From Candidatus Methanoperedens sp. (GTDB taxonomy: Archaea > Halobacteriota > Methanosarcinia > Methanosarcinales > Methanoperedenaceae): a DNA stretch of 37,945 bases. The stretch spans positions 1 through 37,945 of the forward strand of contig JAPMTX010000153.1 in the NCBI GenBank assembly GCA_026552855.1. Direction: 5' to 3'. Both the position numbers and the translations under genes were made by a program. Positions within the stretch are counted from its first letter, which is position 1. Every line of letters begins with the position of its first letter. Shown in pieces: positions 1 through 37,945 of the stretch. The notes beneath the pieces are model-generated. The model was not told where the DNA came from, ran no database searches, and saw nothing but the letters and a program-made list of their open reading frames with translations.

Positions 1-46
1 CTATTGCAAATATTGCAACGAATACCCAAGCAGTTCTCTTGCTCAT
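1..46 (-). CDS. Partial CDS, N-terminus of a probable membrane or secreted protein
   Basis: An ATG at 44-46 on the minus strand opens a frame that runs off the left edge. The 15 visible residues begin MSKRTAWVFVAIFAI: a short basic start followed by a hydrophobic stretch, as in a signal peptide or first membrane helix. A GGTGAG ribosome-binding site lies just upstream and overlaps the stop codon of the preceding gene, so the two genes are probably cotranscribed. Too little is visible to name the product. Confidence 0.45.
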   Translation of the reverse strand, partial: MSKRTAWVFVAIFAI

Positions 47-56
47 AGTCACTCAC

Positions 57-449
57 CTACGGCGGCAGATAATAGGCTGCTGCCGCCACCATAGCACCTA
101 TAACCGCCGAGTATATAATAATTAGCCAGGCTCTTCTGCGGTCAGCAGCGCGGAATTCCACCTGGTCGATAGTTTCGGTCTCCCCGGCATAAGGGCTGAA
201 ATTGAACACGCCCCGCATGCCGAAATAGGCGCAAAAATGCATTCGTGCCTGAAGGAAGCCTATTGCCGCTATCGCTGCCGGGATGAAGATAATAAGCCGC
301 CAGAGCCGCGGTGCGTTCAGATAAACTATCAAGCTATATAATATTACTGCGGTTATTACCCCGAGCCACCCCGCCTGTTCTCTTCTTTTGGTCTCGCTTT
401 TTCCGATATTGCATACTCCTGGAATGTAATGCTCGTCTCTATCTCCCAT
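57..449 (-). CDS. Small membrane protein of unknown function
   Basis: This 130-residue protein is not recognised as a known family. It has a charged N-terminus, two adjacent hydrophobic segments around residues 28-65 (a helical hairpin in the membrane), a polar middle section, and a third hydrophobic helix near residues 108-127 ending in a short Pro tail. The start is supported by a GGTGAGG ribosome-binding site about 9 bases upstream, which overlaps the end of the nitroreductase gene. It lies 11 bases downstream of that gene and is followed at once by another membrane-protein start at the left edge, so the three probably form one minus-strand operon. Function unknown. Confidence 0.6.
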   Translation of the reverse strand: MGDRDEHYIPGVCNIGKSETKRREQAGWLGVITAVILYSLIVYLNAPRLWRLIIFIPAAIAAIGFLQARMHFCAYFGMRGVFNFSPYAGETETIDQVEFRAADRRRAWLIIIYSAVIGAMVAAAAYYLPP

Positions 450-460
450 CTACAGTAGCC

Positions 461-1042
461 TCACCGCACCCATGATATTGAAGGCTCGCGCTTCTCGGGC
501 GGCGGCGGAGCGTCCCTGGGATATCCCAGGACTATGGGTACCACTACCTTGTAATTTACGGGTATTTTCAGTTCTGCCATAAGCTCTTCGCTCTGCTGGA
601 TAACGCCGGCGTTCCCGACCCAGCAGCTCCCCACGCCAAGGGAATGGGCTGCATGGATGATGTTCCCGCCGCAGAGGGTGCAATCGTAATCCGAAAGAGG
701 ATTGTTCTTTTTGCCGAGCACAAGCAACAGGGCTGGCGCGTTGTAGAATATGTTATAATTCCTGTCCTCCAGTCTCTCCATATAGCTTACTGCAAGTGGG
801 TCGGTCCTTCCCACAAGATTTTTCAACAGGACAGGTTTGGCGAAATCCGAGAGCCTCTCCAGCATCTCTTTGTTCTCGATCACCACAAAGCGCCAAGGCT
901 GAAGGTTAAACCCGGATGGTGCGTACCTGCCGGCATCTATGATCTTCCTGATTACCTCTTCAGGGACTGGTTTATTAAGATAATCCCTGATACTGCGCCT
1001 CGTTTTTATGTTCATTATGACCGAATTCTCCTCATTAGCCAT
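461..1042 (-). CDS. Nitroreductase family protein
   Basis: A 193-residue, FMN-dependent nitroreductase-fold protein. Such enzymes reduce nitro compounds, quinones or flavins using NAD(P)H. The typical N-terminal RRSIRDY motif is present, followed by APSGFNLQPW (the FMN-contacting loop) and a GVGSCW segment near the middle of the fold. Three cysteines cluster between residues 120 and 145, but no clear Fe-S motif is seen. The start at 1042 was chosen over an in-frame ATG at 1066 because GGGAGGAT sits 6 bases upstream of it. It is divergent from the methyltransferase gene and leads a minus-strand run of small membrane proteins. The substrate cannot be deduced. Confidence 0.85.
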   Translation of the reverse strand: MANEENSVIMNIKTRRSIRDYLNKPVPEEVIRKIIDAGRYAPSGFNLQPWRFVVIENKEMLERLSDFAKPVLLKNLVGRTDPLAVSYMERLEDRNYNIFYNAPALLLVLGKKNNPLSDYDCTLCGGNIIHAAHSLGVGSCWVGNAGVIQQSEELMAELKIPVNYKVVVPIVLGYPRDAPPPPEKREPSISWVR

Positions 1043-1156
1043 ATTTATCCTCCCCATCGGCATCATTTATTGTATCAAATCGAACAATACAACACATATA
1101 TTTGATAACTCATACATTTAATGGTTTTGTGTAAATCTTGTACGAAGAGGTAGATA

Positions 1157-2134
1157 ATGCCATCCAGAGACGAATTCGATTTCGAAAGAGCCAGAGACGG
1201 CGCAACTAAACTTGTCCTGCTCGGCGCAGCGCATAAGGCAGGGCTCTTTGAGGCGCTTGCTGAGGAGAAGGATATATTATCACTCAAGCGCGCACTGGAC
1301 GCGGACGAGCGCGCCCTGTACATTATACTTGAGGCGCTCTGCTCGCTTGGGTTCGTGGATAAGAGGGAAAACAGGTATATTATAGCTGCTAAGGCTCGCT
1401 CCCTCTTTCTTGAAGGCGGTAAGGATTATGTCGGAGGATCCCTTCCCCACTTCCTGAACATCCTGGAAGCTTGGCTTGCCCTCCCTGAGATAATAAAGGG
1501 CGCAAAGCCTGAAAGAAGAACGCCGCATGACGTATCGGCTTTCATGCATGCCATGGCATCCAGGCAGGATGAATTTGTAGAGGAGGTAATAAACCAGTGC
1601 CTTGCACGAAAGAAGGATGCTAAGCAGGTGCTTGACCTCGGCGGAGGACCAGGTAAATATGCAAGGGCATTCGTAAGCAAAGGTCTTGGCGCAGTTCTCT
1701 ACGACCTGCCGGAAACAATAGACTATGTCAGTACTGAATTCGGATTAAAGGATATAAAGAACCTTATCTTGAAAAAAGGCGATTTTACTGAAAATGAATT
1801 CACAGAGGAATTCGAAAGAGCATCATTCGATATAGTTTTCATGGGCAACATATGCCACATCTATTCTGAGGATGAGAACCGGAAGCTTATAAAGAATGTC
1901 GCAAAGCTCCTGAAAAAAGGAGGGTTGATCGCCATTGAGGATTTCGTGCGAGGAAGAAGCCCCGGCGCCGAGATGTTCGCAGTGAACATGCTTGCCAACA
2001 CGGACGGTGGAAATACATGGACCGAGGTACAATACAGGGAATGGCTAAAAGAGGCGGGTTTTAGCAGCATCGAGGTAATTGACATCGACGGGAAAGAAAA
2101 ACAACTTATAACGGCTTTGCACAGGGGAAAATGA
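1157..2134 (+). CDS. SAM-dependent O-methyltransferase (COMT-like)
   Basis: A 325-residue class I methyltransferase with the two-part layout of plant COMT and hydroxyneurosporene methyltransferase relatives. The N-terminal winged-helix/dimerisation region (about 15-90) contains the usual 'AHKAGLFEAL' and 'LEALCSLGFVDKREN' segments. The Rossmann domain starts at VLDLGGGPG (158-166, SAM-binding motif I). FDIVFMGNICHIY (from about 227) and KKGGLIAIEDF match later core motifs. A GAGGT ribosome-binding site precedes the ATG by 7 bases. The stop overlaps the truA start (ATGA), so the two are translationally coupled. The methyl acceptor is unknown. Confidence 0.8.
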   Translation: MPSRDEFDFERARDGATKLVLLGAAHKAGLFEALAEEKDILSLKRALDADERALYIILEALCSLGFVDKRENRYIIAAKARSLFLEGGKDYVGGSLPHFLNILEAWLALPEIIKGAKPERRTPHDVSAFMHAMASRQDEFVEEVINQCLARKKDAKQVLDLGGGPGKYARAFVSKGLGAVLYDLPETIDYVSTEFGLKDIKNLILKKGDFTENEFTEEFERASFDIVFMGNICHIYSEDENRKLIKNVAKLLKKGGLIAIEDFVRGRSPGAEMFAVNMLANTDGGNTWTEVQYREWLKEAGFSSIEVIDIDGKEKQLITALHRGK

Positions 2135-2934
2135 GAATCGCTGTCAAGCTGGCTTATCTTGGCACCGGGTACTACGGCTACCAGATCCAGCCGGGTATGC
2201 CCACGGTTGAGGGGAAGCTCCTGAAAGCATTAAAAGATCTCGGCGCTGTCAAAACCCCATCAAAAGCACGGTATTCCGCAGCAGGAAGAACGGACAGGGG
2301 GGTGCACGCGCTCTGCCAGGTCATCGCCTTCGATACTGAGAACCCGGATGCATCCATGCCCCGGGCGCTCAACAGCCAGCTTGAGAGGATATGGGCATAT
2401 GCATGGGCGCAGGTGGGGAAGGATTTCAACGCAAGAAGATCAGCGCTTGAGAGGGAGTACAGGTACATGCTCTGGGGCAGGGGGCTTGATGTTTCCAGGA
2501 TAAAAGAGGCTCTGCCCGTCCTCCCGGGCACGCACGATTTTAAGAACTTTGTGAACGTGGAAAAAGGCAAATCAACTCTGTGCGATGTAAAAAGAGTATC
2601 AGTCCAGCAGGAAGGCGACTGGATCTTTTTTGATATCGCAGCGAACAGGTTCCTGTGGCATATGGTCAGGAAGATAGCGGCGGCTCTTAAACTCATAGGA
2701 AAGGGCGAGAGGGATAAAGAATGGCTTGTCAAAATGCTGGATGGGACTTTAAGCGAGAGCCTCCAGCCCCTGGATGCGCACGGCTTGATACTGAAAGATG
2801 TAAAGTATCCGGATGTAAGCTGGAACATAGATACATATGCCAGGAACAGGGCGCTTGAGGAGATACACGAGCTTTTCATGAGCCACGAGATAGCAGCAAA
2901 GATGCTGGAGGAGATCGAAAGAGGGATGCAGTAG
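2131..2934 (+). CDS. truA: tRNA pseudouridine synthase A
   Basis: The 267-residue product matches TruA, which isomerises uridines 38-40 in the tRNA anticodon arm to pseudouridine. The catalytic Asp is D55 in the family signature GRTDRGVHA (52-60). The start 'IAVKLAYLGTGYYGYQIQP' and the later 'FHMVRKI'-type segment (here FLWHMVRKIAAAL) are also typical. Length is normal for an archaeal TruA. Its ATG overlaps the preceding methyltransferase stop by 4 bases, so it depends on that gene for transcription and perhaps translation. About 95 bases with no gene separate it from the MFS gene. Confidence 0.93.
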   Translation: MRIAVKLAYLGTGYYGYQIQPGMPTVEGKLLKALKDLGAVKTPSKARYSAAGRTDRGVHALCQVIAFDTENPDASMPRALNSQLERIWAYAWAQVGKDFNARRSALEREYRYMLWGRGLDVSRIKEALPVLPGTHDFKNFVNVEKGKSTLCDVKRVSVQQEGDWIFFDIAANRFLWHMVRKIAAALKLIGKGERDKEWLVKMLDGTLSESLQPLDAHGLILKDVKYPDVSWNIDTYARNRALEEIHELFMSHEIAAKMLEEIERGMQ

Positions 2935-3030
2935 CTTTAGCAACAGGCAGGAACCCTGCAAATCTTAATGATACGGATATGAGTTCAAGGAATATTTTTA
3001 TCTGCCTTATCACTATTATAAGGTTAAAAC

Positions 3031-4179
3031 ATGGAACAACAAAAAAATGAAAAACTTTTCACAAAAAATTTTGTACTGACAAGCCTTTCTACTTTTACTA
3101 TATTCACGAGCTTCTATTTCCTGCTCGTTACGCTTCCTATTTACGTTCTGCAACTGGGCGGCTCTGAATCCGAGGTCGGTCTTATTATTGGTGTTTTCAC
3201 GATCTCAGCCGTTCTCCTGCGTCCTCTAATGGGTCGGGAAGTTGACAGGCGCGGGAGGAAGAACATACTCGTAGCCGGAACACTGGTGTTCCTCATGTCC
3301 ATGCTGCTTTACAATTATACGACCAGCGTTTTCTCTCTGCTTCTGCTAAGAGTGTTCCACGGCATAGGCTGGGGCGCTGCAACTACAGCCGCAAGCACCC
3401 TGATAGCGGATATCGCGCCTCCGGGCAGGAGAGGTGAAGCCATGGGAGTATTCGGTATATCCTCCAATGTCGCCATGGCGATAGGTCCGACGCTGAGTTT
3501 CCTGCTGCTGTACGCTTCCGGCATCCCTGATTTCCCCAGGCTCTTCACGATAGGTGCAGCTATAGCGCTTGTATCCCTTTTGCTGGTATTACCCATATCC
3601 GAAGCAGTGGTCGCCCGCCCGAAGACATCCCTGTTCAGCAGGGAGGCGCTTTTGCCCTCGGTTTTGATGTTCACGGTCTCACTAACATACGGTTCGATCG
3701 TATCTTTTCTATCCCTCTTTGTCCAGAAAGAAGGCGCAGGCAACCCGGGCATATTTTTCTCGGTGCTCGCAGTAACATTGATCCTGGTCAGAGCCCTGGC
3801 AGGTAAGCTTTCGGATATCAGAGGAAGGAAGTCTGTTATCATACCCGGCATGCTTATAATAACTCTCGGTCTCTGGGTGCTCGCGATGGCAGGCTCGCTC
3901 CGGATATTCCTTGCCGCAGCCCTGCTGTACGGGCTGGGTTTCGGGCTGGTACATCCAGCGATGATGGCTTTCCTGGTGGACAGGGTGGGAGAGAAGGGGC
4001 GCGGAGCAGCCATGGGCACATTTACAGCAGCTTTTGATCTGGGCATTGGCACAGGCTCCATCATCCTGGGGGTGGTGCTGCAATTTTTCGGTTTCAGTAT
4101 CATGTATCTGCTGGCAGGGTTGATAGTGCTCATCGGTGCGGTGTGGTTTATATTTGCGGATGATAAAAAAGGGATATAA
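3031..4179 (+). CDS. Major facilitator superfamily transporter
   Basis: A 382-residue polytopic membrane protein with about 12 predicted helices, the standard MFS size. MFS motif A is present in the loop after helix 2 (MGREVDRRGRK, about 67-77) and a second, degenerate copy lies at the matching place in the C-terminal half (AGKLSDIRGRK). The central region (about 190-200) is the inter-domain loop. An AAGGT ribosome-binding site lies about 7 bases before the ATG. The stop overlaps the next gene by one base (TAATG). The sequence most resembles drug/sugar efflux-type MFS proteins; the substrate cannot be assigned. Confidence 0.85.
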   Translation: MEQQKNEKLFTKNFVLTSLSTFTIFTSFYFLLVTLPIYVLQLGGSESEVGLIIGVFTISAVLLRPLMGREVDRRGRKNILVAGTLVFLMSMLLYNYTTSVFSLLLLRVFHGIGWGAATTAASTLIADIAPPGRRGEAMGVFGISSNVAMAIGPTLSFLLLYASGIPDFPRLFTIGAAIALVSLLLVLPISEAVVARPKTSLFSREALLPSVLMFTVSLTYGSIVSFLSLFVQKEGAGNPGIFFSVLAVTLILVRALAGKLSDIRGRKSVIIPGMLIITLGLWVLAMAGSLRIFLAAALLYGLGFGLVHPAMMAFLVDRVGEKGRGAAMGTFTAAFDLGIGTGSIILGVVLQFFGFSIMYLLAGLIVLIGAVWFIFADDKKGI

Positions 4180-5162
4180 TGGACCTTTTCTCTCATGCCC
4201 TTCTGCCTTATTTTCTGGGCAGTCTCTTCAAAAGAAATAAAAAAGAGGTTACCGCCTTTGTTCTTGGGGGTATAGCCCCTGATTTTGATGTACTTATCAT
4301 GTGGATCCAGGCTGTTTATCCCACATTCTTCCTCATCACACATCGCGGCATAACGCATTCCCTGTTTTTCGGTTTTTTTACAGCCCTCGCAGTTCTTTAT
4401 CTTGCGACGAACGATAAAGTTAAAGCCCACGTCCGCAGGTTCGTTGATTTTGAACCTGTGATATCGCGCCGCGCAGTGGTGTTTGCTTACGCAGGGGTGA
4501 TAATCCACCTTTTCCTGGATTACACGACAACGAGAGGCGTACCGCTCCTTTATCCTTTCAGTACGGAAAGATACTCTGCCGAGGTATTCTTTTATACGGA
4601 TATCTACCTCACGATATTAAGCCTGGCGATCATAATAATCCTGTACAAAGTACCCCTGCAGGGAGATAACGCTGTGAAATTTTTAGCGATATTCCTTGCA
4701 ATATTTGCAGTGCTCGGAGCTGTCAGGATGGTTGAGAAGAGCAATGCAGAGGCATTTTTCCAGGAGGCTGGCGTAAAAAAAGCCTATCCGACTGCAAACC
4801 TTTTTGACTGGTACGTGATCGGGGAAGACGGGGAAAGAATAAGCATCTACGGATACGACGGGTTCTCAGGGACATCAACGCTTAACAAAACAGTTCCGAG
4901 GATGAATATAATATCGCAGGGGAAAGACCTGTATACCGCGCTTGGTGCTGCTGATGGGCTTCCGCAGGTAAAGATGTTCAAATGGAGAGCTTATGCCATA
5001 GCCCTCAATGCCTCCTACAGCAGCGGAGCATGGTCTCTTGAATACTATGACCCGCTCCAGAAAGAAACAATCAGGGGAGTACCTTCATTACTCAGGAGGG
5101 CTGCACCGGATTGGGGTTCGATAAAAGTTAAAGTAGAGGGCGGAAGAGCGATCATAGAATAG
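4179..5162 (+). CDS. Membrane-bound metal-dependent hydrolase (DUF457/YdjM-like)
   Basis: This 327-residue protein fits the DUF457 family of membrane-associated putative metal-dependent hydrolases. The conserved His/Asp residues are visible: H6 near the start, APDFD (33-37), HRGITHS (55-61) and HLFLDYTT further on, interleaved with about four to five hydrophobic helices in the first 190 residues. The C-terminal 130 residues are soluble and less conserved. It is translationally coupled to the upstream MFS gene (1-base overlap), suggesting a shared role at the membrane. The family has no firmly known reaction, so function is inferred from motifs only. Confidence 0.75.
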   Translation: MDLFSHALLPYFLGSLFKRNKKEVTAFVLGGIAPDFDVLIMWIQAVYPTFFLITHRGITHSLFFGFFTALAVLYLATNDKVKAHVRRFVDFEPVISRRAVVFAYAGVIIHLFLDYTTTRGVPLLYPFSTERYSAEVFFYTDIYLTILSLAIIIILYKVPLQGDNAVKFLAIFLAIFAVLGAVRMVEKSNAEAFFQEAGVKKAYPTANLFDWYVIGEDGERISIYGYDGFSGTSTLNKTVPRMNIISQGKDLYTALGAADGLPQVKMFKWRAYAIALNASYSSGAWSLEYYDPLQKETIRGVPSLLRRAAPDWGSIKVKVEGGRAIIE

Positions 5163-5245
5163 GCTGAAAAAAGAAGATATTTTGTTTTCATTCTTTATGC
5201 CATCAGTACTCATAGGGTTCATCACGCTTCAGTGATTCTTTATCA

Positions 5246-5896
5246 TCATCGGCACGTTTCGATCTCTTCAGCTATTTTTTCAGCCTCACCTGCAGGATTG
5301 CCTGAATTATAAACGCTCCGCCCCACGATAACATAATCAGCTCCTGCTCTTATCGCCTCAGACGCACTTCCGCCCTGCGCTCCCACACCCGGAGAGATTA
5401 TAGTCAGCCCGCCCACCACGCTGCGTATCTCTTTCACCCTCCGGGGGCGCGTGGCAGGTGCGACAACGCCTGCTGCGTCTGATTCAACAGCCAGTCGCGC
5501 AAGCTCAAGAGCTTCTGGCTGCATGAAATCGACCGCACCCGGATGGCTCATCTCCGTTACCACATATATATCACCGCTGTATTCCTTCCCCGTCTTTACG
5601 CATTCTTCGAGGCTGTCGCGCCCGGTAAAGCCGTGAACGATGACCGCGCCTGCACCTGCCTTAAACGCCCGGGCGCATATCAGCCCGGCGGTATTCGGGA
5701 TGTCGGCGACTTTGAAATCCGCGATCACGGGCGCAAGTTCCGATATGGTTTTAATTACCCCTATACCTGCCCCCAGCACCAGAGGATAGCCTATTTTGAT
5801 GGCATCCACATGTTCTGCCACGACTTTTGATATTGATATTGCCCTGTCTTTACCAGTTACATCGAGAGCCAGGATAAGTCTCGTCTTTTTCCGCAT
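5246..5896 (-). CDS. pyrF: Orotidine 5'-phosphate decarboxylase
   Basis: A 216-residue TIM-barrel OMP decarboxylase, which makes UMP in the last step of de novo pyrimidine synthesis. It has ALD at strand 1 (10-12), K34, and the catalytic D60-x-K62-x-x-D65 tetrad segment in [10 protein letters not shown]. The phosphate-binding C-terminal loop reads '[11 protein letters not shown] ... [12 protein letters not shown]'. Length is normal for archaeal PyrF. A GGAGAT ribosome-binding site lies inside the end of the upstream dys gene, and only two bases separate the genes. It is the last gene of the cfbE-dys-pyrF run and is convergent with the DUF457 gene. Confidence 0.94.
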
Positions 5897-5898
5897 AG

Positions 5899-6819
5899 TT
5901 ATCTCCTGCCCTTTGCCGCAGCCATAATTAATGGCAGCGTGATGGTAGCATCCGAGTAAACAGTAACGGCGCGCGCATTCTCCCCGACCTTGCCCCAGGA
6001 GCGCGCCTCGTCCAGCGTAGCGCCGGATAATCCTCCTGTCTCAGGTCTGTCCATGGTAAGCTGGATTGCGTAATCAAAGGATTTCGGAGTAACGAGCATG
6101 GACTGGAGGATGAAGTTCTTGGGCACTCCGCCTCCCACTATAAGGACGCCTGTCCGTTTTGCCTCGTAGCACCTGTCTATCAACCCCTTCATATCAGCAA
6201 AGACATCCACGTTGAGCGGTTTCGTCTGCCTGTACAGCCATGCCTGCAAGCCGATTATCGAGTCCTGTATCGCGGGGCAGTATACGGGTACGCCCATGTC
6301 GTGCGCGCTCTTCAGTATGGAGTTATTATCATCCAGCCCTGAACCTATATGCGAGAGGAATTCAGTTATCGAGAGCTTATCGGGGATGTCCCTGAGGATT
6401 GACTGGAGCTTCTCCTCAAGCTTTGCAAAGTGCTCCTCGGGCAGGAACACGTCGTAAATGCGGTTAATCGCCTGGTGCTTTAACTGGACATCGTCCGTGG
6501 CTTCCGTTCCCTTGTAATGGTGAAGCCCCATAGATTCGATGATATCGTGGACCAGGTTCGCCCCTGTAGTGACGAGAATATCGATTTCCCTGTTCCTTAT
6601 CATGTCGCTCACTATTTGCCTCATTCCCGCAGGCACCATTGCGCCAGCCATGCCAAAGAATTTCGTGCACTCCCTGTCGTCCTGCATATCCCTGTATATA
6701 TCCGCAGCTTCCCAGAGGCGCCCGGCTCCGAACGCGCAGCCTGAGAAAGAGTCCACAAGCTGGCTTACGGTCATGTCCCGGGTTAATTTCGCATGCCTGA
6801 TAGCTCGTTGAAGTTCCAT
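5899..6819 (-). CDS. dys: Deoxyhypusine synthase
   Basis: A 306-residue deoxyhypusine synthase family protein. The family transfers the aminobutyl group of spermidine to a lysine of translation factor aIF5A, using NAD. The catalytic lysine is present (K234 in VGGGVPKNF), as are the NAD-binding TTGANLVHD (84-92) and the C-terminal '[14 protein letters not shown] ... [11 protein letters not shown]' block. Because K234 is kept, this is probably a true enzyme rather than one of the archaeal paralogues lacking it. It sits between cfbE (7 bases upstream) and pyrF (2 bases downstream), so all three are probably cotranscribed. No strong ribosome-binding site is visible. Confidence 0.9.
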
Positions 6820-6826
6820 AGTCTCA

Positions 6827-8227
6827 TTATCTAAAGCACTTCACACAGGATAAAATAATATCCTTTTCGCGTGCCAGTTGCTTTGCGCGTTCAATCCCTT
6901 TAGATAGGTTCTCAGCGTAATAAATATTTTTATTAATATTATTGTCAACCAGGATTTTCATCCTCCCCCCGACAAGAATCATGGCTGCAAGCTCATTAAG
7001 GTGCCTGTCAATAAATCTCTTAACCCCGCCCGGGTCAAGCCCTTCGCACACCTCTTTTGCTTCTTCTCCCAGCACCATTACGATTCCCCCTCCCTCAGAC
7101 TTTGAGTACAGAAGCGCCTTCTCTGCGCTGCGGATATCCATGCCCGAATTGGAGTTGTCTATGAGAGTCCTCCCCTCAATGGATGTTTTTCTCATGCGCC
7201 CCTCCGCCCCCCTGAACGCCCGGATGGAGCTCTCGATGGTCTTCGCATCGATACCCATTGCCAGCGCGGCTGCGGCTGCACATGCGAACGCGGTCCTGTA
7301 TGAACTTATGTCATACTCCGGGTTTTCCCGGATACGTATCCTGCCCTGCTTTTTTCCGAGATAATAGGCGATCACTCCTCCCTTGCTGCCGATATCCTCG
7401 TAATATACATTGCATGAGGCGTTTACAGCATCAGAGAACGAGATGATATTAACATCCCCCCTGCACCCACCGAAGAACCGCAGAGCATCGTTATTCACCA
7501 CAAGCGTACTGCCAGGTCTTGCGTCCAGCACCATCATGCGCTTTGCTTCACTTGCCATTCGCGTGTTGTTCGCAATGGGATAGTCATTCTCGATAGTCGT
7601 TATAACCCCGATATCGGCACAGCCTGTTCCGCCCAGGGATATCTCGAATATGAATATATCCGGTTCAATTCCCGCCATTTTGACCGCATCCAGGGCTGCA
7701 AGCACACTGGCAGGGGTTATGCTCAGCCCTTTCCTGATTATCGTTCTGGTACTCCAGTCCTCCACTCCCCTGCTCGTATGAGAAACGACCTTTTTTTCCC
7801 TGGACAGGATCTCTGCTAAAAGGGCAGAGGTGCTTGTCTTCGCTTTAGTTCCTGTTATTTCGATAATGGTCTTATTTTCCAGGTCGTAACCTGACAGGAT
7901 CTCTCCCACCGCCTCATGGTGCGATAGAACGGGTATGTTATTGCCTGCAGCCTCTACCAGCATGGGATAATTAGAATCCAGGTGAACAGGGGCAATAATT
8001 ATATCGAAATCAGAGGCTTTCAGCGCATCCCTGGAGGTCTTGATACCCTCTTCTTCCAGGCTATTTAACATCTCAGGGCGCAGGGTCTTATATACGTCCA
8101 CACCCGCCACTGAGCCTGCCATGTTTTTCAATTTCCGGGCTATTAAAGCTCCGCCGTGGGTTAGATCAAGTACTGCTACCCTGGATGAGCTGTTTATAGG
8201 GCTTTTTATTGCTTTCTGGTGGTACAT
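6827..8227 (-). CDS. cfbE: Coenzyme F430 synthetase, Mur ligase family
   Basis: A 466-residue Mur-ligase-like protein matching CfbE, which closes the carbocyclic ring of 15,17(3)-seco-F430 using ATP in the last step of coenzyme F430 synthesis. The P-loop is ITGTKAKTST (124-133). A CfbE-like N-terminal domain (VAVLDLTHGG, 17-26) and the Mur central and C-terminal domains (RAFRGAEGRMR, then LIDNSNSG) follow. F430 is the nickel cofactor of methyl-coenzyme M reductase, so the host probably makes or oxidises methane. No ribosome-binding site is seen. The AT-rich stretch at about 8236-8250 could be its TATA region. A 28-base inverted repeat lies just upstream. Confidence 0.85.
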   Translation of the reverse strand: MYHQKAIKSPINSSSRVAVLDLTHGGALIARKLKNMAGSVAGVDVYKTLRPEMLNSLEEEGIKTSRDALKASDFDIIIAPVHLDSNYPMLVEAAGNNIPVLSHHEAVGEILSGYDLENKTIIEITGTKAKTSTSALLAEILSREKKVVSHTSRGVEDWSTRTIIRKGLSITPASVLAALDAVKMAGIEPDIFIFEISLGGTGCADIGVITTIENDYPIANNTRMASEAKRMMVLDARPGSTLVVNNDALRFFGGCRGDVNIISFSDAVNASCNVYYEDIGSKGGVIAYYLGKKQGRIRIRENPEYDISSYRTAFACAAAAALAMGIDAKTIESSIRAFRGAEGRMRKTSIEGRTLIDNSNSGMDIRSAEKALLYSKSEGGGIVMVLGEEAKEVCEGLDPGGVKRFIDRHLNELAAMILVGGRMKILVDNNINKNIYYAENLSKGIERAKQLAREKDIILSCVKCFR

Positions 8228-8252
8228 TTGCTGATTTTATTTAAATAAATGA

Positions 8253-8318
8253 GCCACAGAGACGCAGAGGCACAGAGAGCTTTTGAAATATTTCTCTGTG
8301 TCTCTGTGTCTCCGTGGC
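8253..8318. repeat. Imperfect inverted repeat, CACAGAGAC-type, between cfbA and cfbE
   Basis: The left arm at 8253-8280 (GCCACAGAGACGCAGAGG...) pairs with the right arm at 8291-8318 (TTTCTCTGTGTCTCTGTGTC...) with about five mismatches over 28 positions and a 10-base AT-rich loop. Three of the mismatches would be G-U pairs in RNA. It sits downstream of cfbA and upstream of cfbE on the minus strand. It looks like a mobile or dispersed intergenic palindrome rather than a simple terminator, because no T-run follows. Only one copy is in this window. Confidence 0.75.
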
Positions 8319-8365
8319 GGTTGTTTTTATATAGGTCATGAAATTTAGGACGCTACCCTTTTTAA

Positions 8366-8770
8366 TCAATCCGATGAAAGCGCTTCTTTTGCCCTCTTGA
8401 ATGCCAGTTCAGCGACCAGTTCATCCGCTCCGAGCGGCTCTGAATATATAAGCTTCACATCCCTGCCGTCAAGCTTTATAGTAGTTTTCCTGGAATCCCT
8501 GCTGATGCCGAGTATCTGCGGTATATCCTCCATCGTATGCACGCCGTGCGCCAGGAAAATGGGCACAGCGATTATCGTGGAGACGCCTGTGCCCCTGAAA
8601 GCCTCAAGACCTTCTTTCATCGTCGGCTTGTTCATGTTCATGAACCCGGTCCTGACCACTATATCCCTGTATTTCTTTGCAATCAGCTCTGCAACCCCTG
8701 TGACCACTTCTTTGTTGTGCGGGTGTTTGCTTCCGTGCCCGAGTGCCAGTATTCCTATTTTCTCGCTCAT
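8366..8770 (-). CDS. cfbA: Sirohydrochlorin nickelochelatase (small CbiX type)
   Basis: A 134-residue chelatase of the short CbiX/CfbA type, which inserts Ni into sirohydrochlorin as the first committed step of coenzyme F430 synthesis (and can use cobalt). H12 in ALGHGSKHP and the H75-x-x-H78 pair in FLAHGVHT are the expected metal-binding histidines. At about half the length of bacterial CbiK/CbiX it must act as a homodimer. A GAGGAT ribosome-binding site lies 5 bases upstream, and a TATA box at 8805-8812 gives a short leader. The nearby cfbE favours the F430 role over cobalamin. cfbB, cfbC and cfbD are not in the window. Confidence 0.88.
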   Translation of the reverse strand: MSEKIGILALGHGSKHPHNKEVVTGVAELIAKKYRDIVVRTGFMNMNKPTMKEGLEAFRGTGVSTIIAVPIFLAHGVHTMEDIPQILGISRDSRKTTIKLDGRDVKLIYSEPLGADELVAELAFKRAKEALSSD

Positions 8771-8804
8771 AAAAATCCTCGTTTAATCGTGATAATCGGT
8801 GGGG

Positions 8805-8812
8805 TTTTTATA
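8805..8812 (-). promoter_or_regulatory. Probable TATA box of cfbA
   Basis: The minus strand reads CTATAAAAAC about 38 bases before the cfbA ATG. With the usual 25-27 base distance to the start site this gives a leader of about 10-14 bases containing the GAGGAT ribosome-binding site. Confidence 0.5.
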
Positions 8813-8841
8813 GCGAAGGCGTCTTATAACCTTTTTGGATG

Positions 8842-8861
8842 CATAATAAAAATATATTATG
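8842..8861 (-). terminator. AT-rich hairpin after cheD, possible terminator
   Basis: CATAATA at 8842-8848 and TATTATG at 8855-8861 form a 7-bp stem with a 6-base loop, 8 bases after the cheD stop. The flanks are T/A-rich on the minus strand. The stem is weak, so this is only a plausible 3' end for the chemotaxis operon. Confidence 0.35.
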
Positions 8862-8868
8862 TCTTTTA

Positions 8869-9342
8869 TTATATCTCCTTAACTCCCCGGAATGCGCTCT
8901 TTACGACCAGAATGCCTGTCTCGACATGGAATTCTATCGTCCTTCCGTAGTTCCCCCCCGTGTCGCTGGCTAAGATCGGGATGTTCAGTTCATCAAGTTT
9001 ACGGACCACAGCCTTCACGTTCTTCTCCCCGATGTTCATGTTCTCCCCGAAGCTGAACATGCTCGCTCCGCCCGCTATCTTGGATTCTATCCTGCCCTTC
9101 AGGCATCCCTTCTCAAGCATCTTCTGGAGAGCCAGATCTATCGCCGAGTCGGCAAACTTCATCGGGTTATCCTTGTTCCTCGCTTCCGTTATAGTGGGGA
9201 GAACGACATGAGCCAGGGCGCCCACCCTTCTCACAGGGTCGCGCAATGAGATGCCAACGCAGGAGCCCAGACCTATGGTTATAAGCACAGCAGGGTTATG
9301 AACGACAACAAGGTCTGCTATTCCTACGATTATCTGTTCCAT
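8869..9342 (-). CDS. cheD: Chemoreceptor glutamine deamidase CheD
   Basis: A 157-residue CheD, which deamidates glutamines in chemoreceptors and binds CheC. The catalytic Cys is C28 in GLGSCVGI and the His is H45 in GALAHVVLP; the third part of the active site falls in 'KIAGGASMF'. It is the last gene of the che operon, 12 bases after cheC, the usual partner. The length is standard. Confidence 0.93.
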   Translation of the reverse strand: MEQIIVGIADLVVVHNPAVLITIGLGSCVGISLRDPVRRVGALAHVVLPTITEARNKDNPMKFADSAIDLALQKMLEKGCLKGRIESKIAGGASMFSFGENMNIGEKNVKAVVRKLDELNIPILASDTGGNYGRTIEFHVETGILVVKSAFRGVKEI

Positions 9343-9354
9343 TTTTCTACAACC

Positions 9355-9972
9355 TTATTTGCCAATCAACCTGTTTACTGCGGTCAGTATCTTGGAAAGC
9401 GAGACGGAATCTGTGAAGATGATCATCCTCCCGTCTATTTTTTCCGAGCCCACGGTGAATTCTGTCCTGAGGAACAAAACATCATCGACATCCAGGCTCA
9501 TCATGCCTACTAACTGGTTAATTATAGCATCAGACATATCATATACCTGGTTGGGAGGCGAAAGCCCTATGGCTATTCCCAGGAAATTTGAGAGCGCAGT
9601 GATATACGTGCCGCTCATTATGTTACCGAGTTCCTTCAGCACTGATTGCTCCATCTCATTGAATGTGGCTGTCTCTTCAGCCTGACCCAGTACAAGTTTC
9701 ACCAGAGTTTTCGCACTGTTCCTTGACAGTAAAAATACAAGGAAGCCCTTGGAATCTCCCCTCAGTTCCTGTATGATGCCCACGACAGGATCTGCATTCT
9801 TCACCAGTATTGGTACTTTTATCAGCGGTATTAACTTCAGGTCAGGCAGGGAGATATCCACCTGTTTATTCACCATCTGGGAGAGGGAAGTGGTGGCGTT
9901 CCCGATACCAATATTGCCGACCTCTTTCAGCGCATCGTACTGAAAGTCAGTAAGTGTCTTTATATCCTTCAT
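9355..9972 (-). CDS. cheC: CheY-P phosphatase CheC
   Basis: A 205-residue CheC-family protein with both pseudo-symmetric phosphatase motifs: DALKEVGNIGIGNATTSL (E17 and N20) near the start, and QSVLKELGNIMSGTYITAL in the middle. Keeping both E-x-x-N sites marks an active CheC, which removes phosphate from CheY and is stimulated by CheD. It starts 5 bases after cheR and is followed by cheD, the common archaeal order. Confidence 0.93.
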   Translation of the reverse strand: MKDIKTLTDFQYDALKEVGNIGIGNATTSLSQMVNKQVDISLPDLKLIPLIKVPILVKNADPVVGIIQELRGDSKGFLVFLLSRNSAKTLVKLVLGQAEETATFNEMEQSVLKELGNIMSGTYITALSNFLGIAIGLSPPNQVYDMSDAIINQLVGMMSLDVDDVLFLRTEFTVGSEKIDGRMIIFTDSVSLSKILTAVNRLIGK

Positions 9973-9976
9973 TATT

Positions 9977-10819
9977 TCACCTCTTTTTCTGATAGATTCG
10001 TTCTTTCACATCAACGGGATAGAACAGTTCATCTGCCGGACCGACAAGCGTCTCAGTCTTGCCCATAACAAAATATCCTCCATCGTTCAAAGCCTTGTAA
10101 AAATTCACGTAGAGCCTCTCCTGGAGCGCCTGTTCAAAGTAGATTGTGACATTTCTGCAGAATATAATATCAAAACCAAACATCCTGGGACCCGATATCA
10201 TATCGTGGTACCTGAATTTTACCAGGTCACGGATCTCATCGACTACCTGGTAGGTATAATCCTCTTTTTTATCGAAAAACTTAGAAAGCCTGTCCTGACC
10301 GATTTTCTCAAGCTGTTTAAATTGATAAACTCCCTTCCCTGCTTTCTCAAGTGAATCCTCGTCTATATCCGTGCCGAGAATGGTGAGATCATATCTTTTA
10401 ACCGATATGCCCAGGAACTCCCTGAGCATAATGGCTATTGAGTACGGCTCTTCCCCGTTTGAGCAGCCCGCGCTCCATACCCTTATAGTCCTGTTGTCAC
10501 CCTTGGCTTTAATAAGCTCCGGGAGCGCCGATATTCTGAACGCTTCGTATGTCTCCGGGTTCCTGAACAGTTCCGTAACATTGACTGTCAATGTCTCTTT
10601 TAACTTCTGCGATTCAGTTTCATTCGTTAAAAGAACATTCGCATACTCTTTATAGGATTTTGAACGATTCGCGCGCAGCCTGACAGCAAGCCTTCGTTTA
10701 AGGTGTGCCTGCTTGTAGTCCTCGCAGTTAAAACCTATTTTCCTCTTTATAAGCGCCTTTAATTCCGTAAACTCGCTTTCATCCTCATACGCAGGGAAAG
10801 TATCCGGGTAATCCATCAT
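9977..10819 (-). CDS. cheR: Chemoreceptor glutamate methyltransferase CheR
   Basis: A 280-residue CheR that methylates receptor glutamates using SAM. It has the N-terminal helical domain (about 15-80) with a basic 'HLKRRLAVRLRA' helix, then TVNVTELFRNPETYEAF, the SAM-binding VWSAGCSNGEEPYS, 'LGTDIDEDSLEKA', and IIFCRNVTIYF (the family usually has CRNVLIYF). Its ATG overlaps the cheA stop by four bases (ATGA), so the genes are coupled. A second in-frame ATG follows directly and could also be used. Confidence 0.94.
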   Translation of the reverse strand: MMDYPDTFPAYEDESEFTELKALIKRKIGFNCEDYKQAHLKRRLAVRLRANRSKSYKEYANVLLTNETESQKLKETLTVNVTELFRNPETYEAFRISALPELIKAKGDNRTIRVWSAGCSNGEEPYSIAIMLREFLGISVKRYDLTILGTDIDEDSLEKAGKGVYQFKQLEKIGQDRLSKFFDKKEDYTYQVVDEIRDLVKFRYHDMISGPRMFGFDIIFCRNVTIYFEQALQERLYVNFYKALNDGGYFVMGKTETLVGPADELFYPVDVKERIYQKKR

Positions 10820-12795
10820 AATAAAGTTCCTACATCCAGTATCAGTGCCACGTTCCCGTCCCCAAGTATGGTCGCACCCGCAAAACCCTTAACACCCTTG
10901 AGAAGGCGATTGTCCAGTTTCTTGATTATGACCTCCTGCTGCCCTATGACCTGATCAACCACCATTCCCACGTTGCTGCCCCCGCGCTCAACAACCACCA
11001 CTATCATGTCATCCGAACCATTGTTATTGATGCCGAACAGCTTATGGAGCCTGATAATGGGCAGGACATCGCCCATCATCATTATAACCTCTTCGCCTTT
11101 TATCGTTTTTATCATCTCTTTCTTGATAGCAAGGTCCCTTACGACATTGGTGATAGGGACGGCATAAACGTCTTTTCCGACCTTCACCATCAGCGAATGG
11201 ATGATCGCCACAGTAAGAGGCAGCTTGAGAGTGATATTGGTACCCTCCCCCACCCTGGATTCAAGCCTTACCGCGCCTCCGAGCGCTTCTATCTTCGTCC
11301 TGACGACATCCATTCCCACCCCGCGCCCGGACACATCTGTCACTTTCTCGGCAGTACTGAACCCTGGCAGGAATGATAAGTTAAGCACTTCAGTATCCGT
11401 AAGTTTGGAAACTTCCTCGGCTGTCATTACCCCTTTTGTTACTGCAGCTTCCCGGAACTTCCTGGGATCCATTCCCTTGCCGTCATCATCCGTCTCTATA
11501 ACGACGTAATTTTTCTCTCTCCTTGCGGCTAACTTGATCTTACCTTTTTTGCTCTTACCGCGTTTCTCTCTTTCTTCAGGCAGTTCTACGCCGTGATCAA
11601 CGCAATTCCTGAGTATGTGGACGAGGGGGTCTCCCACTTCATCCAGCACCGTGCGGTCAAGTTCAATGTCGCCGCCTTCCAGGATAAGCTCGATCTCCTT
11701 ACCCTCTTTTTTAGCAAGGTCCCTTACCATCCTCGGGAACCTGTTGAATATCTGCTCTATCGGCACCATCCTGGTCGCCATGATCTCTTCCTGCAGGTCG
11801 TTCGTCAGGCGGTTCAGGCTTGCAAGTGTCTCTTCAAGGTAATCCAGTCTATGATCGCTTGCCAGCTGCATCAGGCGTATCTTGTTAATTACAAGCTCAC
11901 CCACAAGGTTCATCAGCGAATCAAGGCGCTCAATGCCGACGCGCACGCTCTGTACATTTTTAACTGCGGCTCTGCCTGTATCGCTGCTGCATGCTTTCTC
12001 TTCGGCTTTCTTTTTGGCAGAGTTATCACTGCCTGAATCCGCAAGCTTTATTTCCACACCCGCGACATCAGATGTGGTTTTTACAACATCTTCAAGCTTC
12101 TTTGTATCCTCTTTTGTGGAGATTACTACTGAGAACGTCCTCTCAAATTTTTCATCCTCTATATCTTTAAGCGGCGGTTTTGTCTCGATAATATCCCCCA
12201 GCTCTGACAGGTTCCTGAGAATAACGGCAGAACGTGCGGATTTGAGTATACATGATTCATGGAGGTTAATGGTCACGTTAAAAGTACTGCATCCTTTTTC
12301 AGATATTCCCTGGGTGCCGCCCCCGGCTGCATTAACTGCACTCTCAGGAGCCGCCTCTTCATGCTGTATCGTCTCAGGATGTTCTTCTGTGATCTGCTGC
12401 TCTCCGGGAGGGGCTGCCCCTCCTTTAGATAACTGTGCTATCTTTCCTGCCAGCGATGAGATATCGAACTGTGAAGAATTCTCAGGCACCTCAACCATCT
12501 TCTCAAGCATATCCAGAGCCTCAAAAAGAGTATCGATCGCTGCCGTATCAAGCACCATCTCGTTCTTGCGCACTTTGTCCATCAGGTTCTCCATATCATG
12601 GGTAAGCTCTGCGATATTGGAATAACCCATGGTCGCTGACATGCCCTTCAGAGTATGGGCTGCCCTGAACATCACATTGATTGTTTCACTGTTTTTTGGA
12701 TCTTTCTCAAGGTTCAGAAGCGCATCGTTCATTGATTGAAGATGTTCTGCCGCTTCTACCGCATACATCTCTTTATATTCGGACATGTCGTTCAT
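10816..12795 (-). CDS. cheA: Chemotaxis histidine kinase CheA
   Basis: A 659-residue CheA, the receptor-controlled kinase that phosphorylates CheY and CheB. Domains in order: P1/HPt with the phospho-accepting H47 in AAHTLKGMSATMG; a linker rich in E, P and A (about 125-165); a P2-like domain (about 165-260); the P3 dimerisation helices; the P4 ATPase with N box LRNCVDHGVE, G1 DDDGKGMD and G2 SGRGVGMDVV; and the C-terminal CheW-like P5 (from about 525). A GGGGAT ribosome-binding site lies 5 bases before the ATG. The gene is 9 bases after cheB and overlaps cheR. Confidence 0.96.
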   Translation of the reverse strand: MNDMSEYKEMYAVEAAEHLQSMNDALLNLEKDPKNSETINVMFRAAHTLKGMSATMGYSNIAELTHDMENLMDKVRKNEMVLDTAAIDTLFEALDMLEKMVEVPENSSQFDISSLAGKIAQLSKGGAAPPGEQQITEEHPETIQHEEAAPESAVNAAGGGTQGISEKGCSTFNVTINLHESCILKSARSAVILRNLSELGDIIETKPPLKDIEDEKFERTFSVVISTKEDTKKLEDVVKTTSDVAGVEIKLADSGSDNSAKKKAEEKACSSDTGRAAVKNVQSVRVGIERLDSLMNLVGELVINKIRLMQLASDHRLDYLEETLASLNRLTNDLQEEIMATRMVPIEQIFNRFPRMVRDLAKKEGKEIELILEGGDIELDRTVLDEVGDPLVHILRNCVDHGVELPEEREKRGKSKKGKIKLAARREKNYVVIETDDDGKGMDPRKFREAAVTKGVMTAEEVSKLTDTEVLNLSFLPGFSTAEKVTDVSGRGVGMDVVRTKIEALGGAVRLESRVGEGTNITLKLPLTVAIIHSLMVKVGKDVYAVPITNVVRDLAIKKEMIKTIKGEEVIMMMGDVLPIIRLHKLFGINNNGSDDMIVVVVERGGSNVGMVVDQVIGQQEVIIKKLDNRLLKGVKGFAGATILGDGNVALILDVGTLL

Positions 12796-12804
12796 AAATA
12801 TCCC

Positions 12805-13914
12805 CTATGCCATTTGCACAATACCCTCGGCTATTTTATTTATAGGTAAAATATAATCAGCCAGTTTTCGCTCTATTACAGACTTGGGCATGCCGTAGAC
12901 GACACAGGTGGATTCATCCTCTGCTATTACCCTGCCGCCTGCGGATTTCAGATTTTTGATGCCTTCAGATCCGTCAGAGCCCATACCCGTAAGTATAACA
13001 CCGACAGCTTTATCCCCGTATATCGGCGCCACGGAGTTGAGAAGAACATCTACAGAGGGACGGACGCCCTGTACCCTCTCCCCTTTCGTCAGTGCAATAA
13101 CCTCTTTCAATTCGCCGTTCTTTTTCTGCTGCTTTACGATCATGTGGAAATCACCAGGGGCTATAAAGACCGTGCCCGGTTCCACTATGTCCCCATCCTC
13201 AGCTTCCCTTACTTTTACCATTGACTGGCTGTTCAAACGCTCTGCCAGCGATTTGGTGAACCCCGGAGGCATATGCTGCACCACAAGAACCGCTGCATCG
13301 AACCTGGAAGGAAGCAGGGGTATGACCTGCTGCAGGGCTCTTGGTCCCCCGGTAGAAGAGCCTATCACTATGACCTTCTGGGACTTTGTTTTTCTTGGCG
13401 GCTCAGCTTTCTGTTTTTTATCCGTTTCCTCAATAGAGCTGTCGAGAAAATCAAACAGCAGTTTCTTACCCACAGTCTCTTTTTTATCCGCATCCTCGAT
13501 GAAACCCAGCTTTTGTACCCCCACACTGGCTGCAGCTTTTACTTTTTTTATCAGTTCCTCCTTTATGTTGACCATATCGCGGCTTATCTCCCCGGAAGGT
13601 TTAACTATAAAATCCACGGCTCCGTACTGGAATGATGTAATAGTGACATCAGTGGAGTTCGCGGCTGAAAGCATAATAACTGGCGTAGGACATTCGCTCA
13701 TTATGTAACCGAGCGCCTGCAGCCCGTCAAGCACAGGCATCTCAATATCCATGGTCACAACATCAGGTTTTAACCGCACCGTCTTTTCTATTGCGTCCAG
13801 CCCGTTCTTCGCCCTGCCGACCACCTCTATATCAGGGCTTGATGCAAGAATATCGCTGGTGACCTTACGCATAAATGCCGAGTCATCCACAACAAGTACT
13901 CTTATCCGGGACAT
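12805..13914 (-). CDS. cheB: Chemotaxis response regulator / methylesterase CheB
   Basis: A 369-residue CheB. The N-terminal receiver has the D10-D11 acidic pair, phosphoacceptor D56 in VVTMDIEMP, and 'VDFIVKPSG' with the conserved Lys. A linker (about 125-175) is rich in K, D and E. The C-terminal methylesterase/deamidase has the catalytic Ser in GSSTGGPRA, His in QHMPPGFT and Asp in GMGSDGSEG. It removes methyl groups from receptor glutamates. An AGGAT ribosome-binding site precedes the ATG; the gene lies 13 bases after cheY. Confidence 0.96.
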   Translation of the reverse strand: MSRIRVLVVDDSAFMRKVTSDILASSPDIEVVGRAKNGLDAIEKTVRLKPDVVTMDIEMPVLDGLQALGYIMSECPTPVIMLSAANSTDVTITSFQYGAVDFIVKPSGEISRDMVNIKEELIKKVKAAASVGVQKLGFIEDADKKETVGKKLLFDFLDSSIEETDKKQKAEPPRKTKSQKVIVIGSSTGGPRALQQVIPLLPSRFDAAVLVVQHMPPGFTKSLAERLNSQSMVKVREAEDGDIVEPGTVFIAPGDFHMIVKQQKKNGELKEVIALTKGERVQGVRPSVDVLLNSVAPIYGDKAVGVILTGMGSDGSEGIKNLKSAGGRVIAEDESTCVVYGMPKSVIERKLADYILPINKIAEGIVQMA

Positions 13915-13927
13915 CGCAAAGATCCTG

Positions 13928-14284
13928 TTACATGTTCTTTGAGACGACTTCCATTACTTTTGCGGCATCAAACGGCTTGACGATAAAATCCCTGGCGCCG
14001 ATCTTAATGGCGTCATTAACGACCGTCTGCTGACCTATCGAGCTGCACATTACCACCTTTGCACCCTTATCGAACGAGATTATTTGCTTCAGGCACTCGA
14101 TCCCGTCGATATTGGGCATCACGATATCAAGTAATACAAGATTTGGTTTATGTTCCTTATACTTGGCTACCCCGTCAGCACCATCGACCGCTTCTACTAA
14201 CTCGTTTCCCGTAGGCGCAAGTATCTTTTTGAGCATCATGCGCATGAACGCCGCATCATCTACTATCAATATTTTACCTGACAT
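13928..14284 (-). CDS. cheY: Chemotaxis response regulator CheY
   Basis: A 118-residue single-domain receiver with all the key residues: D9-D10, phosphoacceptor D53 in LVLLDIVMP, S81-S82 in VMCSSIG, and K103 in FIVKPF. In archaea CheY-P acts on the archaellum switch through adaptors rather than on FliM. It is the first gene of the che operon, with a strong GGGAGG ribosome-binding site and its own copy of the motility promoter element about 73 bases upstream. Confidence 0.94.
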   Translation of the reverse strand: MSGKILIVDDAAFMRMMLKKILAPTGNELVEAVDGADGVAKYKEHKPNLVLLDIVMPNIDGIECLKQIISFDKGAKVVMCSSIGQQTVVNDAIKIGARDFIVKPFDAAKVMEVVSKNM

Positions 14285-14356
14285 TTTTCCTCCCTCTTCT
14301 ATTTAGATATTATTATAAGACTACTTTTCATATACTGTTAATTCCTGCCACATATG

Positions 14357-14384
14357 TATAAACAGAGGTGTGATATTGGTGTGA
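14357..14384 (-). promoter_or_regulatory. Motility promoter element upstream of the cheY-D operon
   Basis: On the coding strand, TCACA (14380-14384), 6 bases, TCACA (14369-14373), 6 bases, then the TATA hexamer TTTATA (14357-14362). It lies in the arlJ-cheY gap, giving the chemotaxis operon its own promoter and a leader of about 45-50 bases. The spacing is identical to eight other copies in the window. Confidence 0.85.
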
Positions 14385-14393
14385 TGCGTATCC

Positions 14394-16052
14394 TCATATC
14401 GCTCCCTGGAGCAGCGGACCCATCGCGCGTGTCGTGATTTCTGCCGTTATCGCCGAGACCCATACAAGCCCCACAAAATGGGTATAGGTATTAAAATGGT
14501 GACCGCCGTCCACTACCCTGATAAGCATTGCGGAGATGAGCGAATGACCGACCATCATAAACATTATCATGGTAGACAGCATCCCTATATCAGTATGGGC
14601 AACGCTTGAGATCGATATGCCGATATCAACATCAGGGACGGTAATATTAGAGAAAAGGTTCCCCAGCATCGAAAGTATGGATATTGAGAGGAACATGGTG
14701 GCGCCGATACCTGCTGTTAACCCGTAGAGGACGCCTGTCAGGCTTGAAGCGCTGCTGTACCTCAATTTCCGCATTGAAAGGATATACATGAAATTCTGGT
14801 TGATAATATCACCTATGACCGCGGGTTTTCCTCCCACGTCGGTCCCTTCCACGAACATAGTCGCGAACCGCTCGATCAGGTTGCTTCCTGCGCCTGCAGC
14901 GAAATGCTCCCATGCTTTCCTTTTATTGACCCTGGATTTCAGCCGCTTGTACAGGTTCAATATGTTAGCTGAAAGAGGACCGAAATCATGGGAAATCAGC
15001 TCTTTTAATGATTCCATGATAAGACCGCTCCTTGAGCCAGCCGCACCCCCCAGTGAACGGATGAAGGCGCCGAAATTGTTATCGTACCTTTTGATCTTGT
15101 TCTCCTCCTGCCTTGCTATTAAGCCGGTGATCAACAGAGGAGTTAAAGAGACTGCGAACATGATCGTAGTGGGAAGCTCAGCATAAGCGATCAGGATGCC
15201 GGTGAGAAGTATGCATAACGATAAAGATACGGGCATCGACCACTTGATCCTGCTGTCAGCCATAGTCTCGATCTCAAGTGTATGCCATATCCTGTCCGTA
15301 GGCACCCGGGATTTTGCATACGTCAGCAGCCCGAATTCAGTGCCAAGGAAAATGAGTATAGCGCCTGCAAGGAGCAAGGTGGCGTCCGAACCCGTTATTA
15401 TGGGTACGATGATCGCGAACGCCACTATCATAATGAGGGACATGCCCATCGAGATGAATATTTCTTTTATGCTCTCAATACCGTTCAGCGAATCCTTGTA
15501 CATGGTCATGAAATCGTTCATCACTACTTCCTGCTCTGAGATGATGAACCTGTCAAAATCCTCTCCTGCCTGTACAGCATGCGCCATCCTGTCAAGGAAA
15601 TCCGAGAAAAGCACTGAAGGCGTGCGCTTACCTATAAAGCGGCAGGCTGCAGGAAAATTGAGATGCCAGTAGCGGATAAGCGCGTATATTCTTCCTGTTT
15701 CCTTAGCCAGGTATCCGTAGGCTTCATTCTTTGACAGCAGCAGCAGGATATCTATCCTTGTCATCTGCGAAGTGGCAAGGACACCCATATGCGTGATGTA
15801 ATAGTGGATATTATTGTCTATCTGTTTCTTTTTCCCCTCAAGGCTGGATAACGGGAACACAATGACCATAGCCAGCAGAGCAAAAGGAACAAGCATAATA
15901 GCCATCAACATAGGTCCCTCCATCAAGGACGGAGCAATGATGATCATGAGGAAAGGGAAGATAACCGCCAGTACGGTTACAGGGACGACGAAATTTTTAA
16001 TATATTTATTTTTCGGTATGCCAAGGCAGTGGAATATGACCTTTTGATCCAT
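14394..16052 (-). CDS. arlJ: Archaellum membrane platform protein ArlJ (FlaJ)
   Basis: The 552-residue product is the polytopic platform of the archaellum motor, on which the ArlI ATPase works. It has about nine hydrophobic helices: two at 22-70, several in the middle (about 205-320) and four in the last 150 residues, separating two cytoplasmic T2SSF-like domains. One of these carries 'SDFLDRMAHAVQAGEDFDRFI' and the other 'SGLIMESLKELISHDFGPLS'. Its ATG overlaps the arlI stop by one base and a GAGG ribosome-binding site is present. It is the last arl gene here. Confidence 0.93.
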   Translation of the reverse strand: MDQKVIFHCLGIPKNKYIKNFVVPVTVLAVIFPFLMIIIAPSLMEGPMLMAIMLVPFALLAMVIVFPLSSLEGKKKQIDNNIHYYITHMGVLATSQMTRIDILLLLSKNEAYGYLAKETGRIYALIRYWHLNFPAACRFIGKRTPSVLFSDFLDRMAHAVQAGEDFDRFIISEQEVVMNDFMTMYKDSLNGIESIKEIFISMGMSLIMIVAFAIIVPIITGSDATLLLAGAILIFLGTEFGLLTYAKSRVPTDRIWHTLEIETMADSRIKWSMPVSLSLCILLTGILIAYAELPTTIMFAVSLTPLLITGLIARQEENKIKRYDNNFGAFIRSLGGAAGSRSGLIMESLKELISHDFGPLSANILNLYKRLKSRVNKRKAWEHFAAGAGSNLIERFATMFVEGTDVGGKPAVIGDIINQNFMYILSMRKLRYSSASSLTGVLYGLTAGIGATMFLSISILSMLGNLFSNITVPDVDIGISISSVAHTDIGMLSTMIMFMMVGHSLISAMLIRVVDGGHHFNTYTHFVGLVWVSAITAEITTRAMGPLLQGAI

Positions 16053-17695
16053 TAAACCTCAAACGGTATACCATCAAGACCTTTAGCCTGGTAGTTCCAG
16101 ATGATATCACGTACTTTATAGTAATCCAGGATGTTTTCTTCTACCATCCTGTTAAGAATCTTTGAGCGCAGCGATAGTTCATCGTAGACCATGCGCTTAT
16201 CATCGTATCCCAGCCTGGTCGCAACTTTATCAAGGATAAAGCTGTTATTCTGCCCCCTGAAGCGGTGCTTATCAAGGGTGAAATCCCATTCAAAGACCGC
16301 ACGCGTTATCACGCCTCCCGCTTCCTCCAGGTATCCCTCTATCTCCTCGACCGAAGTGCAGCGCCGGAGGAATTTACCTTTCCTGTATATCGCCTGGAGG
16401 ATAAGGGCGGCGTTGAGGTTATCCGCGAACGTCACAGGGATGTTGATAGGTTCACCTGTCAGGCGCTGGATGAGTTTTTTAACCGACGAGGCATGGAACG
16501 TAGCCAGCACGGCATGTCCTGTCTGCATTGCCTGGAAAGCTACTGCGCCCTCTTCACCCCTGATCTCACCGACTATGATGTAATTAGGTCTTGACCGCAG
16601 AGCGACCTTGAGCAGGGTGAATGTATCCACCTGTGACTCTTTCGGACCCTCTTCACGGGTGATTAACTGCTGCCAGGCAGCCTGGGGAGGAGATACTTCT
16701 GCCGTATTCTCTACTGTATACATTTTAGACTTGCGGTTTATGAAAGGTAGTGCGGCATTGAGCATGGTAGTCTTACCGCTTGCTGTCTCGCCGCTGAAGA
16801 AGATGCTCATCTGGTTCTCAAGAAGAAGCCAGAGATACGAAGCCAGGTTCCCGTCAATGCTTCCCCACTTGATAAGCTGGGTGATGCTGGCAGGGATTTC
16901 CATGAATTTCCTCAGTGTAAAACTTGAGCCCTTTCTGCTGATATCAGTACTGTATATAGCGTTAAGCCGGGTGCCGTCGGGAAGCGTCCCGTCTATGATC
17001 GGGCGCGCGTCACTGACAGGTCTCCCGATCCTTTCTCCTATCGTATGGATCCAGTGACCCAGGTAATCCTGGCTGCCGAAGGTTAAATTGGTATGGAGCA
17101 TTCCCAGGATCTTGTGGACAACAAACACCCCGCTTACCCCGATGCTGTGGATATCCTCAAGGTATGGGTCCCGTATAACCGGTTCGATGGGTCCCTGTCC
17201 TATGATGTTCCTCTCAAGGTAGTAAGATATCTTATCAAATTCCTCATGCGACAGGGGAATTTGCTTTTCTCCCAGCAGCGCATCCAGGAAATTCATTTTT
17301 AATATTTTCCCTTCGACATGCACGGAATCGTTTAAAAGTTTCATCATAAGTTTTCTGAGCTGTTCCTCATTCTCAGGCACGATTTCGTCTGCCGCCCTCT
17401 CAAGGATGGAATCCATTATCTGGCTGTATTTTTTCTGTTCCTGCTCTGTCATCATCGGCTCTATTGCGATATACTGGATCTCCCTGGTTGTTTTATCGCC
17501 TTTCAGATGTATGAATATCGGGTCGCCCACAGGGTAGATGATGGATGGCACAGGAATATCGACAATATCCTTTGATAATTTCGGGAAGAAGTCGGGCATG
17601 ATCCCGGTCTCTTTCTTATAGTTATCAATATACTCTTTTAGATGCGGGTTCCTTGCGATCGCTTCTTCAAACTTGTCATCCAGGATTATCACCAT
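16052..17695 (-). CDS. arlI: Archaellum motor/assembly ATPase ArlI (FlaI)
   Basis: A 547-residue secretion-type hexameric ATPase that powers archaellum assembly and rotation. The N-terminal domain (1-about 280) contains the DARPIIDGTLPDGTRLNA block. Walker A is SGETASGKTT (301-310), the Walker B/Asp-box region is YIIVGEIRGEEG (372-383), and the His box is around G393-H394 and F400-H401. It sits between arlH and arlJ. The ATG lies almost on the arlH stop with only AAGG just before it, so the exact start is a little uncertain (GTG at codon 2 is possible). Confidence 0.95.
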   Translation of the reverse strand: MVIILDDKFEEAIARNPHLKEYIDNYKKETGIMPDFFPKLSKDIVDIPVPSIIYPVGDPIFIHLKGDKTTREIQYIAIEPMMTEQEQKKYSQIMDSILERAADEIVPENEEQLRKLMMKLLNDSVHVEGKILKMNFLDALLGEKQIPLSHEEFDKISYYLERNIIGQGPIEPVIRDPYLEDIHSIGVSGVFVVHKILGMLHTNLTFGSQDYLGHWIHTIGERIGRPVSDARPIIDGTLPDGTRLNAIYSTDISRKGSSFTLRKFMEIPASITQLIKWGSIDGNLASYLWLLLENQMSIFFSGETASGKTTMLNAALPFINRKSKMYTVENTAEVSPPQAAWQQLITREEGPKESQVDTFTLLKVALRSRPNYIIVGEIRGEEGAVAFQAMQTGHAVLATFHASSVKKLIQRLTGEPINIPVTFADNLNAALILQAIYRKGKFLRRCTSVEEIEGYLEEAGGVITRAVFEWDFTLDKHRFRGQNNSFILDKVATRLGYDDKRMVYDELSLRSKILNRMVEENILDYYKVRDIIWNYQAKGLDGIPFEV

Positions 17696-17697
17696 CC

Positions 17698-18390
17698 TTA
17701 CGAGATTCCGGATATGTCTATCATTACCCCGGATCTAGACTCAACCTTGAAACCGAACATGCTCCCGACCTGGAACTCGGGACGAGCATACTTATTTATT
17801 ATTACTGTCCTTCGGATCTCGGTCCCGATCTGTCGGATCTTGAGCGTAAGAAACACCTCGGCAGCATCCTTGAATTCGGTAGTTATGCCGGAAGGAAGCT
17901 CTGTGCTGTCCATGGTCAGGACAATAGTTTTCTGTACTCCGGTTAATTTTTTGAAAAATGATATAAGCTCTAGGCTTTTCTCTGCCTCGGTACTGTAGCG
18001 TATGAGCGCGGAAAGCGTATCTATTATAATGATATCTTTCTCGAAAAGACCCGCAGCGCCCATAAGCCGCTGGATGAAATCGATCCTGGGCTTGGATTCC
18101 TTAAGCAGAGGATACGCAGGGATATAAAGGAGTTCTCCTTTTAACAGCTTGATACCTATGGGGTAATCGAGGGAATTCATCTGGCGGATAAAATTTTTTG
18201 TAGTTAACTGCGTTGAAACATATGTAACCGTGTTCTTGTTGTCCAGAAGACCAAATGCGAACCGCTGGCAGAGGGCGCTCTTCCCGCTCCCGTTAGGACC
18301 GTCGATCAAAACCAGGGCGCCCTTGGGGAAGCCTCCGCCGAGCATCTGGTTTATTTCATCCCTGTCAAGTGCAAACGAATATACTACCAT
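17698..18390 (-). CDS. arlH: Archaellum ATP-binding protein ArlH (FlaH)
   Basis: A 230-residue RecA/KaiC-like protein that binds ATP without clear turnover and docks to ArlI/ArlJ in the motor. Walker A is GPNGSGKS (31-38), and the Walker B strand IIIID ends at D124. Length and order (arlG-arlH-arlI) are standard. Three bases separate it from arlG and two from arlI. The ribosome-binding site is weak, so coupled translation is likely. Confidence 0.94.
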   Translation of the reverse strand: MVVYSFALDRDEINQMLGGGFPKGALVLIDGPNGSGKSALCQRFAFGLLDNKNTVTYVSTQLTTKNFIRQMNSLDYPIGIKLLKGELLYIPAYPLLKESKPRIDFIQRLMGAAGLFEKDIIIIDTLSALIRYSTEAEKSLELISFFKKLTGVQKTIVLTMDSTELPSGITTEFKDAAEVFLTLKIRQIGTEIRRTVIINKYARPEFQVGSMFGFKVESRSGVMIDISGIS

Positions 18391-18393
18391 ATT

Positions 18394-18846
18394 TCACTTC
18401 TTGAATTCGAATTCGTCCTCGATCCCGTTATCCGCTATCACCCTTATCCTGTGGCTGCCGGAAGCCAGGGATGCGGTGGTATTTATCTTCAGGACGTCCC
18501 CCATACGCCATACATTATCTCCCTCGATCACGGTTCTTGTGATATTCCCGTCGGTTATAAGTACACCGTCGATGAGCACAGATACGTATGCGGCGGAAAG
18601 GTCTTCTTTTCCTGTGTTTTTTACATAGAAAGTATAAACCCCGCCTGAAGAATTATACGGGATTATATCAGGGTCGTTTATAACAGTGATGTCTGTCTTT
18701 AACTGTTCCGAGAGGGTCTTACTGCCCACAGTGGCGGACGTAGAGATGGACTGCAGGTTCATGAAAAAGGCTCCAGCCACGGATAGCGCTATTACCACGG
18801 ATACTATGAAAAATATCATATGAGTCGCAGATGTATCCGCTCCCAA
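18394..18846 (-). CDS. arlG: Archaellum stator protein ArlG (FlaG)
   Basis: A 150-residue membrane-anchored protein. The N-terminus GADTSATHMIFFIVSVVIALSV has the ArlG pattern: a short polar start, T-H, then one hydrophobic helix. A beta-sandwich domain outside the membrane follows, like that of archaellins. ArlG and ArlF form the pseudoperiplasmic stator bound to the S-layer. The start chosen is TTG at 18846, because AGGTGA lies 5 bases upstream. An in-frame GTG at 18855 touching the arlF stop is the alternative (153 residues). Confidence 0.85.
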   Translation of the reverse strand: MGADTSATHMIFFIVSVVIALSVAGAFFMNLQSISTSATVGSKTLSEQLKTDITVINDPDIIPYNSSGGVYTFYVKNTGKEDLSAAYVSVLIDGVLITDGNITRTVIEGDNVWRMGDVLKINTTASLASGSHRIRVIADNGIEDEFEFKK

Positions 18847-18855
18847 GCAAATCAC

Positions 18856-19263
18856 CTACGTAGCTGCATAATCGGCGGCGCCGTTGGAGGTTATTATTTT
18901 TACTCTGCCGCCAGTTATCCCGTTAAGGGTCACGTTTATGTAACTCCTGGGCGTCCATACGCCCTGCTGGGAAACACCGAAAAATGACAGCAACGTTCCG
19001 TTATGTATCACGTTCAGTTTGCTGGCATTAAGGGTCACGGACCCGTTGTTGTAAACTGTGACATTCAGGTTGATACTATCACTTATCTGTGCATCCGTTA
19101 TCACTATTTTCGTATTCAGTTTATCATATTGCATATCGTTAAGGTTCTTTTTAGCCTCAAGCACCCTGTTATACGAGAGGTTAGCAAAAGGGTAAAATAT
19201 TGTTGCCATGTATATCATGGAGGCGGCAAATATAGCCACAGCAGCAGAGGTCGAGAATCCCAT
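18856..19263 (-). CDS. arlF: Archaellum stator protein ArlF (FlaF)
   Basis: A 135-residue protein with the typical ArlF start MGFSTSAAVAIFAASMIY: a class III-like N-terminus with one hydrophobic helix. Heptad-like residues (about 30-45) and a beta-rich domain with several N-x-T/S sequons follow. ArlF binds the S-layer and anchors the motor. A GGGGGAT ribosome-binding site precedes the ATG. It lies 14 bases after the divergent flagellin and touches arlG. Confidence 0.88.
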   Translation of the reverse strand: MGFSTSAAVAIFAASMIYMATIFYPFANLSYNRVLEAKKNLNDMQYDKLNTKIVITDAQISDSINLNVTVYNNGSVTLNASKLNVIHNGTLLSFFGVSQQGVWTPRSYINVTLNGITGGRVKIITSNGAADYAAT

Positions 19264-19277
19264 GCCATCCCCCGCTG

Positions 19278-19871
19278 TTATGGATATAGCAGCACGTATC
19301 TGTAGATGCCGAAAGAGTTGGGTGTGGTTATCTCAAGGTTTATCGACTGACCCAGCTCCTGGTTCAGGCTTATCCAGAAAGTCTTCCTCGGAGACAGCGC
19401 GAAACCCAGATTACTGCTGTCCACTGTGATCTCAATCAGATCTCCGCTGTTGAGCACTGGTGTGGTTGTATTGAACGATGCATCTTCGTCGCGCACCGCA
19501 TTGGCTGAATAGTTGGTCGAATATTTGAGATCATTGCGGCTACTGTTATCCATAACGGTTACAATTACCTGCCTCAGATCTATGGAAGTCGTACCTACAT
19601 CAGGTTTGATCCTGATCTTCAGGCTGTCGATACTTGCATTGAGGGCTGCTCCCCTGTCTCCAAGTACCTTATCTACTATCATGTTGGATGATATCTGCTG
19701 GGTTGCCTCTTTGCTTGTCTTCGTGGCTTTCTGCTGAAGCGCACCTGTTGTATAGATCAAAACAGCGGCGGCTACGGCGGCTACCAGTACCATCGATATG
19801 AATATTATAAGCGTGCCTACACCTACGTCACCGCTATCATTGTCTTTGAGGCATTTCCTGTTTGCTTTCAT
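19278..19871 (-). CDS. Divergent archaellin (fourth flagellin)
   Basis: A 197-residue archaellin. The class III signal peptide is short and charged (MKANRKCLKDNDSG), followed by [21 protein letters not shown], the conserved assembly helix. The Gly directly before DVGVG is the expected ArlK/FlaK cleavage point. The rest is a beta-rich domain with many N-x-S/T sequons, ending 'IYRYVLLYP'. It is clearly less similar to the other three flagellins than they are to each other and has no promoter element of its own, so it depends on read-through from the upstream flagellin. It may be a minor or basal filament subunit. Confidence 0.88.
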   Translation of the reverse strand: MKANRKCLKDNDSGDVGVGTLIIFISMVLVAAVAAAVLIYTTGALQQKATKTSKEATQQISSNMIVDKVLGDRGAALNASIDSLKIRIKPDVGTTSIDLRQVIVTVMDNSSRNDLKYSTNYSANAVRDEDASFNTTTPVLNSGDLIEITVDSSNLGFALSPRKTFWISLNQELGQSINLEITTPNSFGIYRYVLLYP

Positions 19872-19890
19872 AGTCTGTTATCCTTCATAA

Positions 19891-19923
19891 AAAGAAAGAA
19901 AAATTCCCCTGTTTCAGGGGAAT
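19891..19923 (-). terminator. Hairpin with T-run between flagellins, likely terminator or attenuator
   Basis: ATTCCCCTG (19903-19911) and CAGGGGAAT (19915-19923) form a perfect 9-bp stem with a 3-base loop. On the minus strand a T-rich run (TTTTTCTTTCTTT, 19891-19903) follows at once. The stem includes the stop codon of the upstream flagellin. It lies between that flagellin and the divergent flagellin-arlFGHIJ genes, so it could make most transcripts stop after the flagellin. Confidence 0.75.
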
Positions 19924-20504
19924 AGTTGTACCTGGGTACTTGTACCGAATGTTGCCGGAGCTACTACGTCCTTGATTACCATTGTTCCCGATTCCGGGAT
20001 TATCTGGATCGTACCCTTCTTTCGCGGGTATAACTCCTGGTTCAATGCGTCCAGGTTCAGGGTAATGCGTCCGAGGTCTCCTGCCTGTGTGACATTATTG
20101 ATGCTACCTGTCCCGACCCTGTCTTCTGTGTAACTGAACTGTGTTGAAGTTGCGCCGCCTATGGTCAGTATCGATGTAGTCGTCTCATTTATATATTTAA
20201 CAACAACTTTCGACATGTCAATATTGTCTCCGCCAGCAGAAAGCTCGATGGTAACGTTCAGGCTCTGTACATAATTCTGACCTGAATCCGTTTCACCAAC
20301 AACAGATACTATTTTCAGGTTAGAAGCCACTTCTGTTGTCGCTTCTTTACCAGTCTGCTGTGCTTTCTGCTGCAGCACACCTGACGTCTGGATCAACACT
20401 GCTGCCGCCACCGCTGCGACAAGTACCATCGCAATGAAGACGATCAGCGTGCCGATACCGACATCAGCCTGGTTATCTTTAACTATACTGATTTTGGTTT
20501 TCAT
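19914..20504 (-). CDS. arlB: Archaellin (flagellin), copy 3
   Basis: A 196-residue archaellin. The start was placed at 20504, where GGAGGC precedes the ATG; longer in-frame openings upstream lie in the leader. The signal peptide [13 protein letters not shown] precedes [20 protein letters not shown], the conserved hydrophobic assembly helix, then the beta-rich filament domain with N-x-S/T sequons. It differs from the next flagellin upstream at only about nine residues. The residue before the inferred cleavage site is Ala, not Gly. It has its own motility promoter element and is followed by a strong terminator-like hairpin. Confidence 0.94.
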
Positions 20505-20540
20505 AACGCCTCCATTAAATTTTTGTCTTCGAAACTCAGG

Positions 20541-20555
20541 TGGCGGTATACGCCA
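20541..20555 (-). promoter_or_regulatory. Leader hairpin of flagellin copy 3
   Basis: TGGCG and CGCCA (20541-20545 and 20551-20555) form a 5-bp stem with a 5-base loop inside the untranslated leader, about 37 bases before the start codon. It is kept in the leader of flagellin copy 2, while the surrounding bases vary slightly. Confidence 0.4.
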
Positions 20556-20592
20556 TTGCCTGCTTCTAATCATAATTACAATGATACGTGGA

Positions 20593-20620
20593 TATAAATG
20601 GAGTTGTGAAAAAAGTGTGA
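20593..20620 (-). promoter_or_regulatory. Motility promoter element upstream of flagellin copy 3
   Basis: Coding strand: TCACA (20616-20620), N6, TCACA (20605-20609), N6, TTTATA (20593-20598). It is 89 bases before the start codon, so the leader is about 60-65 bases. The 11-bp half-site spacing and the distance to the TATA box match all other copies. Confidence 0.88.
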
Positions 20621-20670
20621 AACACCCTTAATGTCAAAGCGTAGCAGCAATAATCTTGCAGATATTCCAG

Positions 20671-20706
20671 AAAAAAAGGAGCAAAGCGCAGTCAATGCCT
20701 GCGCTT
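20671..20706 (-). terminator. Hairpin with T-run after flagellin copy 2
   Basis: AAGCGCAG (20684-20691) and CTGCGCTT (20699-20706) form a perfect 8-bp stem with a 7-base loop. On the minus strand this is followed by TGCTCC and then seven Ts (20671-20677). It lies 30 bases after the flagellin copy 2 stop and separates it from the promoter of copy 3. Confidence 0.7.
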
Positions 20707-20735
20707 CCGGTGATCTCTTTATAAAAACAATTTCA

Positions 20736-21326
20736 TCAGGGGAACAGCTGTACCTGGGTACTTGTACCGAATGTTGCCGGAGCTACTACGTCCTTGATTA
20801 TCATTGTTCCCGATTCAGGGATTATCTGGATCGTACCCTTCTTTCGCGGGTATAACTGCTGGTTCAATGCGTCCAGGTTCAGGGTAATGCGACCGAGGTC
20901 TCCTGCCTGCGTGACATTATTGATGCCACCCGTCCCGACCCTGTCTTCTGTGTAATTGAACTGTGTTGAAGTTGCGCCGCCTACGACCAGTATCGATGTG
21001 GCTGTCTCATTTATATATTTAACAACAACTTTCGACATGTCGATATTGTCTCCGCCTGCAGAAAGCTCGATGGTAATGTTCAGGCTCTGTACATAATTCT
21101 GGCCTGAATCCGTTACGCCAACAACAGATACTATTTTCAGGTTAGAAGCCACTTCTGTTGTCGCCTCTTTGCCAGTCTGCTGTGCTTTCTGCTGCAGTAC
21201 GCCTGACGTCTGGATCAACACTGCTGCCGCCACCGCTGCGACAAGTACCATCGCAATGAAGACGATCAGCGTGCCGATACCAACATCAGCCTGATTATCT
21301 TTAACTATACTGATTTTGGTTTTCAT
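20736..21326 (-). CDS. arlB: Archaellin (flagellin), copy 2
   Basis: A 196-residue archaellin nearly identical to copy 3: about nine substitutions, all but one after residue 45. The start at 21326 has GGAAGC as ribosome-binding site. The signal peptide has Ala before DVGIGTL, as in copies 1 and 3. Gene, leader and promoter repeat with a period of 822 bases relative to copy 3, showing recent tandem duplication. It has its own motility element and its own terminator. Confidence 0.94.
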
Positions 21327-21362
21327 AACGCTTCCATTAAATTTTTGTCTTCGAAATTCAGG

Positions 21363-21377
21363 TGGCGGTATACGCCA
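21363..21377 (-). promoter_or_regulatory. Leader hairpin of flagellin copy 2
   Basis: The same TGGCG-N5-CGCCA hairpin as in the copy 3 leader, at the same distance from the start codon. It is absent from the short leader of copy 1. Confidence 0.4.
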
Positions 21378-21414
21378 TTGCCTGCTTCTCATCATTATTA
21401 TGATTATACGTGGA

Positions 21415-21442
21415 TATAAATGGAGTTGTGAAAAAAGTGTGA
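21415..21442 (-). promoter_or_regulatory. Motility promoter element upstream of flagellin copy 2
   Basis: Coding strand: TCACA (21438-21442), N6, TCACA (21427-21431), N6, TTTATA (21415-21420). The element starts only a few bases after the copy 1 stop codon, so no separate terminator fits between them. Confidence 0.88.
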
Positions 21443-21445
21443 AAG

Positions 21446-22048
21446 TCAGGGGAACAACTGTACCATGGTATTATCGCCAAAGGTCGCAGGCGCTAATATA
21501 TCCTTAAGTACCATTACCCCGGTCTCAGGAACGATATTAAGAGTGCCCCTTCTCCTGGGATACAGTTGCTGGTTCATTTGGGACAGGTCCAGAGTGATAA
21601 CTGCAAGGTCTGCCGATTGCAGTACATGGTTGGGTAAGCCTACCCCTACCCTCTCTTCAGAGTAGTTAAACAGCGCCGCAGTAGGTCCGGTATCTGCTGT
21701 ATTCATGTTCAATGTTGTTGAGGTCGTTTCATTTATGTATTTGATAACTACTTTTGAGAAATCAATAGGGGACCCTCCAGCCGCAAGTTCCACGGTAATA
21801 TTAACCAGTTGAACATATGTTTTGTTGCCATCCGTCTGTCCGATGACAGAAGTCACTTTGAGGTTGGAAGATACTTCAGCGGTCACCTCTTTGCCCGTTT
21901 GCTGCGCTTTCTGCTGCAGTACGCCGGATGTCTGGATCAACACCGCGGCTGCCACCGCTGCAACAAGTACCATTGCGATGAAGACTATCAGCGTGCCGAT
22001 ACCGACATCAGCCTGGTCATCTTTCATTACACTGGTCCTTGTATTCAT
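21446..22048 (-). CDS. arlB: Archaellin (flagellin), copy 1
   Basis: A 200-residue archaellin, the first in the series. The signal peptide [13 protein letters not shown] leads into [18 protein letters not shown]. The body is clearly related to copies 2 and 3 but with many substitutions and a short insertion around '[14 protein letters not shown]'. A GGAGGC ribosome-binding site precedes the ATG. Its motility element is only 31 bases away, so the leader is a few bases long and the mRNA starts at or near the ribosome-binding site. The expression pattern may therefore differ from copies 2 and 3. Confidence 0.94.
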
Positions 22049-22078
22049 AATGCCTCCGTTAATTCTGTCTCACGATAA

Positions 22079-22106
22079 TATAAATAGAGTTGTGAAAAAA
22101 GTGTGA
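22079..22106 (-). promoter_or_regulatory. Motility promoter element upstream of flagellin copy 1
   Basis: Coding strand: TCACA (22102-22106), N6, TCACA (22091-22095), N6, TTTATA (22079-22084), 31 bases before the ATG. Confidence 0.88.
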
Positions 22107-22121
22107 AGGGTCGCATAGACT

Positions 22122-22760
22122 TCAGGCAAATAAATACCCTCTCTTGAACTCTTCTATCTCACTATAGGCTCTATCGATCCGCATTCTCAGGCTTTCAAGC
22201 AGGAGCCTTGTATTGGGATCGTCCCTGAGTTTCGTATCAGGGTAAAGCTGACGCATCATTATGAAAAATTTCCTGTCGCTGATGCTCTGTTTCAATAACA
22301 TGATCTTTTTCTCCAAGATAGAGAGGTTCTCCTCTTTGCCTTTGAGACACCTCACAGCTTCAATGCACGTCTCAAGGAGAGAGGGAACTTCAAGTGCATC
22401 CCTGACAGCCATATGAAGGCTATCTACGGTGACAGGCATCATCAGATAGTCCGAGACCATATGTACACGTGAGAAATCATCCATGGTAGGGGGTTTTGAA
22501 GTAACTATAACAACTGGCATATAAGGCTTCTGCTCTTTTATTTTTTTAACTAATTCCCATCCATCCATGTCAGGGAGGTCTATATCCAGCAGCACCACAT
22601 CCGGCGCATCTTTCTTTAAGGATGACAGGCAATCTCTTCCTGTATACGCTATCTTGGATCTGTATTTTTCTACGTCCATTAACAGCATTTCTGCAAAAAG
22701 ATCTGCTATCTCAGGTTCACTGTTAGCTATGAGTACGTAGTTTGGCTTTTTATTCACCAT
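22122..22760 (-). CDS. Degenerate response regulator with a helical C-terminus
   Basis: The 212-residue product has an N-terminal CheY-like receiver (about 6-125) and a helical C-terminal region of about 85 residues that I do not recognise. The phosphoacceptor D59 (VVLLDIDLP) and T87 (VIVTSKPP) are kept. The acidic pair is replaced by N13-S14-E15 and the conserved Lys before Pro109 is Met108, so normal phosphorylation chemistry is doubtful. No ribosome-binding site is seen; a TATA-like stretch at about 22784-22791 lies about 27 bases before the ATG, so it may be leaderless. It lies between the flagellins and the ribbon-helix-helix genes and lacks the motility element. Confidence 0.75.
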   Translation of the reverse strand: MVNKKPNYVLIANSEPEIADLFAEMLLMDVEKYRSKIAYTGRDCLSSLKKDAPDVVLLDIDLPDMDGWELVKKIKEQKPYMPVVIVTSKPPTMDDFSRVHMVSDYLMMPVTVDSLHMAVRDALEVPSLLETCIEAVRCLKGKEENLSILEKKIMLLKQSISDRKFFIMMRQLYPDTKLRDDPNTRLLLESLRMRIDRAYSEIEEFKRGYLFA

Positions 22761-22783
22761 AGAATATACTCAAGACTATCACA

Positions 22784-22791
22784 TGAATATA
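22784..22791 (-). promoter_or_regulatory. TATA-like box of the degenerate receiver gene
   Basis: The coding strand reads CTTATATTC, centred about 27 bases upstream of the ATG at 22760, which fits a leaderless transcript. The repeated TCACA half-sites of the neighbouring promoters are missing here. Confidence 0.4.
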
Positions 22792-22861
22792 AGCCTGAGT
22801 GGGAATAGCTTTCACATACTTTCAGAGTTCGGTGAGATAAAAATCAGTTTATCTCACGGGT

Positions 22862-23533
22862 TTACTGTGCCTTCACAAGAATAAGGTCGTTCTGTACGGG
22901 TATTTTATTCTCTGAGCTATCGGAGAAGTGGGTGTATATCGATTGCATGGCTTCCTCAAAGCTGGAAGCGGCTGAAAGCTGTACGGATATGGATGAGGGA
23001 TATACCATCAGCCTGCTTATTTTCTGAGGAGTTCTGTTGTTTGCCAGAAACAGTGATATCAGCATAGCATTGAAATGATTTATTTCAGGGTCCATGCCTG
23101 TTATTTGAAGCGAGATCTGTCCCTCACCGCTGTTAATAGATACGGTTACGGGCCAGTTCAGGATAGACAGCTCTTCGTTGATTATTTTATTCAGGCTGTT
23201 GATATCGTAGATGTTAACATCGCAGTGTGTTGAAAATAGCTGGCTCGCTTCACTCAACGGAGGGAGTATGCTCTTTCGGTTGCTCAACATCCACTTGAAC
23301 ATGGTCAGCGGGATCGTCACGCCGAATATGCGATTGCGTATCTGTTCACTGAAGTGGTTCTTCTCTTTCAAAAGATCTTTTGCAGTCTCAAGGCTACCCA
23401 TGTTCTCGGTCACGAAGCCTGTAAAATCTATTATGTCTCTCATTGCGGCTGACAGGTTGCCCTGATGCTTTTTAAGCAATGGCTCAAGAAGTTTCAGATG
23501 GGCATCACTTATTGATACATTTTTTCTTAGCAT
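22862..23533 (-). CDS. Ribbon-helix-helix-like protein, paralogue 1
   Basis: A 223-residue protein of no recognised named family. Residues 1-38 (LRKNVSISDAHLKLLEPLL..., then GNLSAAMRDIID) have the pattern of a ribbon-helix-helix DNA-binding domain: a short beta strand, an amphipathic helix, a G-N-x-S turn and a second helix. The same N-terminus occurs in the gene at 23789. The remaining 185 residues are mixed alpha/beta with no clear motif. An AAGGTG ribosome-binding site lies before the ATG. Two small palindromes lie upstream. A DNA-binding regulator of motility genes is inferred from fold pattern and location only. Confidence 0.65.
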   Translation of the reverse strand: MLRKNVSISDAHLKLLEPLLKKHQGNLSAAMRDIIDFTGFVTENMGSLETAKDLLKEKNHFSEQIRNRIFGVTIPLTMFKWMLSNRKSILPPLSEASQLFSTHCDVNIYDINSLNKIINEELSILNWPVTVSINSGEGQISLQITGMDPEINHFNAMLISLFLANNRTPQKISRLMVYPSSISVQLSAASSFEEAMQSIYTHFSDSSENKIPVQNDLILVKAQ

Positions 23534-23588
23534 TTATTCACACCTTTTAACAGTCTCCATGAGGTTATTACCACTATGAATTTGTGTC

Positions 23589-23608
23589 ATCATTAGCTTA
23601 ATAATGAT
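23589..23608. promoter_or_regulatory. Inverted repeat upstream of RHH paralogue 1, possible operator
   Basis: ATCATTA (23589-23595) and TAATGAT (23602-23608) are perfect 7-base arms around a 6-base spacer, 56 bases before the start codon. A second palindrome, AGTAT-N3-ATACT, lies at 23631-23643. The 255-base gap holding them has no gene that I can support. Confidence 0.4.
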
Positions 23609-23788
23609 GATAACAATGATAATGTTTAATAGTATTTAATACTTTCCAGTTAAACTTATATGGTGGCAACATAACTCCAAAAAAGTTTACATTACCATTG
23701 TTATAAAAGTTACTAAGTTCATCCCATTCTTATCTTTTATGTTAAGGTTTTTATACCGCAACTATCACCACCGAAACGATGTATAAAT

Positions 23789-24793
23789 TTATAAAATTAC
23801 AGGACTCATGACTATCAGGTTCTCGGAGCAGCTGGATTTATACTTTGCGCCGTTGGCACTGAGCACGTTTATCAGGATCTTCTCGATGGCATTTATCGCA
23901 CGCGCATCCGTATATCCGTGGTATATCTTCAGCGTGTTCTCATCCACATCGATCCTCTCCACGATGCCCATGTACTCGTATACCGATTTCATCGTTGAGA
24001 TAAGGGTCACAAGGGGGATATCCCTGATAGGTACTTTGTGTATAGCTTCTATCGATGTTGTGAGATAACTCGGCGCCTCTTTTCCCATTAACAGTTCGTT
24101 ATAGTAATTTTTTGGTATGGTTACCATATTGTAATTGGTCTGTTTATACAGATTGACAATGCATCTCCAGAATTCCTCTTTTTTAGAGATCTCATTGTAG
24201 ATATCATCCATCTGACCAAAATGCTCCACAAGCGACTGCCTCGCAAGATTGGCATTTCCCTGCCTTTTTAGACTGATTGTCATTGCGTTAGACATCCTCT
24301 TCAGGGAAACAATCTCCTGCTTTTTCTGCGTGACCAGGAAGGAAGAGACAACTCCTCCGAGGAAATCCATTTTATAAATATTATTCCCGATAAGGGTAAC
24401 TTTTAACTGGGACGGGTTTAATTCATCATCGTAATCATACATCCTTATCTTTGTCTGCCAGCCTGTTCCGCTTACCATCTCATCAAGGTATTTCTCAAGG
24501 TCAGAGAGCAGCAGTATTTTTGAGGGATCAAGAATACTGTTCAGGATCTCCTGATCTATAAGCCTGCCGCGCGCCTGCCTGATAAGCCAGTACAGAACAG
24601 TCTCAGTGAGGTTATTATCAGTTTTTAACCCGTCAATGAACCTGGTCGCAGCATCCGGGTCTTTTATCATCGTATCGATGAGGTCTATTATCTCACGCAT
24701 GGCTGCGCTGAAGTTCCCGTTATGCTTTAAGACAAGAGGCTCCAGTTTTTTTATATGCCCTGTTTCCAGGGATATATTTTTTCTAATAGACAT
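23789..24793 (-). CDS. Ribbon-helix-helix-like protein, paralogue 2
   Basis: A 334-residue protein sharing its first 40 residues with the gene at 22862: IRKNISLETGHIKKLEPL, then GNFSAAMREIIDL, the layout of a ribbon-helix-helix domain. The C-terminal 110 residues form a separate domain (IPKNYYNELL ... LKIYHGYTDARAINAIEKIL) that I cannot name. Start: ATG at 24793 with AGGATG upstream is preferred; an ATG two codons earlier (24799) is possible. It carries the motility element in its own promoter, so it is probably part of the regulon and may control itself. It is divergent from the small plus-strand gene at 24926. Confidence 0.65.
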   Translation of the reverse strand: MSIRKNISLETGHIKKLEPLVLKHNGNFSAAMREIIDLIDTMIKDPDAATRFIDGLKTDNNLTETVLYWLIRQARGRLIDQEILNSILDPSKILLLSDLEKYLDEMVSGTGWQTKIRMYDYDDELNPSQLKVTLIGNNIYKMDFLGGVVSSFLVTQKKQEIVSLKRMSNAMTISLKRQGNANLARQSLVEHFGQMDDIYNEISKKEEFWRCIVNLYKQTNYNMVTIPKNYYNELLMGKEAPSYLTTSIEAIHKVPIRDIPLVTLISTMKSVYEYMGIVERIDVDENTLKIYHGYTDARAINAIEKILINVLSANGAKYKSSCSENLIVMSPVIL

Positions 24794-24847
24794 ACTCATC
24801 CTTTTGATAAATCTCTTAGCGCTAAAACATCGTATGGTTTACCAGAA

Positions 24848-24875
24848 TATAAACAAAATTGTGAGAATTGTGTGA
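24848..24875 (-). promoter_or_regulatory. Motility promoter element upstream of RHH paralogue 2
   Basis: Coding strand: TCACA (24871-24875), N6, TCACA (24860-24864), N6, TTTATA (24848-24853). Leader about 30 bases. Confidence 0.82.
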
Positions 24876-24925
24876 ACTTAAAAAAGTTTTATTAATGAGA
24901 AGCACAATACAATATAAGATTATAA

Positions 24926-25114
24926 ATGGTGTCGAAAAGTTTGACTGCTCTTAGCCTTTTACTTCCCATAGCCACAGTAATCGGGACCGGGCTTGCTATA
25001 TTTTTCTATAAATATTTCTCGCTTACCCTGCTGTTCCTGTATGCGGGCGGCGGGCTGCTGCTGTGCATCTATATAATGATGCTGAAATCCAAACATGTCA
25101 GGACTGTCAGGTAA
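24926..25114 (+). CDS. Small two-helix membrane protein
   Basis: A 62-residue protein with two hydrophobic helices (about 6-27 and 31-52) and a basic tail (KSKHVRTVR), so probably a membrane hairpin with both ends in the cytoplasm. Family unknown. It is the only plus-strand gene in the motility block. No ribosome-binding site is seen; TTTATTAA at about 24887 could be a TATA box giving a short or absent leader. A hairpin plus T-run begins at its stop codon, which supports it as a real transcription unit. Confidence 0.55.
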   Translation: MVSKSLTALSLLLPIATVIGTGLAIFFYKYFSLTLLFLYAGGGLLLCIYIMMLKSKHVRTVR

Positions 25115-25142
25115 GCAGAAATACCAATAACTGCTTTTTTTT
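25113..25142 (+). terminator. Hairpin with T-run after the small membrane gene
   Basis: AAGCAG (25113-25118) and CTGCTT (25131-25136) form a 6-bp stem with a 12-base loop, followed by an eight-T run (25135-25142). It overlaps the stop codon of the plus-strand gene and ends at the stop codon of the convergent zinc-ribbon gene, so it may serve both. Confidence 0.6.
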
Positions 25143-25722
25143 ATGTGCTCTGCCCTGGTACAGCGAGTTTGAGCTTGGAGCCGCAGAAAGGACACATCAT
25201 CCAGTTCGGATCTATATTCTTCTTGCAGAACGGGCAGTTCTTGGCAACTTCCACTTTCGTTACCAGCAGGTTACCGCAGTTTGAGCAGTTGGTCCATTTC
25301 GGGTCAACAGGGTTCTGGCATTTCTCACATAGCTTATAAGTGCCCACCCATGCCTGTCCTTTCAGGTCGGTACCGCATTTAGTGCAGAACTTATAAGAGA
25401 CCACAAGTCTCTCACCGCACGAGGCGCATACAGGTACGTCATGCCTCAATGTAGGGTTGAGTTTCTTTTTCAGGTTCTCAAGGCATACACCCGCTTCCCG
25501 CTTGACCATTTCCTCCGGGTCTTTTTCAGCCAGGAATTCGATTATCCTTACCAGGCTCTTGCTGAACTCGGGTATCTCTATATCCATTTTTGCAAAATCC
25601 ACTTTGTCCGTGTTAATAGATGATGATATATACTTCAGTGTCATGAACCGGGTCGCAACGATCTTGCTCTCAAGCTTCTCAAGCATGTGCCGCCGTTCTT
25701 CATCTGACAGTATCTTCCCCAT
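25141..25722 (-). CDS. Zinc-ribbon protein with three CxxC...CxxC ribbons
   Basis: This 193-residue protein has a helical N-terminal half (1-90; pattern of HEAT-like or coiled helices) and a C-terminal half made of three consecutive zinc ribbons: C99/C102 with C113/C116, C132/C135 with C146/C149, and C163/C166 with C177/C180. All 12 cysteines are intact. This double-zinc-ribbon type usually mediates protein or nucleic-acid contacts; no enzyme domain is visible. It is the last gene of a three-gene operon behind two membrane proteins and under the motility promoter element. Its role is unknown. Confidence 0.8.
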   Translation of the reverse strand: MGKILSDEERRHMLEKLESKIVATRFMTLKYISSSINTDKVDFAKMDIEIPEFSKSLVRIIEFLAEKDPEEMVKREAGVCLENLKKKLNPTLRHDVPVCASCGERLVVSYKFCTKCGTDLKGQAWVGTYKLCEKCQNPVDPKWTNCSNCGNLLVTKVEVAKNCPFCKKNIDPNWMMCPFCGSKLKLAVPGQST

Positions 25723-25723
25723 A

Positions 25724-26044
25724 TTATTCAGTTATCTCCTCTATTGATATTGATAAAAGTATTGAGAATACGAAATACAATATCAGTATTATGGATAGCA
25801 ATGCCTCGAATACCGGCTGGAGACTCTCAAAGATAACAGTCCCTATGGTACCTACAGCCCTTATAACACCCAGCAGGATGAACAGGCTTATCATGCTGAT
25901 GAAGTATTCCCACATCAGGTCCATGGTCTTTAAGCCTTTCAATTCCCTCGATATACCCGCAAGCAGGTTAAAGGACAGGACACTGCAGATTATGACTATG
26001 ATAGAGGCAACGGTATTCAGTATTATAAAGAAAGCATCATTCAT
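25724..26044 (-). CDS. Small membrane protein, middle gene of the unknown operon
   Basis: A 106-residue membrane protein with about three hydrophobic helices (6-30, 47-70 and 77-101) and a charged loop between the first two (SRELKGLKTMDLMW). No family recognised. The start overlaps the end of the upstream gene, with a strong GGAGGA ribosome-binding site, and the next gene starts 1 base after its stop, so three-gene cotranscription is nearly certain. Confidence 0.75.
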   Translation of the reverse strand: MNDAFFIILNTVASIIVIICSVLSFNLLAGISRELKGLKTMDLMWEYFISMISLFILLGVIRAVGTIGTVIFESLQPVFEALLSIILILYFVFSILLSISIEEITE

Positions 26045-26498
26045 CGGGTTCCTCCTTGCTGAACACGGTCCACGGCTCCTCTCGCATTGCTTTTATTATC
26101 TTTCTCAAGCCAAAGAGCAGAATCAGGAAAACAATGACCTCTATTACAGGATCAAGGACATTCAGGATGATGAGCGCATTATCAACAACTTCCTGCGACC
26201 TTATAGTCTTATCAAATCTGAGCATATCCAGCAAAACGCTAAAGGTCATAATGATATTCCAGAATATCATCATTATCATAGAAATAGACAGGTATTTCCA
26301 TGTCTCCGTACCTCTCTCTGATCTCTGCCAGAGGCTGGCTGCCAGGTATGTAGAGCCGCACATACCGAGAAGGAAAGATATCAACCGTACTATGGTACCG
26401 CTCGTATCTAAACCCTCAACCGGGTATGCAGCCCCTGCCGCGGGCAGGATAAGCAGAGAAAGATATAACAATGCTATCAGTTTAATCCTAACGGACAT
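26037..26498 (-). CDS. Membrane protein, first gene of the unknown operon
   Basis: A 153-residue protein with an apparent N-terminal signal or first helix (IKLIALLYLSLLILPAAGAAYPVEG) followed by three more hydrophobic helices and a charged C-terminal tail. The start at 26498 is preferred because GAGGAA lies upstream; an in-frame codon at 26510 lacks this. It resembles the next gene in helix arrangement (a charged loop followed by a hydrophobic pair) but not clearly in sequence. It carries the motility promoter element, linking the operon to archaellum and chemotaxis expression. Function unknown. Confidence 0.75.
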   Translation of the reverse strand: MSVRIKLIALLYLSLLILPAAGAAYPVEGLDTSGTIVRLISFLLGMCGSTYLAASLWQRSERGTETWKYLSISMIMMIFWNIIMTFSVLLDMLRFDKTIRSQEVVDNALIILNVLDPVIEVIVFLILLFGLRKIIKAMREEPWTVFSKEEPDE

Positions 26499-26539
26499 AA
26501 AGTTCCTCAATAATTGAAATAGAACTTGACCTCTAAGAA

Positions 26540-26567
26540 TATAAACAGATTTGTGAAAAACGTGTGA
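26540..26567 (-). promoter_or_regulatory. Motility promoter element upstream of the unknown membrane operon
   Basis: Coding strand: TCACA (26563-26567), N6, TCACA (26552-26556), N6, TTTATA (26540-26545). Leader about 15-20 bases. Confidence 0.85.
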
Positions 26568-26623
26568 TAAAAGGGTAAGGGATTTTATTAGAACAATACT
26601 GATGCAGAGGACTGGTTACGGTT

Positions 26624-26848
26624 CTATACTATTCCTTTTATCTCTTTATACCACTCGCACGTCATGCACGTGCCGCGCTTCTGGGCAAAAGTCCCCTGTA
26701 CCTTGCCTCCGCAGAACGTTCCTGCTACCATCCAGCAGTCCCTGCCGTGGTCCGGATTCGCGGGGCATATGCCCATTTCGCCTACTTTAACTCCGCCCTT
26801 TTCTCTTCCGCATTTTTTAAATTCCCAACAGTTCTTTGGTGCTGCCAT
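26624..26848 (-). CDS. Stand-alone two-CW cysteine protein
   Basis: A 74-residue soluble protein made only of a two-CW domain: C7-W8, C13, C28, C38-W39, C46, C61 and C64. All seven cysteines match those in the C-terminal tail of the receptor encoded next door at 26970, and the two sequences are alike over nearly their full length. Seven closely placed cysteines suggest metal, Fe-S or redox sensing, but this is inference. No transmembrane segment or other domain is present. The start is ATG at 26848; an in-frame TTG at 26854 is less likely. It has its own motility promoter element. Confidence 0.82.
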   Translation of the reverse strand: MAAPKNCWEFKKCGREKGGVKVGEMGICPANPDHGRDCWMVAGTFCGGKVQGTFAQKRGTCMTCEWYKEIKGIV

Positions 26849-26881
26849 AATCAATCATGAACAGGTATAAGTTATCAATTA

Positions 26882-26909
26882 TTTAAATGGGATTGTGAGA
26901 AAGGTGTGA
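26882..26909 (-). promoter_or_regulatory. Motility promoter element upstream of the two-CW gene
   Basis: Coding strand: TCACA (26905-26909), N6, TCACA (26894-26898), N6, TTTAAA (26882-26887). It is the only copy with TTTAAA as the TATA hexamer. The leader is about 8 bases. Confidence 0.78.
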
Positions 26910-26969
26910 ATCTTTCATGATGATACTGCCCCTAGATTGGACTTCACAACTTAAACCCGGCACCACCCG

Positions 26970-29171
26970 CTATTCCCTGATAATCTTGTACCAGTCGCAC
27001 GTCATGCACGTATTTCTCTTCTGGGCTGCTGTTCCCTGTACCTTGCCCCCGCAGAACGTGCCTGCGACCATCCAGCAATCTCTCCCGTGATCCGGGGATG
27101 CAGGACATATATCCAGTTCAGCAGCTTTGCTGCCGCCACTCTCTCTTCCGCATTTCTTAAACTCCCAGCAGCTCTTAAGCGTCGCTTTCTCTCCAGAAGG
27201 CTTTGCTCCTGCCTGTGCTGCCTGGGATTTCTGTGCCGTTTTCTTCGGCGCATTAGGCTCTGCTGAAGGTCCCTCTTCGGTACCCGATGATCGTTTTACA
27301 TCTGCAGTAGATGTTGATTTTCCGAGATTCAGCTTCATAACCTCAGACCGCAGGTCATCAGACAGTACAGCCAGATCCTGTGCCGCCTTTACGAGATTCT
27401 CCATTGACGACGCCTGTTCCTCTGCCGCCGCTGAGGTCTGCTGGGTAGCTGAGGCTGATTCTTCACTTATGGCAGATACGTCCTCTATAGAAGATGTAAT
27501 CTCTTCAATGGATACTGATTGCTCCTCAGCCGCTGCTGCGATCTCCTGCACCATTGTAGCAACATCTCCCGTGGCTTTGACGATGCGATTGATCGCCGAG
27601 ACCGTACCTTCGATAGTTCCTGCACCCTCGCTCACCGTTTTTGTACCCGTGTTCATGCTCTCGACAGCCTGTTTTGTCCCCTGCTGGATTTCCTTAATAA
27701 GCTGGGTAATCGTACCTGCTGCATTTCTTGATTCCTCGGCAAGTTTTCGGACTTCATCAGCAACAACTGCGAATCCTCTCCCATGTTCCCCTGCTCGGGC
27801 GGCTTCGATGGCTGCGTTGAGCGCAAGGAGGTTTGTCTGGTCAGCGATGGTGGTAATTACACCGATGATCTCACCGATCTTCTGGGATTTGCCGTCAAGG
27901 TCTCTTATTACGACCGCTGAGTTATCCACTGTTTTCTTGATCTCGGTCATCTTGTTCAGCACGTCACTGGACATACCGCCCACTTCCTGGGCTGTTTTAT
28001 CAGCATCATTTGCACCGTCAGAAGCTTTCTGGGCATTGCCAGCCACCTGCTGAACGCTCTCAGACATCTCTTTCATGGCGCGGCTTATCTCCACCAGTTT
28101 TGAAGCCTGCTGGGTTACCCCTTCGGAAATACTCTGAGTACTGGTGGATATCTGATCAGTTGAAGCTCTTATCTCATCGCTTGATTCGGCAAGCTCCTTT
28201 GCCACCTTGGTGGCTTTCTGGGAGGCGGAGAACATACTGTTCATGGGTCTGGTTATGGACCTGGAACTATAGAGACCTATAAAAATACCTGTTACAATTG
28301 CCGCAAATGATAGTATAATAACCGTAGCTTTTATATTCGATCTCATACCATCCAGTGAAGACATTTTTGCAGCCTCATCCCCGGCTACATCCTCAAGGAA
28401 TTCATCCAGAACCGGCTCCATCTGGTACACCGTATTCCTGATCTCAGCATCTTTATCCTTTATCCTGGAGTTTATATCTACGACTTTATCAAAAGCTGAG
28501 GTATATGTAGAGAGCCTGGCGTTAATATCGTCCCTGGCGCTCTGGGGTAACTTACTCGCTGCAAGGTCGCTCTTCAGTTTCTTTTCAGTTTCATGCAGTG
28601 TTTTCTGGTACTCTAAACTGCCGCGCAGGAGATAGTCTTTTTCGTTCCGCCTCAACTGCAGCATATCCGCAAGGAGCAGATTATCGCCATACCTGTTGAT
28701 CTCGTTTTCGATATCATGGACAGCAGTCCGCAGTTCTCCCTGAAGACCTGAGTTTTCGTCCAGACCTTTTGTCTTATAAAACTGCACCTTCTCCAGGAAC
28801 TTTTTTTCGTAATCGTCAGTCAACAGGATGATTTTATCAGCCATGTCCTTTCTTTCCTGGGGTACGTCCAGTCTCTTAATCTCCTCTGCTTTTTTCTTTA
28901 TCTCGGATGTTGCAGCTGTTATTTTATCGACGTTTGTCAGATTGTTTTGCAGGGAAAAGTCATTTTCATATCTCCTTGCCTCAAGCATTTGCGTACGGAT
29001 CTCAAAGGATTTTTCTTTGAGTTTCATCTCGCTTCCAAGCAAAGATTTTATCGAATTATCAAAAGAATCCATGGAGATAATACTTACAGCGCCTACCAAC
29101 ACTAATAATATGCTCATCAACCCAAATCCAGCCAGTAGTTTCCTGCCCAGGGACATATTTACGCGTACCAT
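26970..29171 (-). CDS. Methyl-accepting chemotaxis protein, HBM sensor and two-CW tail
   Basis: A 733-residue chemoreceptor. Layout: TM1 (about 10-32), a long helical extracellular region with the two repeated ARRYENDF and [12 protein letters not shown] segments typical of the helical bimodular (HBM) sensor, TM2 (about 278-300), a long signalling coiled coil with the hairpin tip [22 protein letters not shown], a low-complexity linker, then a two-CW tail (seven Cys) in the last 70 residues. The start at 29171 was chosen for its GGAGGAG ribosome-binding site. The ligand is unknown. Its tail nearly duplicates the separate protein just downstream. Confidence 0.93.
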
Positions 29172-29239
29172 GAACTCCTCCAAATTTTGATTATATGTGT
29201 TTCAGTACAATATATCAGTTTAAAATAAATTCACGCGTT

Positions 29240-29267
29240 TATATATGGATTTGTGAAAAAAGTGTGA
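29240..29267 (-). promoter_or_regulatory. Motility promoter element upstream of the HBM/two-CW receptor
   Basis: Coding strand: TCACA (29263-29267), N6, TCACA (29252-29256), N6, TATATA (29240-29245). It shares about 30 bases of near-identical context with the copy at 37503. Confidence 0.88.
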
Positions 29268-29288
29268 AAAATAGGAGCAATCAAGAGT

Positions 29289-29438
29289 TTACATCCCCGG
29301 CAGCCTGCTGTCAAGCTTTCCTACACCCAGTACGTACCGTGCCCATCTTACTGGCGATTACAGCAGGTGCTGCCTCAACGTTCTTCTCAGGAAGGCGGAT
29401 GATCTCCTGGACTTTCATTATCTCAACGATCCCAACCC
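29289..29438 (-). pseudogene. cheW remnant, frameshifted
   Basis: Translation of this stretch gives a CheW C-terminal half: VQEIIRLPEKNVEAAPAV, then IASKMGT, closely matching the CheW at the right edge (VIRLPEKSVEPAPAVIADKIGT). After that the frame shifts by one and continues as YVLGVGKLDSRL before a stop, matching YVMGVGKLDNRL of the intact protein. The N-terminal half and the last 20 residues are missing. It directly follows the receptor gene at 29439 and lies just before the next motility element, so it looks like the leftover of a duplicated cheW-promoter-receptor unit. Confidence 0.8.
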
Positions 29439-31448
29439 CTATTTTTGCTTGATATCGTCAAACATGGATGCGACCGGTTTCTCTATTTCTTCTCCCGATT
29501 CGCTTTTGCCGGCGGTCCCTTTTTCATCCATGTTATGCCTGACTGCTGGTTTCTGTTCGTTCTGTTTTGATGCCTCATTCTCATCATTACCGCCTGAATC
29601 TGTTTTTCCAATATTCAGCCTTGCAACCTCGGACTGCAATTCTTCTGCTAATTTTGCCAGTTCCTGGGATGCTACTACAAGCTGTTCCATTGATGCAGCC
29701 TGTTCCTCAGCCGCGGCTGAGGCTTCCTGGGTTCCTGCGGCTGATTCCTGACTGATGGCAGATACATCCTCTATCGAAGCTGTGATCTCCTCGACAGATA
29801 CGGATTGTTCTTCCGCCGCTGTTGCTATCTCCTGTACCATGGTAGCAACATCGCCTGCGGATTTAACTATGAGATTTATAGCGGTAGCGGCGTTCTCGAT
29901 AGTCTCTGCCCCCTCACTTACTATCTTTGTACCCTGGTTCATGCTCTCAACAGCATGCTTTGTCCCCTGCTGGATCTGTTTTATCAGTTCGGTGATCTGG
30001 CTGGCTGCAGTCCTTGATTCCTCAGCAAGTTTTCGGACCTCGTCAGCAACGACTGCAAAGCCTCTTCCGTGCTCTCCCGCACGCGCCGCTTCGATGGCAG
30101 CATTAAGCGCAAGGAGGTTTGTCTGGTCAGCGATGTTGGTTATTACGTTTATTATATCGCCTATCTCCTGAGATTTACTATCAAGCTCCTTTATAACGCG
30201 GGCTGAACCGTCAACGGTTTTTTTGATCTCAGCCATCTTGTTCAGCACGTCTTTTGACATCGTTCCTGCCTGCTGCGCGGTCTTATCAGCATCTTCAGCG
30301 CCTTCAGCCGCTTTCTGGGAATTGGATGCGACCTGCTGCACGCTCTCAGCCATCTCTTTCATAGACCGGCTGATTTCGGTCATCTTGGATGCCTGGAGGC
30401 TTACGCCCTGCGCGATATCCTGAGCTGTTGTGGAGACCTGCTCTGTGGCGTTCCCCATCTCCATGCTCGATGCTGAAAGCCTCTGTGCTACTCCTGCGAT
30501 CTTATTGGATGCATAAAACATAGTACCCACTGATCTGGTGACGGAGCGGGAGGCATATATCCCAATGGTAAGACCTGTTATAATTGCGAAAATGGAAAGT
30601 ATTATAACCACTGCCTTCGAGGTGCCGTTGGATACAGCCATAGCCTCCGTATTGTTAGCCCGGTGGTGCTCTGATTCTTTTACTATACCTGCAACAAGGG
30701 TATCTATCTGGCGTGCTTTATTCACAAGGTCATCTTCTTTGCTATCCCTTGAGATAGATACGCTGACAAACCTGTCAAAGGTGACCAGGTATGTATCAAG
30801 CTTTGAGTTGACTTGCTTTTTCTCACCAGCCGACGCCCCGGACGCTGAAACGCTCTTCTTTGCATTGTCGATTGCATCGTGTACTTTATTCTGATAGGTA
30901 ACGTCTTTGCGTATCACATAGTTCTTCTCATGGCGCCTGGCTTCAAGCAGATATGCCAGAGCATCAGTGTTATCTATATTCTTTATATCCGCCTCCGCAT
31001 CGCGCGCCTGGTTTATCAGATCCCCGTTTAACCCTTCCATCTCTGCCATGCCGATCTGTTTTTGAAGTGAGACCACATCAAAGAAGGTAGCCTCGTAACC
31101 AACGACCAGGGTTAAAATATTATTTGCATCATCCTTGATATTCTGACTTACATCCAGTTTCTGTATCTCCGCAACGTCATCCCTGATACCGTTAACCGAG
31201 GATTTTACCTTATCCGCATACTGAAGGTCGCTGCGCATAAGGAAATTTTTCTCATCGCGCCTTGCCTGGAGAAGACTATTGCTTATATTATCAGCTTTTT
31301 TCTCAAGCGTTACCTCGTTATCAAATAAGTCTTTTGTTTCCTTTTCCACTGAGCTTAATTTTGTCACGCTTATCAGGCTTACTATCACCAGCAAGATAAT
31401 GACCAGCCCGAACATACCCATCAGCTTTTTATTCAGAGAAATGTTCAT
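29439..31448 (-). CDS. Methyl-accepting chemotaxis protein, HBM sensor
   Basis: A 669-residue chemoreceptor with TM1 (about 9-31), an HBM-type helical sensor marked by [12 protein letters not shown] and [15 protein letters not shown]2 (about 280-302), and the signalling coiled coil with the same [22 protein letters not shown] tip. The tail is short, charged and lacks the two-CW domain. The start at 31448 (MNISLNKKL) was chosen: the upstream in-frame stretch to 31550 reads as leader and GGAG lies 10 bases before this ATG. Unlike its neighbours it lacks the motility element, so it may be regulated separately. Confidence 0.92.
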
Positions 31449-31591
31449 TGTACCCGCTCTCCATTCCCTCTTTGTTAATATTCTTATTAGCCTGAAGGTA
31501 TACTGGTGGTTTTCCTGTCCCTGCAGGCGAGAGAAGTCCCTTCTGTACATGATATTGCAGATTCAATCGAAAAGCTGGACTGATACGTGAA

Positions 31592-31607
31592 CATAATAAT
31601 CATTATG
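31592..31607. promoter_or_regulatory. Palindrome in the leader region of the HBM receptor, possible operator
   Basis: CATAAT and ATTATG arms around a 4-base spacer, between a TATA-like run on the minus strand (about 31618-31635) and the receptor start codon. The 279-base gap between the receptor and the divergent prenyltransferase gene contains nothing else that I can support. Confidence 0.35.
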
Positions 31608-31692
31608 ATGATGAGGTAGTATATATTTTAAACGGTTTTGAAGATTTCGATCCCTTTAAAAGATTATAACGCCGTTGCAATTTTTCAAAGCG

Positions 31693-31707
31693 TTTAAAAT
31701 ATTTATT
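31693..31707 (+). promoter_or_regulatory. TATA region of the prenyltransferase gene
   Basis: The AT-rich stretch TTTAAAATATTTATT is centred about 27 bases before the ATG at 31728. No ribosome-binding site is present, so this fits a leaderless transcript. Confidence 0.45.
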
Positions 31708-31727
31708 CGGCGTTTTTTATTCTATGT

Positions 31728-32576
31728 ATGGCTCTACATACACCTACCGTACAGCTTTTGAGCTCGTCTATTCTTATAGCTCTATCTGGTATCTTCAGAA
31801 TACATATAGCTTCCCTTTTCCTGGGAGTATCGCCCGGCATATTGATCTATTTTGCCGGTTTCCTGGTGATATATGCGACGTACACATTTGACCGGGCTCT
31901 GGGAAGCGAAGAGGATAAGATTAATAGAAAGGAGCTTGTATCGTCAAGAAAAGATATCGCCATCATTGTATGCTTAATTTCCCTGGCAGCCGGTGCCTTC
32001 TTCCTCTCTCAGGAAGGTCTGCTTCCGTTTGCTCTTCTGCCAATTGCCATAGGGTATATTTACAGCAAGGGTTTACGCATAGGATGCCATACTATAAAAC
32101 TCAAAGGGAACTTCGGCATGAAAAACCTGACTGTCTCGCTTACATGGGGTATGTTTATCGCAGGTATAATCCAGCGGTGGGCTGATATCTATATTGTGCT
32201 GTTATTTATCTTTCCCTTCATTACAATAAAAAGTTTTATCAACACGGTAATCTGGGATTTCAGGGATGTCAAAGGGGATTTTATTGCAGGGATAAAAACC
32301 CTCCCTATCTACCTTGGGGAAAAAAAGACGAGAAGATTGCTACAGGTCATGCATATCATGCTGCACCTGTGGGTGGCGCTTGCCATGCTCATGAACCTGA
32401 TAAATGTTGAGAGAACAGTGATTTTTACAGCAGTGGTCATAGGCATGATTAATACCAGTCTTTATACAAAACCATCAACTGGAAATGAACCCAGGAGCTG
32501 GAAAATAGCGCGCAATCTCCTGGTTAACGGCGAATTTGCACTTGCACTGTTGTTCAGAGGAGTTATAGGCTTTTAA
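31728..32576 (+). CDS. UbiA-family prenyltransferase
   Basis: A 282-residue polytopic membrane protein of the UbiA superfamily, which moves prenyl chains onto aromatic or lipid acceptors. The two metal/diphosphate-binding Asp motifs are present: YTFDRALGSEED (52-63, a variant of NDxxDxxxD) and DFRDVKGDFIAGIKTLP (177-193, matching DxxDxxxD). About seven to eight hydrophobic helices surround them. The acceptor (quinone, archaeol precursor or other) cannot be told. It appears to be leaderless and is divergent from the receptor gene. Confidence 0.82.
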   Translation: MALHTPTVQLLSSSILIALSGIFRIHIASLFLGVSPGILIYFAGFLVIYATYTFDRALGSEEDKINRKELVSSRKDIAIIVCLISLAAGAFFLSQEGLLPFALLPIAIGYIYSKGLRIGCHTIKLKGNFGMKNLTVSLTWGMFIAGIIQRWADIYIVLLFIFPFITIKSFINTVIWDFRDVKGDFIAGIKTLPIYLGEKKTRRLLQVMHIMLHLWVALAMLMNLINVERTVIFTAVVIGMINTSLYTKPSTGNEPRSWKIARNLLVNGEFALALLFRGVIGF

Positions 32577-33348
32577 TCCTGCTCGATTTTTCCACGAAAT
32601 AATCGAACAACTCTTCCCCCCACCTTATTGCAGTATTATTCGAGCTTACAAGCTCATTCATGGAATCGTAACCATTGTTCTTGAAGAAAAAAGACATGGA
32701 AAAGAAATTATCCATTACCGCGCTTGCCAGTCTGATATCGTCGTTGGACTTGAACAATTGCGCATTCTCCAGACGGATGAATTTTTTAATCACGTCTGCA
32801 TGCTCTTTTTGTGTCTTATCATAAACGTTCCTTGTCAGGATTATCGAGACATCTGTCCCGTTCTCTGCCAGCCGTAAGAACAGAGCAGGATATGTCTGAT
32901 GGAATACCGGCGCGATTCCTATAAATTGTTTAGTGTTCATGATATATTTCATAAATTCCTTATGTGGTTCGTATATATCGCTTATTTTGCTTTCTATTAA
33001 CCGGCAATCACCCAATTCATAGATTCTCTTTAGCAGGTGCTGTGGAACCGCTCTCATCTCATGCAATTCCCAGAAATCCGGGTAACTCTCAATGATTTCT
33101 GCGGTTTTAATAAACGAACTGAAGACCTCGGCTATTACTGTTCCTGTATCGGTGAGCATGTACATTTTACCCTCCTGTCTCACCAGCTTCTGTTCCTCAA
33201 GCTTCCTTATCTGGGGAATCATCCCTGAAGAGGTCACATTAAGAGAGTTCCTGATCTCTTCCAGTGTTCTTGGGCCGTCCTTCAGTAATAATAGAAGGTT
33301 CTCCCTCTTTTTGGAGAACGTAATGGTATTCACCAGTTTGCTTACCAT
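32563..33348 (-). CDS. Winged-helix regulator of the FilR1/DUF1724 type
   Basis: A 261-residue transcription regulator. An N-terminal winged helix (about 12-80: KDGPRTLEEIRNSLNVTSSGMIPQIRKLEEQKLVRQEG) is followed by the C-terminal FilR1/DUF1724-type domain found mostly in methanogens and relatives, with HEFMKYI-like and 'GIAPVFHQTYPALFLRLAENGTDVSIILT' segments. Start: ATG at 33348 with GGT upstream; an in-frame TTG two codons earlier is unlikely. It is convergent with the UbiA gene, overlapping it by 14 bases at the 3' ends. Targets unknown. Confidence 0.82.
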   Translation of the reverse strand: MVSKLVNTITFSKKRENLLLLLKDGPRTLEEIRNSLNVTSSGMIPQIRKLEEQKLVRQEGKMYMLTDTGTVIAEVFSSFIKTAEIIESYPDFWELHEMRAVPQHLLKRIYELGDCRLIESKISDIYEPHKEFMKYIMNTKQFIGIAPVFHQTYPALFLRLAENGTDVSIILTRNVYDKTQKEHADVIKKFIRLENAQLFKSNDDIRLASAVMDNFFSMSFFFKNNGYDSMNELVSSNNTAIRWGEELFDYFVEKSSRIKSL

Positions 33349-33495
33349 TTTCAATACCTTCCTGAATATAGCGTTATCCTATCCTCAACTGAACTTATTA
33401 AAGATTATTTCGTTTATCAAATATAAACTTAAGTGTAGACATGCTCATCTACATGGCTTGCTGTTCCATATAATAATGTGTATATACAGCCCATA

Positions 33496-33625
33496 TTATG
33501 TATAGGTATATATATTCTTCTTGAATGCCCTGCAGTCCATGCAGTTATGCATCTTCTCCTTTGCATCACCCTGTTTGATACCTGCACACCAGGTTCCTTC
33601 GATCAGCCAGCAGCGTATAAAATCC
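33496..33625 (-). pseudogene. Cut-off two-CW tail of the adjacent receptor
   Basis: Directly after the stop of the receptor at 33626, a different frame reads [19 protein letters not shown], then GDAKEKMHNCMDCRAFKKN, before a stop at 33496. This closely matches the C-terminal two-CW tail of the receptor at 34995 ([19 protein letters not shown]...[11 protein letters not shown]). The first CW block is missing. The repeated RCW sequence at both CW sites suggests a deletion between them, plus a frameshift that left the tail untranslated. Confidence 0.8.
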
Positions 33626-34939
33626 TCATTTCAGCACGAAACGGGATGTTGCCTTCTGCAAATCTTCAGATAGCATTGCCAGGTTCTGGGCAGCCCTGAC
33701 AAGCTGCTCCATTGAAGCTGTTTGTTCCTCAGCCGCTGCTGAGGCTTCCTGGGTTCCTGCTGCTGATTCCTCGCTAATGGCAGATATGTCCTCAACAGAG
33801 GCGGTTACCTCCTGGACCGAAGCTGATTGTTCCTCAGCCGCTGCTGCAATTTCCTGAATCATCGTCGCCACGTTTGCTGCGGACTGAACGATATGGTTGA
33901 TAGATGATACCGTTTCATCTATTGTTCTGGTTCCCTCATTGACCGTTTTAGTTCCCCTGTCCATGCTTTCAACGGCTCTCTTTGTCCTCTGCTGTACCTC
34001 TTTTATGAGTTCGGTGATCTGGTTCGCTGCTGTCCTTGATTCTTCAGCAAGCTTGCGGACCTCGTCAGCAACAACTGCAAAGCCCCTGCCGTGCTCTCCC
34101 GCACGCGCCGCTTCGATGGCTGCGTTGAGCGCAAGGAGGTTTGTCTGGTCAGCGATGTTGGTTATCACGCCTATTATCTCACCTATCTTCTGGGATTTGC
34201 TATCAAGCTCCCTTATCACGACCGCAGAGCCCTCCACGGTCGTCTGTATCTCTGTAATCCTCTGTGCGATCTCACTGGATTTCTTCCCGACATCCTGGGC
34301 GGTTTTATTTGCTTCATTGGCACCCTCAGCCGCTTTCTGGGAATTGGCTGCGACCTGCTGGACGCTCGCAGCCATCTCTTTCATGGCGCGGCTTATCTCA
34401 GTAATCTTCGTAGCCTGCTGGCTAACTCCTTTGGCGATATCCTGTGAAGTACTGGAGACCTGCTCAGCAGCGGCTTTCATCTCCTCGCTTGATGCCGAGA
34501 GTTTCCTTGAAGATTCAGCAGCTCTTAGAGCGGACTGCTGTGTATATCCGAGGATATTTTTCAGGTTCGCTGTCATTTTTCTGAAATGTTCTGCAAGCTG
34601 ACCGAGCTCATCCCTGGATGTAACTGTCACATCCACAGTTAGATCCTTTTGAGATATCCGGTTCGCTGCAGCCTCGAACTCGTTGAGAGGCTTTAAAATG
34701 GAGCGCGTCAGACCCATGCACATCAGAATAGAAGAAACTATAGCAAAAAACATGAAGAGAATAAGCATCTGTTTTGGGCTTATCATCGTACTGATACTGT
34801 CACCATAAAGCCCCAGGTAACCGACTATTAACATCAACGTATCAACAACAATAAAGCTGTATGCTATCTTCATCCCGATTTTAAACTTATTAATGGTCAG
34901 CTCATTCGCTCTGTCTACAATGTTGCCAATAAGATCCAT
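33626..34939 (-). CDS. Methyl-accepting chemotaxis protein without an extracellular sensor
   Basis: A 437-residue receptor with two TM segments (about 24-44 and 57-78) joined by only about a dozen residues, so it has no extracellular ligand domain. A HAMP domain (about 80-130, with [18 protein letters not shown]) and the full signalling coiled coil with the conserved [15 protein letters not shown] tip follow. It could sense through the membrane, internal state, or partner receptors. A GAGGAT ribosome-binding site precedes the ATG. It lies 55 bases after the Cache receptor with no promoter between, so the two are cotranscribed. Its two-CW tail was lost by frameshift. Confidence 0.9.
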
Positions 34940-34994
34940 ATCAATCCTCTAATATTTCCTTGAAATACAATTGATTAAAACAGGAATCCTGCCT

Positions 34995-37244
34995 CTAAGT
35001 GTTTCTCTTAAATGCTTCACAGGTCATGCAGTTGTGCATCTTCGCTTTTGCATCACCCTGCCTGATACCTCCGCACCAGGTCCCTTCGATCAGCCAGCAG
35101 CGGGTTTCGGGAGATTTATATGCAGGGCACTTCTGCCTGATATCATCCTTGCATTCCTTGATATCCCAGCAGCGTATATACTCTTTAGCGGATTTCAATA
35201 TGAACCGCGATGCCACCATCTGCAAATCCTCTGATAATACAGTAAGTTCCTGGGCTGCCCTGACAAGCTGCTCCATTGATGCTGTCTGTTCTTCAGTGGC
35301 TGCAGAGGCTTCTTCCGTACCTGCAGCAGATTCCTGACTGATGGCGGATACATCCTCGATAGAGGAGGTAACCTCTTCGACAGATGCTGATTGTTCCTCT
35401 GCCGTCGCTGCGATTTCCTGGATCATATTAGAAACGTCCCCTGCTGCTTTTACGACACGGTTAATAGCAGACACTGCATTTTCGATTGTTCCTGCGCCCT
35501 CATTGACGGTTTTCGTGCCCCGCTCCATGCTTTCAACAGCCTGTTTCGTACCCAGCTGAACTTCTTTTATGAGCAGGGTGATCTGATTGGCTGCACTTCT
35601 TGATTCTTCAGCCAGCTTTCTTACCTCATCAGCGACCACAGCAAAGCCCCTGCCGTGTTCTCCGGCGCGGGCGGCTTCGATGGCAGCATTGAGCGCAAGG
35701 AGATTCGTCTGGTCGGCTATGTTGGTTATAACACCTATAATCTCGCCTATCTTCAGGGATTTGCTATCAAGTTCTTTTATTACAACGGCTGAGTCATCAA
35801 CAGTTTTCTGGATTTCAGCCATCTTCCTGGCAATCTCACTGGACATGCCTCCCACTTCCTGGGCTGTTTTATTGGCATCCTGAGCACCCTCAGCCGCTTT
35901 CTGGGAATTAGCTGCGACCTGCTGAACACTATCAGCCATTTCTTTCATCGTCCTGCTGATTTCCGCCATCTTTGAAGCCTGGTGGCTTACGCCCTTTGCG
36001 ATATCCTGTGATGTGGTTGATACCTGCTCAGTGGCTGCTTTCATCTCCTCGCTTGATGTCGATAGTCCCTGGGCAGCAGAGGAGACCTTAAGCGCCGAGC
36101 CCTGTAATTTCCCGATGACTTCTTTTAAGTTCTCGGTCATTGCCTGGATAGCCGCAAATAGCTGTCCGATCTCGTCTTTCGTGGTACTCCTCACCCTGAC
36201 TGTCAGGTCGCCTGCTGCGACTTTATTAGAGATCCGGAGCATAGCTTCTATTGGTCTGGTGATGCTTCTTGAGAACCAGATTCCCAGTACAGAACCTGAT
36301 ACAAAAAATACCAGCACCGTCAGAATCAAACTATCTCTTATCGCGTATATCGGACCGCTGAAATCATCGAGATAACTCCCTGATGCTATTATCCAGTCAC
36401 GCGGTTCGTAATAGGTATATGCCACCACTTTATCCTTTCCTTCCCAGGGATACTGGATAAATCCCTTTTTAGTTTCAGTTATCGTCTTTATGAAATCGTA
36501 CTCATAGATGTTCTCCCCTTCACGGTTGGGATGGATTACCAGGTTGCCTTTTGAATCTATAACATAAAGATATCCTGTTTTACCGACAACCATGCTCTTC
36601 ATCTGTCTTTTGATGTTGTTTATAAAGGGATCTTCAAGGACTCCGACGTATAGTATGCCGATGATTTTGCCGGACCTGTCCTTTATAGGTTCATAGGCTG
36701 TAAGATACCATGCATTTACCACCCATGCCCTTCCATAATATGTCTCGCCGCGCGTTACCACCGCATCATATACAGGCTGCGATACTTTCGTTCCCACAGC
36801 ACGCGTACTGTCATTTTGAATTACGTTCGTAGATATACGGATCGCCTCACTGCCTGTTACCTGGAATACCGTGGCAGTGCCGCCTACCATGCTTTTGATC
36901 GTATCTACAATTTCAAAGTTACCGTTTACGACATAATTATCGCCCAGTACCATCTTGCCGTCAGCGACCCTGGGTGTGCCTTTTTCATAGAATTGGTTTC
37001 TTGCCACTCCGAGGTCGCTGTCGACCTTGTCCTGAGCCAGTGTGAGAGTTACGTTTATATAATCATTTTCTAATCGAACCTGCTCTTCCAGTTTCCCCTG
37101 TATCTCGGTATAAAGGGCGGTTTTAACTTCGTTATAGGCGTATATTCCGATTATGGCTACTGGTATGGTTGAGAGAATCAATGCTAACGCAATAATCTTG
37201 TATTTTATGCTTATGTCCTTTAATTTTTTCATGAGCCTTACCAT
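34995..37244 (-). CDS. Methyl-accepting chemotaxis protein, Cache sensor and two-CW tail
   Basis: A 749-residue receptor with TM1 (about 14-36), a large extracellular Cache3/Cache2-type sensor (about 40-300, including [29 protein letters not shown] and [17 protein letters not shown]), TM2 (about 305-328), HAMP (to about 385), the signalling coiled coil and a two-CW tail of seven cysteines (RCWDIKEC ... [10 protein letters not shown] ... CMTC). Cache domains usually bind small organic molecules outside the cell. The ATG at 37244 overlaps the stop of the upstream 45-residue gene; an ATG four codons later is an alternative. It leads into the receptor at 33626. Confidence 0.93.
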
Positions 37245-37375
37245 CCACTTTCAAAATTCCTCTCAGTTCCCGGGTTGCTTTCCAGAGCACTCACTAAAGA
37301 ATAGCAGAATATTCCTGCAAGCAGTGCCAAGACTATTATTACCATGGGCAGTTTGTATATCACGCTCTCTTTCAT
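37238..37375 (-). CDS. 45-residue single-helix membrane peptide upstream of the Cache receptor
   Basis: ATG at 37375, TAA at 37238-37240. The product begins [20 protein letters not shown] and has one hydrophobic helix (about 11-30) flanked by charged ends. A GGAGAG ribosome-binding site lies about 6 bases upstream. The stop overlaps the ATG of the Cache receptor (ATGGTAA), so translation of the two is coupled. It lies in the leader that follows the motility promoter element. It is shorter than usual gene-calling limits. It could be a receptor accessory or a leader peptide; function unknown. Confidence 0.65.
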
Positions 37376-37502
37376 AGCTTCTCTCCGATAGGTCGTTCAC
37401 CCAGTTTTTGCCCAACAGCATCCAGGTTTCCGTTTTTTAAAGCACGTCTACCCGCTTATGATGAACTCTTTTACCAGTTTGGATAAAAATGCTGTCCTAT
37501 AA

Positions 37503-37530
37503 TATATATGGATTTGTGAAAAAAGTGTGA
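37503..37530 (-). promoter_or_regulatory. Motility promoter element upstream of the peptide/Cache receptor operon
   Basis: Coding strand: TCACA (37526-37530), N6, TCACA (37515-37519), N6, TATATA (37503-37508). The leader to the 45-residue gene is about 100 bases. Confidence 0.86.
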
Positions 37531-37570
37531 AAATGTATAGAAAATACCGAGTGTAAAAAGGAGCGAAGCT

Positions 37571-37945
37571 CTATGCGGTTGCAGTCTCTGCTGCATCAGT
37601 CGATATGCTCTGGATGCTGTGCAGTTCTTTTGCGCTCAGTATCTTATCCAGGTTGAGAAGGATGAGCAACCTGTTATCGAGCTTGCCCACGCCCATGACA
37701 TACTCGGTACCTATCTTATCGGCGATCACGGCAGGCGCAGGTTCCACGCTCTTCTCAGGTAATCGGATGACCTCGCTCACAGAATCGACCACGAAGCCCA
37801 TCACCGTATCGCCTATGCTTCCAACGATGATGCGCGTGTTCTCATCCTGCTCCTTGCTCGCCATGCCCAGCACCACGTTCAGGTTTATAACCACTATGAT
37901 CCTGCCGCGCAGGTTGATTATTCCCCTTATGTATTCAGGCGCCTG
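37571..37945 (-). CDS. cheW: Chemotaxis adaptor CheW, C-terminal part
   Basis: The frame is open to the right edge, giving 124 residues of a CheW: APEYIRGIINLRGRII is the classic CheW entry motif, followed by VGSIGDTVMGFVVDSV, VIRLPEKSV and GVGKLDNRLLILLNLDKIL. CheW couples receptors to CheA. The missing N-terminal part would be about 30-40 residues. The gene ends 40 bases before a motility element and the receptor operon, the same order seen with the cheW remnant at 29289. Confidence 0.9.
   Translation of the reverse strand, partial: QAPEYIRGIINLRGRIIVVINLNVVLGMASKEQDENTRIIVGSIGDTVMGFVVDSVSEVIRLPEKSVEPAPAVIADKIGTEYVMGVGKLDNRLLILLNLDKILSAKELHSIQSISTDAAETATA

Follow-up and report, generated by a model that had tools for sequence, protein, structure and literature searches.

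In Euryarchaeota, EarA was the sole known regulator of archaellum gene clusters before CsmR of Haloferax was described (PMC13286277). EarA, a winged-helix protein with the consensus site TACATA (PMC10665913), is proposed to activate transcription by helping TFB (PMC5512572, PMC10665913). CsmR of Haloferax volcanii (13 kDa, predicted winged helix) is encoded beside archaellin genes (PMC13286277), and TFB-RF1 of Pyrococcus furiosus is described as recruiting TFB to promoters with a weak BRE (PMC5937170, PMC5512572). Activator-dependent archaellum promoters are already known as a kind, and the element considered here would be a variant of them.

The window, i.e., the whole stretch of DNA analyzed (37,945 bp, from Candidatus Methanoperedens sp.), contains nine sites that fit TCACA-N6-TCACA-N6-TWTAWA exactly, 28 bases each and all on the minus strand. 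The half-sites are 11 bp apart, about one helical turn, and are phased with the TATA box; the 6 bases separating the second half-site from the TATA box constitute the BRE. The sites, the genes behind them, and the neighboring genes referred to below are as follows.

14357-14384, minus strand: site ahead of cheY (13928-14284) and the che operon (cheB, cheA, cheR, cheC, and cheD, to 8869); exact pattern, Pfam
20593-20620, minus strand: site ahead of archaellin gene 19914-20573, with genes from 19278 to arlJ (14394) downstream; exact pattern, Pfam
21415-21442, minus strand: site ahead of archaellin gene 20736-21395; exact pattern, Pfam
22079-22106, minus strand: site ahead of archaellin gene 21446-22048; exact pattern, Pfam
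24848-24875, minus strand: site ahead of the RHH-L gene 23789-24799 (predicted autoregulation); exact pattern, upstream regions of orthologues
26540-26567, minus strand: site ahead of hydrophobic-protein gene 26037-26510 (recurrent regulon member); exact pattern
26882-26909, minus strand: site ahead of two-CW-domain gene 26624-26854; exact pattern, NCBIfam NF045718
29240-29267, minus strand: site ahead of receptor (MCP) gene 26970-29183; exact pattern, Pfam
37503-37530, minus strand: site ahead of receptor gene 34995-37244, with receptor gene 33626-34939 starting 55 bases further downstream; exact pattern, Pfam
14394-18390, minus strand: arlJ, arlI, and arlH (archaellum platform, motor ATPase, and KaiC-like partner); Pfam, for arlJ and arlI also NCBIfam
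18394-19871, minus strand: arlG (named from its position), arlF, and an archaellin-like gene; Pfam, ArlF NF052590 (91.9 bits, under the 110-bit cut-off)
22122-22760, minus strand: receiver-domain protein conserved beside archaellins; Pfam, locus comparison
22862-23533, minus strand: RHH-S, a paralogue of RHH-L (223 aa) and either an alternative candidate or a partner; sequence, models
23789-24799, minus strand: RHH-L, 336 aa with a ribbon-helix-helix-like N terminus, best candidate binder; sequence, models

The last of the nine sites ends 258 bases ahead of the receptor start used (37244), with a short ORF in between. A previous, sequence-only reading of this DNA had proposed nine such copies with fixed spacing, placed ahead of the che operon, three archaellin genes, receptors, and other genes, and missing from the metabolic genes at 1-8770; each of these points held in our analysis. 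When up to one mismatch was allowed, TCACA-N6-TCACA was found nine times in the window, every time with zero mismatches, while 100 shuffled sequences gave a mean of 1.98 and a maximum of 7 matches and never reached nine. A looser search with TCACACNNNNNTCACA (up to 3 mismatches) returned 71 matches against 79 expected, which is no excess; therefore, it is the exact sites that carry the signal. A position matrix trained on 134 sites from other genomes and then run over the window scored the nine sites at 36.4 to 46.1 and the rest of the window below 5, with top control scores of 11.9 in five mononucleotide shuffles and 8.8 in the reversed sequence. Since the matrix finds the nine sites alone, there is by this measure no weaker copy within 1-8770, and the receptor gene 29439-31550 has no site of its own.

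The same reading had treated the nine sites as a motility regulon and named a genome-wide scan as the test that could refute it. The scan was favorable: the element is rare, with 18 exact sites in the whole genome (none in the reversed control), and 16 of them can be assigned to motility, signaling, or recurrent regulon members, one (C117:15490) solely via a short segment that it has in common with a relative. Of the remaining two sites, C137:9742 has no gene behind it and C199:4724 precedes a truncated DHH-like ORF. With both spacers left free in the genome search, 11 of 12 matches had spacers of 6 and 6 bases. Across Methanoperedenaceae, there are 236 sites in 24 of 34 genomes and none in the reversed control; genomes with sites comprise 21 of 31 from the same genus and all three from other genera of the family. 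The order's other 151 genomes yielded one site in one genome (control, two). Chance or a general promoter motif was rejected on the basis of the exact copies, the controls, the near-confinement to the family, and the conserved spacers. A second archaellum type, with ArlI 59 to 61% identical, occurs in nine family genomes, one of which (G048) has a single site; the other eight have none, so possession of an archaellum is not sufficient for the element.

The consensus refined from 179 unique exact matches (fetched loci plus the window) is tTCACAC-n-TTTt-TCACA-mmTYYG-TTTATAt. The BRE is pyrimidine-rich, as had been noted for the window promoters: 145 of the 179 sites have a pyrimidine at each of −3 and −2 (162 at −3 and 158 at −2), and 136 retain a purine at −6. 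The promoters of 350-aa paralogues, used as a comparison set from the same genus, are of another conserved type with an A/G-rich BRE and carry purines at −3 and −2 in 18 of 20 cases. These numbers bear on the possibility that the element is the operator of a repressor that blocks TFB, so that motility genes are on unless the protein is bound. The site does abut the BRE, and known RHH proteins are usually repressors that act on inverted repeats. However, a repressor would be expected to act on a good BRE, at odds with the −3/−2 pyrimidines and with the purines of the paralogue promoters, and we regard repression as improbable.

At archaellum promoters under EarA control, too, short repeats immediately precede a weak BRE (PMC5512572, PMC10665913), and the element could in principle be a diverged EarA site. 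A profile search with PF07381 found EarA in 0 of 34 family genomes; in the control, the profile matched in both M. jannaschii and S. acidocaldarius, above the cut-off in one of the two. The consensus TACATA (PMC10665913) is unlike TCACAC-N5-TCACA, and EarA sites consist of one to four TACATA-type copies, whereas the Methanoperedens element is a TCACA pair with fixed spacing. Further, the EarA motif of Thermococcales is reported before the first archaellin gene only (PMC10665913), whereas genomes of Methanoperedenaceae have up to 19 exact sites. EarA was thus rejected as the regulator, in agreement with the earlier view that the site is unrelated to it, and EarA-type regulation is the least probable of the explanations considered. 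Scarcely more probable is that a second, specialized TFB reads the element as an extended BRE. The near-invariant spacing to the TATA box (11 of the 12 matches above) would fit such a factor, but PF00382 counts across the 34 genomes do not support it: 29 genomes, including that of the window, have one two-repeat TFB gene, none was detected in four, and the one genome with an additional, 184-aa TFB gene (G054) has no site. Two repeats spaced by one turn point instead to a DNA-binding protein separate from TFB.

The best candidates for such an activator, judged from sequence, are RHH-L and RHH-S, paralogues encoded beside the archaellins. The full element was found upstream of the RHH-L gene in all 20 orthologues with an intact start, and RHH-L keeps it even on a contig separate from the archaellum genes (for example, in G046, RHH-L is on C6 and ArlI is on C26). 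Among divergent homologues, the element was present in 0 of 14 rows and, by pattern, in 0 of 40 upstream regions, one of which (L352) has both half-sites and no TATA box. Orthologues were defined by at least 60% identity for RHH-L and at least 55% for RHH-S, and G053 and G058, in which genes are split or partial, were scored as having them. Of the 25 genomes with a completeness of 90% or more, 18 have sites, and all 18 also have RHH-L, RHH-S, and this archaellum type; the other 7 have none of the four. Over all 34 genomes, 21 of the 24 that have sites and 0 of the 10 that lack them encode an RHH-L orthologue; for RHH-S, the corresponding counts are 22 and 1 (G066). These counts are not independent since the genomes are mostly MAGs and mutually related. 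The two proteins and the archaellum type go hand in hand, and the more complete genomes do not allow them to be separated. Outside the family, a 20-kb stretch of G015 encodes RHH-S homologues (39 to 45%) beside genes of which 7 of 10 scanned have Pfam matches (redox, SAM-hydroxide adenosyltransferase, cytochrome-motif, and TatC); it contains neither an archaellum gene nor a site.

The same regulon could instead be read by another binder encoded elsewhere, with the RHH-like proteins merely accompanying the archaellum cluster. Consistent with this, RHH-L was not found in G048, G065, and G073 despite one or two sites, nor RHH-S in G057 and G065, which both have sites. The receiver gene at 22122 is equally constant: it adjoins the archaellins in all 14 type-A loci that extend past them on its side. 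In addition, the RHH assignment is built on weak matches. Against it, the element precedes RHH-L in 20 of 20 orthologues, and the genomes lacking RHH-L are 87, 63, and 67% complete, respectively. A FilR1-like gene at 32563, tried as the binder and rejected, was found in two of the loci compared (L090 and L111), a weak argument given that these loci differ in extent. Apart from the two candidates, the FilR1-like gene is the only one near the cluster with a predicted DNA-binding product. Overall, another binder is an unlikely explanation, though a likelier one than repression.

The N terminus is the best-conserved region of the RHH-L/RHH-S family. RHH_1 (PF01402) matched the N-terminal 50 residues weakly in 4 of 19 members (best E value, 0.00015), and the other 15, that of RHH-L itself included, gave no RHH_1 match; UBA_HYPK weakly matched 7 of the 19. 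Profiles detected no RHH domain in the two whole window proteins, and profile searches of PDB returned no RHH chain. The models show two helices at the positions expected for CopG/RHH_1 (residues 13 to 25 and 30 to 46 in RHH-L; 10 to 22 and 27 to 44 in RHH-S), with no strand formed and pLDDT below 50 at residues 1 to 18 and 1 to 9, respectively. Compared to PDB structures, these models, which are of low confidence N-terminally, gave no match at E ≤ 0.001, and no assignment of a fold is based on this comparison. Two features differ from CopG/RHH_1: beyond the N terminus, both proteins have further alpha/beta segments (in low-confidence models) with no Pfam match, and the TCACA element is a direct, not an inverted, repeat.

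We consider it rather probable that, in Methanoperedenaceae, the element serves as the operator for a regulon dedicated to the archaellum and chemotaxis, with RHH-L as the most likely binder, recruiting TFB. One protein bound to both TCACA half-sites would lie on the same helix face, next to TFB, and, beside a BRE poor in purines at −3 and −2, it would recruit that factor. The genes would be transcribed, from putative start sites, only while the bound protein is active, possibly in response to a signal. RHH-L may act alone or together with RHH-S and the adjoining receiver protein, and it would control its own gene too. The mode of action would resemble that described for TFB-RF1 (PMC5937170, PMC5512572), with the difference that the Methanoperedens regulon is one of motility and sensing. 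RHH-L would, like CsmR (PMC13286277), be an archaellum regulator other than EarA whose gene adjoins archaellin genes; CsmR (by prediction) and EarA are winged-helix proteins, and the candidate here is RHH-like.

The targets of the element are archaellins, the che operon, receptors, a KaiC-like ATPase, kinases, and hairpin RNA genes; it probably marks genes of swimming, sensing, and small RNAs for a not yet described activator. More tentatively, there may be a Methanoperedens-specific class of activators, RHH-like with extra domains, that reads tandem TCACA and brings TFB to a crippled BRE, perhaps with a paralogue and a receiver protein. By way of this one element, it would regulate archaella and chemotaxis along with receptors, a KaiC-type ATPase, and a family of small hairpin RNAs present in multiple copies. 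The literature searched, which covered subscription journals incompletely and left bioRxiv outside its scope, held no account of the element, of RHH-controlled archaella, or of the hairpin RNAs, in line with the earlier statement that no description of the site was known. The candidate activators and the RNA genes go beyond that earlier reading.

Methanoperedens would add a further arrangement to those known, one for which the operator is defined, the targets are listed, and candidate proteins are named. An activator-marked element would explain how archaella are switched on in these uncultured methane-eating archaea. All three archaellin genes of one Methanoperedens MAG were up on an electrode compared to nitrate (PMC10874420). 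Two of four archaellins of Ca. M. manganicus were highly expressed during manganese-driven methane oxidation, and none of the five of Ca. M. manganireducens was expressed (PMC7082337). Conductive archaella are discussed in both papers (PMC10874420, PMC7082337), and the element may offer a handle on the expression switch.

The linked small RNAs would represent a second, unexplored layer. A scan of seven hairpin loci against Rfam gave tRNA matches and one sub-threshold mir-3747 match, with no match above the gathering score for the hairpin RNA genes. These genes carry either the element described here or, in five copies, another promoter, which by eye is A-rich before the TATA box.

The sequence-only reading had claimed nine minus-strand copies of the 28-bp element (TCACA-N6-TCACA-N6-TATA box) in the window, and all nine proved exact and genuine. 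When the two-half-site pattern was sought there with at most one mismatch, nine matches were obtained, all exact, versus 1.98 expected; at three mismatches there was no excess (71 versus 79 expected). A matrix built from 134 sites, all from other genomes, retrieved exactly these nine from the 37,945 bases with scores of 36.4 to 46.1, and nothing else in the window scored 5 or more (control maxima were 11.9 in five shuffles and 8.8 in the reversed sequence). The genome scan that the reading had proposed gave 18 exact matches in the 3.40-Mb host assembly (211 contigs, 99.86% complete, 6.49% contamination). At up to two mismatches, 36 matches were found, compared to 4 in the reversed control, and TCACAC-N5-TCACA occurred 20 times (reversed control, 0). 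With both spacers left free (0 to 20 bases) before TTTATA, 11 of 12 matches kept spacers of 6 and 6 (control, 0); the geometry therefore belongs to the signal.

Genes and predicted transcripts preceded by the element in the host genome
Window: che operon
Window: three archaellins, arl genes downstream
Window, 23789-24799: RHH-L, a ribbon-helix-helix-like protein of 336 aa
Window: hydrophobic protein
Window: two-CW protein
Window: two receptors
Elsewhere: 118-aa hydrophobic protein
Elsewhere: histidine kinase
Elsewhere: hairpin RNA
Elsewhere: two receptors, one of which (C91:35109) has an interrupted reading frame in the present assembly
Elsewhere: KaiC-like ATPase
C117:15490: short coding-like stretch common to the host and a relative (G042)

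Two of the 18 exact sites remain outside this list: C137:9742, without an assigned target, and C199:4724, whose target is doubtful. The host genome has six MCPsignal matches. The element lies upstream of four of these genes; the fifth (33626-34939) starts 55 bases behind a gene bearing an upstream element, and the sixth (29439-31550) has no element. The interval 37245-37500, between the 37503 element and its receptor gene, contains a short ORF of about 45 codons.

Stretches fetched from relatives yielded 117 site rows, 112 with an ORF, of which 89 sort into seven recurrent groups. These stretches were hand-picked among the matches listed (as far as genome G059), some sites are repeated via overlapping loci, part of the sites within archaellum clusters were passed over, and the target was picked mechanically as the longest ORF starting at most 450 bases away.

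Recurrent target groups in relatives (ORF rows)
Receptors together with RHH-L: 40
KaiC-like: 13
26037 family: 11
Small hydrophobic family: 9
Receiver and kinase proteins: 9, two being che operon rows
Archaellins: 4
A kinase: 3

About ten of the 23 remaining ORF rows are hairpin sites. Pfam assigned seven of nine further targets to kinases or receiver proteins and gave no match for two. The KaiC-like ATPase, some 250 aa long, ranks among the most constant regulon members (host C117:33228; relatives' loci L085, L089, L245, L260, L263, and others). Two host TCACA pairs with a poor TATA match (C28:43741 and C91:20755), one before a haem-NO-binding-domain gene and the other 365 bases upstream of a formaldehyde-activating-enzyme ORF, are possible weak members.

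At several sites without a near gene, a hairpin stem starts 24 to 27 bases past the TATA hexamer, where transcription would be expected to begin. These multicopy hairpin genes of 60 to 80 nt have a covarying stem and mostly stand behind the motility element (L080, L081, L083, L086-L088, L241, L248, L249, L023, L047, L304, and L310); the element is missing from the copies in L320, L323, L305, L311, and L314, which have a different promoter. A 10-bp stem common to thirteen copies has 99.2% of cells paired and 6 pairs changed on both sides. Four of five measures exceeded every one of 500 shuffles, in a test favoring the structure, which was derived from the same alignment; further pair types (9) showed no excess, 441 of 500 shuffles reaching 9. 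Slid alignments had lower cells paired, double changes, and covariation score, but not fewer pair types. A model search gave 24 rows in 7 of the 34 Methanoperedenaceae genomes, absence elsewhere being weak evidence as 145 candidates per genome from a larger first look were scored. Two rows are reverse-strand matches of the same hairpins and two more hairpins were seen besides, leaving 24 distinct ones: 14 with an exact element, 3 with near misses (1 to 2 mismatches to the degenerate pattern), 1 marginal (3 mismatches), and 6 with none, including the three in G055, whose genome lacks the element altogether. An Rfam scan of seven hairpin loci returned nothing over threshold except tRNA.

The related genomes, whose scanning had also been suggested, carry the exact pattern in 25 of 185 cases across the order. 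Within the family these are 21 of 31 genomes in the genus and all 3 from the remaining genera, with 236 sites together (control, 0); the 151 genomes outside the family add one, with a single site (control, 2). The window's archaellum ATPase has its nearest relatives at 77 to 92% identity, several in records titled Candidatus Methanoperedens or Methanoperedenaceae and others in records labeled uncultured archaeon or Methanosarcinales archaeon. ArlI was found in 31 of the 34 family genomes and is of two types. All 22 genomes with ArlI like the window's (73 to 100% identical) have the element; eight of the nine with the other type (59 to 61%) have no site, and seven of the nine have two arlI matches. 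The ninth, G048, has a single site, which precedes a receptor and is divergent from RHH-S (the RHH-L paralog; 22862-23533 in the window, 223 aa), and G073 (67% complete, ArlI not found) has two, one likewise beside RHH-S. Among the named loci checked, twelve clusters of the window's type (L100-L111) have one to six sites each and a fragment (L125) has one; 14 loci from this and other genera (L112-L124 and L126), some short, have none. The element thus tracks one particular regulator-plus-archaellum set, not archaella as such.

Several cluster peculiarities were seen. Tandem arlI pairs without the element characterize the second type in L117, L120, L124, and L126 (Methanoperedens-titled and related records). 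In G042, a frame change or stop interrupts arlI (L111, 10001-11631), which may be an assembly error. About 2.7 kb separates arlF from arlG in L102 (3818-6569); the two are adjacent in other relatives. A MAG labeled Proteobacteria (L156) has an archaeal-type ArlI, 51% identical, and is probably a mislabeled or mixed bin.

RHH-L and RHH-S, paralogs beside the archaellins (25 to 29% mutual identity), are, from their sequences and distribution, candidate binders of the element, singly or together. Whole proteins had no Pfam match except a weak UBA_HYPK on RHH-S. Their most conserved part is the common N terminus, R-K-N-[IV]-S-[LI] followed by H-x-K-x-L-x-P-L and G-N-x-S-A-A-M-R-x-I-I-D; RHH_1 matches 4 of 19 such N termini (best E, 0.00015). 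The full element stands 72 to 90 bases before the aligned RHH-L start in all 20 intact-start orthologs and, judged by coordinates, upstream in G053 too. RHH-L homologs are widespread (110 of 185 genomes), and divergent ones lack the element in all 14 rows of one comparison and all 40 upstream regions of another. In genomes with a completeness of at least 90%, the presence or absence of the element matches that of RHH-L and RHH-S in 25 of 25 cases, counts that kinship makes nonindependent. The incomplete genomes include exceptions in both directions (G057 favors RHH-L; G048 and G073 favor RHH-S), so we do not choose between RHH-L, RHH-S, and the pair. Receiver protein 22122, a constant neighbor of archaellins, may act as a partner.

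Half-site, half-site, and TATA box start at 11-bp steps, on about one helix face. The TFB recognition element (BRE), which directly adjoins the second half-site, had been described as pyrimidine-rich. Across 179 unique sites, pyrimidines occupy −3 in 162 and −2 in 158, and a purine is retained at −6 in 136. According to PMC5512572, the BRE positions that matter most are −3 and −6; one of the two is thus lost. We infer that these promoters would depend on an activator bringing TFB, the role proposed for EarA and TFB-RF1. A dedicated TFB reading the element is unlikely, since 29 of the 34 family genomes have a single TFB gene. No EarA (PF07381) was found in the 34 family genomes, in line with the earlier view that the site is unrelated to EarA. 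Activator-dependent archaellum promoters are an already known kind; in the literature searched, a subset of published work, we found no description of the element (as the reading had supposed), the regulon scale, EarA absence, the RHH-like candidates, or the RNA genes.

The large RHH-like family of the order comprises forms of about 350 and 490 aa, with up to 11 matches per genome. The 350-aa members (upstream regions L324-L343) share a conserved promoter of another kind, in which repeats occur around AGTAGCAC and CAGTGATACT, and, in contrast to the element promoters, have purines at −3 and −2 in 18 of 20 cases.
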